From the NCBI GenBank assembly GCA_964023205.1, contig OZ026833.1, positions 47,060,441 to 47,124,440 of the forward strand: a DNA stretch of 64,000 nucleotides. Reading direction: 5' to 3'. Every line of letters begins with the position of its first letter. Within the stretch, counting starts at the first letter, position 1. Source of the DNA: Lutraria lutraria. Its lineage: Eukaryota > Mollusca > Bivalvia > Venerida > Mactridae. Made by a program: the position numbers and the translations under genes. A model generated the notes under the pieces. The model worked only from the letters and a program-made list of their open reading frames with translations, did not search any database and had not been told where the DNA came from. Positions 1 to 64,000 of this stretch are shown one piece after another.

Positions 1-449
1 TTATTCATTTCATATGATACAAACAAACAAACAAACAAACCAATCATATCAAACCACAACACAGCGAAAATCAAATTTTCCTCGCTACACCTCACTTAAT
101 TTGCATATTCAAAGATCTGCACAGATGAAAAAAATCATGTAGACTATATCGTCACAGTGATTGAACCTTAATAGTAACAAGAAATATCTTTTAAAAAAGA
201 TAATCGGCGCAGATACAGTACAGATACATTGGCAAAGTCAAGCATGACGACACTGTTACTGGAAATAATTAATTGTATTGATTTTGGGGTAAAATGAACT
301 CAGTGGTCAAGGTTACATTTTCTTTTGTCTCACCATGCAACTTTGTTTGGAAATCCTCAACTTGTGAAAAACTGTAAGAAATGCTCAAGTAAGCAAAATA
401 AAAAAGACTAATAATATGGTTCTAATTAATGGTAATGGAATTAGAAATG

Positions 450-816
450 TATCTATATCAGGTAAATGTAACTCATATCTGTCAAGCGCACTAGATAAAT
501 CATCAGTATGTGAGCTTTGTGTGTTTATTTGTTTAACATTTAAATATTTTAAACAATGTGAACTATATCCATAACTGTTCAGGCCATAAACAAAACTCTT
601 GAGTTTATTTTTCATGGTTAAACGTTTCGATAGTTAATTTTATACTGTTGTAGATTTTGATTATTGCATTATATTCAGACAATTACGAACAACTAACAAT
701 TACGAATTCTGCCCTAAAATTTCATAACAACCACACTTTTAACCAATGACAAACTTCCTTCTTCAGCTTAGTATCTAACAAGATCATTGGTTCAAATGTA
801 GGTCAAAAAGATGAAG
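450..816. repeat. About 370-bp repeat, inverted partner at 62222-62645
   Basis: Read on the plus strand, this block matches the reverse complement of 62222-62645 at roughly 90 percent identity by eye over the central 265 bp, with weaker similarity further out. Neither copy has a clear ORF. A dispersed repeat family is the simplest explanation; the inverted placement at the two ends of the array may be chance. Confidence 0.6.
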
Positions 817-976
817 TATTACTCTATGCAAAGGGATATTTATCCCGCTCATTGGGTGCAGGAGAAAGCCCTGTCGGATAAACTTATCTCCAGTCAGGGC
901 GTCACATGATTAAAAACACGCGTAAGAATACAGTATAAAATGTCGTAGTACTTAAATTAATAAAAAATAAGAGGTT

Positions 977-1125
977 AAATCGAATACATGGTTGATGTCG
1001 GAGATGGAGAAGGTTTATCCTGTTCGCTGCGACAGAAAATCTTGGCTCAGTAAAGCTCGCCAAGATACGCTTTCTCACTCACCGGATAAACATTCTCTAT
1101 AGCCGGCACCAACCATGTATAAACT
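977..1125. repeat. Imperfect inverted repeat, MITE-like
   Basis: The outer arms begin with cgaatacatggttg and end with the complementary caaccatgtataaactcg. They continue inward through a second complementary block (ggtttatcc against ggataaac). An inner small hairpin, cttggctc paired with a later gccaag, lies between. Total size is about 150 bp, with no coding potential. A small non-autonomous DNA element is likely, but the family is unknown. Confidence 0.5.
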
Positions 1126-1416
1126 CGATGGTGATAGCCATTAATCTGGAGTGTTTCAATTATTAGCATGCGTAAATGCTACTACGCTCGGGGTATATAA
1201 AGACCACGGTTGTTCTCATGTTATGAGAGAGTATACAGTCACATTTATTAGATAATGCAGGCGCTATTATAGTGTTATACAAATATTTGTGATTCCAATC
1301 TGTATGAACTCTCATTACCTTTACAAGACGTTGAATCGACATCACAAGCTCCCATTTCTGCCGATGCACTTGATAGTGGCAACTGTAATATAAATTATTC
1401 AGCATTCATACCCAAG

Positions 1417-1600
1417 ACCGCGGCCTTGGTCCAATGGTTAATACGCTAAACTTGCGACCCTGCGATTTGGGTTCGAATCCCGGCCGCGGTAAGTCATGCC
1501 CTTTAATGAAAATTCGACAAAAATGTGGACGTTCTTCCATGTGTGCAGAACTTGTTGGCTCCTTATGGAATGGTGAGTTAGTACTGCTTAGAACAGTCAA
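1417..1600 (+). mobile_element. tRNA-derived SINE (head 1417-1490)
   Basis: Positions 1417-1490 resemble a tRNA. A perfect 7-bp acceptor pairing (accgcgg at 1417-1423 with ccgcggt at 1484-1490) encloses an A-box-like tggtccaatgg and a canonical B box ggttcgaatcc. The anticodon stem does not pair, so this is not a functional tRNA. It is followed by non-tRNA sequence, as expected for a SINE body. The 3' limit is a guess; no tail or target-site duplication was identified. Confidence 0.55.
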
Positions 1601-1967
1601 GGAAATCTAGTTAGATGAACGGCTGCCGTTTGTTAAATGAAATATCGTTGAAAACCGGCTTTAAACCAAGTGACCAGTTATGAGCAAAATACTCGTATGA
1701 TTACTTTAGCAAAGCATTTTGGTTAGATCGATCAGTTTGTTAACATACGAACAGATGAACAGAACAATGTAGAAAATATGCTACAGACAAAGGTTAGGCA
1801 TCCAATGATTTGTGTCAATACTAGTTTCATTCATGAGCCAGTAACACTTCATATTACAGTAAAACCCCACTTATCGATCAGGCCCCCGTTCAATCAACAA
1901 CGCGTAACTTACAAAAAAATCGTAAGCGTAACTTTGTATTTACGTTAATATTAACGATTTGTGTTTT

Positions 1968-2230
1968 TATATACGTACTGGTCTATGAACGGGGAACCTG
2001 GTCAATATTACGACCGTCTCATTACAACGATCGATTATATTTCGGACCGGTCTGCAATGGTTTCTCGATATTTCAACTCGGAAATTAGACCATCTCAAAA
2101 TATGGACCTTTGAATCGCCCACCAGGTTTTCAACAGAGCAAATAATTTATCACGTTTTGAGGTCACTGATAATTGTTTTTGTTGTTCGGTACGAACAATA
2201 AAGTTTTTACCGTATTTCAAGAACCGCTCA
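1968..2230. repeat. Direct repeat copy 1 (partner 2992-3240)
   Basis: A block starting tatacgtactggtctatg and containing a ttcggaccggtct core recurs nearly identically about 1,020 bp downstream at 2992-3240. The two copies differ by scattered substitutions and one short indel. The cause could be local duplication or two insertions of one dispersed repeat. Confidence 0.75.
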
Positions 2231-2985
2231 GTTTTCATAAAACCTGCATACCGAACAGCTTCCATTTACCTTCCGCCTACGAATATAGTTCCATTTTTTC
2301 AATTCAATGGCATAAATACAAATTCAAATATTACGTGCATATAAGTCAAAATCAGATGGCTATGCAATATCGTAAACGAGCAATACAAAACAGTCGTAAA
2401 AAAATCTAAACAATCCTATCCCTCTAATTACTACAATATTTACTATCAGTACACACATTTCAAGGAAGGATGACGTCTTAATCCTCGTGCATTATATGCT
2501 TATTTAGTCTGGTTCCTAGCTTCTATTGTAAACGTATAGAATTCATCATTGAATTCATGGACGATGCGATGATAACTGTGTGTCAACCAGATATTTATAA
2601 AAGTGGTTCATCGGGAAATTGTAACCGATTGATTCAATGCTTATAACGTGTAACGTTTTCTTCGAATGTGTCTTCATGTATGAGATATTACATTCTGCAT
2701 AAGGTGAGTATACAAAGAGGCAGGCAATGTAGACTATATAATATTATGCTATTTGCTAAACTACTTTTGGTGAACAGATGGGAAACATAAATCAAAGTAC
2801 TGAAAGCACATGGAACGGGAACAACTTTAACAACTGCATAGCGGGTGTAGAAAAGCGTTAGTAGTACTTAAGTCTGCATCCAAATTCATGTGCGAACTAT
2901 AGTTCGGATTCAAAAACTCACCCTACAAAGAAATTCAAATTTTGACTGCTTTGTAGTTCCGAACAGCAGCAGAACATTCAGAGCT
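2203..2985. repeat. Dispersed repeat shared with 28317-28973
   Basis: From the accgtatttcaa block to the cagagctttgat block, this sequence closely matches 28317-28973. At the second site it interrupts the 3' flank of copy B relative to the flanks of copies A and C, so it behaves like an inserted repeat unit. No transposase or clear terminal inverted repeat was seen. Confidence 0.6.
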
Positions 2986-2991
2986 TTGATT

Positions 2992-3240
2992 ATATACGTA
3001 CTGGTCTATGAACGGGGAACCTGGTCAATATTACAACCATCTCATTACAACGATCGATTATATTTCGGACCGGTCTACAATGGTTTCTCGATATTTCAAC
3101 TAAAAAATTAGACCATCTCAAAATATGGACCATTTGCATCGCCCACTAGGTTTTCAACAGTTAAAATACTTTTTTTGGAAAATATTGGAAAATTATTTAT
3201 CGCGTTTTGAGGTCACTGATAATTGTTTTTTATTAATGTT
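2992..3240. repeat. Direct repeat copy 2 (partner 1968-2230)
   Basis: Near-identical to 1968-2230 in the same orientation. It ends in the unit that shares gaggtcactgataattg with the upstream copy. Confidence 0.75.
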
Positions 3241-3450
3241 TATGATACCGAAATGGAGTAATGGTTTCAATTGGATACGCATATTTTTGTATAACCGTCA
3301 ATTCAACTTAATATACGCTGTTTGTCAACACTTGTATTACAGCAAACTTGTTGGCTCTTAATCTTTGTGCGTAGACCTACCCTCAAACTAATCAGCGCGG
3401 CTCACGAAAGCAGTCATACAACATCACGAACATCACAAAAACACACCTAC

Positions 3451-3774
3451 CTCAAAATCTATATTTTTTCTCCGAACAAATACACAGGGCCCAGTTCGAG
3501 AATTATTTTCAATAAAATTCCCATCGTCCTCTGAGTAGAGTTCACACAGTAATAGCCTTCTCTTGTAGTTGATAGACATACAAACGGATCGTACAGCACA
3601 CTCCTTCACACATTGTCGCAAAGATATCTGTACGATATAATTTATGAGCAATTCAGACACTAAGCATTTGTGTTTATATGTAATTGAATAGCGTATGTCC
3701 GTGGATGCCACAAACGAGACAGTATAAAGTAAAACTATAAAAGAAAGCACACGGTGTTCTTTTACCGGCTTCAT
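3451..3774 (-). CDS. Copy D exon 1: signal peptide plus apple/PAN domain
   Basis: This 324-nt exon has the same length as exon 1 of copies A, B and C, which fixes the start at 3774 rather than at the upstream in-frame ATG at 3831. Residues 1 to about 24 form a basic start and a hydrophobic stretch (LSFIVLLYTVSFVAS), a likely secretion signal. The rest keeps the apple-domain framework: HKCLVS, LRQCVKECA, a further Cys, INYKRR, LLCELYS.DDG and TGPCVFVRR. The exon ends at a phase-0 donor (GAG followed by gtaggt). Protein identity to the other copies is much lower than they share among themselves. The remaining exons would lie left of position 1. Confidence 0.8.
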
Positions 3775-5777
3775 AGTCGTCCAAACAAACAGTTCTCCAT
3801 TCGGATTTTCATGTTTCCTGACTGGAAACATCTGAGTCCATTTACCGACGAAGTCTCTCTTAGATACGGCAGCTGTTTCAACGCCTTTTTAATAGTTTTT
3901 AAAAGAGAAACATGATATTCACACCGCATACACATTAATAAAGTATTACGTATATTATCTAAATCGTAATATCATACCAACTTCATTGCTTAAACGTAAT
4001 ATGTAATACAATCATCTATTGATAGGGTTTCTTGTGAATTAATTATGAAGTCTTCTTTGCGATATAATTATCTGTTTTATAGACGCATTTCAACCATGAC
4101 TGCACTTTGTAAACGTACAAATCATGCCAATGGTGAATTTGCTTTGTATTTATTTGTCAGTTTGAAATATGACCCAAGAACTATTACGCAGTAAAGTTAC
4201 GCTATTAATACCACCCGGTGTTCTGACAAAAAATGTTTTTTTACAGCGAGTAAGTCTATAGGTATACAGAGTATTTCATAAAGCTTCCAAATACATGTAT
4301 ACTGTTTTGTTTGTTACATATAACTTTAAGTCTGGTGACCTGAACATTACCGTGTTTAAGTGATGATATTTGTCTGTTACACGCTATGTTTCACATGTTT
4401 AATACAATTTGATATTCAGTCAAATCCCCGAACAAAAGTCACCGTCAGAAGTCATTAATGTGGCCATTGGTTTGGGAATTAACATTAACCTTTATAAAGA
4501 AATTAATGAGAAACTCGATCGGATTCAACGTAAAGTGAAGCTGACGCATTGGCATTTGTTACGTGCCTTGGATGTGCTTCTTTTTTCCCACTCACAGACA
4601 GTCTAATTAAATTTACTTCTTCCTCTGACGTAAAAAATACTTTCTGACACGACTTTTATTACTGAACTAGAATTGTACGGAATTGATACAAAGAGAAGGA
4701 AAATACATGTAATAATGAACCAAAACTGTATGATTAATTTCCATCAAACATTCATCATTTGAGTTAATTATTACTATTTTTTCGTTGATAATTAGGATGT
4801 TTTTACTCTCAGAGAAAACAGCAGGAGGACCAAACACACAAACAAGTTAATCTGTTTAAATCATTGATATTTACAGTCCTACAATCCATGATGTCTAAGA
4901 AAACATATCAATTAATGAGCCACGTGTGCAAAATCGATGTTCTTTACACCTCATGTGTTGAGACACCAAAGTGACAGTGACCGCTGTTTATGGTCACATT
5001 TGCCTCGACAACGAGAAGTCACTATTTCGGCTATTTTGATAGTGATTTCACTGGGGGGACATCGGCACGGCCGTTGTTAGCAGGTGACCACTTCTAGAAC
5101 GCGGTCGTTAGTTCAGGTTCGATTTTACACAAAAATATTTTGTGTTCATTCTGTATTTAAGTGAGATTTATCCACCGAAGGGGCCAGAAAAACCATAACA
5201 AAATATTATTGTACCAAATGGCCAGATGGCTTACTTTCCTTTGTTTGTAAACATTTCAATAATCTTGAAAGCTCTCGTTCAGGTAGATACATGTATCATT
5301 TTATTTCATTTGTTTATGCGAACAATAAATAATACGTAAACTACCACACTAGGATCAACAAACACATAACAAATACAATAGGACAGCACAAGAAAGCGAA
5401 AAAGCCGCACGGCTTTCAGTTCAGAAATTCACATCACAATGTTACAAGAGAAAAATGAGGATGTAAAGATTGACATCGTTGGACGTAATAATCATAATTC
5501 TATAGTCGTCATACTTATGTTTAAATTTCATATTCTTTTTGCTTCAATTCGAATCCTAAACGCCATAAACGTCCAGTTCAGATAATGCTACATCATCAGC
5601 TTTTTTCAGTTTCGACATAATGTATTACGCATGGCTGTACCTTGACAAAAATGCATGTTTTTCCAATAACGCCTTTGAGGTAAACATGCTCCAGCTCCAT
5701 TTTGTCCATGGATGCTTTTTCCAATCTTTATACTGATATTTCTGAATCTGTCAGCTGCCATACATAATGGCATAACT
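3775..5777. other. Upstream spacer of copy D
   Basis: AT-rich sequence with no clear gene. A possible short terminal exon at 4419-4606 is listed separately. I see no promoter motif that stands out and no homology to the upstream blocks of copies A and B. Confidence 0.4.
4419..4606 (+). CDS. Possible terminal exon or remnant, unknown protein
   Basis: A plus-strand reading frame of about 62 codons follows a plausible acceptor (gatattcag at about 4411-4419) and ends at a TAA. Its predicted peptide is helical and charged (KEINEKLDRIQRKVKL) with no domain I recognise. No partner exon was found nearby. It may be a chance frame or a fragment of an old insertion. Confidence 0.2.
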
Positions 5778-5778
5778 T

Positions 5779-5811
5779 ACAAGGCAAGGCAAGGCAAGGC
5801 AAGGCAAGGCA
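5779..5811. repeat. (GGCAA)n microsatellite at LINE 3' end
   Basis: About five to six tandem aaggc units directly adjoin the 3' end of the minus-strand LINE. Confidence 0.85.
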
Positions 5812-5853
5812 AATTTATTAACAGATTTGTACATATGTACATCATCTAGCATG

Positions 5854-6441
5854 TTATAATATACAATACAGCAAATAGCATGTCACCATATTACGCCAAA
5901 TGTAAACTGTGAAATAGACAATACATGTACATACAAACACAATTATGCTAATGAAAAAAATAGGAGAGTGAGGCTTGGTTATACGGCAATACCTTTTTCT
6001 AACATCTAAAGCAGATTTAATAAATTTGGCAAGATTACTAAGAGTTAACAAGTCTACAGATTTCAGGAGTGTAATAAATTTGTATACCGATGGTCTCGTA
6101 TATAATTCACATGATAAGAAACGTTGTCTAATTTTAACATAGCACGAACAAATACAAATAAAATGATAAACATCTTCAATATCACGAGTACCACAGTAAA
6201 GACAATAACGTTCGTTTCTAGGAATTCGCTCTCTACCATAACGACCTACTTGAACTCGTTAAGAATGTGCATTTAATCTAAAACGAGTAACAAACTTTCT
6301 TAAGGTGAATGGTAGCATATCTAGATAATTTTCGTATTCAAATGTATCTTTAAAACGGGCATACTCATAAAGTGCAGGGCTACGGTCAATAGAACCATAC
6401 CACTCTTGGATAAAGTTGCTTATTACTCGTTCCTTAAACAC
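5854..6441 (-). pseudogene. LINE ORF2 C-terminal region with CCHC-like knuckle, broken
   Basis: Continues the RT ORF after a frame break near 6450-6510. The first part (to 6259) is an open frame ending in LNAHS and a stop. Beyond the stop, the same strand still encodes a CLYCG...H...C pattern and a hydrophobic tail down to 5854, matching the arrangement seen at the end of the second LINE at 39545. The breaks show that the element is dead. Confidence 0.65.
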
Positions 6442-6510
6442 ATGTATAAATGATTTAACAACGTAAGTTTGATTTAAAATTATATCTGAAAAGCAATAAC
6501 AATCAAGAAG

Positions 6511-7836
6511 TTATTTGACATTTGAAACCCAGTTTTTATGTCCTAAATTACAATCTTCTAACGCCCTGCGATACAAAGTGGATACAATAATGTTTTCTGT
6601 TTTTAAAACCTTACACCAAAATGAAATAATTCTAACAAAACGTGTAATATAAATAGGATACCGTCCTAGTTCACCATATATACCATGTGTAGAAGTAGAT
6701 TTCCTAACCCCTAAAACATATTTACAAAACTTTAAATGTACGCGTTCAATATCCTTGGATTTAGTAAAACCCCAAACTTCAGACGAATAATTGAGAATAG
6801 AACCAACAAAAGAATCAAATAGTTCGCAATATATACTAGGGCTAAGTTTTAATTCTATAAATTTGAACATAAGAAGATTTAGTGCTTTTAGTGCTTTTCC
6901 AACAATAAAATCATTATTAGCTGCAAATGAGCCATTATATTTAAAAACACAACCAAGATAATTAAAGGTATCGACAACTTCTATGGGTTCGTTCATATAA
7001 GACCACTGTTCATTCGCACGCAAGCGTCCACGATTCCTAAAAACAACAATTTTAGTCTTAGAACTATTTACTTCCAAACTCCATAAACTACAATACTCGG
7101 ATAAATTATCAAGTTGCATTTGTAGCTCTTGTGGAGATTTTGCTAAAAGTACCATATCGTCAGCAAACAGTAAAATTACTATAACAATATCATAAATATC
7201 TATACCAACATTAACTGATTTCTGTAGGGTTAATTCAATATCTTCTAAAAACATAGAGACCAGCAAAGGGGACAGAACCTCTCCCTGCCTAAGGCCGACA
7301 GAATACTCGAAAAAATCAGAAAAAGAATTAAAACTTTTAACACATGACTTAACATTCATGTACATATTTCTTACAATTCTAAGTATTTTACCTTTAATAT
7401 CAGCATGAAATAATTTATACCACAAAGCATTTCTATATATACTATCAAAACATTTCTTAAGATCTACAAATGCTACATAAAGACGCTGCTTATTATTAGG
7501 GATATGTTGCACTATAGACAAAAGAGAAAACATAGCGTCAACGGTAGACTGACCTTTCTTAAATCCAATCTGTGCGTCAGACTGAAGACTATACTTCTCA
7601 CAATATTGCATAATTCGTTGATTTAATAATGTAGTAAATAATTTAGAAAAACAACTAAGAAGTGTAATTCCCCTATAGTTATCAGCAACATTAGGATCAC
7701 CTTTCTTAAACAATGGAATAATGATCCCATTAGACCATACTTCTGGAAATTTACCAGATTCTATAATAGCATTAAAAATATTACATATATATGGAGTTAA
7801 AATCTCCGCACCTTCTATAAAATATTCGTTTAACAT
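6511..7836 (-). CDS. LINE reverse transcriptase (partial ORF2)
   Basis: This 441-codon frame has the full set of RT landmarks in order: NYRGITLLS (about residue 53), the QIGFKKGQST block, the first catalytic Asp in FVDLKKCFDS, GLRQGEVLSPLL, and the catalytic FADDMVLL. The thumb region WSLEVNSSKTKI and FNYLGCVF follow. It acts by target-primed reverse transcription in autonomous elements. The ORF is interrupted at both ends by stops relative to the upstream and downstream parts, so it is a relic. The clade is not assigned. Confidence 0.9.
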   Translation of the reverse strand: MLNEYFIEGAEILTPYICNIFNAIIESGKFPEVWSNGIIIPLFKKGDPNVADNYRGITLLSCFSKLFTTLLNQRIMQYCEKYSLQSDAQIGFKKGQSTVDAMFSLLSIVQHIPNNKQRLYVAFVDLKKCFDSIYRNALWYKLFHADIKGKILRIVRNMYMNVKSCVKSFNSFSDFFEYSVGLRQGEVLSPLLVSMFLEDIELTLQKSVNVGIDIYDIVIVILLFADDMVLLAKSPQELQMQLDNLSEYCSLWSLEVNSSKTKIVVFRNRGRLRANEQWSYMNEPIEVVDTFNYLGCVFKYNGSFAANNDFIVGKALKALNLLMFKFIELKLSPSIYCELFDSFVGSILNYSSEVWGFTKSKDIERVHLKFCKYVLGVRKSTSTHGIYGELGRYPIYITRFVRIISFWCKVLKTENIIVSTLYRRALEDCNLGHKNWVSNVK

Positions 7837-7865
7837 ACAATCGACACCATAAGCTTTATTACTCT

Positions 7866-8228
7866 TTAATTTTTAACAGCTTTAAGAACTTCATCTGTCG
7901 TAACAGGAAAATCTAATTCACAATTATAATCAGCATTTGAATCGAAATCATGATTATTGTTAAAAGCTTCGGCATCACCATGCACGTTTTTAAAAATATC
8001 ATTTTCTAAATTTGAAAAATGTCCATAAAAATCTTGTAACGTGATGTTGTTTGAACTATTTTTACTTTTACTTTTGCTAAAATATTTCCAAAAATCCTTG
8101 GGTTTACTTCTTTTTAATTTTTCTCTTTCTTTTAATTTATTTGTCTCATATGACTTTTTCTTTTTTTTAATTAACAATTTATACTGACTTTTGCACAAAC
8201 AAAAGTATTCTCTGTTTTCGGTCGACAT
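7866..8228 (-). pseudogene. LINE ORF2 segment upstream of RT, separated by a stop
   Basis: A lysine-rich 120-codon frame (KKKKKSYETNKLKEREKLK, then PKDFWKYF) immediately precedes the RT frame. This is the linker usually found between endonuclease and RT in LINE ORF2 proteins. It ends at a stop about 30 bp before the RT ORF, so the two were once continuous. The start Met at 8228 is probably not a genuine start; the element is truncated just upstream. Confidence 0.7.
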
Positions 8229-8241
8229 ACGTTGATTAAAT

Positions 8242-10006
8242 ATACGTAATGATTACAACTGAAACACTTAGTTCCATCAAATATGGTATCATCAGTGTCC
8301 ATATCTAGACTCGTATTGTTCTATATTTTAAACTAATGTTGTCTCTGTCGAGTCATGCAATATTTCGACAATGGAAATCTGTTTTTCATGAGATAAACAT
8401 AACCTCAGTTAAAGTAATGTGACTTGCTGACTGGTCATACCAAGTTTCACAAATTTTTAGATTTTTAATGATATATCAGTATTTGAATTAACTCACTGTA
8501 AAAAGTCCATTGCAAGTGATTTGAGATAAATAGTATATTTGATTGGTCTTATATATCTTTGCATTAGTTTCACAAGGTTAAAACACAGAATGGTTTATTC
8601 ACAGTAGCAACAATAGGAGAGATCGCTTATTCATATGCAAAGTGCCCACCGGTAGTCTATTGGATGAATGAACAAAAATAATCTGTCATTCACCAATAGC
8701 TAGCTGGTGGGCACATTTGTATATGAATGCCCCTGTATACAAACACGATCTCTTCTCGTTAGAACTTCTAGGATTAACAATAAATTTAATTTAAAAACAT
8801 TCTCCCTAATAATACTACTCTGGACAGAAGATCATGACACAAAATAAACACAGATTTAAATCCTTAAAAATTCAATAAGTATACATTAAACTTCTTGAAT
8901 GAACATCTTTATCTTCTATTGTGTTCACTAACAAGGTTATTTGGAATACCATATCTTGTTTCGATAGGAAGCCTCAATAATTGAGTCGTAAACAACAACC
9001 ATAGTTAACGCAATGGAAATACAATCGTAAAACACAAATAATCACGACAGGGACCTTTCATTAACATAATCTCAATTTTAAAACAAGACTAATTGTGTTG
9101 TATTTCACATCCATTATCAACATGACGGGAAAACATCATAACATTACTGAGAAGAATCATTAGTACATGTACAAGCTATAAAAATACACATTGTAAAAAT
9201 GTGAGGTCTGAAGGCTACAACATATCAGAAATCAACCTCAACAAGTTGTTCACCTTAATCTTGGTTTAATCCTACCGACATTTTATCATTGTCATAAAGC
9301 TGATTAATATAATTATGTTTGTTAATTATATGAAAAATGTTGCAATAACATATAAACACCTCCATAGAGCGCGGAAATATGAATGAATTAAAATATTACT
9401 ACTGTTTTAACTATGTGAGTTTAATGGAGTGATGTTTTACATAACTAACAGTTACATAATATAAATAAAAGTATATGTATATGCATAAGATATTCACCCA
9501 TGCGTTTTATATGAATTGCAATTAAAATGTAAAAAAGAAAAACGATGTCAAATGCCGTTTTTATATATAATGATTGATTAGGTGTACCCAATATTGGGAC
9601 TAAAGAATATTCTTGAACAAAGCATGACAATGAATACCCAACTATGATTTTGAATATTGTAACAGTCAGATATTTTGAATATTACTTGGTAATTAATTAA
9701 TGTGATGCTAATTGATATTCGGTTGTGTTTTATATGATGACTATTTTAATGTATTATATTCTGTGGTGTCGGAGACGTTTACGCTTTTAACTTTCGAGAG
9801 TGTAGTAACGTTTATTTGGCTGCAATTCAGATCACTGGTTGCCGCAAGAATTTCAAATGCCTGCCGGGCTTTGGTAAAACCTCAAACCCTCCCGAACATT
9901 TTGATATATGACACGCCTTGTTACTTTTTTGGGCCATGTTGATCTTCCAAATTGGCTAATATTTCCTCCACTAAAAATGTAACGTTTCAATTCTCTTGAG
10001 GAGTTA
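8242..10006. other. Spacer, AT-rich
   Basis: Contains one hairpin (8614-8755) and otherwise no gene or repeat I can support. Confidence 0.4.
8614..8755. repeat. Hairpin MITE-like inverted repeat
   Basis: The left arm aggagagatcg...gcccaccggtagtctattgg pairs with the right arm ccaatagctagctggtgggc...cgatctcttct, and a short loop lies near 8690. The arms are about 60-65 nt with mismatches and indels. No ORF. Likely a small non-autonomous element. Confidence 0.6.
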
Positions 10007-10276
10007 TATAGCTCGACCATGAGTTTTGAGCCGTGACGGAAGAATACACTAAATCAACTGGGGGTTGTGGATATTCGGAACATATATGTTATTGAATATA
10101 CAAATGTATATAGAAATTTTACATAAATGTTATATGTGATTTTCGTCATTTAAATATTAAATGACAAAATTCAATCATACTCATGTGTTTGTTATTACTT
10201 GAATCATCAAACAGAGCTCTTAAAGTGTTGAACAGGGAGCTGACATAAAAGTAATTTAGCACAACGTCTTAGTAAC

Positions 10277-10352
10277 TGTCGCTGGCGTAGTGGGTAGAAC
10301 GTTCGTATTCACTATGAGCTAACTGGCATGAGTTCAATTCCAGATTGCAGCA
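10277..10352 (+). repeat. tRNA-like sequence in foldback element, left arm
   Basis: Has an A-box-like tggcgtagtgggtagaac and a B-box-like gagttcaattcc about 40 bp later, in tRNA order and spacing. The acceptor and anticodon stems pair poorly, so it is tRNA-derived rather than a working tRNA gene. Confidence 0.5.
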
Positions 10353-10507
10353 TACTTTTTGCCGGGTATATATTTTTGAAAAGTATGTTTAAACATTATT
10401 GTAAAACTTCAAATACGTAATTATGAACATGAAAATCACTGTTTATCTTATTTTTATTGTTTATTTTATTTAAATGAATACAATGGAATTTCATATTGCA
10501 CAATACA

Positions 10508-10706
10508 GTTCATTTCACAAATATCCTACTTCACTCGCTGTGTCTGTCGATGACCCTTTAGCTGAATCTGTCTCAGAGTCAGATATGGAGTCTAATTTCA
10601 AGTTGAGCCCAATGATGGTAGGTTCAGGAAGCTCGTCAACAGCAATATCTTTGTTTGATAGATCGTACATGTTCAGTACAAGTATGTGGCTGACCCTTCC
10701 GTGATA
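10508..10706 (-). other. Open frame with acidic tail inside foldback element
   Basis: On the minus strand about 64 codons stay open to a TGA. They end in an acidic, Ser/Thr-rich stretch (SISDSETDSAKGSSTDTAS) after a hydrophobic-charged part (VDELPEPTIIGLNL). The composition resembles a real protein tail more than random AT-rich sequence. No start codon context or partner exon was found. It could be a captured host exon, a degenerate transposon ORF, or chance. Confidence 0.25.
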
Positions 10707-10851
10707 ACAAATTAATAATCAAACATATGTTTTTTATGTTGATTTCAAAAATTCAGAATAATTTATGATAAGAAGATTTGTATAAAACGTGTTGATCATA
10801 GACACTTTACCAGAAACATATACTCAAAGAAAAACATGCATAAAAAAGAGG

Positions 10852-10925
10852 ACTGGTGACTGGAATTGAACTTGAACTTATTTAATACGACAGTATTAGC
10901 TCTACCTATTGTGCCAGTATTACAG
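10852..10925 (-). repeat. tRNA-like sequence in foldback element, right arm
   Basis: The reverse complement shows an A-box-like tggcacaataggtagagc and a B-box-like gttcaattcc, mirroring the left arm copy at 10277-10352. Confidence 0.5.
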
Positions 10926-11062
10926 ACATTTATTGAGCTGGTTTAATTTATCTTATCAATATGTTTTAGTCAGATTTGGTCCGAATATCTACACCCCCTA
11001 TTTCACTTAGTGGACTATTCCGAATAATTTCGTCACGGCTCAAAACTCATGGTCGAGCTATA

Positions 11063-12265
11063 CATGTGTCTAGATTCAGTAAACAAACAGCTTGATATTT
11101 GGAAATATTGGCTAAGCACATTTAATTTATATTAATGTATTGCTTTGGAACCTAAAAATATTACTAATAATATCTGGGAGCATGTTTTGGTATTAACTAT
11201 AAACTGTACTCAGATATTGATAGGCGATTGATATCTGGCGACCCTGAGGATTTGTATAAAAGCTGAGTGTGTCCGAATACCCGATTGAGAGAGAGAGAGG
11301 TGGGGACTTTAGAGAGGGAGAGAACATTAGAACCTTGATTGATGTAAATACATTGATACACGTTTAATATTCGTTTTTACTGATTACGGCAAAACGTGCT
11401 GAGCTTGGCCTGTATATTACATAACTGATACTAAGCGTGAAAGTAGCTTCATTTCGATTTTATGATTAATGGTACGTTGGTGTATTGATGTATGAATTCT
11501 AAGTGAATGTTTCTAATTGTATACTACATACACTTTAAAGCCATCAGATAGTAAGGACGTATTTCAAAACTAAGCGTGACCGTATTAATAAGTCTTAGAG
11601 CGAAGTCGATTAGTGAAACCGCTGAACTTGCACCTGCGAAAAAATATTTTGTTGAAGTTAATACTTCTGTCAAGGTGTAATGTTTGAATGTGCAACACAT
11701 TTTCGAGAAGAATAAAACCAAATTAGCTTACACGCAAGTTCTATACCTTTAGCATATACAGTACATCTTAGACAACCGTTTTAAGATAATTGAGCTAACG
11801 TTTTGAACATACATGCCAAATAAACAAAATAAAAGGTATTAAGACTTTTTTATTTTGTCTATATTTTTGCTATACATTTTTTTCATACATTATTTACGCA
11901 GTTATCAAAGAATCTTCACAGAGTGATCATAAAATTATTCGGCTCTTGAAACAAAAGCACTTGAGTTTTTGTTCCTTGCTCAATTTATTTTCTTAATGTT
12001 TCTGTTCACAACTCCTCCGACATTTTTCATGCGATTTTCGTCAGGCCTTCACAGAATGATTATGACAAAATAGTATTGCAGCAGAGCTCTGTACCTTTTA
12101 ACATAATGCAAGTTGTATCCATTCGTGAAAACAATTATTTGATGACTCAATCGGCAATACGTCAATTAAATTCTGGTAAGGATGTTTCGGACTTGGTTTT
12201 ATACAATATTACCATTTTTTCACTCGACCAAGTTTGTCAGATTTGTTGAGCAACATAGTTTCAGT
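11063..12265. other. Spacer, no gene seen
   Basis: AT-rich sequence with a short (GA)n-like run near 11287-11325. Reading frames are short and show no recognisable domain. Confidence 0.4.
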
Positions 12266-12482
12266 ATGAAAACTAGAAATGTGTCCGTAAGACACGGATG
12301 CCCCCGCCATTTCACACTTGACACAGAAAGGAGTGTTGTGTGGCAAATATGTGAACACAAAATAGAGCAGGTTGCTTGGGAACGTGCCTATAGTTGGAGG
12401 TAAAGATCACCTAAGGGTGGTAAACACACAACTACATGTACATGCAATATTTCAATGTAAGGAATGAACATAAATATATAAG

Positions 12483-13120
12483 TGTCCACTGTGACCTTGA
12501 CGTTTGAGAAAGCGACACAGTTTTTGAGAGTGACATGTCGTCTTAATATGATGAACATGTGTGCCAATTTATTTCAAAATCCCATCATGCATGACAAACT
12601 TATAAGCTGGACACGAACATACACTTTCACTACATCCATAATAATATGCATAAACGTTTAACATTCACTGTGACCTTGACCTTTGAGCAAGTGAAGCAGT
12701 TGATGCGCAGGACACCTCGTCTAGATATGATTAACACAACACTTGTGCCAGTTTATTTCAAATCCAATCATGCATGACAGAGTTATAAGCCGGACACAAA
12801 CATATACACACAATGCTTTAATTGTCAACTGTGACCTTGACCTTTGAGCAAGCGACGCAGTTTTTGCTCCTGACAAGTCATCTTAATATGATAAACATTT
12901 GTGCCAATTTATTTCAAAATCCAATCATTCATGACAGAGTTATAAGCCGGACACAAACATAAACATATAATGCTTTAAGTTTCAACTGTGACCTTTGAGC
13001 AAGCGACACAGTTTTTGCGCATGACACATTGTCTTGTTATGTTGATCATTTGTACCAAATTATTTCAAAATCCAATCATGCATGACAAAGTTATGAGCCG
13101 GACACGAAAATCCGTCACAC
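12483..13120. repeat. Tandem core repeat, four units
   Basis: Units are about 182, 162, 155 and 139 bp, the last lacking part of the spacer. The strongest conservation is in gtgaccttgacctttgagc and in catgacaaagttataagccg. Confidence 0.8.
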
Positions 13121-13142
13121 CCACACACACGCACACACACAC
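13110..13142. repeat. (CA)n microsatellite
   Basis: Interrupted cacacccacacacacgcacacac run at the end of the tandem core array. Confidence 0.85.
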
Positions 13143-13195
13143 GGACAGGGTAAACACTATATGCCATCCGCCATTTCATGGTGGGGGCATAACAA

Positions 13196-15237
13196 AACTC
13201 CAAATAGTATCATGCATACAAAACTAAGTTTTATCTATTAAGTTCACCAGTGTTCCTTTAACACTTTTCAACAGATGAGCTCTATACGTCTAATAAAGTC
13301 TTAATGACGAATCAAGCATAAGGTAAGCTCAATACGGCGAAAATCCTATGTGGCGCCACAATATCGGGACCGAAATTTTAATGGTATTACACCTGATTTT
13401 CGGATAAAAAAGTAAATGCATTGTCGAGTAATTTGTGTTTGTAATTACACTGACGTAATAATATATCAACTAAAGTTTACCTTGGACTATAGTTATATTA
13501 CATATTAGATAAACAAGTCAGACGCCTTTGTAATGAATTATTTAATTCACTATAACTTGAAACTGCTTTTAGAATTCAGTTAATATTTTTGATTAATGCG
13601 TATGATTAAATAGAATCCCTAACGAACAGATTACAAATTCAAAATTAACGACTGAAATATTCTCGAGTGTAAAACTAGTATTGGTATTAAAACTGAATGT
13701 ACTCGTACAACAAATTTAATTAACTCAACTCTAGTTGATGTAAAAGTCGTATAAGATTCATTTTTGTATCAAAGGATATATGAACTATTAACTGCCTGTT
13801 TTATGGTCTGCGAAGTTTCTGCTTCATATCTTATATTAAATATTTATTTGGATGTGTAATCATGATGTTGATATAACTGAATCATCGAAAAATGTTTCAA
13901 TGATGACATTGAATGGTCGGACATTTTTCTACTGTAGTTTCGTTAATGTCACGTTTTATTTCGGTTAAACACAGACCGTTGGACTACTGAATTATTTTGT
14001 TCACTGGAAATCCATAAATGTTTCATTAAAATCGAAGTTTTATCATCAGACGAACATTGCTTTCCTTAAATGTCTCTGTTAATGTCTAACCCTTGATCTT
14101 CCAGACTATTATTGCATGCACAGAGGAACTAATAAATCTGTTGTACGTTTAAGTACGCAAATGAAATGATGATCACCCGGTGAATAGCTGAAATCGAACA
14201 AATATACATTTCTTGTCATCTATACATTCCACATAAAAACACGCCAGGCATATTTGAAATGTGTTGATAATAATCACAATAACTTCGAAGGGCCCAAGCA
14301 TGTTCAGCAATGATAAAGGGAAGTTTCGTATCGAATATATGTGGTTTTACTTATATTTCGATGAAAACCTTTACTAGTAAAAACATAACAATGGAACATC
14401 AGGAAATTACAAGGGTCATCCGTAAAGTTCGTGGAAAAACTAATTGTTGGGGGTTATACTGAATTGTTTAAAAAAATGTCATGGCAATAGTTGATATCTT
14501 TTGTACACAGACAAGCATAAGATCAAATATGAAAATAATGAACACCAACGAATAACTGCTATATGGATTTAATCTACAATTTGTTTGCTGCTTGTTTGAA
14601 GACTTAGAACACAAAAACAACACTCAAAACATACAAACAAAACGGTCCGTACTCAATTATCCTCGAATAGTCGAATTGGATGTTGTCAGAGTAATATATC
14701 AGTCATGTTTCATTGCCAAAAGTGAATACATTGTAATTAGCTGTTCCTATGAGTTAACATAATGTATAAAAAGTGTGTAAAATCTAAATGTTTATTTGAA
14801 TATTTGATGTGCAGGTATATGCGTTTTATGTGTATATGTATGTGTGCATGTTATGAAAAAGGAATCTTTTTTTTCTACCTTTCAGGGCAATGTAGGTCAC
14901 GTGTGTTTGACCAATACAAATGACCAATGCGAACTTCATGAGAAAATACATATACGAGTACAATGCATATTTCCAAAAATAATAATCACTTACGCAATGT
15001 TTGAATTGTCCGAATATACAAATATATAACATACAAATATGCTTCTATGTACATATAATCAGTTTCAGTTTTGCATTGGCATAAGATGCTTGAAATACCA
15101 AATTTTAATCCAGTCTAATTAACGGTAAAATTAAAATAAAACAACTACAAGAAATATGGCAAGCAATTCTTACCAAATTTGGAGTAGTATATATTTGTGA
15201 AACTAAGAATTTACAGTTAAAATTTGTCAGTTAACTT
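13196..15237. other. 3' flank of copy A, conserved with copies B and C
   Basis: Blocks within this stretch align with the 3' flanks of copy C (45235-47425) and copy B (about 27700-29264), for example tgaatgaattatttaat, ccataaatgtttcat and a cacgtgtgtttga block close to the stop codon. This shows that the duplicated unit extends about 1.9 kb past the stop. No separate gene is apparent. Confidence 0.6.
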
Positions 15238-15434
15238 TTAATTGCCATACACTTCCAGTTCACAGATTGTTAGCGGTGCAGTGTCGACGTTTACTATTTT
15301 CATATAACGCCCTCTACAAGGTTGTACCAAAACAAAGGTACACGTTGCACCAATCGGGTCTTTATGGTAAACATGCAAGTTCATATTGTCCATACTGTTA
15401 CCAATTGATATGCTTACATTTCTTAGTCTTTCGG
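15238..15434 (-). CDS. Copy A exon 6: F-type lectin C-terminal part
   Basis: Acceptor after a T-rich tract (tttag at 15435-15439). The frame supplies the Ala-Glu-Arg that completes the sugar motif, then NVSISIG, TCTFVLVQPCRGRYMKI and the closing LTICELEVYGN before TAA at 15238-15240. This matches the last strands of F5/8C-fold lectins. Confidence 0.9.
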
Positions 15435-18400
15435 CTAAAAAAAAAAAACATATTATTTATGATCATATTCTACCAACGTTATTCATTTCTCATTGCTATT
15501 ATTAGAATTCAGTGTAAATATTATGCTCTGGTATCATTTAATTTTGATTGCTAAATGTTTGTACAAACACTAAAATGACATTTGTGTTAGCTAAAAGGCG
15601 ATCTTCGATTCTACTGTTTTTAAGTTTTGTTTAACATTATCTAAAAACAATACGTTCGCACTAGTATAATGTCATATATTATTTGAGAGATATTGCATCG
15701 CAAACAGTAAGCACATGCATACGATAATGAATCAGTAATTAGATATCCAAACTTCAACCAAATATGGACGTAAAGAGTTTTATCCATCCATCCGTGCTCA
15801 AGCTCAAATAGATGTTTTATTCATATGATGAAAATAAATGTGAATACGTAATGATTTGGAAAAAACATTGTTCGCCTACGGTTTAGATATTGATTGTTCA
15901 CGTTCTAGTGTGTTATGACGATATATTATCAATAAAAAAGAAGAAAAAATATATAATAAGTACAGTATGATAAAACAGGGACAAAATTGAAAAAATAATT
16001 CAATTGATTTACCACAACAGTCCCTTCTGTTTACAATATATAATGCATGTAGTGTATAGCTTTGCCCAAGATCCAACGTCGCATAGTCCGGTAAGCTTCC
16101 AGCTGTATGCGCGCAGTTTGGATTATTTGGATTCCGGCCTCCGTCAACCTAGAATCAGACATGTTCAAAGTTTCATGTTGAAATCAGTACCAGTTTTCGA
16201 AATTATAGATAAATATTAAGCTTATAAAGTCCATGGTTACACAAAAAGAAACATTTCTAATATATATAATATATATACACATGTATATGTAAAATAATAA
16301 AATTAAGTCGGAATCCTCTGATTAATGTTTTAATCCATCAATCAGAGACATTCCGTATGTTTTTCATTGATTTTCACGTTAATTCCTGCATTGCTCCAAA
16401 AATTTTGTATATTATGTTATGCAATTTACATAACTGCAATATTGAATCCTCTCCAAATCAGAAAAATACAAGGATGTTATATAAAGACAACGACGCTGCG
16501 AAAGTAAAAATATGTCAGTAATGACTTTTAAGGCAATATGAGACCTTTCCTTGACGTCATATTCTATAAATAGCGATTGCGTTATCAAGCTAACACTAGT
16601 CGATGTGAATATCACGTAAATACGTTTAGATGAGAATTCGCCCTGTAATATTAAGATAATGTTGAAAAGGCACAAAACACACGCATCGATGGTAGATTGT
16701 TGCAAATGCATGTATACATGTACGTCCGTAGAGATGTTTCTGAACCATCGAACGAAAACCGAAAGTAGAACTACTTCTACAGAAACATGATATGCAAAAC
16801 AGCCGCTTAGGCGCGATATTTTACTGGACTGTGGATACGCAGTTTTAATTCTACGCATTTGAATATCTCATGCATTTACCGACAATCACTTATTTAGACA
16901 CATGACTCTTTCCGTGTAGTTACAATAAAATGATTTGAAATATATTTAGATCTGACACACTTAATTGAGGTAGTATGCCAGATACAGCTATATAATCACA
17001 CCATTTAGTTGCATACTATTTTCTTTATGAGGCATTCTTTTAACCAAGCTGTCAAGCGACATTAGCTTGCTCAACGTTACTAAGGACTTGATTTTGATAA
17101 AAATCAAGTCCTAAAATGACCAATTTTCTTTGGAGGAAACCCGCAACCCACCTTCAATCATACGTACTTACCATCAGTGCCCCTGAGTGAAAGACACTAC
17201 TTAATGTCACGTGCTTGTTTAGTGCAACATTTGTGTGTTGTGCGGAGAAATCAGCCACTGGTAACACTGAACACGAAGCTGTAAAAAGGGATCAAAATGG
17301 ATTTTTAGCATTCAGTCGCTACAATAACCCTTGTTGGACAAATGCCTCCAACATAAACATATTTATGTTGCGATATAATCGTTGATGGAATCATATCTTT
17401 ACACTGGACACGTTTTTCTTTATAAATTATATTCAATGTTTATTACTCAAAGTTCATTAAAATGTTTTTCGGTAAATTTCTATTTACAGTTTAATCAACA
17501 TTATTTTACATTACAAACTATGTTGTCTTTGCCATAGAATTATATTATATTGAAAATGGTCAAAGGTAATTTAGTTTTGCTGGTTAGGCCAATAAACTTT
17601 CAAACTTGATGAAAATTATGTCATATGCTGCAAGAACTGGCCCTACAATCGATTTAAAACAAATAAATTGTAAAATCTTGCTCTGCACTCGATAATATAA
17701 ATAAGTTTTAAAAATTAAGGATGCTTTTCGCGAATTTAAGCAAATCTGGAATCATATCAAACTGCTATTTAAAAACACACACAGGTCGCCGATTGTTCAC
17801 GCCAGAATAAGTATATGCCCGTTGTTGTATTCATATCAATAAACTATTATACAAATTAATCGTCTATTGTCTCAGCTTGACCTTCGGAAATTTTCATGAC
17901 TTCTAAACGGTGGTGAGTAGGAGGAAATTTGTCTTAGGTAGATTTTCATTTTCCAACTTTTGCTCGAATGTATTATTGGTTATTATTCAACACAACAGAG
18001 ATAGTGCCAGTTCAATTCATAAATAAATAAAGTGTAACATATTCATTTATTTTAGTCACAATCTATTGATTGTGCAATCGGTTTGTTACTTAATTGTTCG
18101 TGGTTTAACCAGAATTTACAAACAATATATATTCATGACTCCCAAGAGGTCAACAAACATCGGCCTTTCATGGTATGCAATGGTAACCAAGCGCACAGTT
18201 GTATATATCAAACGTTTGCGGCCCTAACAAATGTAGAAACTAAAGTATACTACACGTTAAACTTGTCATACCTGTGATACACCGCGGCACGTAGGACCAT
18301 TCGCCCGTTTGTCCACAGGTTGATCGCGAGCTTGAGCCCTCAGCTTCAACGTAGTTGTTGTTGCATGAAAATCTGACCACAGCACCCAGTGTATGCATGT

Positions 18401-21400
18401 TACCATCAACCACACCATGATCTAATCGTAATTTAGGACACACTGCAATTATGACCATTATATTAATTTTATAACATTGACAATCATATAATGATACATT
18501 TGTAATTATATGTTTTTAGTAAAAAAACCTTTTACAGTTCCTGAATACGAAAAGAGCAAACGAATGCACTGAACTTTGTTTAGAATGATGGGTAAAAAGA
18601 AAGTACGACATCCTTACTATCGAAGGATACATTTATACAAACACCGAAAATGTATTATAGCTTATAATTCATATAATGTCCGACACAATTTTATTCTGAA
18701 GGAAATGCATTTTCGAAAGATAGATATTGTGTTAAGAAATATCTTTAGAATCGTAAAATGGTAAGATGTAAATGATAGAAGTGTACAAATACACAACGCT
18801 TAAAGTGGAATACAATTCGTGAACACACAAAAAACATGGGAGAGGGAGAAAATATATCACTCCTATATAGAAAGTATATCGCGTGCTGTGGCTAAGAAAT
18901 ATGTAATACAGAGGGATGAATCACTACCTGTCTTATTACAGGACGATGATTCAATATCGCATGCTTCCAGTTCACTGCAGGAACACGTGGATGGTGACTG
19001 CAACATAAATATATTCGAATTATGCATAACCACTATCGCCATTGTAAGCAAGCAGATTTCGTTGAATTTGGCACAAAGAATCGATATCGTACTAAACAAT
19101 AGGCGGGTTATTTATAAGAATCGTTGATATAAAGTGGAGCATAAATTGACTTCTCTAATAAAAGAAAAGATATAATCTAAATTATTTTATGATTTTATAT
19201 ATGTGATTTTTCTTTTTGTCCGCAATATCGGTGAGTTTATTTCGGCGTTAATTCCCTTTTATTTGAACCGAATTATCAGATTAAATGACCTCAAGTTATC
19301 AAACTAACAATCAGTGTGAGGATCAATGCTGATTTTATGTTCGACCAAAATTATCTTAAAATAGTGTGCACACATTTTTTAGGCTTAGAATGAATAGATA
19401 TTGTATTTCTAGAAGTAAAGCGACATATTTTTATTGTAAAACATGTATCAACTATAGAAGGTGTAATGAGTAGCTTAAGTTTAGCTTCGAACATTCGTAT
19501 AACAATCAATTTTAATTCAGCTGATATAGAAAGATGGGCTGTAACTGTAAGATACATTATTCTCCGACAGTCAGGAAGCCAGATGGATTGGGAAAATGAA
19601 TTGGGATATCCATTAGGATCCGAAGGGTAAAACTAAATTGTGTCAACAGTCTTGGTAAACTTCTGAATACTTGGATATTCCCAGAACATGAGTGTATTCA
19701 CCTCTTTGATTTCTATGTATTTTCATCCGTCAATCAATAATTTGGCACGACTGTTTACCACGTCAAAAATCAATATACAACAAAATGTAGTATAAGGTAA
19801 AGGTCACATGTAACGGTCTTATGTAACATCTGGTCTTTAACATCAGGTGATCAGTTCATTACTCAGTCAGAAGACAGAGAATATTTTAACAACCTTCACC
19901 TTTATGAGACAGTGTGTTGCACAGAATAATTATTTTTGTAGTTCAAATTGTTCACAATGATGTATTGACCTGTTGCGCGCAGGTCCTGTGTCGGTAGCCC
20001 AAATGCCAAGAACATATAAATTTAGGAGAAATAGATATATATATACACCTGGAAATAAGTTAAGGTATTAGATGTATAATATGAAGTGTTCAGGATTGCA
20101 TTTTAAATATTGTCATTCTTTTGTATATCCATTAAGACACTCAGAGGTGAATTTTTAAAAACTTTCACCATCAGTTAAGAGAGTTACGACCATTTTTAAA
20201 ATCTTATGAAGATTCCTGTATGAAAATTGATCTACCTCTATAACAGATGACACAATAAATGCAAAAATGTGTATAAGTCTAAGGGAAACCAATATTTTGT
20301 CAATCCAAAGAATAAATATGATGTTTGGAACTACTATGTTGCAGAAAAAATGAAATATATAACCCCGCCCCTTTAAGATTTAGTGAAGATGTTTGCTTAT
20401 TACCAAAAAGTAACAAATTGATAAGTATCACTAAGATAAAAACCAAATGGGGCAATGCCTGAAATTTTCTCAAAATTAACTACTGTGTGTGTATAATGTC
20501 TATAGCAAATTTTAAAAAGTTTCACCATCCGGTTTTGAAAAGATGAGTGTCAGAAATTCATGGTTACTTGATTTTCGTTAATTAACGATGTATAAATTCC
20601 TATAATCTAAACAAAATATTTTGGAATATATATTTTCCTTCATATTACTGTATTATTCATGTTCTAAGTACAAAACATTACCTAAAAACTAAAAAAAAGA
20701 AGAAAAAAATTTGGTCCCAGTGGGGTTTGAACCCATGACCCTCAAGGAATTTGTCAATTGTACGTAAAAATGATGAAATTTAGTACTCTTCAAAATGGAG
20801 GTAATGCATTATACATCTAATACCTTAAGCACACCCGGCATTTTGCCTCGAATTTGACATGACCACAACTGAAATTTTAAATTTTATTTGAGCAATGGTA
20901 AGAACGACCTTCCGTACTAATCATGTGTATCTCCGATAGAGTTGCACGCACGGAAAGCTCGCCATTTCGACAGTATATTCGTGAATTGTTAAACTACACT
21001 TTCAATTAACACAAAGTACATGTACAAAATTTGATTTTGTTCTAACATATTGTCATTATTTTGACCTCTTGTCAACCAAATGGTTAGGAGAAGATTATCG
21101 GATGGCGATAGGTGGCAGATAATAGTCATGATTAAAGCTGTTGGTCGTCAGCTTGGCTATAATCACTCTGTCATTAGCAGACTAGCTCAGAAGTATCGGC
21201 AGACGCATGACGTAAGGGACCGTCCAAGATCTGGACGGCCATATGTAAAAACGGCACGCGAGGACCGAAATCTTTTACGACTCGTTAGACGTTTTCCGTT
21301 TGCAATAAGCACCTATCTAAAGCGAAACTGGTTGCCGCACAGGCATTTGTCGTCACGTACTCTGCGCAATCGGCTCAGATCTGCAGGTTTAAAGTCGAGA

Positions 21401-23796
21401 AGGGTAATAAAACGTCCCTTTTTGACACCTGTTTATCGCAGGAACCGTCTGACATGGTGCCTGACAAGGCGTGGTTGGAACCTGAGATCATGGAGAAAGA
21501 TCCATTGGTCAGATGAAAGCAGGTTCCTTCTGCACGTCATAGACGGGCGCATTCGAGTGTGGAGGCAACGAAATACAGCCTACACATCAAGAAACATTCT
21601 TCCTACGGTTCCCTTTGGTGGTGGATCAGTTATGATATGGGGTTGCTTGTCCCATGACTGTAAGTTGGACATTGTAACTGTCCAAGGAAATCTGACAGGT
21701 GATACTTATGTACGAGACATCCTACATCCAGTCGTCGTGGACCATTTTGATAATCATCCATTGGCTTCCCGACCTGTTTACATGGACGATAATGCCAGAT
21801 CGCACCGAGCCCATGCTGTAACACAGTTTTTGCAACGGAATGTCATCACCACCATTCCCTGCCCTGCCATGAGTCCTGATTTAAACCCACTGGAACACGT
21901 GTGGGAGATCCTGGGCCGGAAAATACAGAATTTGGACCCACCTATAGTCAACCTGCAACAACTGGAACAAGCTCTGCACCAAGAATGGCAAAATTTATCT
22001 CAAAATCGCATTAGACGCCTTACTGGTAGTATGAGTGGAATGGTTGAGGCTGTCATCCGGGCACGTGGCGGTTACACACGTTATTAAAAATTTGGCTACA
22101 TAATGTCATTTAAGGTTAAGTAATCGTCAACATTTACCAAAAATATCCACCAGTAAATGTTTTGTAAACGCTCCAACACCATACTTATAAACACCTACAT
22201 TTTTGGTAAAAAAACAACACATTTGCTTATGCTTCAATAATTTGGATAAGAATAAACTAAACTCATAAATGTACTGGTTTATGATTACTAAATTGCTATC
22301 GCTACTTATCAAATTACTATTTCTTAGCTCAATTAAGTCGTCATATCATGACAGTGCTTTCAATCACAACCAATTTCCGGGGTGTGCTTAACTTATTTCC
22401 AGGTGTATATACGAGTATATATATATATTGCGCCAAGCTTTTTTATGGACAAGGATATTGTATGAAACACATGTTTTTACATAAAAAGTCATTATCATAA
22501 CGATACATTTTCTTTATAAACACGAATCACTTGATTCAAGATACGTTAGTGTAATATCTTCAACCATCCGATACAGATCCACATACACACAAAAGTATAC
22601 ACAATAAATTACTAACAAATTCGTTTGTTTTGCACCTTTATAACATAGTATAAGTGTTTTTCTATAAAAGAGTATTACCATACTCAGACAGGAAACATTT
22701 TATGATTCGTTTGATTCGTTTCTTGAGAGTGCTGCATTGAATGTTCTATTCAATAATTAAAATACTTTTAACATACTTTTTGCTTTATTTCTTGTTGATC
22801 AGATTTTTCCGTTCGGAATAATAAAATACATTTCGATTAAAAGAGTGTTGGTAAATATAACCAATGTACACCAACTATAGTATTTTATATTTACAATTTC
22901 ATGCACTTTGTGACGTTCTTTTTCATTTCGACTAAGACATTTCTGAAACTTTATATAGTATATTTTTCGGATGCCTCGCTCACGTTTGGTCTTAAATCTT
23001 CAGAGAAATATCTGGCAATCTGGACTAAGCAACAAACTTTTCAAAGTTTGCTATCAAATAATGAAACCAATCCAAAGTACATTTGAAACCCCTGAAAATC
23101 GGCCTTAGCCAAAAGTCCGGTTTTCTTAAAATTCAGGTTTTCGAAAAATTTGGACCTACAGGTTTTCTTGAGTTTTACTGTACTTGTCCGTCAAAGAATA
23201 TTCTGATAGCAGGACCGAACAAAGTCACTCCAACTAAACTCTTAGCTTTTATGGTCTTGGTGAAAATCTACTAAATACTCAAGGTTCAATTAATAGATAA
23301 CTGGGATCTTTTGAAGAAGACATTCAGTCCAACAATATGTTTTATTGTTAAGAAAAAGGAAATTAAAAATGATTTTGTGATCATCATGTAAGTGAGGATT
23401 TAAAGATAGATACGTACTTCATCTTTCAAATCAATGGGAACAAGCTCTGTGTACATTATAAAAGTTACATACCCCAGGAGAAAAAGATATTTTCCGTACA
23501 AAAACGCATGGTCCTGTTCCTTTAACATTGTCGACAAAAGTACCATCGTCTACAGAATACAATTCACAAAGTAACTGCTTTCTCTTGTAGCTGATTGACT
23601 GACAACTTTGAAGGACGGCACATTCTCGCACACATTGCTTCACCGACATATTCACAAAATACATGATAATCATGTCGGACACTAAACACTTGTTGTGATG
23701 CGTAATTTCATATTTAAGATCATATGAAACCAATGCAATAGCGACATCGAGTATTAGGATGAAAGAAATAATATTCAGCAATTTCATTGACACCAT
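15238..23796 (-). CDS. Copy A: secreted apple-CCP-F-type lectin gene (six exons)
   Basis: The exons are 23796-23473, 18997-18928, 18442-18272, 17278-17172, 16148-16013 and 15434-15238. All have GT/AG borders and compatible phases (0,1,1,0,1), giving 335 codons including stop. Domain order is signal peptide (about 1-24), apple/PAN (about 25-102), four-Cys module (about 109-131), CCP (about 133-188) and F-type lectin (about 190-334). The fucose site is intact, with His238, Arg265, Asp267, the Cys268-Cys269 pair and Arg272. A secreted lectin that binds fucosylated glycans is expected. Intron 1 holds the Tc1 element. Introns 2-5 (485, 993, 1023 and 578 bp) contain only sequence shared with copies B and C. 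Transcription is not shown by sequence alone. Confidence 0.88.
16013..16148 (-). CDS. Copy A exon 5: F-type lectin sugar-binding part
   Basis: 136 nt, phase 0 in and phase 1 out. Encodes VDGGRNPNN, CAHT, LDLGQSYTL and YIVNRRDCC. It supplies His, Arg and Asp of the fucose motif and the adjacent Cys pair. Borders are ctag before GTTGAC and GTAAAT after the last G. Confidence 0.92.
17172..17278 (-). CDS. Copy A exon 4: F-type lectin N-terminal part
   Basis: 107 nt, phase 1 in and phase 0 out. Encodes SCSVLPVADFS then TNVALNKHVTLSS and ends GALM at a gtaagt donor. It is 6 nt shorter than in copies B and C, removing two residues in the loop before GALM. Confidence 0.88.
18272..18442 (-). CDS. Copy A exon 3: CCP/sushi domain
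   Basis: 171 nt in symmetric phase 1-1, the classic exon-shuffling class for CCP modules. The four CCP cysteines and the Trp are present (CPKLRLDHG, VRFSCNNNY, a third Cys before GQTGEW, and PRC). It is one codon longer than in copies B and C. Confidence 0.92.
18928..18997 (-). CDS. Copy A exon 2: short four-cysteine module
   Basis: 70 nt, phase 0 in and phase 1 out. Encodes a CSC pair followed by CSELEACDIESSSC and an NKT glycosylation sequon. Acceptor ttgcag, donor gtagtg. The length and borders are identical in three gene copies, which supports it as a real exon. No known domain is recognised. Confidence 0.85.
20064..20824. mobile_element. 761-bp TTAA-flanked element nested in Tc1
   Basis: The inverted ends GGTATTAGATGTATAAT (20064-20080) and their complement (20808-20824) are each bounded by TTAA. 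Removing the element and one TTAA restores the Tc1 end sequence aagttaagcacac, which matches the complement of the right Tc1 end. This proves the insertion. It is non-coding. An antisense B-box-like ggtttgaaccc lies near 20724. The TTAA target suggests the piggyBac or Kolobok type, but a TA target with ends AGG...CCT cannot be excluded. Confidence 0.85.
21080..22087 (+). CDS. Tc1/mariner transposase, DD34E
   Basis: A complete 335-codon ORF, the usual Tc1 length. An N-terminal helix-turn-helix (about 15-60, with the NHSVISRLAQKY helix and DRPRSGRP linker) binds the inverted repeats. The DDE domain has the first Asp in WSDESRF, the second in MDDNARSHRA, and Glu after exactly 34 residues in SPDLNPLEHVWE. 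The glycine-rich GGGSVMIWG is present. No stop or frameshift is visible, so the protein may still be active. The interrupted left end of the element would not prevent protein function. Confidence 0.95.
   Translation: MVRRRLSDGDRWQIIVMIKAVGRQLGYNHSVISRLAQKYRQTHDVRDRPRSGRPYVKTAREDRNLLRLVRRFPFAISTYLKRNWLPHRHLSSRTLRNRLRSAGLKSRRVIKRPFLTPVYRRNRLTWCLTRRGWNLRSWRKIHWSDESRFLLHVIDGRIRVWRQRNTAYTSRNILPTVPFGGGSVMIWGCLSHDCKLDIVTVQGNLTGDTYVRDILHPVVVDHFDNHPLASRPVYMDDNARSHRAHAVTQFLQRNVITTIPCPAMSPDLNPLEHVWEILGRKIQNLDPPIVNLQQLEQALHQEWQNLSQNRIRRLTGSMSGMVEAVIRARGGYTRY
23473..23796 (-). CDS. Copy A exon 1: signal peptide plus apple/PAN domain
   Basis: 324 nt ending at a phase-0 donor (GGG then gtatgt). Residues 1-22 are a signal peptide (MKLLNIISFILILDVAIAL). 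Apple-domain cysteines occur in NKCLVS, KQCVRECA, QSCQSISY, LLCELYS and GPCVFVRK. The start is conserved with copies B and C, each with a second in-frame Met three codons on. Confidence 0.92.
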
Positions 23797-25740
23797 ACCT
23801 AAAAACGTTCAACTACTCATTTCATTATCTATTAAGTTGCGAAGGTCATAATTAAAATATTAAACCATCTCTTGTGCTACACTGTGACGTTCAGAAAACA
23901 TCCACTACTGTTCTGAAAGACGATTGCTTGAACTCTTGTCTGTTCAATCGTATGTTACCGCTGTTGAGGATCTAAATTAATAAGCATAATCAAACTGAAG
24001 ATACGTATATCAATAATTTAAATTTTATTGATGCTAAATCAACGTTGCTCAGCCAGTAATTTTGAATAATTCATTATAAGCTGACAACACTAATTCAAAG
24101 TGATCATAAGAATCTTGTAGAACATAATGAGAAAAATAGAAACTAATTCTGGAAACAAATATTAGATGTTAATCGAAAGTTTGATTATTTCCCCGTGACT
24201 GTGCTTCATAATTATATATTAATAGGCAATCAAAATGTAGGACTTTTTTTGTATAGTACATTCTTACTTCTTAATATGAAAAACTGTAAACATCTGCCGT
24301 TATATCTAATTCTTCATGATGTTTTTATCAATTGCATGTGTATGGTAATTACTTCATACTAATGCATACATATAATATTTATTGAAAATTTGATAAATAA
24401 TTACAAAACATTGCCCCACTAAAAGTAAACAATATCAAAACATAGTATATTCAACACCTCCCCGCCAACTCCACATTCCCGCTATTGCGTTCGCCTCCAC
24501 GCCATCGCATTTGAAAACCTTCAATTTATGCACGGACCAATCATCAAGTGACGAGAAATGACTTCTTTGTACATTAAATTGCAAATGATATCTCAAATAT
24601 ACACGACAAACGGAGTTCTATGCAAAGATAACTAAGGTTATGAACATTCTAGATCCTTTGGAAAATATTGAAAATCATACTCAATTTTGTAGTTTTTACT
24701 CTGATGTTCGCCCCCTGTATTTTCATTGCATCGCATTTTGCGGTGGTTGGTTGACACTACCACCCGTGCAGTAAGAATCCTTTAAAAGGAAATGTCCCGT
24801 TTTTCTCTGCCCACGTCGACCTTTCATGATACCATTCTTTCATGGGCAGTTCATATCTATTAGGTGGCTAATTTAGCGCAAGTTCGAAAACTTCTTTTAG
24901 ACTCGGTTCTAACCTAAGGAAAATAACCGCGATAAAGATTGATGTTCTCTAGATTCCATTGTTTACGCATTATTTTGTTGAAGGCGCGATGCTTCTCCTG
25001 ACCTGAAAATTGAATGTTTTGAAATTCCCAAAGGAATTGTAAAAGTTGTTTAACATACTGATAAAACGTGTGTTCTACCTGTACTGGGTCACATTTTTCA
25101 AATAAATCAGATCAATACTTATTATTTTATTCATATCATATATTTTTCGTTACGTTAAAAGAATCAATACATACATCTATTTTACTGAATTAGTTATTAC
25201 ATGTTAGAATTCTTAACCGTGTAAGTAAATACAAAGTCTGCGCATAATTCCATGTTTACTGTTTCCATAACTTACATTATGTGAATTGATGGTACATTGA
25301 AAAATTTCAAAAGTCATCGAGATATTTTACATTCACGTCTGATACTTCCTAGAATAGGAAGATTTTTCATATTACTCTGGCTTCTAGTTTGAAATACTTA
25401 TATTCCAATATTTTGAGTGTATCTGTTTGTTTATTAAATCATTCTCAATTTTATTCAATCTCTTTGTTGTTTAGTTTATTGAATGTATACCACGTATTGA
25501 TGCTACTTGTTTTCAACAGTGTATGATAGTTCATAATTCCGGTTAATATAATCAAACATGTTATTTAGTGTGACGCTGACGGCCGGAACATACTTTGTCA
25601 TATCTCGTATTCCTTTATGTCAAATTAGCATTTGTAGTTCGTATCGAAATATAGTAAAAGTAAGACTATTCAAACATTGTTTTAGAACCCCCATAAGTAC
25701 ATACATAGTTGGGAATCTTAATAATCACTTAAATGGTGAA
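23797..25740. promoter_or_regulatory. Conserved upstream region of copy A
   Basis: Several blocks recur upstream of copy B. The clearest is aaaataaccgcgataaagat with tgttctctagatt and cattgtttacgcattatttt (about 24918-24975 here, 43393-43451 in B). Others are a ttttcaaca block and a ttattaaatcattctca block (about 25430). Nothing here codes for protein. A promoter or 5' UTR exon is inferred from position and conservation; simple shared descent through recent duplication is the alternative. Confidence 0.45.
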
Positions 25741-25801
25741 TGATTCGACCAGGGTCACTCAAATAGAAGGGTCTGGACTCCGTAGATTAAAGCGTTGTGT
25801 A

Positions 25802-25936
25802 GCGATCACGTGATCGCGCGCAAGATGGCCGTCATTGTGAAACGGTGAAGATCGCATTGAAACAGATACCCAAATATTCACAAATTACTAATCATTTTAT
25901 TGGTGTAGAGCTCCACGAAAAGTTAGATCGTAAGTA
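25802..25936 (+). promoter_or_regulatory. Promoter-like block with possible non-coding first exon
   Basis: A perfect 16-bp palindrome GCGATCACGTGATCGC (25802-25817) is followed at once by AAGATGGCCGTC, a YY1-like initiator element. About 100 bp downstream lies a consensus donor gtaagtat near 25929. The only ATG in between opens a frame of eight codons. This reads like a core promoter plus untranslated first exon on the plus strand, with no gene downstream. The assignment rests on motifs alone. Confidence 0.35.
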
Positions 25937-26544
25937 TCTCCCTCTAATTTGACCAATTTCTTCGGACAAAATCCATTTATTTATGTTGAAATCCGACGGT
26001 ACATAAATGGACGAAAACTCGTTTTAAGCCCAGATCTAGATTGTTGTCGCAAAGCGTGTAAGATGCTAAGAAATAATAATACATCAATTTGACCCTTTTT
26101 GACGAAGTCGCCATTTTGAGTTTGACCAATTTTACTATTTTTAGTAAGTGATTCCGTCTTTAATAATCATCTATCGCTGAAATGCTTGCAACACATTTTA
26201 GAAAGATCAATACTCCGTTAATTCATGATTTTATTTTAAATTTTCGATTTCTTGTTTTTGACTAAATGGAAATAGAAAATGTGTGTGTTCTCTATACACA
26301 CGTGAAAAAAAGCTCTCCGATATGTATCGACAGCACAACTTGATGTTTATACAGAGATAAGCGCCTGAAGAGCACGAAATCAGACCATTCAATTGAAAGA
26401 CCCTGATTCGACGTAGGCTGACAATGTTTTAGCGTACGGGTGTTGGAAGTTCAATCATTGGACGCTAATTAAATGTGCAAGGTAGGCCCTTACATGTGTC
26501 GCGGAGGAATACAAGGATTGGCGGTAGTTACCGAAAGGTATTAG

Positions 26545-26640
26545 CCAATGAAATCGCTGCAGGTGGTATATAAGCCATTGTCGATGGAGAAAATCTTAGT
26601 ATCGTTCATTACCTGCGGTCGCAGGTATATAAGAATGTGT
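26545..26640 (+). promoter_or_regulatory. CCAAT and paired TATA-like boxes
   Basis: CCAAT at 26545-26549 is followed by TATATAAG at 26567-26574 and again at 26626-26633. Both TATA boxes are preceded by a GCAGGT motif. This could be a promoter or part of a solo LTR. No downstream ORF was found. Confidence 0.3.
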
Positions 26641-27700
26641 TTTGTGATTTGGCTATGGTGATTTCTCTGTATTTCGTGTTTATAATTAAGCTTATTGTAA
26701 GTAGCATGTTGTAAGAAATCCGAGAACCAGGCTAAACTAAAATTGTCTGGTTTTCGTGTTCATTAATCTTTAGTACGCTTCTGTAAGAATGACGAGAACC
26801 AGACTAACGCAATATTTCCAAGCAACTGAGAACAATTTTTTTTTAAGTATGGATACTATTTGAGATATTTTTCATGAAAAGCAGTATCTTGTATATCTTA
26901 TCTAATTTTTAATTCCTAAACAAAACAAAAGATGAAATCTTTTAGACGGCATTGTTAATTCGAAATTGACACCTACTGTGTTTTTTAAGCTGAGTAATTA
27001 ACAATTAAAGTGTCTGATCATTATCGGCTCATGAAATCAACGAATTTGACGCACCCCATTCAATCTTGATGGCCAATCAAAATCGCATATGTTTACGGTT
27101 CAATAATTAAACCACGCCCAGGTTTGATGTCTAAGTATTTATAGTATCATATCGTACCAATACAATGCACATTACATTAGAGATGTTTAACGCTGATAAT
27201 GAAAAGTCGATAAAGATGTGCAGTATTTATCGCAATAAAACCCATTTTTGAGCGCTCGGTTAGAATTTTTATTGCTTGGTATTAAAGTATGATATTTAAT
27301 CTTTGACATTTTACGTTGTTTTAGCGATTCTAACTAAGCCAGATACGTTAAATGAGCTGTTGTATTCTTTATGTTTTGCATTTAATGCAAACATACTTCT
27401 TGTTTAAAAAAAAAGATAAAATATATTATTAATTAAACATTTATTTAATTTTATTATCTATATGGTAGCTATATAATAGCCATATAGTAACTGATTATGT
27501 AATTAGAAGCTAGGTCTTAGTACCATGCCTCACATTCCTAGTTTTTGTACTTCAGAGTCGAAGTAATTTTATCTTAACTTGTTTGTGAAAAAGATACATT
27601 GAGCTAAATTTAAGATCTGAGGACGCCAATAAAGCAAGTTTGTGTAACGTTGACCTAAAATAAGCCAAACAAATCACATTTAAGGAAAGATAACTCCTAA

Positions 27701-29264
27701 AACCGAACTGTTAGACCACTAATGGCACAAATACCTTGCGCGAGGCAGCCAACATGTGTTTTCCTCGATGCTTGAAGATTCACACAAGCTCATTTCATCA
27801 GACAAGATTATGCAGTTATATAAACCACGCTAGACATATTTCAAATTCATTAAAAGTAAGCACAATCACTTCAGAAGGGCTGCAGCGTGTTCAGCAATGA
27901 TAAAAAGTTACTTTACTTTAATAATTGTTACGAATACATGTGGTTTTACATGTGATTCAATGAAAACCCTTACTAGTAAAGATAATGGATCATTAGAAAC
28001 AGGCCAGGAAAGAATCGAAGATAAAAATAACGAACACTGAAGAATAGGCGTTATTTAGCTTTAATCTAAGACCTTCTTGTTGCTTGTTTTAATGCTTAAA
28101 ACACAAAACATAACACACAAAACAAACAAACAAAATGTTCCGTACTTAATTATCCTCACATAGTCGAACTGGATGTTGTCAGAGTAATATATCAGTTCTG
28201 TTTTATTGCCAATAGTAAACACATCATGATTAGCTGATACCTACGAGTTTACATTACGGTAAAAACAAAATTATCCATCAGTGCACAAATTATGCATGTT
28301 TGTTTTAAATATTTGAAAGTATAAAATTATAACCGTATTTCAAAAATCGCTCAGTTTTCATAAAATCTGCATACCGAACAGCTTCCATTTACCTTCCGCC
28401 TACGAAAATAGTTCAATTTTTTCAATTCATTGGCATAAATACAAATTCAAATAGTACGTGCATATAAGTCAAAACTAGATGGCTATGCAATATCGTAAAC
28501 GAGCAATACAAAACAGTCGTAAAAAATCTTAACAATCCTATCCCTCGGATTACTACAATATTTACTATCAGTACACACATTTCAATGAAGGATGACGTCA
28601 AATCCTGAGTGTCAATCAGAAATTTAAAAAAGTTGTTCATCGGGAAATTGTAATCGATTGATTTAATGCTTATAACGTGTAACGTTTTCTTCGAATGTGT
28701 CTTCATGTATGAGATATTACATTCTGCACAAGTTGAGTATACGACGAGGCAAGTAACGTAGACTATATAACATTATGCTATTTGCTGAACTACTTTTTGT
28801 GATCAGATGGGAATGATAAATCAAAGTACTGCGTTAGTAGTACTTAAGTCTGCATCCAAATTCATGTGCGAACTATCGTTCGGATTCAAAAACTCACCCT
28901 ACAATGAAATACAACTTTTGACTGCTTTGTAGTTCCGAACAACAGCAGAACCTTCAGAGCTTTGATCTACTATTCAGGGCGATATAAATCACGTATGTTT
29001 GAACAATACAAATGTCCAATGGCGATATTCATGTGAAAATACTGAATGTCTAAATAGTCCGAACATACAAATATGAATTATGATTATACAGACAGGTACA
29101 TTTTTTTCCAGTTCCATTTTTTGCATTGGCTGAATGATCGAATTTCAATCAAATCTAATCAAAAGTAGCATCAAAATTAAAGCAATCACTACAAGCAAAT
29201 CGCAAGTGAGTCTTTTAAAATTATAGTAGTACATAGTATCAAAATTTGGACAAAATAAAAGAAT
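27701..29264. other. 3' flank of copy B, with inserted repeat
   Basis: Aligns with the 3' flanks of A and C except for 28317-28973, which is a dispersed repeat also present at 2203-2985. No gene seen. Confidence 0.55.
28317..28973. repeat. Dispersed repeat copy (partner 2203-2985)
   Basis: Interrupts sequence otherwise shared by the flanks of copies A (14884) and C (46995). Starts at accgtatttcaa and ends at cagagctttgat. Slightly shorter than its partner, mainly through a gap near 28830. Confidence 0.6.
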
Positions 29265-29461
29265 TCAATCGCCATATACTTCTAGTTCACAGATCGTTAA
29301 AACCTCATTGTCAGTGTTTACTATTTTCATATAACGCCCTCTACAAGGTTGTACCAAAACAAACGTACACGTTGCTTCAATCGGTTCTTCGTGGTAAACA
29401 TGTAACGCCATGTTGTCCATGCTGTCACCAATTGATATGCTTACATTTCTGAGTCTTTCGG
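29265..29461 (-). CDS. Copy B exon 6: F-type lectin C-terminal part
   Basis: 197 nt. Acceptor cttcag. Encodes ERLRNVSISIGD and ends LTICELEVYGD with TGA at 29265-29267. Differs from copy A in the substrate-facing segment (EEPIEATC against KDPIGATC). Confidence 0.88.
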
Positions 29462-29680
29462 CTGAAGAAAAACAGCATTATGCTCGTATGTATATATGTA
29501 TATATATAAAATGTTAAAAAAATAAATCCGAGTCAAGCAAATTAACAAGGAAAAAAACTAACATGCCATAGGTATTATTATATAATTCAATAGCAGACCG
29601 GATTCGTCATTGGCTCATATATATATATAGAGAGAGAGACAAGTTTAAAGTGAAAAATTTAAAGTTCACGGTACCAGCTG

Positions 29681-29876
29681 TATATAATTAGAAGGAAAAA
29701 TGTTCCGAATTCTTTGTTAACTTTATTTTCTAATTTCTTAAATAAAACATCAATATAATTGTATAAAAAATGCTTATTAGAAACATTTTTTACAACTATA
29801 TTGATTTATAGATAAAAATATTAGAAAGTAACGTAAACAAAGAATTCGGATCATTTTTCCTTTTAATTATATATAT
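29681..29876. repeat. Palindromic MITE-like element in copy B intron 5
   Basis: The left arm (attagaaggaaaaatgttcc, then gaattctttgtt) pairs with the right arm (aacaaagaattcgga, then tttttccttttaat), and a loop lies near 29778. The arms are about 90 nt with few mismatches, flanked by (TA)n. Non-coding. Confidence 0.75.
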
Positions 29877-30434
29877 ATATAGTTTTATATACCAACATAA
29901 TTCATTAAATTTCATTTCTCATTGCTCATTTGTATTCACTGTGAATGTTGTGCTCCGGTATCATTTAGATCAAATTGCATACATTTCCGTACAAACCCTA
30001 AAATTACTTTTTTGTTAGCTAAAACGCGACCTTCTCCTGTTTTCAAGTTTTGTTTAAAATGATCTAAAAACCGTACACGAATTCATATATTATTTAAGAT
30101 ATATTGCATCGCAAACAGTAGGCACATGCATGAGATTATGCAAAAGTAATTAAATATCCAAACTGCAACCAAATATGGACGTCATTTGTTTGTCCATCCA
30201 TCCGTGATCAAGCTCAATATATATTTTATTCATATGATGAAAACAAATGTGAATACGTAATGATTTGGGACAAACATTGCTCTCCTAAAGTTTTGATATT
30301 TATTTGTCACGTTCCAATGTATCATTACGTTAAATATTAATGGTAAAAAGAGTATGAGATAAACATGTTTTCTTTATTATACTTACAGTATGATACCACA
30401 GGCGTAAAACTGAAAGAAAAATCAATTGACTTAC

Positions 30435-30570
30435 CACAACAGTCCTTTCTGTTTACAATATATAAGGCATATAGGGTATAGCTCTGTCCAAGATCCAACA
30501 CCGCGTTGTGAGGTAAGCTTCTATTTGTATGCGCGCAACTTTGATAGTTTGGATTCCGGTCTCCGTCAAC
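30435..30570 (-). CDS. Copy B exon 5: F-type lectin sugar-binding part
   Basis: 136 nt with the same borders as in copy A (ctag acceptor, gtaagt donor). Encodes VDGDRNPNYQSCAHT and YIVNRKDCC, keeping His, Arg, Asp and the Cys pair. Confidence 0.9.
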
Positions 30571-31475
30571 CTAGAATCAGAAATGCCCAAAGTTTCATCT
30601 TGTAATCAGAAGCAATTTACGTAATCAAAGATATATAGTGTGTTCAGAAGATTGAGCTGAAAGTATGTGGTTACACATAAGAAACATTTCTATTCATATA
30701 CGAATGTCCTTTTCGATTTCAAACCGTCATTCTGGGAAAACGATAAATAAGACGTCATATCAGATGCTTGTGACGTCATTCTATTTTCCCTTCAAATTAC
30801 CTTCTTTCTAATGTCAGAGCATCTTCATGTGTGTGGATAAAAATAATTGTTCTAGATTATATATGTATTTTCAAAAAGGTAAGAATGTTAAGTTTGACCC
30901 TTAGTACCCCATAAGTACGAAACGATTCGAGTTTAATTCATTGTATAACATGTGGAATGAATAATTAGTTTCGTTCCCCACAAGCTTTTAATTACGTGTA
31001 CTTGACGTGTATGATTAAAGTACACCTGTCAATCGGGTACAACAGTTAAGTGTTATTATATTCAATAAAAAATTATAAAATAAACATGAAGTGTTTAATA
31101 GGAGACTAGAGTATAAAAATTGATATGGAAACGATGTAATATTATGAAAAAAGTGATATATAATTTATGTCTATGACACAGAGATATATGTACTTGCTAT
31201 GAAATCAATTGCAGCATACATTTTACAATATCAGCGTGTAAGTGCACCAAAGCAATATTTTTATAAAACATTTTGATGCTGTCGACCACGTTGAAACGCA
31301 TTATGTACTGAAACTTACATTACACGTATTTATAGCTACTGTGCTTCATATATTTGTGCCCATTTTGGCTCACATTTTGTGATTTCTATCGTAATTCTAA
31401 TACAAGAGAAAGCAGACTTTGGATTGCAAAATACGTGGTTTATTGAAATCACTTGTGTATACAACAGGTACTTAC

Positions 31476-31588
31476 CATCAGTGCTCCTATCTGTTCGTAG
31501 TAAACGGTACTTAATGTTACATTCTTGTTTAGTGCAACATTTGTGTAATTTGTGGAGAAATCGGCAACTGTTAACACTGAACACGAAC
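31476..31588 (-). CDS. Copy B exon 4: F-type lectin N-terminal part
   Basis: 113 nt, phase 1 in and phase 0 out. Encodes SCSVLTVADFS, TNVALNKNVTLS and ends IGALM at a gtaagt donor. One N-glycosylation sequon (NVT) lies in the second strand. Confidence 0.88.
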
Positions 31589-32959
31589 CTGCAAAATATT
31601 TCAAAAAGAAATATTTAACATGCAGTCGCTGAAATAAAACTTGCTGGAAAAATTCCATCAACATACACATATTGATGTTGTGACAAAATTGTTGATGGAT
31701 TTATATCTTTACACTGGACATGTATTTCCTTATTTTTTGCGTATTTGTATTGTTCAAGTTTTATTCACATGAATGATGTTATATTTTCATAGTTCTAGTT
31801 ATTGATCAATAAACATTATTATACATGTTGAACTACATTGTAGGTGTATATTTGCCATAAGAATATACTATATTATAAATGGTCAAAGGCAATTTACTAT
31901 AATTGCTGGTTATGCCAATAAACTTTGAAGCTGCTGGAGATAATGTCTTATATACGGATATTTTTCGCGAATTTAAACCAACCTGGAATCATATGAAACT
32001 ATTATTTAAAAAAACACACAGGCCACCCAATTGCTTACCACAGATTAAAATATACGCCTGTTGTTATATTTATTGGTTCGCAATAACAATTATACACTGA
32101 TGCATGTTTTACCTTCTTACCATACTGAACTCTTTTTTCGACATGATAGAAATTGATAGTTCATATGAGTACATTACTTAAGATACTATTTAACAGAACA
32201 ACACAAAAACGTTATTAAGACTTGAGCATAACAGCTCTTCGTTATAACATATAACGCACAAATATATACATACTACTATAAGTACATGCGTGTTCAATAA
32301 ATGAGGTGACTTAATAAATAGCGGTACTTGTATAATGAATAAGATACTAGTTAGATTGTATAAAAATACCAGAATAAAGCAAACTTTGCAAGAAACGATC
32401 TACTTTTCCCATTATGCATGTACTGATTAACTATAACATTGTTAAATCTGAATAATAGTGAGCACAAATCTAGTTTGTACTAAATATGAGTTTCTAACTG
32501 ATCCTTCCTTAGGAAAACACATTCGTATCTGCTAAGTACATTATATGCGTGACTAGCGCATCAGGTAAACAACAATAATATACGATTTGGTAACACGTAT
32601 TTTTTGTAAACTAAACCAATGTATGTATAAATGTCATGAATAACCAGATATAATGTGAAAAAAAAGTTAAATTTTATTGTATTTACATCCTGTTTTTTTT
32701 AGTATAAGAGTGGTTTTATAAAGACAATTACATGTATGAATTTCTGATAATTTCATTCCCATGCTTATGTTTGTAAAATGATTATAGATAGTTCTCTTCT
32801 TTCTATTATTCCTGAACTTGATGTTTATAAAGTATTATATATATATTTTATTACTGTGTACTAAGTACACGTCTTGAATGAATTTCTGTTATGTTCAGTT
32901 TTCATCTATAATCACATAACATGCGTATATAGTCGTATGTATAGGTCTTTGATTTATTA

Positions 32960-34200
32960 CTACACTGATAGCCAGGTGTTAGGGTATATAAAAATACAGA
33001 TTCTATGTGTATGTGGCAAACCGTGTTGACAAAATATTAAAACTTTCTTCACGAGAGCAGTGGAACTTTGTTTCTACAGAAAAAAATTCCTGCAGATCAC
33101 GGAACAAGGCCAGTAAATGCAGAGAATATTAGAGAATGTAAATGGTTACAAGGCCCTAAATTAAGTGAATTAATTATCAGTAAAGACATGTGTCTTAATT
33201 TTGATGTCATAGATCCCTAGTTTGACTGCGAAGTTCGTCCAAGTGTTGAAGTGAAGAAAGTCGAGGTCAAACAGACTCTAGGCAGTCACCGTTTTGAGAG
33301 ATTCCCTTCATGGAAAAGACTAATTTCAGCAGTGTCTTTCTTGAAACAGAAAGCGGCATCAAATGGAGACAAACAAAGAGAGAGAGAAACTCTGTCAAAT
33401 TTAGAAACCAAGCTGAAGTGACAATTCTGAAAGCAGTACAGACAGAAGTTTATTCTGAAGAAATTGAATGCCTAAAAAGGAAACAGAACACGAAAATAAA
33501 CAGTAATCTATCGAACCTTTCACCTGAATTAGACTCCGAGGGACTATTGAGAGTTGGAGGACGATTGTCGAATGCCGAATTTGACTCAAGTGAGATAACT
33601 CCAATACTCTTACCTGGAAAATCTCATGTTGCTCTATTGATTGTCAGACACTACCATGAGTCAGTAGCTCACAAGGTCGACTGTTGACAGAAGGGGCTAT
33701 ACGATCAGCTGGATTTGGATTACGGGTGGAAAGAGACTAATTAATGGTGTTATTCATAACTGTGTTTGCTGTCGTAGACTTCGTAGACCAGTTGAAACTC
33801 AAAAGATGTCAGATCTTCCTTCTTGTAGAATAGCAGCCAGTGCACCGTTCACATATGTAGGCGTCGATAATTTGGCCATTGGTCTATTGTGACTCGGAAA
33901 ACTAGAGGAGGAGCGAGTAACTCCAAACGCTGGGCTATCTTGTTTTCTTGTTTGTACACCAGAGCCGTACATATTGAAGTAGTGGAAGATAGGAGCGCCT
34001 CATGTTTTATTAATGCCCTGAGAAGATTCATAGCGATTCGTGGGCCTGTGAAGGAATTCTACTCCGATCGTGGGACAAATTGTGTTGGAGCAGCAGCTGA
34101 ATTAGGAATCAACAAAGTTTGTGTCGAGGATTTACACAAAGTCTTAGGACAGCAAGGATACTAGGTGGTATTTCAATACCCCATATTCTTCACACATGAA
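32960..34200 (+). pseudogene. BEL/Pao pol: RNase H end and integrase, with frameshifts
   Basis: The frame is broken repeatedly. Readable pieces are the RNase H tail, a QWNFVSTEKN segment with a shift before PADHGTRPVNAENI, the 33310-33687 frame (GLLRVGGRLSNAEF, LLPGKSHVALLIVRHYHE, a typical integrase His residue), and 33889-34164 (LYTRAVHIEVVEDRS, INALRRFIAIRGP, FYSDRGTNCVGA). The last carries the second catalytic Asp region of the integrase core. The element cannot encode a working protein. Confidence 0.85.
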
Positions 34201-34216
34201 TGGAGCCTAGGAACGC

Positions 34217-34801
34217 ATGACAGGTCTCGCTAGAAGGATTCTGGAATCTATGTTGTGTAATTCAAAACAACTTACTCATGAAGTTTTATGTACACTTATG
34301 GCTGAAGTTATGTGTATAATTAATTCTAGGCCAATCTCAGGTGTTTCTGATGATCCAACTTCGCCCACTATTCTATCGCCTAATATGTTGTTGACACAAA
34401 CACAGAATTCTGATATTGAACCACGTAAAGATTTAGGTATTAAAGATATGTATAGGTCACAATGGCGACAAGTTCAAGGGTTGTCTGATCAATTCTGGAA
34501 GCGGTGGAAAAGCCAGTATTTACAAAACTTACAAACCAGACAAAAGTGGAAAACTGAACACGTTAACATCTTACCTGGAGACGTAGTTCTACTTGTTGAT
34601 GACAATGTACCGCGTATTCACTGGCAAGTCGGTGTTGTTGATGAAGTTTTTCCTAGCTCAGATAAACTTGTACGTAAAGTGTCTGTGCGTGTTATGAAAG
34701 ATGGTGCGCATGTGTGTTATATGGGTCCAATTACAAACTTGGTGCAAGTTAGAAGACTATGTATATATATATATATATCTATTCAATATATTGTATTGTG
34801 A
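34217..34801 (+). CDS. BEL/Pao integrase C-terminal region (DUF5641-like)
   Basis: A 194-codon open frame after a stop. It has the end of the integrase core (CTLMAEVMCIINSRPIS) and then the BEL-specific C-terminal domain: FWKRWKSQYLQNLQTRQKW, ILPGDVVLLVDDNVPRIHW, VGVVDEVFP and KLVRKVSVRV. The final residues run into a TA microsatellite, so the true end is near LVQVRRLC. Confidence 0.85.
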   Translation: MTGLARRILESMLCNSKQLTHEVLCTLMAEVMCIINSRPISGVSDDPTSPTILSPNMLLTQTQNSDIEPRKDLGIKDMYRSQWRQVQGLSDQFWKRWKSQYLQNLQTRQKWKTEHVNILPGDVVLLVDDNVPRIHWQVGVVDEVFPSSDKLVRKVSVRVMKDGAHVCYMGPITNLVQVRRLCIYIYISIQYIVL

Positions 34802-35145
34802 ACTTGATGTATTTGCCATAAAATTTTAATGTGCCTTTTCCAAGTGATTTGAATTGAAGGTTCATTTAAACCTTGTCTGAAACTTAATGATTACTTTCAG
34901 TGCACATGATTTTCATATGTTTTTAACTGATTTGAACGTAAGGTTTGCTTTATTGTTTAATATTATTTGGCAGATTGACAGATTCATCTAGTCTTGCAAA
35001 GTACCAGTTGTATGTCTGTATGTATTTAAAGTTCTTGCCAGGTGTGCACGTTATTTTTTTATTTGTGGTTATCTCTGTATTTGATGTTGTGTAAGTTTTC
35101 ATTCATGTTCTTGGTGAGTGATTTTTTCGAAAATCAGACGGGGAA

Positions 35146-36540
35146 TGTGTTGTTACGTGAATTAACTTGATAAGGCGAGGTAACCCTTTAGGACTCTAAT
35201 GGTCCGGTCAGTTCCGGATTTCGGACTTTACCTTTGTTAAATTGTCGCCCATAGTAATATTTACGACATTTGTAACCACATGAGCGGCACTTTCACGCTA
35301 GAAAAAAAACAATTTCAACATAGAACAGGTCATTCTTATGCCCCCACAGTGTAAGTTGATGTATTTTTGTTGCCTTAATATGTGTATTGCATTTTATTAA
35401 TGTCTTAACATTCTATTTTCTGTCAAAGGTTTTTTTTGGTTTTTTTTTTTTTTGACAAAACATGTGACCTCGTCAAATGTTCATTGTGTAAGTAAATTGA
35501 TGGTTTCTTATGTATTCATATTCACATGATGCTCGTAGACATGTGAAACAGTTCACCTGTACTATTCTTCAAAATTTAGGCCAGAGTTATTAATTTTTGC
35601 CTGGTTTTTGGTGCAAATGTACTTGCATATTTAGTGCCGGTCCGTCCGGGAAAATTCATGGTTCATAGTTACGATCTGTCCGTGAACCTTTAGGCACGTG
35701 TTAATAGGATTCACACTATTGTTAATAAGAGTGCTAATAAAGTCATTTAATTGTTTATAGGATTATTTAGGATTTATAGGACATGTATTATCCTCATGTT
35801 TTTGCAATTTTAGGAATTCATGAATTTAAGGCCAACCTTATTTTTACTGGTGTTTATTAGGCATACATGTTAAGATACTATTTGCTATTATTGTAAATTG
35901 TAATGTATGTGTACCGGAGTTCATAAGCTAGAAATATTCATTCCGACTCACGTGCAGGTAAAGAGAGCTCAAGTTACAAATCAAGTTAGGGTAGTCCGTG
36001 ATCCCTTGACCAATATGGTAATAACGTTTGTAGAGGTATCTTTAGGCAGGTACACGTCATGGAAAATTACAAGCTTGGTGAGTGATATTTCGCCCAAAAG
36101 CAAATTTCCAAATTTCTAAAAGTCAGTCCGGGTTTTTGATCGTAAGCAAGAAGACGTATTTTCCGGAGCTCACTTCATTTTAAGAATATTTAGAATAATA
36201 ACCGACTTGAACAATTTTCTCTGAAATTTGCGAACAGTGAAGGATATTATTAGCTTACTCCGTTTTACTTGAGTTAAGAATATTTATTATCACAATTTAT
36301 TGATGGAACTTTATTATTTAATAAACATTAGTTAAACTAGTGATTGGCGTTGTTCTTAATTATTATAGTTTGACAGGATCCCGTTTCCCCACTGTGAAAT
36401 TATACAGTTTATATCAGTCACCTACGACTGTTATAAACAGGTATATAAATTATGTAACCAATTAAACGACGGTTGTATCTGATTTCTTACTAGCGTTCTT
36501 ATTTGATTTCAGTCTTTTACCTTGGCCTTCCGGGGCGACA
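35146..36540 (+). repeat. Probable 3' LTR of the BEL/Pao element
   Basis: A purine tract acggggaa at about 35138-35145 is followed by tgtgttgttacg, a plausible LTR start. A possible end is ccggggcgaca at 36540, giving TG...CA and about 1.4 kb. Sequence shared with copies A and C resumes by about 36585. No second LTR is available to confirm the borders. Confidence 0.45.
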
Positions 36541-36631
36541 TGCTGTTAAAACGAATACTTAGAATAAATAGAAAGAAAACTTCAGGCGTTTGTTAGTATA
36601 TAAAGTATACTGCACGTTAAACGTATTATAC

Positions 36632-36799
36632 CTGGGATACACCGCGGCATGTAGGACCATTCGCCCGTATGTGCACAGTTTGAATGCGTTCTGCCTTGAG
36701 CTTCAACGTAGTTATCGTTGCATGAAAATCTAACCGAAGCACCCAGTGTACGCATGTTCCCATCCACCACACCATGATCTAAGCGTAATTTAGGACACA
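36632..36799 (-). CDS. Copy B exon 3: CCP/sushi domain
   Basis: 168 nt, phase 1-1. Cys residues and Trp conserved (CPKLRLDHG, VRFSCNDNY, NCAHTGEW, PRC). Acceptor tacag, donor gtataa. Confidence 0.9.
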
Positions 36800-37279
36800 C
36801 TGTAATTATCAGCATTGTATTGATTTTATAACATTGACAGTTATATTATAATAATTATATGTTGTACAGTTCATGAATACAAATAGAGCAAACGAATGCA
36901 CTGCTATGTTTAGAATGATGAGTAAAAATAAATTACGAAATCCTCCTGAATATCGAAAGATACATTTAAACATACACCGAAAATGTATTACATGTCATAA
37001 GTCTAATAATGCCCGACATAATTTTATTCTGAAGGAAGTATATTTTAGAATATGTATTTTGTTAAGAAATGAGTTTAGAATTGTAAATGGTCATATGCAT
37101 GCAGAAGTAGATTATAGAAATGCATTACCTATACATATACACAATGCTGAATGTAGAATACAATTTTAAACTCGTGAACACAGAAACATGGGAGAGGGAG
37201 AAAATATATCACGTCTATATATAAATTATATAGCGTACTGTGGCTAAGAAGTATGAAATACACACGGATGAATACCTAC

Positions 37280-37349
37280 CTGTCTTATTACAGGACGATG
37301 ATTCAATATCGCAAGCTTCCAGTTCACTACAGGAACATGTAGATGGTAA
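37280..37349 (-). CDS. Copy B exon 2: short four-cysteine module
   Basis: 70 nt, frame TCSCSELEACDIESSSCNKT preceded by LPS. Only the first codon changes relative to copy A. Acceptor ttgcag, donor gtaggt. Confidence 0.85.
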
Positions 37350-38149
37350 CTGCAACATAAATATACTGGAATATGTATAACCACTACCGCCCCTTTAAGC
37401 AAGAAGTTTTCTTTGAATGTTGCACAAAGAATCGATAACGGGCGAAATTTTACCACTAAACGGTCGACGGGTTATTTATAAAAATCACTGAAATAAAGTC
37501 GATGATAAATTTGACATGTCCAAAAAACAAATAGATGAAATTTAAATAAATCTATCTGAAAGTCTTGTTGTTTGTTCGCAAAATCGGCGATTTTTTTCGG
37601 CATTAATTCCCGTTTATTCTAACCAAAGTATCAGATTTGATGACCTTAAGTTTTCAAACTGACTTGTCAATCAGTATGAGGATAAATGCTGATAGCCATA
37701 ACGTGAACAATGTAACAGGGAAAAAATAATGTAAAGTCCATTGTAATAACAATTTTTCGCAACGAACGTTCGGCCAGATTTGTTCTAAAATAGCGTGTTC
37801 ATATCTTTGATGTTTATTTTATTATATTTGTAGTAAAATAAAACCTTTGATACAGCTTGTTTTAAACCATATAATTTCTGTGTACAAAAATAAATTGTGA
37901 AGTGGTCATTGTATTTCTAAATGTAAAGCGATATATTTTCTTCATTGTAAATTTTTTACCAAATAATCAAGATGCAAAGAAAAGCTTAATTTCAGCTTAG
38001 AAAATGTATATAATAATCAATCCTAATGAGACTGGCATGGAAAGATAGGCAATTCTAAATTACATGTATATGACATTAAACTACTTTAGTCTATACTATT
38101 TTATTCCACGGGAAAACATTGAATTTAATTTTTTTGTAAGGCCAATGGG

Positions 38150-38890
38150 GGGGGGGGTGATACTCAGGCCTACAGGAAGCGAAATGGACAGGGAAATAAA
38201 TGGGGTTAAGCATATGGAGCCCGAAGCGTAAACGATACATATTCAAGGCTTAATTGTTTAAATTTTCCGGCCCAGGATCTCCCACACGTGTTCCAGTGGG
38301 TTTAAATCAGGACTCATGGCAGGCCATGGAATGGTGGTGATGGTATTCCGTTGCAAAAACTGTGTTACAGCATGGGCTCGGGAGATCCTGGGCCGGAAAA
38401 TACAGAATTTGGAGCCACCTATAGTCAACCTGCAACAACTGGAACAAGCTCTGCACCAAGAATGGCAAAATTCATCTCAAAATCGCATTAGACGCCTTAC
38501 TGGTAGTTTGAGGAGAAGGGTTGAGGCTGTCATCCGGGCACGTGGCGGTTACACACGTTATTAAAAATGTGGCTACATGTCATTTAAGGTTAAGTAATCG
38601 TCAACATTTACCAAAAATATCCACCAGTAAATGTTTTGTAAACGCTCCAACACCATATTTATAAACACCTACATTTTTGGTAAAAAACAACACATTTGCT
38701 TATGCTTCAATAATTTGGATAAGAATAAACTAAACTCATAAATTTACTGGTTTATGATTACTAAATTGCTATCGCTATTTATCAAATTACTATTTCTTAG
38801 CTCAATTAAGTCGTCATCTCATGACAGTGCTTTCAATCACAACCAATTTTAAATTTCCGGGGTGCGCTAAACTTATTTCCAGGTGTATAT
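38150..38890 (+). mobile_element. Rearranged Tc1 remnant in copy B intron 1
   Basis: From about 38273 to 38380 the sequence is the reverse complement of the transposase region around 21815-21915. At 38380 it switches to the forward orientation (ggagatcctgggcc) and continues through the C-terminus of the transposase (to 38564) and the right inverted repeat (aacttatttccaggtg, ending about 38885). The left half is lost. This is an inverted-duplication deletion derivative. A G10-type homopolymer lies at 38147-38158. Confidence 0.8.
38379..38564 (+). pseudogene. Tc1 transposase C-terminal fragment
   Basis: About 60 codons from REILGRKIQNLEPP to RARGGYTRY and a stop, nearly identical to the C-terminus at 21904-22087. 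The catalytic core is missing except as the inverted segment just upstream. Confidence 0.9.
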
Positions 38891-39544
38891 GAAACACATG
38901 CTATGACGCACATTAATACGACTACTTCCTCCCTTGTCAATAGCGGACTCGACATATCCTTTTGTTTCTAGTTATATTATTGGACACGATTAAATTCATT
39001 TGAAATTCGTTGATGACTAGGTGGTGATTGTATCTATTCGGATATACTGCTTTCCAAATGTTTAATTTTTACGACACGAAACTTAATAATTTCAGCTGCG
39101 TTTGTGCAATATCTTCGGCCGCCCGATATAGATCTATATTCACACAATCGTAGACAAATTATTTTGATTTGTCACCCTTACACATTAGCCAGTAAAATAT
39201 AGTTTAATATAAAAGTATAACGCTATCGTTTGGCATGAAATATTTTATGATTCGGTTCTTGAGAGCGCTACATTGAATGTTCTATGTTTTGATTATAGAT
39301 AGATACTTTATTTCAGATCCATTAGGCCAACTGGCCCATGAGGACAACATATTTACAATCAAATACATTGATAACATACATGAAAGTATAATATACATGC
39401 ATAAAACAAAACAAATCTATAAATACACTTCAGGGAGAAGATGTATACATTATCGTATGATAATAGATATCAAATCAAAAATAAATAATGATAATTACAT
39501 ATTATACATAGAAAGAAGTTATATTGAAATAAATCGTTGAATAA

Positions 39545-41005
39545 TTAAATTTGTATCATTTGTTTTTTACATAAAAATGCTTTTTGAACATATATTCCCA
39601 ATCTTTTAATTGCATTTTCATTTTTACTTGTAATCAGTTCTATAAATTTAAACATACATGGTCTTTCCCAAAAATAGTTGCTTATATATTGTTTTCTAAG
39701 ATTTTTGTATAATGGACATTCTATAATGAAATGAAACTCGTCTTCTAATTTCACACAAAAAATACATTTTCTATCATCAAAAGGTATGCTTCTAGGTTTG
39801 TTCCATCTACCAGTTTCTATAGCTAAATAATGTAAACTTAATCTGAGTTTTGAAAAGGCTTCTCTAAATTTTTTAACTGTAATGATATTTAAATATTGTT
39901 TGTATTCAAAATTCCCGCATATTTCCCTATAAAAAATTGCCCTTGATGATTCATTTAATCTCATCCTCCAGTTTTGAATAAAAGTGTCCCTTAATCTTTG
40001 CTTAACAATAGTAAAGAACGTTTGTTTTTGACCTACACCTTGAAATAACCAGACTTCATAAAAACCTAAAGAGCATAATAAATCACGCAACAGACTAACC
40101 CAGTTTTTAATATTCGGACGCAATTCCAAATCCGTTGTTAGTATATTATAGATTATTTTGATATATTTATTATCTTTCGACTCAAGAATTTTAAACCAGT
40201 ACTTTATAATTTTTAAAAATCTATCAGTAGCCAATGTTGTACGTCCGAGTTCTCCATAAACAAAATCATTTTGGGTTACTTGTTTGACATTTAATAATGT
40301 TTTACAGAATTTCAAATGTACTCGTTCAATTTGTTTTGCAACATTAAAGCCCCAAACTTCAGAGCCATAATTTAAAATAGGTAAAACTAATTTATCAAAC
40401 AATTCTAGTCTATGTTTTACACCTAGTTCTGAAAATTTTAATAAATACTTATTAATTTTAAAAATAGCCTTTCTAGATTGTCCTGACAAAGTAATTTGTG
40501 CTTCATGAAAAGATCCTCCTGGTGTAAAAACAATGCCAAGATATGAAAAAGACTTAACAATTTCAATTTCTTCATTATCATACATGAATCGCAAATTCTT
40601 TGGTAACATACCACCTTTTTTAAACACCATAACCTTTGTTTTATTAACATTAACCTTTAATTTCCACGTTTCACAATATTCATATGAAATATCAAAACCT
40701 TTCTGTAAACCAGATGCTGTTTCAGAGAACAATATAATATCATCTGCATATAACATTACAAAAAGTTTATACATATACATTTCAATACCCGACAGTCCCT
40801 TTAAAATCATAGTTTCTTCAATATCATTTAAAAACAGTGAAAACAATAATGGCGATAAACATTCGCCTTGCCTTACACCTAATAGGCATGTAAAATCATT
40901 ACTTAGGATATTATTTAATTTTACTCTGGATTTAATTGATTTATACATATTCTTAACAATATTTAACATTTTACCACGTACTCCATAACCAATTAATTTT
41001 TCCAT
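39545..41005 (-). CDS. LINE reverse transcriptase, C-terminal two-thirds
   Basis: 486 codons: MYKSIKSRVKLNN, GVRQGECLSPLLFSLF, the catalytic LYADDIILFSE, WKLKVNVNKTKVMVF, SYLGIVF, then a long connection domain and the terminal knuckle CIFCVKLEDEFHFIIECP. Long uninterrupted coding suggests a fairly recent insertion. The start Met at 41005 lies inside the RT palm, so the real start is further upstream across two frameshifts. Confidence 0.9.
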   Translation of the reverse strand: MEKLIGYGVRGKMLNIVKNMYKSIKSRVKLNNILSNDFTCLLGVRQGECLSPLLFSLFLNDIEETMILKGLSGIEMYMYKLFVMLYADDIILFSETASGLQKGFDISYEYCETWKLKVNVNKTKVMVFKKGGMLPKNLRFMYDNEEIEIVKSFSYLGIVFTPGGSFHEAQITLSGQSRKAIFKINKYLLKFSELGVKHRLELFDKLVLPILNYGSEVWGFNVAKQIERVHLKFCKTLLNVKQVTQNDFVYGELGRTTLATDRFLKIIKYWFKILESKDNKYIKIIYNILTTDLELRPNIKNWVSLLRDLLCSLGFYEVWLFQGVGQKQTFFTIVKQRLRDTFIQNWRMRLNESSRAIFYREICGNFEYKQYLNIITVKKFREAFSKLRLSLHYLAIETGRWNKPRSIPFDDRKCIFCVKLEDEFHFIIECPLYKNLRKQYISNYFWERPCMFKFIELITSKNENAIKRLGIYVQKAFLCKKQMIQI

Positions 41006-41018
41006 AAATTTGGTCTAA

Positions 41019-41585
41019 CTACATAGTCAAAAGCTTTGCTAAAATCAATAAAACCACAAAATAATTTTTATTGTTGTTGATCATATGAGATATAAGTCCA
41101 TGCAAAACAAAAATATTATCTACAGTGCCCATGTGTTTACGAAAACCAGATTGCGCTTCTATGTATACAAAATATTTTTCCGCCCATTTGTCTAATCTGT
41201 TACTAAGGACCCGAGTAAATAACTTCCCAAGCGTGCTAAGCAATGTAATACCGCGATAATTATTGACGTTATTAATGTTTCCCTTCTTATGTAATGGAAT
41301 GATAAAACCTTCTGACCATTCATTTGGGAAGAATCCAGTATTAAACACTTTGTTAAAAATTGAATGTATTGAGTCAATGAGTTGAGATTTACCGTACATA
41401 AAAAATTCATTTAACATGTTATCTGGTCCAGCACATTTCCCAGATTTCAGTTGTTTTATAGCAACAAAAAATTCATTAAAATCAATGTCTACATCTAATT
41501 CACTAAACATTACTTGAAATTCACTTTCAACATATCTCTGATTGAAATATAAGACAATAAAATGCCTTTGACTTAATTTTTGCAT
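41019..41585 (-). pseudogene. LINE reverse transcriptase N-terminal part, frameshifted
   Basis: 188 codons with AIKQLKSGKCAGPDNM, FIIPLHKKGN, NNYRGITLLSTLGKLFT and SGFRKHMGTVDNIF. The frame shifts near 41060, just before the catalytic Asp; the shifted frame reads FIDFSKAFDYVV. A second shift near 41000 rejoins the downstream ORF. Two single-base changes would account for the break. Confidence 0.88.
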
Positions 41586-42190
41586 TAATTTTAGTGGATG
41601 GATTAGGTTAATCCGTTCGGATTAATAACAATTAAAAACGTGTCAGTAATTATAATCAATTTACACCACATGTAGTAGCCTACATTTTTAATTACTTGCA
41701 TCTTGTATCTCGTAGCATTCATTTTTCATTTTCATTTTGACCTAGACATTTCTGAAATTTTATATTTTAGTTTTCATATTTTTCGGCTGCCTCGCTCACG
41801 TTTGGTCTTAAATGTTCCGACAAGCATCAGGTAATCTGGGCACACCATTTAAACCTAAAATCAATCCAAAGTACGGATACATTTTTAACCCCTGAAAACA
41901 TGTCTGAGTAAAAAGTCCGGTTTTCTTAGAATTCCGGTTTTCAGAGAACTTTTGATAAATTTCGAAAGGAATGGTCTTCCGATTTTCATTGGTTTACCGT
42001 ACTGGTCTTTGAACGAATATTCTGATTATGGAGCAAGACCGACATTCTATGAAAACTCTTAACTGTATTGTTATGGTGAAAACATACTTGATACTCAAGG
42101 TTCAAAATATACTAATTTATATAAACTGATATCCTTTGAAAAAGACAGAAAAAATAAGCAAACTTTATTTACATTGAGACAGTAACATAC

Positions 42191-42514
42191 CTGAGGAGTA
42201 ATAGATGTTTTCCGTATAAAAACGCATGGTCCTGTTCCTTTACCATTGTCGACAAAAGTTCCATCGTCTACTGAGTAGAGTTCACAAAGTAACTGCTTTC
42301 TCTTGTAGCTGACGGACTGACAACTTTGAAGTAATGCGCATTCTCTTACTCATTGCTTCACCGATATGTTCACAAAATACATGATAATCATGTCGGACAC
42401 TAAACACCTGTTGCGATGCGTAATTTCATATTTCAGATTATATGAAACCACTGCCATAGCGACATCGAGCATTAGGATGCAAGAAATAATATTCAGCAAT
42501 TTCATTGACACCAT
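42191..42514 (-). pseudogene. Copy B exon 1: apple/PAN exon with in-frame TGA
   Basis: 324 nt with intact start, signal peptide (MKLLNIISCILMLDVAMAV) and donor. The codon corresponding to Cys in KQCVREC is TGA (42350-42352). No other lesion is present. The change is one base from TGT. Confidence 0.88.
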
Positions 42515-45500
42515 ACCTAAAAACGTTTAACTACTCATTTCATTATGTAAGTTGCGATGGTCTTAATTAAATTATTTTAACACGCGATTAGAATTTTAAA
42601 CCGTGTCTTGTGTCAGATTGTGTCGTTCTGACAATTTCTACAGTTGTACTACCCTCCTGTAAGCAGATTGTTTGAACTCATCCTTGTTCAATCGCATGTT
42701 ATCCCTAGATATAAATCAGTAACTATAATTAAGATAAATTATAATAATTAAAATCGACTTTGAATTATATTGATGCCGCGTCAACGTTGCTCAGTCAGAA
42801 TAATTCATTATAAGTATGCAAAGCGATATGAAATGCGCTAGTAATGCTTATCAAATCAAACGTTACATAGGTTGATCAAAGCATTTTGTGATGTTGCCAT
42901 TTTAATGCTGGTAGTCGGATAGTATTCCTAAAATATTGGCACAATAACAACAATCAGTTGCATATTGGTGTAATCATGAGCTGTTGTAGGATTACATGTT
43001 GACATGATAATTTTATCCTCGTATCTTGGAGTGATGATGTGATAAATATTGACATTATGGACAGTCCTAACAAATTGGCACCATGAACAGTCCTGAAATA
43101 TTAACATGATGACATAATAATGTCCAAAAACTATTTTGTCAACATTTCTGTACAAAACATCCCTCCAATTACTCCTTCCCGCCACCTCGGAAGTTCGCTC
43201 TCATAGTTATTTTGCATTGAATTTTTGGTGGCGGGAAGACTTTTAAGAATTCTATAAAAGGAGATATCCGGTCTCTCTTTGTCCATGTCGCCCATTCATA
43301 GACCAGGTTTACACGGATAAGCCATGTTCATTAGGTGTTAAATATCGAGCAAACTCGAATTTTTTTTCCGGCTCGGTTCTCCTTTCACCACAAGAAAATA
43401 ACCGCGATAAAGATTGTTGTTCTCTAGATTTCATTGTTTACGCATTATTTTCTTCCATTGGCTTGTTTAAGAACCTTTGACAATAATCCCATAATCCCTC
43501 ATAGTCAATACCTTCTGCATTAGCCATATAGGCGACGTCAACACTCTCGAACAGCTGTAATTGTACATGACATTGTGTTTTATTTGGAGGGGACTTTGTG
43601 TCGTATTTTGAAAGTTTGATATACAAAAACGCGAGTCACAATCAATTCACCCTACTGCCCTATGTCTGTGTAATGTCTACACTTTGTCCGTGGATATTCC
43701 TAAATGGCTAAGCGTGTGTTTCGTTATAATTATGTGTATACATGGATTTTGCCCATTGTCTCATTTTAGAACGGTTATGCCTATTGATATATCGGATACA
43801 CGTGAAGTTTGTTTAACTGTACGCTGTGTTGTCTTCCTAGATTCAATAGCAGGCTAAACTGGCTGACTTCTACTTTGTCTGCTTGTGATTGTATTTTGCT
43901 ACAGACATAAACGTATTTTTGTTCAAAATAATTTATTGAAATGTATCAAGTTTCCGTTTTACGACATAAGTCAATCCAGGTTTAAAACATGCGAAACAGG
44001 CAATCGGTTCATAACGTTGAAGGCCTTTTCTGTAACGATTGACCCGGTTTTGTGGTAAAACAGCCTGCACCCTTTCAAAGTTGCTATTATATCAATACCA
44101 AATGGGTTTCCTTTGAGTTCATGAGCGTTACCTAGTATGTATTCGGTATCATTGTATCTGGTGAAACGGACTATAATAGGTCTTTTTTAGCATGATTGTG
44201 TCCAAGTTCTCGCACGATGAACACGTTCTCTGAGTAGATATATATTAAGTGTAAATATTCAGTAGATCAGCGAGAGATTTCAATATTTTATAGTTTCAGG
44301 CATGTCTTATGTCCCCAAAAATAGGAGTTTATTTCTTATTTCCCTGGCTTCAAGGTCCAAACACTTATATTCCAATAGGTATATGTATTTGTGTATTAAA
44401 TCATTCTCAGTTTTATTCAACATCTTTGTTGTTCGAATTATAGTGTGGGTATCAAGTAGACATTCACACTGCTTCTTTTCAACATAGTATTAAAGTTCAG
44501 ACTTCCGGTTGATAGAATCAAAAATGCTATTTAACTTCTATAATGCATTTAGATTTGCAAACTGCTAAGTATTTACACTCCCGCTATTAACCTTCGTTCT
44601 GTTTGATCCCTGTCACCAACTTTCATTCACCCAGTTCCAATGTTACCGCCCTTTTGTATGGGTGCAAACCTACTAATATTTATTACAAAATCCACATCAC
44701 ATTTGTCATCAGAAGTTTCACTATTAGACATATAGGCAAGAGTTAATATATATCTGGTATCTGTCGCTGCAAACTTTTCAGATTCGTTGTGATCTATTTA
44801 GAACAATTCGTACAATACTTTTTAGAATTCTGAAAGATATTCGTTGATAGCCTCTGCTTAGTAAGCGACAATAGCTTCAGTTCCGTCAGATCAATATAAC
44901 TGCATATAGCTATGAAGTATGATATATTTGGTTCATTTACGCGAATTTGATGTATTATCAGTTATAACATCAAGAAAACCATTGTAACATGTTTACTGGA
45001 GAATATATTCGTACGTACACAATTTTCAAACGACACCAGACAATAACTACGTTTGCTAGTCGTCCTAGCGCTAATAGTTCAGTATCGTTATGTCAAGTTA
45101 ATTAATTATATGAATGTAGTAGAACCTCAGTTATCCGATATTGACGGGTTCAAAACATTATTTTGAAAGAAAACCTGTTTCGGGTGATCAATGATATGTT
45201 AAATTCAGATGTGTTTGAATTTGTCATAACTGTGAAAAATCGGGACCAAAAATATTATTTCGTATTACACTAGATTTTAGGATAATGCATTGTCGGAACT
45301 TTGGGTTCTGTTGTATTTTTATTTGTAGTTGTGCATATGACTACATACCGTCAAAATATTTACATTACTTAGTATCAAGATTATATAGAATGTAAATCAG
45401 TCGCCTTCCTAATGAATTATTTAATTTATCATTAACTGTTTTAATATTCAGTAAATAGCTTTACTTAATGCGTATGGGTGAATGAAATCCCTGATGACCC

Positions 45501-47425
45501 GATTACAAATTTAAAATAAACGATTGAATGATTCTTATAAAAAATTATATAAAACTAGTTATGATATTAATTAAAACGCAATATACGACAAAGTATTTAA
45601 ACTCAACTGTAGATAATGTAAACCCCAAAAAAGTCTTAATTCATCGGTAGATTATTTTTTGTAAGTATTTTTCGGTTGTTCAAATGAAGCACGTTTTGTT
45701 TCATCCAAAGAACTGTTTTAAGACACAATCTTGTTCTATAAGAAAGTGTCCAGTCTAAAGGTTTCAGACAAGAATTATCATAAAATGTCGCAATTTATTG
45801 ACAGAAATACGGATATATTTTTAACTGTGTGTGTGTTGGGGGGGGGGTGTAAACTTGTAATCACCACTGCTATCATATAAATGTCCTAGAATAACAACTC
45901 ATATCAATGCCTGTTTTTAACCTGTGTAGTTTCCGCTTTATAACTTTGAAAAGTAACATGGTTGTATTGAATATTATCGGGGTTTGTAGTCATCAATGTA
46001 GATTTTACTGAATTAATAATTGGATTGATTGGTTGGATAATTGTCCGCTGCAGTTTGTTTCTGTTGAACACAGAATTTGATTAAGCAATTCATTTTGTTT
46101 ACTGAAATCTATAAATGTTTCATAAATCGTTGTTTTATTATTAGTCGAACATCACTTTCCTAAACTGTTAATGGTTTTACCCGTGATTTTCCATTCAGTA
46201 GTTAAATGCCCAGTTAAACCAATGAAGCCAAACATAAAGTTGTTATTCGTGTGAGTTCGTAAATGAAATGACACACATTGCGAATTTCTAAACTCGAACT
46301 AGTAGACCACTCTCGTCATATATACCTTCCACATTCGACCAATTTAATCCAAATATGCATGCCTCATTACCTTGTAGACTCAGTGAGCTCTGCAAGTTTG
46401 CACTCTGCACTCATCATTGCACTTCAAGGTTGACATCATACTCTGACACAGTGAAGTAAGTACAACAGGTAATAAGTGACTGCGAATGAATATTTATCAT
46501 GTCTTCTTTCAATTTTCGCGAGACATCCTAGATTTGTTTTATTCGTTGCTTGGAGAAGAATTGTACATCTCATGTTATCAGACAATATGTATACTTATGA
46601 AAAGTAAGCACAATAAGTTGGAAGGGCTGCAGCATGTTAAACAATGACAAAAATGAAGATTCGTTAAGAATATAAATACATGGATTTACGTATATATCGA
46701 TGTGGAAATAACATTGCTAATGGATCACAAGGAAACTTTACAGACAAGGATATTATCGAAGATGTAAAATAACGACAGAAAGAAATAATATTTGCTATAT
46801 AGTTGTAGTATAAGACATTTTTATTGCTTGTTTGAATACATAAAACACGAAACATACTAACAAAACGGTCCGAAATCAATTACCCTCACATAGTCAAATT
46901 GCATGTTGTCAGAGCAATATATCAGTCCTGTGTTATTGCCAAGAGTAAAAACATGAGCCCATGTTATGAAAAATGATTCTTTGTTGTCTATGTTTCAGTG
47001 CAATATGGGTCACGTGTAATTGAACAGTACAAATGTCCAATACCAAACTTCATGTGAAAATAGATATCTATTATGTACATGCATATTATTCAAAGTTTGA
47101 ATCACTACGCAATGTTTTAATTGTCCGAACGTACAAATATATAACATGCAAATATGTTTCTATGCACATAATCAGTGTCATTTGTTTTTCATTGGCATAA
47201 GATGCTTGATTGACCAATTTTAATCAAATATAATCAACGGTGAGATTAGAATAAGCAATAATTACAAGCAATATCGCAAGAAATCCTTACCGAATTTGGA
47301 GTAGTTATCTATAAATTTGTGAAACGAAGTTACAGTTAAAATTTGGACAAAAATAAGCGACTTTTTTTACTTGTTTAACGATATGTGAACTAGAAGTGTA
47401 TGGCAATTAGCCATGCACTTCTAGT
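42515..47425. other. Spacer between copies B and C
   Basis: To about 44560 it aligns with the upstream region of copy A (conserved block at 43393-43451 and the ttaaatcattctcagtt block near 44397). From about 45235 it aligns with the 3' flanks of A and B. The join near 44560-45235 therefore approximates the border of the duplicated unit. A G10 homopolymer lies near 45840. No gene was found. Confidence 0.55.
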
Positions 47426-47466
47426 TCACATATCGCCATACACTTGTAGTTCACATATCGTTAAAT
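47376..47466. repeat. Local inverted and direct duplication at copy C stop codon
   Basis: An inverted copy of the exon end (gatatgtgaactagaagtgt at about 47387) faces a direct copy (cacttctagttcacatatcg), and a further copy lies at 47442-47460. The duplication moved the stop so that copy C ends YGDM. Confidence 0.75.
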
Positions 47467-47625
47467 ACTCATTGTCAGTGTTTGTTATCATCATATAACG
47501 CCCTCTACAAGGTTGTACCAAAACAAAGGTACACGTTGCACCAATCGGGTCTTTATGATAAACATGCAAGTCCATGTTGTCCATACTGTCACCAATTGAT
47601 ATGCTTACATTGCTGAGTCTTTCGG
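47426..47625 (-). CDS. Copy C exon 6: F-type lectin C-terminal part
   Basis: 200 nt, acceptor tttcag. Encodes ERLSNVSISIGDSMDN, TCTFVLVQPCRGRYMMI and ends LTICELQVYGDM with TGA at 47426-47428. Three nt longer than in A and B. Confidence 0.88.
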
Positions 47626-50600
47626 CTGAAAAGACAACAATATGTTATTCATGATCATATTCTACCAATGTAATTCATTTCCCATTGCTAGCATTTCATT
47701 TTAATGTAAATATTATGCTCTGGTATCATTTAATTTGTATTGCTTAAAGGTTTGTACAAACGCTAAAATGACATTTGTGTTAGCTAAAACGCGACCATAA
47801 TTCTCCTATATTCAAGTTTTGTTTAAAATGATATAAAAACCTAACGTTATTTAAGAGATATTGCATCACCAACAGTAGGCAAATGCATGTGATAATGAAA
47901 AAGTAATTCAATATCCCAACTGCAAACAGATATTGACGTAAAGAGTTTATATATCCATCCGTGCTCCAGCTCAAACTCATATTTTATTCATATGATGAAA
48001 TGTGAATTCGTATTGACTTGGAACAAACTTTGTTCGCCTACAGGTTTCGTACAGAAATTAACAATCATGATTTTTCACGTTCTACTGTGTCATGACGTTA
48101 TATTGTCAATAAAAACAGTATAAAAAATATAAACTTTTTTCTGCATAATGCGTACAGTATGATAACACAGGGATAACGCTGAAAAAACAAATTCAATTGA
48201 TTTACCACAACAGTCCTTTCTGTTAACAATATATAATGCATATAGTGTATAGCTCCGCCCTAGATCCAACATCGCGTGGCTGTTTAACATTTCACTTGTA
48301 TGCGCGCAGTATGGATTATTTGGATCCTGATTTCCGTCAACCTGTATAGAATAAGCCATGTCCAAAGCTTTATGTTGAAATCAGTACATTTTACCAGTGT
48401 TCAGAAGATTAAACTTTAAATCTATGGTTACACATTAAGAAACATTTATAATATTATTGGAATAATTAGAAATAAATTTTTATTTATTTCTAGAAATACC
48501 GGTTTAATTGAAACGTCATATCAGACGTTAATGACGTCATTTAATTTCAATTCCCTTAGAAACCTCTTTCTCTCTAACCTCATAGCAACTTCATGAGTGA
48601 TGATAAAAAAAGAATTGATATAGATTCTATATGAATATGCAAAAAAGTAAGAAATGTAAAATTTGACCCTTCAGTTTGGAAATCGAATTTTACGATTTAA
48701 TTTTGCTGTGTAACAACATGTTGAATAAATACTTAATTTCGTTCCCGCCATGCTTTGTAATTACGTGTACTTGACGTGTATGATTTAAGTTGACAGGTCA
48801 ATCGGATACAGCATTTAAGTCTTTTAATGAAAATTCGAAAATAAACACAATGTTTAAGCATAAACTCGAGTATGAACATTAATATGGAAACTTCATGTAA
48901 CATTATACATATTTCATTATGGCGCACATTCTGTGATTTCTATTGTAAAATCTAATTAAAAGAAAACTATGGTGACTGATTTACGCCAAGTCGTATTTTC
49001 ACTTTTGTAATACGAAAACACGACGGTGACTTTGTCGTGTCTTCATTTTTTCGCAGTTTGGCATTGCCATGGCGAGAAAGGGGAATACGACAAAAGTAAG
49101 GCGACAGTGCGTCATAGAAATGTGTCGTGTTTTTTAATTACATTTGTCATATCTTTGCTTTTTTGTGGGGAAAATTCGAAGACACAACAAAGTCAACTTT
49201 GTCGTTCCTTCATGTTTTTGGCATTGTTGTATTGTCACATTTTCGCATTGTTGCATTTTCGCATTATTGCATTTTTGCATTTTCGCATGTTTGCGTTCCG
49301 GTAGTCCAAACGCATTCGCACACCAATTATACATACGCATAAACAAAAATGAATTGCGATAGTATCAATTCTCACAGTTCCTATTGTTATCTACTGTATT
49401 ATGTGGACATCTTATACTTTTTTTAATTGTATTAGATAAAAGGTATATCTAAAACTTCTAAGTCTTCTCTTCTTGTGCTTACGTAACGGAAACGCGAAGA
49501 TGACGACAATGCGACAAAGCAACAATGTTTAAATGCAACAATGCAAAAAAGCGAACTCACAAAGTCGACTTTCCCGGATTTTCGCCACGAAAAAGCAAAA
49601 AACACGACGTATGTGAGGCGAAAACACGACACATTTTTTGTGTCGTATTGTCGCCCTTCTTTTGTCGTTCGTTCGCTGTTTCGCCAAGACAATACTCCAA
49701 TGCGAAAACACGACAAAGTCAGCGTCCTTCGAGTTTTGTTTTCGGAGTTTCGCATCATCGTAGCAAATAAGGGAACATACGACAATGGCGTAAATTAGCC
49801 TAATAGAAATCAGGTGCAAAATAAGTATATAATTGAAATCACATGTGTTTGCAAATGGAAGTTACCATCAGTGCCCCAGTGTAGTTGTTGAGGACGGAAC
49901 TTAATGTTACTGTCTTGTTTCGTGCAACATTTGCGTATTTTCCGGAAAATTCTGTCACTGGTAACGCTGAACATGAAGCTGTAAAACAGGGTTTAAACGG
50001 TACCTTTAACATACAGTCGCTGAAACAAAACTTGCTTGACAAATTCCTTCAACATACACATATATATGTAGTGACATTACGATGGAACAATATCTTTACA
50101 CTGGACATTATATCTATACTGATCACATTTTCTTTAGAAATGATTAGTCTTTTCAGTATATTTCTAGTTATTGTTTAATCTTTAACTTAACTTTATTATA
50201 CATGCATTTGAATATGTATGTCTTTGTCACAAAATGATGATATATTGTGAATGGCGGCCAAAAGCAATTTATTATTGCTGGTTATGCAAATAATGCTGAA
50301 AATAATGTATCAAACGTCTTTTTTCGCGAGTTTAATGCATGTTTTACCTTCTGATCATGCTAAAATTTCTATGCAACTTGATAGAAAATGACGACACTTG
50401 AGTACATCCCTAATTAAATAATTGTCTGAACTGCACGACTAACAGCTCACACTAACAGCAAAAATTAAGTTTGCTTAAAGATGAGTTTTTAAATGTTTTT
50501 TATTTAGTAAGGTACACTTGCATCTGAAAAGTATATTACAGGCTTGACTAGAGCATCAGTGTTACGCGTACATTTTGTATAAAACATAACATGTGTAAAT

Positions 50601-53600
50601 ACTTTAAATACATTACATGTGTAAATTTTCAATTACTTTATTATCATGACCTAATTTGGTACAACACAAACTAGAGTCAGATACACGTTTTGTGCTATTG
50701 TTTTGAATATGCAAATTAATCGCCTATAACCATGCTTGACCAGCAAATTGTTCTTATGACTCCCAGATGATGGTAAGGGGGAGGATAAATTTGCTAGGTA
50801 GATTTTGCTATGGAGATTTATTTCCAACATTTGTACGTATGTACTATTGAGTATTATTCAAAATTACAGAGACAGAGCCGTTTCAATTCATGACTAAATA
50901 TTCATCACATACGTATTTGTTATATATTTTGGGAACTGAATCAAGATCATCATCAGTGTGAGTGTCATAAGTGTGTAGTAAGTTATAGTATAACTTTATA
51001 TAGTATCTTAACTATAGTAGTACAATAGTAATACATCATCCAGGAACAATAATCCTTTTCTAAAATATCACTTTTACTTCAATTAACCTCTACTAGTTAT
51101 CTTCACAAATTTCACATACACGTAACTAGCCCCGCACGAGATTTTTTACCGCCACTCACCAGTCAGTATTAATATTCGTTAGATGCGGACGCTTTTGTAG
51201 GTTTTGCTTCAAAACCTGCAGGTAAACTAAATTCAATATAATTACTGTAATTTCTCTGTTTCATCTTTAATTGTTTCATCATTTGAAAAGCTTTAAATGT
51301 ATAATTGATATAAATAATATAATAATTCGTTTGGTGACTTTATTTTGGTTAAATTATTGTTTGTATACTTGTTTGATATTGTTCATAGCAATTGCCACAC
51401 TGTATTGTTTAATTATGTTTTATATATAATTGTGTATTTGAATGATGGCAGATTTTGTATAGACCGTATACTTACACCGTAAAAACTCGTTGTTGTAATT
51501 TACCCACCATGCCGACTCAGAGCACCGATGACGCGTAGGTGTATTTTGGTTACAATCTGTTGATTGGGCTATCGGTTTATGAGTTACTCCTAGTTTATAC
51601 AAGCTTTACCTACAATATATGTTCATACATCCAAAGTGACCAACACGAAACGCCTTTTGAAGGTTTGCAATGGTAACCAAGAGCATCAAACGTTTTCAAG
51701 CCTACCAAATGTAGAAAGTAATGTATACTACACGTTAAACTTGTTATACCTGTGACACACCGCGGCACGTAGGACCATTCGCCCATTTGTCCACATGCTG
51801 ATTGCGTTCTGCCTTGAACTTCAACGTAGTTGTTGTTGCATGAAAACCTAACCACAACACCCAGTGTACGCATGTTTCCATCAACCATACCATTATCTAT
51901 TTGAATTTTTGGGCACACTGTAATGATGACCATTGTATTGAATTTATAAGTGTTACCAATTTACCATTGAAAAGCCTATGATGATACATGTTTCAATAGT
52001 CAACGAATACGAAAAGCGCAAATGAATGCACTGTAATGTTTAGAATGATTTGGTAAAAAGAACATGGCATCTTCATTACCACCAAAATACATTTACACAT
52101 ACAACTAATGAGTATCACAGCTCACACATCTAATAACGATCAGGTTAACTCTATTAAGGAAACATACCTTGAAAATAATATATTTTGTTAAGAACTATGT
52201 TTAGACTTGTAAAACGGTGATACACAAACAGAAGTAAATTACTGAATAACATTTCTGAACAAATACACAAAGCTAAAATTGGTATACAATGTTAAACACG
52301 TGAAGAAAGAGAGAAAATATATCACTTCTATATGGGAATTATGTTGTTTGAGCATACGGTTAAAGTTCACAAAATGGTTGACAGGTAATCGTTACTTTGG
52401 TTTCAATATACTGCGTACTGAGGGTAAGAAATATGTAATAGAAAATGAAGAATACCTACATTTCTTACTACAGGACGATGATTCAATATCGCAAGCTTCC
52501 AGTTCACTGCAGGAACATGTGGATGGTGACTGCAACATAAGTATACTCGAATTATATACGAGGGCTGACTTTTGGATCATTCTCGAAAACTATTCAACAT
52601 TTTTCAAAAAATCTTTCTATTCTTTTTTCTGAATATTCTCCACCTACGTCTGGGCACTTTTGCCATCGTCATGGGAGCTTTTGTATTCCCGATTTGAATC
52701 ATGACGTAGACCTTTGTTCTAGGTACTGTGTAACGGCAGACATCAAAGCCACCCTGGTCTTAAATTTCTTTCCAGCAAGCATTCTTTTCAGTTCTTGAAA
52801 CAAATAAAAGTCACATGGTCAAGGTCTGGGCTACAGGGAGGGCGAGACAACAATTTCCATTTGTAAGAGTTGATAACCTCCACTGTAGCTGCGGCGGTAT
52901 GGGAGGGTGCGTTATCGCGAAGAATGAGGGCTTATTCAGTAGTTATCTTGGACGGATATGTTTCAGGTTTTCTCTGAGATTTTTCAGAATTACTTTAGAA
53001 TAGTTTTTGGCGTCGACAGTTTGATCTTTTGGCATGAAATCAGCAAGTATAATTCTTAGTGAATCCCTAAAGGCAACAATCATCACTTTGCCAGCCGAGG
53101 GAGACAGCTTAAATATTTTAGGAGGTGGATAACCAGCTCGTTCCCACTGCTTTAACTGAGCGTTTGTGTCAGGTTCGGCATAATGAACCCACATTTCATC
53201 TTCATTGATAATGCAGTTCAAAAACCTATCTCCTTCACGATTAAACGACGTTCTTTTGCATTGGTTACTCTGGTTGCCTTTTGATCTGCAGGAAGCTGTT
53301 TAGGCACCCACCAGGTCCTAGCACTTATAATGCTCATGTCTAGGTGTTCGTGTAAATTATTGTGTGCCGATGCATTACCGATTCTGAACTTGTTGGCTAC
53401 CTCCTCCAAAGTTACTCGACGATCTTTGTTGACCAAAGCTTTAGCAATTGCTACCATTGTTGGGTATCCACATATGCTGGCCGCCAAGACCTACGTCTGT
53501 CGCAAACACAAGTTCTGCCATCACGAAACTGAGAAACCTAGTGTTGATACACATTTATCAGAAAATCTTTTTAAGCCTTTGAAAATTGTGGCAGGACTAT

Positions 53601-56600
53601 TCACCTTCTGCAACCATGAATATTATTACAGAATGTTGTTCCTCTAACAAAGAGTCCATGATAGCCGAAAACACCTCATCATATCGTATATCAATAGGCA
53701 AAACATGTGTATACCCAATTGTCATTGAAAATAAACTGACCGAAGTATTGTAGTTTTCATCAATGTAGTATGTGTTTATATAGCTGCTCGTGGAAAGACA
53801 TGAGCATGAATAGTTCGGATATTTTCTGACCGTCCCTCGTATAACCACTATAGCCATAGTAAGAAAGCAGTTTTCGTTCAATTTTGAACAAGGCACAGAA
53901 CAATCATTGTGTAATTCACAATGATGTGTCGATCTGTTGCGCGCAAGTCCTGTGTCTGAAGCCCAAAGGTCAAGAACGCACTGATTAAGGAGAAACAATT
54001 GTAATTCTGGACTATACTTGTGTGTTTCGAGAATAGTTTACCTTAGATTGCGCCAACCTTCTGGTAATGGACAAGGATATTGCATGAAATACATGTTATA
54101 GCGTTATAATATAACTTCATCATCCCTTGACAATTGTGTTTCTAGCTAAATTATTGGGGACGATTCAATATATTTGAAATTTGTTTATCTCTGGTCGGTA
54201 ACGTTATCTATTCGGACATGTTGATTCCGGAATGTTTAATTCTTAAAACACGAATCACTTGATACATTTTATATACGTTTGTTTGATATTATTATATACC
54301 TTTTGCTTTATTTTAGATGATAAGATCCCGTTCAAAATGATAAAAAACATTTTGATTAAAATGTTGTTAATAATTACATCCAATATTCGCCACTTGTGTC
54401 TCTATGTTCACGCTTGTTATAATATTCATTTTTCATTATCATTATGACATTTCTGAAACTTTAAATCATAATATAGTATTCATATTTTTCGGCTGCCATG
54501 CTCATGTTTGGTCTTAAGGCTATATACCCATAACGCGTATCGGCTAATATCGACTAACATCGTAATTACTCGTGATGTCGTAAACAACCGAATTCGAATT
54601 CGTCAACCGTCGTAATTTCTTAAAATAGTAATATTTTGTGGGGTTTTTCCGTTGAAATGCCCGGATCTCAGAAAACAAAATGGCGGATCAAGGAAGAGAT
54701 TCCCGCGGTAGATTTGACAAAAAACGTACATTTACGAAGAAAACAACCATTACTGACTGTGAAATTGATCACAATTATTGTGTAGGTTTAATGTGTGAAG
54801 GGGATGATTGTGTTAACTCTGAGTGCGGTGTTATTACATTGCATAATGACAAAAAACGTGTTGTCGGCAAACTCATGAAAACTGATTCGTGGAGAATTGG
54901 TCGAAGGATTATTGAACTAGGTGTTCTGTTAGATCAGCTGCAAGTGTATTGTGTATTGTCATCTTTGTCCCATTCCGCTGACCTGTTACAATGTCATAGG
55001 TGAATTAAAACAAGACTTATTGGATTTCTGTATGTTCGGTGTGAAAATGTTGACTGTGGAATGATGAATAGACTTATAGAGTTGCCTACGGAAAAACTCA
55101 CAGGCAAAATACTACAGGAATGTGCAGTTTTTCTATTATTATGAAGCTTGGAACTGGTAAGTAATTCATTTATAATTTGCATGCATACTTTGAACTATTA
55201 TTATTAATTCATAATTTTCTATCTATCTATTTTCTTTCTCATTGCATGAGGTTTTTTTTATTGACTACCGTCCTTACTAATCAATTTATTCTGGTCATCA
55301 GTTCAGATTAGCCAAACGACTGCTTACCAAAAATTATATCTAAAGACTATGTGTCCATATACTAAAATTACAATGGATGTTAATTGAGGTCATTTTTTCA
55401 AATCAATGTACTTTTATATGATTTTATTATTTGTAGCGATGATAGATAGTGTTGGTCACTTGGTGGAGCTGTTAGAGTCAGTATTTTCCTGGCAACTTTA
55501 AATATTCCTACCATTAATCCCAAGAATTTGAAACATATGGCGGATGGGGCTGGTAGTATCATAGAGATGGTTGCTAACAGGTCAATGTTGGGTGTCGCAA
55601 AAGATACTTACCAAAAAGAAATGAGGTAAGTTTTTTTTAAATTAAGATGACATACCGTAACCATTACCTAAGAATAACATTCAATGTAAAAATAGAGATT
55701 GAACTGTGGTGTAAATACTGTATTCTACTACGTATATATTAGTGTTCATCCTGACTGTTCTATGGAAATTAGAAATGTCGACGGGAGCGTAGCGACCGGA
55801 GACATTTCTAATTTTCATAGAACAGTTCAGGATGAATACTAATATACTTAGTGGGCGGGTTTATTTGACCTTTTTACTATGCAATGTTAAAGGTCATTCT
55901 AAGCGCGCGGGAAAATATTGATTACACCTTCGTCAGGTCATTTAGTCTGTGAGCGCCGCGATGTGAAGACACACATTAACTACAGACATGTTATCCATGT
56001 TTTATGTTTTTTATGATAGCGTATAGAAAACCGAACCGATTGAAATATATGCTGACCTAATTTTCATTGAATGCACGGGATTCACGAGCAATATAATCAA
56101 AAGTGAAGAACACGTTTCGACTGGATAAATGTACAAGAGAATATGCAATCAAATAGTGTAAAGTTACGGGTATTTGAATGAAATTGTTGTATGCAAAATT
56201 TCATACATTTCTGCCGCATAATTTCTGAGAAATTTCAGTTTCGAATTGGCGGTAAATAAGTTGCTTTGAGTATATTTAGTCTGCGTGTTTTTTTTAAACT
56301 AAATTAAACATCTTTTCTGACGATAGGATATTTTAATTATCGAAAATAACATCTACCACTGGTTTTCTGTTGACAAAATTTTAGCTACTTTGATTGCGGA
56401 TGGAGAGAAGACATTAGGGATGAGTAAACTGGTAAACACGATTTGTCTCCCCTTTTAGCTCTTCATTCGGTTGACTTGTCTGTATAAAGCCTTTCGATGC
56501 ACTGCAACATGGAATGGGAACAAATTTGGATACTTCCATAGTTTGGGGTTATATCTTTATTACTGCGCCTCTTTAAAAAAAAGTCAGCTGTTCTGGCCAG

Positions 56601-59600
56601 TTATTCGTAGTTTGCACGTATGAAGTTTCACTAGTGTCTACGTGATTTAAACTGATTTTAACACGAGAAGTGCGCATGCTCAATTCCTGGTATAAATATT
56701 AATTAGATGGCCGTGTCGTAAGCGGTAAATACGCATGCGCAATAAAATGTCTCCTCCCATTTTGAATACATTTATAGAACCGTCGATACTATGAGCGTAG
56801 TAAAGATTTTTGGCGTTCTACGAAATTAAGATTCGACACTATGAGGCGTAGTAACGTACTATGGATATAGTAGCGATTTTTGGCGTTCTATGAAATTAAG
56901 AGCTAGGAAAAAGGCAGAAATACGGCGATTTCATTGGATGACAAATAAAGCTGCACACTAAATTGTCATAGATGTCATGTGAAAAATAAAACAGCAGAAA
57001 CATGTATTACATACTAATGTACTGTCACATTTAACTATTTTCAGAGACATTGCTCAGACAGAGACTCGTGATGCAAAGAATTCAATAGATGATTTGGTAG
57101 ATGAACTTGGTGTAGCACCAATGCCAAATGCTTCTCCACATATACTAAGTAAGAAAATTGGGATAAATTTGTAAAACGGTTAAACCTGTATCTATTCTAT
57201 GCTCATTTTAATGAACAGATGATAAATATTGAATCAAGTAATTTTTATATACTTTCAAACCCTAGTATTTTAATTACATGTATAATGCATTAATAAGTTT
57301 GATACTACAGTCTGGATTTCAACACAAATGAAGCATATTATATTATTGATTATACATATCTGATAATTTGTAAGTGTTTGATACTGTATCTGCCTTTTAC
57401 TATATTAGACAGATTCTACATAACAAGCTTGCATCTAAGTCTAATAACAAAACTTTTGAATGCTTGAAACATCTGTGTTAGAAGATAATAACAATTAATT
57501 TGACTGAAAATGATGTGACATTTAATCTGGTATTTAACCTTTTGTCTTAGTTTTGTCAATTTAAAAGGACTTCATATATGTTAGCATATTATAACATTTA
57601 TTTACTTTCCAGAAATCGGGCACCTGCCAGATGCTGATATCAGTAAAATACCTGACCAAGTCCCTTGTGGTGATTTCAAGCCCATAAAGCTTAAAGATAT
57701 TCTACCAACTGTGATGTTTTTTTATTTAGAAACAGCTGATCTAAGTAAGATAATTTTTAAATTGCATATCAATTATTTTAGTTGGAGATTTTTGCTAAAA
57801 ATAATTATAATTGCCCTTCAAAGGCTATTCATAAGTCCTGCAGCAGATGACCAACTTGTATGTATTATGGAGATATGTTTTGCTTTCTGACTGAAACAGT
57901 ATTTGATATATCTTCCTCATACTTGGTCATGATATATTTATATATACAGACAACATGTGTTGTTTTCTTTCAGTAATAGCACCAGTCATATCAGCCAATT
58001 ACTCAGAGTCATGACTCAAACTAAATCTAAGTGATCAAGAAGTCTTCACTGAAGTTGACCAAAAATTATTTTCTAATAATACTTAGGATGTATGATTTTC
58101 AGTCAAAATGCCCTGTCACTCTTGAGTTCAGCTCTTTGATGTATAGTATATTTGTTACAGAGGCATTTGTGACCCTGGAATTATGTTACTGTGACTTACA
58201 AGCTGACCAGTACAATATTTTTTTGACTAAAATATAGTTCGTGGGGGACATATTCCACAGATTACTCAAATTGCTGCATGTGATAATTCTGGGAAAATAT
58301 TTAATCAGTATGTGAAACCAACTGATTATATCCCCCAACCAGCTACACAAATTACAGGAATAACTTATTCAGACAATTAAATGAAAGTGAATGGAGATTA
58401 TGTTCCATCAGTATCAGTTACTGAAGCATTAGAATTATAATGTTGATGGATTGAAACATTTAACAATGTATTTCTTGTTGCACATAATTGTCGTTGTTTT
58501 GACTTCCCAGTGATTATTTCGAAGTTATATAGTTTAAATTTACTGGAACGGTTTTATGTATGTGTTCTAGGATGCCTTGATTCTTTACCATTTTTTAGGA
58601 AAATGTATCCAAACATCTTTCAAGCAAGTAGATCTATTCCGAGAAATCGTTCAATGTTCATATGGTGCGCATAATGCTAGTGAAGATGTACTTGCTTTGT
58701 CTAAATGTCTAAAATGTGTCTGATTATTCAAAGCATATGTTAATTACCTTTTAGTTTTACCCCTAAAGCTATTCATCATACTATTTTATTTAACAAAGAA
58801 AGGTATAAGAATATGCAGTCTATATGTGTCTTAGTTGCAAATGCAATCTGTAAAACTGCTACTGCAGAGAATATTGCTGGGTCAGGCTTAAACTTAAATA
58901 ATCTTATGCTTATTTTTAAGCGTGAAGGAGAAGATGGTTTACATAATACATTTATTGTTAAAAATAGTGAAGGTCAGCCACAAGTGACTAATACCAAAAG
59001 AACATTTAAATCAGTAATTCCTGCTCTTGCAGACTTCCTGAGGAAACAAGAAATAGATTGTTACCATAACTAGTGCTTTATTTCTGTAAACGTTCTTAGA
59101 ATCCTAGTCATAGATTATTTGGAATACCCAAAATGTTTATTTTTGACATTATTTATCACACTTAATTGTCAGATACTAGTAAGTTTAAATTTAATATCTA
59201 TTGTGTGACTCCTGTCTTTATTTTGCTATCCGTATAAGAAAAATGATACAAATCGGACATTTGGTGATACAACTTTAAAATTGTATTTTTTCGTCCACAA
59301 AAATCTTAAAGAAGAATGGGAATAATTATATTGTTTAAAGCTACTAACTCTGAATTATAGAATTTTCTATAATTTGTGATATTGATATAAGACTGGCATT
59401 CAATATTATTCCTGCTGAACATAAAACTTGAACTAAATCACTTGTTTGATGTTTTGTGATAAACACATTAGTATGTCATTTTTCTCTAAATCAGTCAACA
59501 AATAATTGGAAATGTATTATTTCATTGTTAAGTTTGTATTGTTAGCAATGTTCTCCTTTTACTGTCTTTATTATAAATACTTAGGATGAAAAAAATGTTA

Positions 59601-61202
59601 CTTGTAAACTTTTAATGTAAAAGAGCTTGTGATCATTACGTTTCAGTGATAAAAATTGAATGATTACTTTTCTGATATGTCTTATTAAATTTCATATTTC
59701 TCTAATTTAGAACGGTAAATCTTTACAAATTTTATGTATTTAGTACTATAATTATTGCTGTTAAATAATATGTTAATAAATAGTGTATACCTATGATACT
59801 TTTTAAGATATCAAGATTTGAAGCCTGTCAGAGGCATAAAAAATGGCGAAATTTTGAATGTTCGCAGTGACTGTAACAATGCATTTAATAATTTTTTCTC
59901 TTGTGTAACAACTTTTTATTTCACAAATAGTATTCTGTCTAATTATGTTGACCAAATGTAACAAGTAGATGCAAATTTCATATTGAAAGTTAAATAATTG
60001 ACAAAAATATATAGATTTTTGTGAAACAGGTGTTTGTCTTATTTTTAATGAATCCGACGCTTGAGGGTCATGACCTTAAAACTCTCATAAAATTTTTATT
60101 TGACGGTAAAAGTTTGAAATATTTTGCAGTTAAACCAGGCAACCATCACAGATAACAAATACAATTTAAAAAATGACTTTCTGAAACATTGATGTTATGG
60201 GTATAAAACCTTAAATCTTCAGAGAAACATCAGGTAATCTGGACTGAGCAACAAAGCTTTTAAACATTGTTATCAAATAATGACATCAATCCAAAGTACA
60301 TCTTTAACACCCGGTCTTCAGATATAAAGTCCGAAAAGAATGGAATTACCGGTGTTCAATGATAAAATCCGAAAAGAATGGGGCTTACCGGTGTTCAGTG
60401 GTTTTGATGAACTTGGCCTTAAACGAATATTCTGATTTTGGAGCAAGACCTAACTGAAGACATTCTAACGAAACTTTTAACTATATTTATTGTTCTTGGT
60501 GATAATCTACTTAATACTAGAGGTTCAATTTATAGGCGACTGATATATCTAAAAAAAAGACATTCAGTCAAACAATTGTTAAGAATAAGAAATTTAAAAA
60601 TGATACTATGATCTAGTATAAATATATCCCTAAAAGGGGATCACAATATCGTATGCAGCAGAACCAGTCTAAACTCAAATTTTCAACCTGGCGGTCTTTT
60701 TCAAGAGCTATGATCAAAGCAACATATCTCTTGAAAAAGACCGCCAGGTTGAAAATTTGAGTTTAGAGTGGTTCTGCTGCATACGATATTGTGATCGTTC
60801 TGTAAATGGTAAGATTCGTACTTTAATTTTCAAACCAACAGAAGCAATGTACATATGTACATTAAAAAAGTAACATACCTGAGGAGTAATAGATGTTTTC
60901 CGTACAAAAACGCATGGCCCGGTTCCTTTACCGTTGTCGACAAAGGTACCATCGTCAACTGAATATAATTCACAAAGTAATTGCTTTCTCTTGTAGCTGA
61001 TGGACTGACAACTTTGAAGGACGGCACATTCTCGCACACATTGCTTCACAGGTATATTCACAAAATACATGATAATCATGTCGGACACTAAACACTTGTT
61101 GCGATGCGTAATTTCATATTTCAGATCATATGAAACCACTGCAATAGCGACATCGAGTATTAAGATGCAAGATATAATATTCAGTAATTTCATTGTCACC
61201 AT
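47426..61202 (-). CDS. Copy C: secreted apple-CCP-F-type lectin gene (six exons)
   Basis: The exons are 61202-60879, 52529-52460, 51917-51750, 49978-49866, 48341-48206 and 47625-47426, with phases as in copy A, giving 337 codons with stop. Domain order is signal peptide, apple/PAN, four-Cys module, CCP, F-type lectin. The motif is intact: His239, Arg266, Asp268, Cys269-Cys270, Arg273. Differences from A and B include loss of the NKT sequon at the end of exon 2, which has T instead of G before the donor, and a slightly longer C-terminus. Intron 1 (8.3 kb) holds a mariner and a 5.7-kb TTAA element. Intron 4 holds a foldback element. Introns 2, 3 and 5 are plain. The mariner near the exon 2 acceptor may weaken splicing. 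Confidence 0.83.
48206..48341 (-). CDS. Copy C exon 5: F-type lectin sugar-binding part
   Basis: 136 nt. Encodes VDGNQDPNNPYCAHT, MLDLGRSYTL and YIVNRKDCC. The acceptor is tacag instead of ctag; the donor gtaaat is as in copy A. Confidence 0.9.
48971..49802. mobile_element. Inverted-repeat element rich in CGACA and CGCATTTT motifs
   Basis: The ends (ggtgactgatttacgcca at 48971 and the complement of tggcgtaaattagcctaa at 49785-49802) are imperfect inverted repeats. The flanking intron matches copy B without this block. The inside is a low-complexity patchwork of aacacgacaaagtc, its complement, and alternating gcattttcgcattgttg units. Short ORFs on both strands are artefacts of these repeats. 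Non-autonomous; superfamily unknown. Confidence 0.72.
49866..49978 (-). CDS. Copy C exon 4: F-type lectin N-terminal part
   Basis: 113 nt. Encodes SCSALPVTEFS, ANVARNKTVTLSS and ends YTGALM. Donor gtaact, acceptor tacag. Contains NKT and NYT sequons. Confidence 0.88.
51750..51917 (-). CDS. Copy C exon 3: CCP/sushi domain
   Basis: 168 nt, phase 1-1. CPKIQIDNG, VRFSCNNNY, SACGQMGEWSYVPRC, with all four Cys and Trp kept. Acceptor tacag, donor gtataa. Confidence 0.9.
52460..52529 (-). CDS. Copy C exon 2: short four-cysteine module
   Basis: 70 nt. The frame keeps TCSCSELEACDIESSSC but then reads SKK instead of NKT. The last exon base is T, a weaker donor context (T before gtaggt). A mariner insertion begins 28-30 bp upstream of the acceptor. 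Confidence 0.75.
52559..53839 (-). mobile_element. Mariner-type transposon, decayed, in copy C intron 1
   Basis: The ends cgagggctgac and the complement of gaccgtccctcg form an imperfect inverted repeat flanked by TA on both sides. Copy A shows the empty site (attatgcataaccac). The transposase is on the minus strand in broken frames. Length is about 1.28 kb, normal for mariner. Confidence 0.9.
52600..53720 (-). pseudogene. Mariner transposase, frameshifted relic
   Basis: Pieces in order: N-terminal MDSLLEEQHSVIIFMVAEGE (about 53655), VNKDRRVTLEEVANKF and HNNLHEHLDMSIISARTWW (53487-53218), then INEDEMWVHYAEPDT with the first catalytic Asp and FKLSPSAGKVMIVAF (53221-52943). A shifted frame gives RDNAPSHTA with the second Asp and PPCSPDL (about 52840-52920), then an eroded C-terminus with stops. 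No working protein is possible. Confidence 0.88.
55735..55845. repeat. Hairpin inside the TTAA element
   Basis: Arms of about 45 nt (55735-55779 and 55801-55845) pair almost fully, with start tatattagtgttcatcctg and matching end. The GC-rich loop is about 20 nt (gacgggagcgtagcgaccg). Confidence 0.85.
56786..56902. repeat. Imperfect tandem duplication
   Basis: Two units share cgatactatg...cgtagta...atttttggcgttctacgaaattaag, spaced about 75 bp apart. Confidence 0.65.
60639..60796. repeat. Long near-perfect hairpin next to exon 1 of copy C
   Basis: Arms 60639-60707 and 60728-60796 (69 nt each) are inverted copies with only one or two differences, separated by a 20-nt loop. Begins gatcacaatatcgtatgcag. 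It lies 83 bp downstream of the exon 1 donor, inside the transcribed intron. Confidence 0.92.
60879..61202 (-). CDS. Copy C exon 1: signal peptide plus apple/PAN domain
   Basis: 324 nt. Signal peptide MKLLNIISCILILDVAIAV. Apple-domain Cys pattern complete (NKCLVS, KQCVRECA, QSCQSISY, LLCELYS, GPCVFVRK). Ends TPQ at a phase-0 gtatgt donor. Confidence 0.92.
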
Positions 61203-62221
61203 ATTCGAAAAGGTTTAACTACTCATTTCATTACCGTATTAAGTAGCGAAGGCCTAAATTAAATTCACTTAACACGCGATTAAAATATTTTCAAACCGTG
61301 TCTTGTGGCAGATTGTGTCGTTCTGACAGTATCTACAATTCTTCTGTCAGCAGATTGTTTGAATTCATGTCTGTTCAATCGCATGTTATCATTGTTAAGG
61401 GTCTAAATCATTAAGCATAATAATCAAACTGAAGAAATAATATAGCATTATTTTTAGCAAGTTTTATTGATGTCTCGTCAACGTTGCTCAGTCATTATTT
61501 TTGAATAATTCATTATGAGCATACATAGCGATATCAGATTCGTTCGTTTCTGCAGGTTGTTGAAGAGCATTATCAATCAAACGTAACATAATTTGGTCAA
61601 AACATATAATTATTTAGATAATTTATTTCATTTCTATACCGTCAGATAACAATAGTATTATACCGTTTTAGCCATATTAATGGCTTCATTTATATGTTCT
61701 ACCTCTGGTTTTACTTTCTGTGTCAAAATACAACATACAAAGACAAATGCCGTTTTGATAAAGTGGTCGAATTATGGAAAATGTCATATCACGAAGCAAT
61801 CATCGTGTTTCCGAAAGAACAGTACTTCACAAATATCAAATTGTAATACAAATTGACAAAAGCCGTAAGCTAGAACATATATACCAAACCGAAACCGCTG
61901 CAAATTCTTTCAAGGAATCCATTTTAACTAGAACATAATCCTATGTCGAGGTACTGTATTAAAATCTGTTTTTATTCATCTTTCACATTTTAAAATCCAG
62001 AGGTGACTAACTCGAAGCTATCGTAAAGCTTACGACTCTCGTAGCACGGTAAGAAGGAGGACGTATCGATTCCGTGGCTAATTTAAAGGAGGTTGTAAAA
62101 TTGACAAGTATTTACGATAAAAATATCTAGGTGATAAGAGGGTTGTAAGCATGTGTCGACATTTAGGGCTTCTCTTTGATTTGGAGGTAAATAATTAACA
62201 TACTTTTTTCGGCGCAGCTGT

Positions 62222-62645
62222 ATTAAAATTGATTTTGACCTACATTTGAACCAATGAAATTGTTAGATACAAAATTTTCAGCTAAAGAAGGAAGTTTGTC
62301 ATTGGTTAAAAGTGTCATTATGAAGTTCTAGGGCAGAATTCATAATTGTTAGTTGCTCGTAATTGTCTGAAAATAATGCAATAATCAAAATCTACAACAG
62401 TATAAAATTAAATATCGAAACGTTTTAACCATGCAAAATAAACTCATGAGTTTTGTTTATGACCTGAACTGTTATCGTAATAGTACACGTGGTTTGAAAT
62501 ATTAAAATGTCAAACCAGGCCCTGGTGCTAAACCCAACCTAAAACAATAAACACACAAAGCGTAAAAACATGTGAATCAAGTGACTGTATGGTTTAACAA
62601 AAACAAATATGACAGATATGAGCAACATCAACCTGATATATACTA
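62222..62645. repeat. Repeat, inverted partner of 450-816
   Basis: The reverse complement matches 450-816, best over ggttcaaatgtaggtcaaaa, accaatgacaaacttcctt and ttcagacaattacga. Confidence 0.6.
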
Positions 62646-63674
62646 CTCAAAATTTGATAAGGATCACTTTTTGTGGAGGTTGGAAGTTTAGTTCTGGTAC
62701 TTATTATATTCTGAGGCCACTATGTCCATGTATCTTACATTGTCAACAATTTGTTTGCAAGGGTCTTACATGAAATATGTTATCAAATACTACTATGGAT
62801 CAGATATCAAGCATCTTGACTATCAAGCGATTAGTTGACTGGATCACTGCATGGATGTTTCCATTGCCCCTTTGACCACTGAGTATCTGCATTCCATAGA
62901 GAAAACGCAATCAAATCACCACGTGATAATCACGTGATTCTTCAAAACCTGATTTCTTCTCTGAGGTAGGTTGATAAAACACGGACTCGCGTGATTGTCA
63001 TGAACGTCACCGTATTGTAAAAGCATATCGCTTTTAATCTTGACATGAAGGACATCCGTAATCATAAATGATAAGTGCAACCAATGTAATCACAGATAAT
63101 AAACCGGTTCAGTTATCATAGTCAAATCTAATTGATATGTACAGCATACTTACTACGTTTTCAACTATGTACTTGGTAAGGACTTCTTTTCAAAAACGCT
63201 GGTTTGCGATTATGCGATCCAAACTTTGTCCAGTGGGTAGGTGGGTAGGCGTTTTGGTAACGCTATGTGGTTATGTTGAAAACAAAAGACTACAATAAAG
63301 AACGAAAATTGTTTTTTTCAAAATCAATTAGAAGATTTTGGCCCGGGGACTTTTAAATAAGCCAGACGCTTAAATGTGAACAAACTTTCCTTAAGGACGG
63401 CCTCGGTTTTGCAATTTTGTCCCATTTAACCAGCCTTTCAACAGTCACATAATAGTAAGCACAACTATAAAAGTTCAAATGTTTGTCACTCACACATTTT
63501 AAATTCAGAGCAAAGGTGTATCGGGAAAAGTGAAATTTACTTACCTGTTAATACACATATAATACAGCGTTATTATCATAGTATCAAGAAATGATCTGGT
63601 TTTTGTTGCAAGCATTTCTCTTCAAACATTTTTACAACAGTCGTCAAGTGACTTTGTTTTTACCTTTACACATA

Positions 63675-63834
63675 CGCCCACAAGATGTGCAGTGTATTGG
63701 TCATTTAATATTATCATAGGCGTTCTGTCCACTACCCGCTTGACCACACTGTGTTCTTTATGCCAGCACTCAATATTTGCACATTTTCTCATCTCATTGG
63801 CAAAACGGTTGGTACAAAGAAGTAGCTTCATCAT
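63675..63834 (-). CDS. Possible exon, cysteine-containing, unknown
   Basis: An open frame of about 55 codons with four Cys and a His (KCANIECWHKEHSVV) ends at a possible donor (AAG then gtaaaa at about 63670). It does not resemble any exon of the lectin family. No neighbour exon is in the window. It could be chance. Confidence 0.2.
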
Positions 63835-64000
63835 TATGTTAAGATGGAGATTTGGATGACTAGGTGTTATATGATTTGTTTTGAGAGTTTGAAATTGTAG
63901 TTATCTTCTGCCTTATTCTTAAAGGTTTCTTTCCTGTCTGAAAATGTCTTTGTATTATTCTTTAGATTTGTACTAGGTACTAGATCTCATTCTGGTACTA

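What the first reader, a model, noticed from the sequence alone, without database searches (positions are those of the whole stretch)
3451..61202. Tandem array of four apple-CCP-F-type lectin genes
Three full six-exon genes and the first exon of a fourth share exon lengths, phases and intron blocks on one strand. F-type lectins with CCP modules are known in animals (established family knowledge). An architecture of signal peptide, apple/PAN, four-Cys module, CCP and a C-terminal F-lectin, repeated in tandem, is to my knowledge unusual and suits a diversifying immune or recognition locus. The role is inferred.
Basis: partly seen in the sequence, partly recalled or inferred. Interest (0 to 1): 0.9.

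Follow-up and report, generated by a model that had tools for sequence, protein, structure and literature searches.

The report
Tandem clam genes for fucose lectins
This DNA, likely from a clam, holds a row of duplicated six-exon gene models (two open, one with a stop codon, one cut off by the window edge) for likely secreted proteins predicted to bind fucose sugars; the copies differ most in the loops predicted to surround the sugar, so the family would suit recognition of microbes or other cells.

Summary
The array is real. On the minus strand three six-exon models (A 61202-47426, B 42514-29265, C 23796-15238) share phases (0,1,1,0,1), GT-AG borders and homologous intron blocks. Pfam finds PAN and F5/8-type C above cut-off in A and C, and Sushi in C (in A and B when exon 3 is scanned alone). 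Copy C matches striped-bass FBP32 (E 1.4e-27) and eel agglutinin; all three F-lectin domains keep HX26RXDX4R. Corrections: B has an in-frame TGA at a conserved apple cysteine, so two copies are open, not three; the fourth gene also has exon 2 (1382-1319, two cysteines instead of four); a frame-broken F-lectin last exon (5754-5556) is a fifth unit. The domain order is not unique: one Mactra antiquata protein has it and a second has its C-terminal part. Differences among A, B and C cluster in loops around the predicted sugar pocket (18 of 22 columns against 19 of 109; loops chosen after seeing the alignment). dN/dS stays below 1 for every whole domain, so positive selection is not shown. Most likely: germline-diversified secreted lectins. 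An immune role is inferred; expression and binding are untested.

The parts
60879..61202 (-). gene A exon 1: signal peptide (by inspection) + apple/PAN domain
   Evidence: PAN_1 1.2e-04
52460..52529 (-). gene A exon 2: four-cysteine module
51750..51917 (-). gene A exon 3: CCP/sushi
   Evidence: Sushi 1e-06, exon scanned alone
49866..49978 (-). gene A exon 4: F-lectin, first part with CDR1 loop
48206..48341 (-). gene A exon 5: F-lectin, cation site, fucose His and first Arg
47426..47625 (-). gene A exon 6: F-lectin end and stop codon
42191..42514 (-). gene B exon 1: signal peptide + apple domain, interrupted by an in-frame TGA
42350..42352 (-). in-frame TGA in gene B exon 1 at the second conserved apple cysteine
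   Evidence: TGT in A, C and D
37280..37349 (-). gene B exon 2: four-cysteine module
36632..36799 (-). gene B exon 3: CCP/sushi
   Evidence: Sushi 2.7e-09
31476..31588 (-). gene B exon 4: F-lectin part 1
30435..30570 (-). gene B exon 5: F-lectin part 2
29265..29461 (-). gene B exon 6: F-lectin part 3 and stop codon
   Evidence: F5_F8_type_C_2 8e-13 on joined exons 2-6
23473..23796 (-). gene C exon 1: signal peptide + apple domain
   Evidence: PAN_1 3.1e-06
18928..18997 (-). gene C exon 2: four-cysteine module
18272..18442 (-). gene C exon 3: CCP/sushi
   Evidence: Sushi 8.8e-09
17172..17278 (-). gene C exon 4: F-lectin part 1, CDR1 two residues shorter
16013..16148 (-). gene C exon 5: F-lectin part 2
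15238..15434 (-). gene C exon 6: F-lectin part 3 and stop codon
   Evidence: F5_F8_type_C_2 3e-11
5556..5754 (-). relic F-lectin last exon with frame breaks (fifth unit)
   Evidence: profile E 6.2e-10 for the middle piece
3451..3774 (-). gene D exon 1: signal peptide + apple domain, about half identical to A-C
   Evidence: (PAN_1 4e-06, joined with exon 2)
1319..1382 (-). gene D exon 2: two-cysteine version of the linker module
   Evidence: E 7.5e-04

Best explanation
The locus is a tandem array, likely in a clam, of genes for likely secreted modular F-type lectins: an N-terminal apple domain, a small cysteine module, one CCP and a C-terminal F-lectin domain predicted to bind fucose-bearing glycans. 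Shown: two open copies (A, C), a third with an in-frame stop (B), an edge-cut more divergent copy (D) and a relic exon, all on one strand, with homologous introns among A, B and C. Inferred: the F-lectin head would grip terminal L-fucose or a similar 6-deoxy sugar through His-Arg-Arg; the apple, cysteine and CCP stem would hold subunits together (21 cysteines, an odd number, in the mature A and C chains, so one is likely free for an inter-chain bond) and contact other proteins, giving a multivalent soluble agglutinin or opsonin. Unequal duplication followed by change in the pocket loops over a conserved stem would give a small germline repertoire of related specificities, with turnover seen as B's stop and the relic exon. 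An immune role is the likeliest use.
For: Exon lengths, phases and GT-AG borders agree in three copies; intron and flank homology. PAN, Sushi and F5/8C above the curated cut-offs (Sushi of A only with exon 3 alone). F-lectin membership: FBP32 3cqo E 1.4e-27, eel agglutinin 1k12 E 1e-11 with copy C, and aligned His52, Arg79, Asp81, Cys82-Cys83, Arg86, Asp64, Arg131, Cys50 and Cys146 in A, B and C; motif HX26RXDX4R in all three. No strongly hydrophobic stretch after the N-terminal one in A and C, hence likely secreted. Same order in Mactra antiquata P0002; P0003 has CCP, F-lectin and the end of the apple domain. Differences concentrated around the pocket: 18 of 22 loop columns vary against 19 of 109 others; with only CDR1 and CDR2, 12 of 15 against 25 of 116; a 40-column scan peaks on this region, 81 of 10000 shuffles as high. 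Exon 1 dN/dS 0.13-0.41 against CCP 0.60-0.80. Bivalve F-type lectins are reported as defence molecules in PMC5712786 (passages read).
Against: No expression, binding or challenge data. dN/dS is below 1 for every whole domain. In the pocket loops the synonymous rate is raised as well (pS 0.51 against 0.24 elsewhere), which fits relaxed constraint or mutational effects. The apple/lectin contrast is absent in the B-C comparison (apple 0.41, F-lectin 0.31; Fisher p 1.0, against A-B 0.0017 and A-C 0.038, not independent). B cannot make a full protein as sequenced. No consensus kappa-B site in the window. Both structure models were too weak to use (mean pLDDT 51.4 and 33.7). The aromatic pocket residues Phe45/Tyr46 of eel agglutinin are Asn/Pro in A and C, so the ligand may not be plain fucose. 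The review credits mollusc F-lectin diversity at least in part to gamete recognition (PMC5712786 passage).
Confidence: 0.6

Rival explanations
1. Gamete recognition: the array encodes sperm or egg-coat F-lectins, working like oyster bindin, and loop change reflects sperm-egg coevolution.
For: Oyster bindins are F-type lectins with variation around the fucose pocket and an intron inside each F-lectin domain (PMC5712786, passages), and the review links mollusc F-lectin diversity in part to this use; here too the pocket loops vary most and introns cut the domain.
Against: Bindins have 1-5 F-lectin repeats in one chain; here there is one per gene plus apple and CCP. No omega above 1 for any whole domain. 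No expression data.
Confidence: 0.15
2. Feeding, mucus or shell-matrix lectin: the proteins sort food particles on gill mucus or sit in mantle or shell.
For: [quoted passage not shown] PMC5712786 (passages) mentions F-type lectins in shell matrix and mantle of Mya truncata.
Against: Nothing in this window speaks for it specifically; for Mya the review itself suggests an immune function of the shell and mantle lectins.
Confidence: 0.2
3. Decaying duplicates with little function: relaxed constraint explains the variable loops.
For: Stop codon in B, relic exon near 5.7 kb, raised synonymous as well as non-synonymous change in the loops.
Against: A (1,011 bases) and C (1,005 bases) are open with intact splice sites; overall dN/dS 0.35-0.45; the fucose triad, the cation-site Asp38 and the Cys50-Cys146 pair are kept in all three; the architecture is shared with Mactra.
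Confidence: 0.1
4. The TGA in gene B is decoded as selenocysteine in place of the apple cysteine.
For: The stop falls exactly on a Cys codon; 6 of 49 single-base routes to a stop in this exon (copy C taken as model) are Cys to TGA.
Against: No SECIS family match up to E 5 in 23900-29500, the stretch that holds the end of gene B and what follows it; A, C and D have TGT.
Confidence: 0.01

Closest known systems
Mactra antiquata hypothetical proteins ACF0H5_010676 (P0002) and ACF0H5_010685 (P0003)
   Same: P0002: signal-like start (by inspection), PAN, cysteine module, Sushi, F5/8C in the same order, 47% identical over 81% of C; P0003: end of the apple domain, four-Cys module, CCP, F-lectin, 50% over 85%. 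Both list a longest contig of 45,786,304 bases, most simply the same contig.
   Different: P0002 reads as two copies run together and has a two-cysteine linker; P0003 lacks most of the apple domain (no PAN hit) and has Trp at the second fucose Arg. A, B and C are closer to each other (76-80%) than to the Mactra copies (48-55%) over the part from the end of exon 1 on.
Fish F-type lectins: striped bass FBP32 (3cqo) and eel agglutinin AAA (1k12)
   Same: F-lectin domain, His-Arg-Arg triad, vicinal cysteines, Cys50-Cys146 and Asp64-Arg131.
   Different: No apple or CCP aligned in these chains; AAA Phe45/Tyr46, the Trp-Trp before the 'RVDL' strand and Cys108-Cys124 are not conserved here.
Oyster sperm bindin (Crassostrea gigas)
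   Same: Bivalve F-lectin with introns inside the domain and variation near the pocket (PMC5712786 passages).
   Different: One to five F-lectin repeats per chain; no apple or CCP is mentioned in the passages read; [quoted passage not shown]
Drosophila furrowed / CG9095 and sea urchin SpCRL
   Same: F-lectin domain joined to CCP modules (PMC5712786 passages).
   Different: C-type lectin domain and predicted transmembrane segment in the fly proteins, factor I-MAC domain in SpCRL; no apple domain is mentioned in the passages read.

Membership tests
F-type lectin | significant sequence similarity to proven F-type lectins | tested here: met
   FBP32 E 1.4e-27, AAA E 1e-11 with copy C
F-type lectin | fucose-binding motif HX26RXDX4(R/K), the spacing of AAA | tested here: met
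   regex match in A 239, B 239, C 238. PMC5297725 gives X26, PMC5712786 prints X24; AAA has 26 by my count
F-type lectin | cation motif h2DGx | tested here: inconclusive
   A MVDGN and B MVDGD fit in the last position, C MVDGG does not; Met stands at one h position
F-type lectin | binding of L-fucose | not testable with these tools
   needs protein
CCP/sushi module | Pfam Sushi above cut-off, four cysteines | tested here: met
   A 29.5, B 37.7 (exon 3 alone), C 36.1 bits against 20.7; for whole A the match was not listed
Apple/PAN domain | Pfam PAN_1 above cut-off, six cysteines | tested here: met
   A 22.3, C 27.4, D 27.0 bits against 21.4; six Cys in A, C and D; B loses one to TGA. B's apple was not scanned with Pfam
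Oyster bindin | chain made of one to five F-lectin domains, without apple or CCP (as far as the passages read tell) | tested here: not met
   one F-lectin domain per gene, with apple and CCP
Oyster bindin | sperm acrosome location | not testable with these tools
   no expression data
furrowed/CG9095-type CCP-F-lectin | C-type lectin domain and transmembrane segment | tested here: not met
   no such Pfam hit; highest 19-residue hydropathy after residue 40 about 1.05 in A and C

The most novel reading that the evidence does not exclude
A clam-lineage family of apple-CCP-F-lectin proteins forms a germline-diversified recognition repertoire: a fixed cysteine-rich stem carries fucose-type lectin heads whose pocket loops are changed copy by copy through tandem duplication and gene loss, a lectin counterpart of other expanded invertebrate recognition families.
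Probability: 0.35. Interest if true: 0.6.

Novelty: new variant of a known kind. Interest (0 to 1): 0.42.

Why it matters
Bivalves are known for large, expanded lectin-like families (C1q, much of it tandem: PMC8905726 passages; C-type lectins: title of PMC10140915; FReDs: PMC8878817 passage). A family that joins an F-lectin head to an apple-CCP stem, with change concentrated at the predicted sugar pocket, gives a compact, directly testable case of how a fixed scaffold and duplicated heads could widen sugar recognition. If the role is immune, it adds a little-described domain combination to the molluscan recognition toolkit; if gametic, it would be a counterpart to oyster bindin.

Tried and rejected
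AlphaFold models of the apple exon (A3, 4 rows) and of Mactra P0003 (A4, 2 rows) came back at mean pLDDT 51.4 and 33.7; I ran no fold search with them, since the tool says a weak model gives meaningless matches. Protein searches beyond Mactra: a profile search (the same 2 hits of 3294 candidates) and an F-lectin-core search (1 hit, the query itself, of 11 candidates) found nothing more. No fish F-lectin appeared in any of the three, so these searches cannot measure how widespread the architecture is. Selenocysteine reading of B's TGA: no SECIS match downstream. Consensus kappa-B sites: 0 in the window, 1.47 expected by chance. Positive selection: not shown; no whole domain has omega above 1 (the single-exon extreme is 0.93, exon 5, A-C); pooled pN/pS in the three pocket loops is 0.80 against 0.31 elsewhere, and 1.15 in the seven-residue loop after the fucose His, too short to rely on. 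The pocket loops were chosen after I had seen the alignment, and CDR bounds are mine (the review names residues, not bounds); the scan does not depend on that choice of columns, though its window length of 40 was also set by me. Whether D is closer to Mactra P0002 than to A-C is open (50 of 84 against at most 47 of 84 identical; D closer to Mactra in 667 of 1000 resamples, 82 ties). Own-genome search did not complete. Literature: ten search requests, one of them turned back for a slash in a term; in the titles and abstract starts listed by the nine answered no apple-CCP-F-lectin protein is named. The lists are capped (20 of 331 papers, 15 of 32, 15 of 706) and only openly licensed papers are held. 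I read passages, not whole texts, of six papers: PMC5712786, PMC5297725, PMC3269628, PMC8878817, PMC8905726 and PMC4752248. In PMC3269628 the apple domain is listed among domains found with rhamnose-binding lectins, not F-lectins. Bishnoi 2015, the survey of F-lectin architectures, was seen only as cited, so a published mention of this combination cannot be excluded.
Full report
What was checked. I re-read the minus strand exon by exon, fixed the borders and joined the products. Three models have six exons each: A 61202-60879, 52529-52460, 51917-51750, 49978-49866, 48341-48206, 47625-47426; B 42514-42191, 37349-37280, 36799-36632, 31588-31476, 30570-30435, 29461-29265; C 23796-23473, 18997-18928, 18442-18272, 17278-17172, 16148-16013, 15434-15238. 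Exit phases are 0,1,1,0,1 in all three and all 15 acceptors and 15 donors of the internal borders are AG and GT. Introns and flanks align between copies in many blocks. First exons are spaced 18,688, 18,718 and 20,022 bases.

Gene B carries TGA at codon 55, the second conserved apple cysteine, where A, C and D have TGT. As sequenced it is an interrupted copy; allele, sequencing error and true loss cannot be told apart here. Gene D has a second exon inside the window, 1382-1319, with the expected acceptor, donor and phases but two cysteines instead of four (profile E 7.5e-04); no CCP exon was found in the remaining bases, although in A-C the next intron is only 480-542 bases. Between C and D lies a frame-broken F-lectin last exon at 5754-5556, about 25 bases from the (CAAGG)n tail at 5780-5812 of a LINE-like element whose reverse transcriptase (RVT_1) is at 7872-6514. 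So the array counts two open copies, one interrupted copy, one partial copy and one relic.

Domains. Pfam: A has PAN_1 22.3 bits (cut-off 21.4) and F5_F8_type_C_2 39.7 (27.8); C has PAN_1 27.4, Sushi 36.1 (20.7) and F5_F8_type_C_2 44.2; D exons 1+2 have PAN_1 27.0. Sushi was not listed for whole A but A's exon 3 alone scores 29.5 and B's 37.7; B exons 2-6 score Sushi 33.8 and F5_F8_type_C_2 49.3. Against solved structures, copy C matches FBP32 of striped bass (3cqo, E 1.4e-27), eel agglutinin (1k12, 1e-11) and, through its CCP, complement factor H and CD55. The motif HX26RXDX4R is in all three copies. Aligned to eel agglutinin, A, B and C keep Asp38, His52, Arg79, Asp81, Cys82, Cys83, Arg86, Asp64, Arg131, Cys50, Cys146 and Glu147; they do not keep Cys108 and Cys124, and Phe45/Tyr46 are Asn/Pro in A and C and Tyr/Gln in B. 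The salt bridge Arg41-Glu149 is Arg-Glu in B and C and Gln-Gln in A. The only strongly hydrophobic stretch is at the N-terminus (A and C), so the products are likely secreted; the signal peptide is my reading by inspection. Mature A and C have 21 cysteines if cut after residue 24; an odd number leaves room for an inter-chain bond, which is inference.

Relatives. One protein search found two proteins of 744 candidates: Mactra antiquata ACF0H5_010676 (P0002, E 1.6e-116) and ACF0H5_010685 (P0003, 7.4e-77), both with a longest contig of 45,786,304 bases, most simply the same contig. Mactra is a bivalve of the order Venerida. P0002 has PAN, Sushi and F5/8C; P0003 has Sushi and F5/8C and only the end of the apple domain, without a PAN hit. 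P0002 runs co-linear through the exon 1-5 joins of my models apart from a nine-residue gap in exon 2, which supports them; it reads as two copies run together, by annotation or by real fusion. Two-cysteine and four-cysteine linkers occur in both animals (D and P0002; A-C and P0003). A, B and C are 76-80% identical to each other and 48-55% to the Mactra copies over the shared part from the end of exon 1 on. The simplest reading, an inference from an unrooted tree, is that A-C expanded after the split from these Mactra copies, while D stands apart (51-56% to A-C in the apple domain). Two further searches added nothing, but one search had only 11 candidates, so they say nothing about how rare the architecture is in animals. 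The species of the window was not identified; a clam is likely from the nearest relative.

Divergence. dS between copies is 0.25-0.30 over the whole coding part; dN/dS is 0.35-0.45 overall, 0.13-0.41 in exon 1, 0.60-0.80 in CCP and 0.31-0.57 in the F-lectin exons. The contrast of exon 1 against CCP plus F-lectin is seen in A-B (Fisher p 0.0017) and A-C (0.038), not in B-C (1.0); counts were rounded and pairs are not independent. Inside the F-lectin domain 18 of 22 columns of three loops around the predicted pocket vary among A, B and C, against 19 of 109 others. I chose the loops after seeing the alignment; with only the two loops named in the review (bounds mine) it is 12 of 15 against 25 of 116, and a 40-column scan peaks at this place with 81 of 10000 shuffles as high. 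Synonymous change is raised there too (pS 0.51 against 0.24; pN/pS 0.80 against 0.31), so relaxed constraint remains possible and positive selection is not shown.

How it most likely works. Shown: duplicated genes, domain order, kept sugar-site residues, variable loops. Inferred: secretion, fucose-type binding by the C-terminal head, multimer formation through the stem, and use as soluble recognition proteins. Reported functions of F-type lectins in the review PMC5712786 (passages read) include pathogen recognition and opsonisation in fish, defence in oysters, and sperm-egg binding in oyster bindin; the review credits mollusc F-lectin diversity at least in part to the last. I give recognition of microbes the best odds, gamete recognition and feeding, mucus or shell roles the rest.

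Comparison with what is known. F-lectin plus CCP is known from fly and sea urchin proteins (PMC5712786), the review says that a 2015 survey found both occurrence and domain organisation of F-lectins expanded in molluscs, and tandem expansion is reported for bivalve recognition genes (C1q in the title of PMC6835236, listed, and in Mercenaria, PMC8905726 passages, which also names a Mercenaria-specific orthogroup of 14 Sushi genes). Nine answered literature searches listed no title or abstract start that names apple, CCP and F-lectin in one protein; the lists are capped and only openly licensed papers are held. I therefore rate it a new variant of a known kind: known modules in a little-described order, shared with another clam, in a small tandem array.

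Noticed in passing
21065-22087 (+) and 38890-38262: A Tc1-like transposase ORF of 340 aa without stops (HTH_Tnp_Tc3_2, DDE_3) lies in intron 1 of C; pieces of the same element, 95-97% identical, lie in intron 1 of B.
   Followed up: partly
7872-6514 (-) and 41014-39548 (-): Two related LINE-like reverse transcriptases (RVT_1; pieces 29-54% identical). The first ends in a (CAAGG)6.6 tail at 5780-5812 beside the relic F-lectin exon.
   Followed up: partly
33298-34801 (+): Pieces of a retroelement with DUF5641, probably BEL/Pao-like by recall, in intron 3 of B.
   Followed up: no
58744-59073 (+): ORF with a PML C-terminal domain (PF25244, 4e-13) in intron 1 of A; host or transposon origin unknown.
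   Followed up: no
53490-52700 (-): Broken mariner-like transposase pieces (by inspection; the first piece had no Pfam hit) in intron 1 of A.
   Followed up: no
61520-61279, 42814-42587, 24081-23851: About 230-240 bases upstream of the first exons of A, B and C are conserved: A-C 76%, B-C 69%. Candidate promoter or 5' UTR.
   Followed up: no
47357-47460: The end of A's last exon is repeated: a 25-base direct repeat (47410-47460) and an inverted copy of 'LTICELEVYGN' on the + strand at 47375-47407.
   Followed up: no
12667-13105: Tandem repeat of a 151-base unit, 2.8 copies.
   Followed up: no
28966-28321 and 2990-2198: A dispersed repeat, 81-93% identical, after gene B and within intron 1 of gene D.
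   Followed up: no
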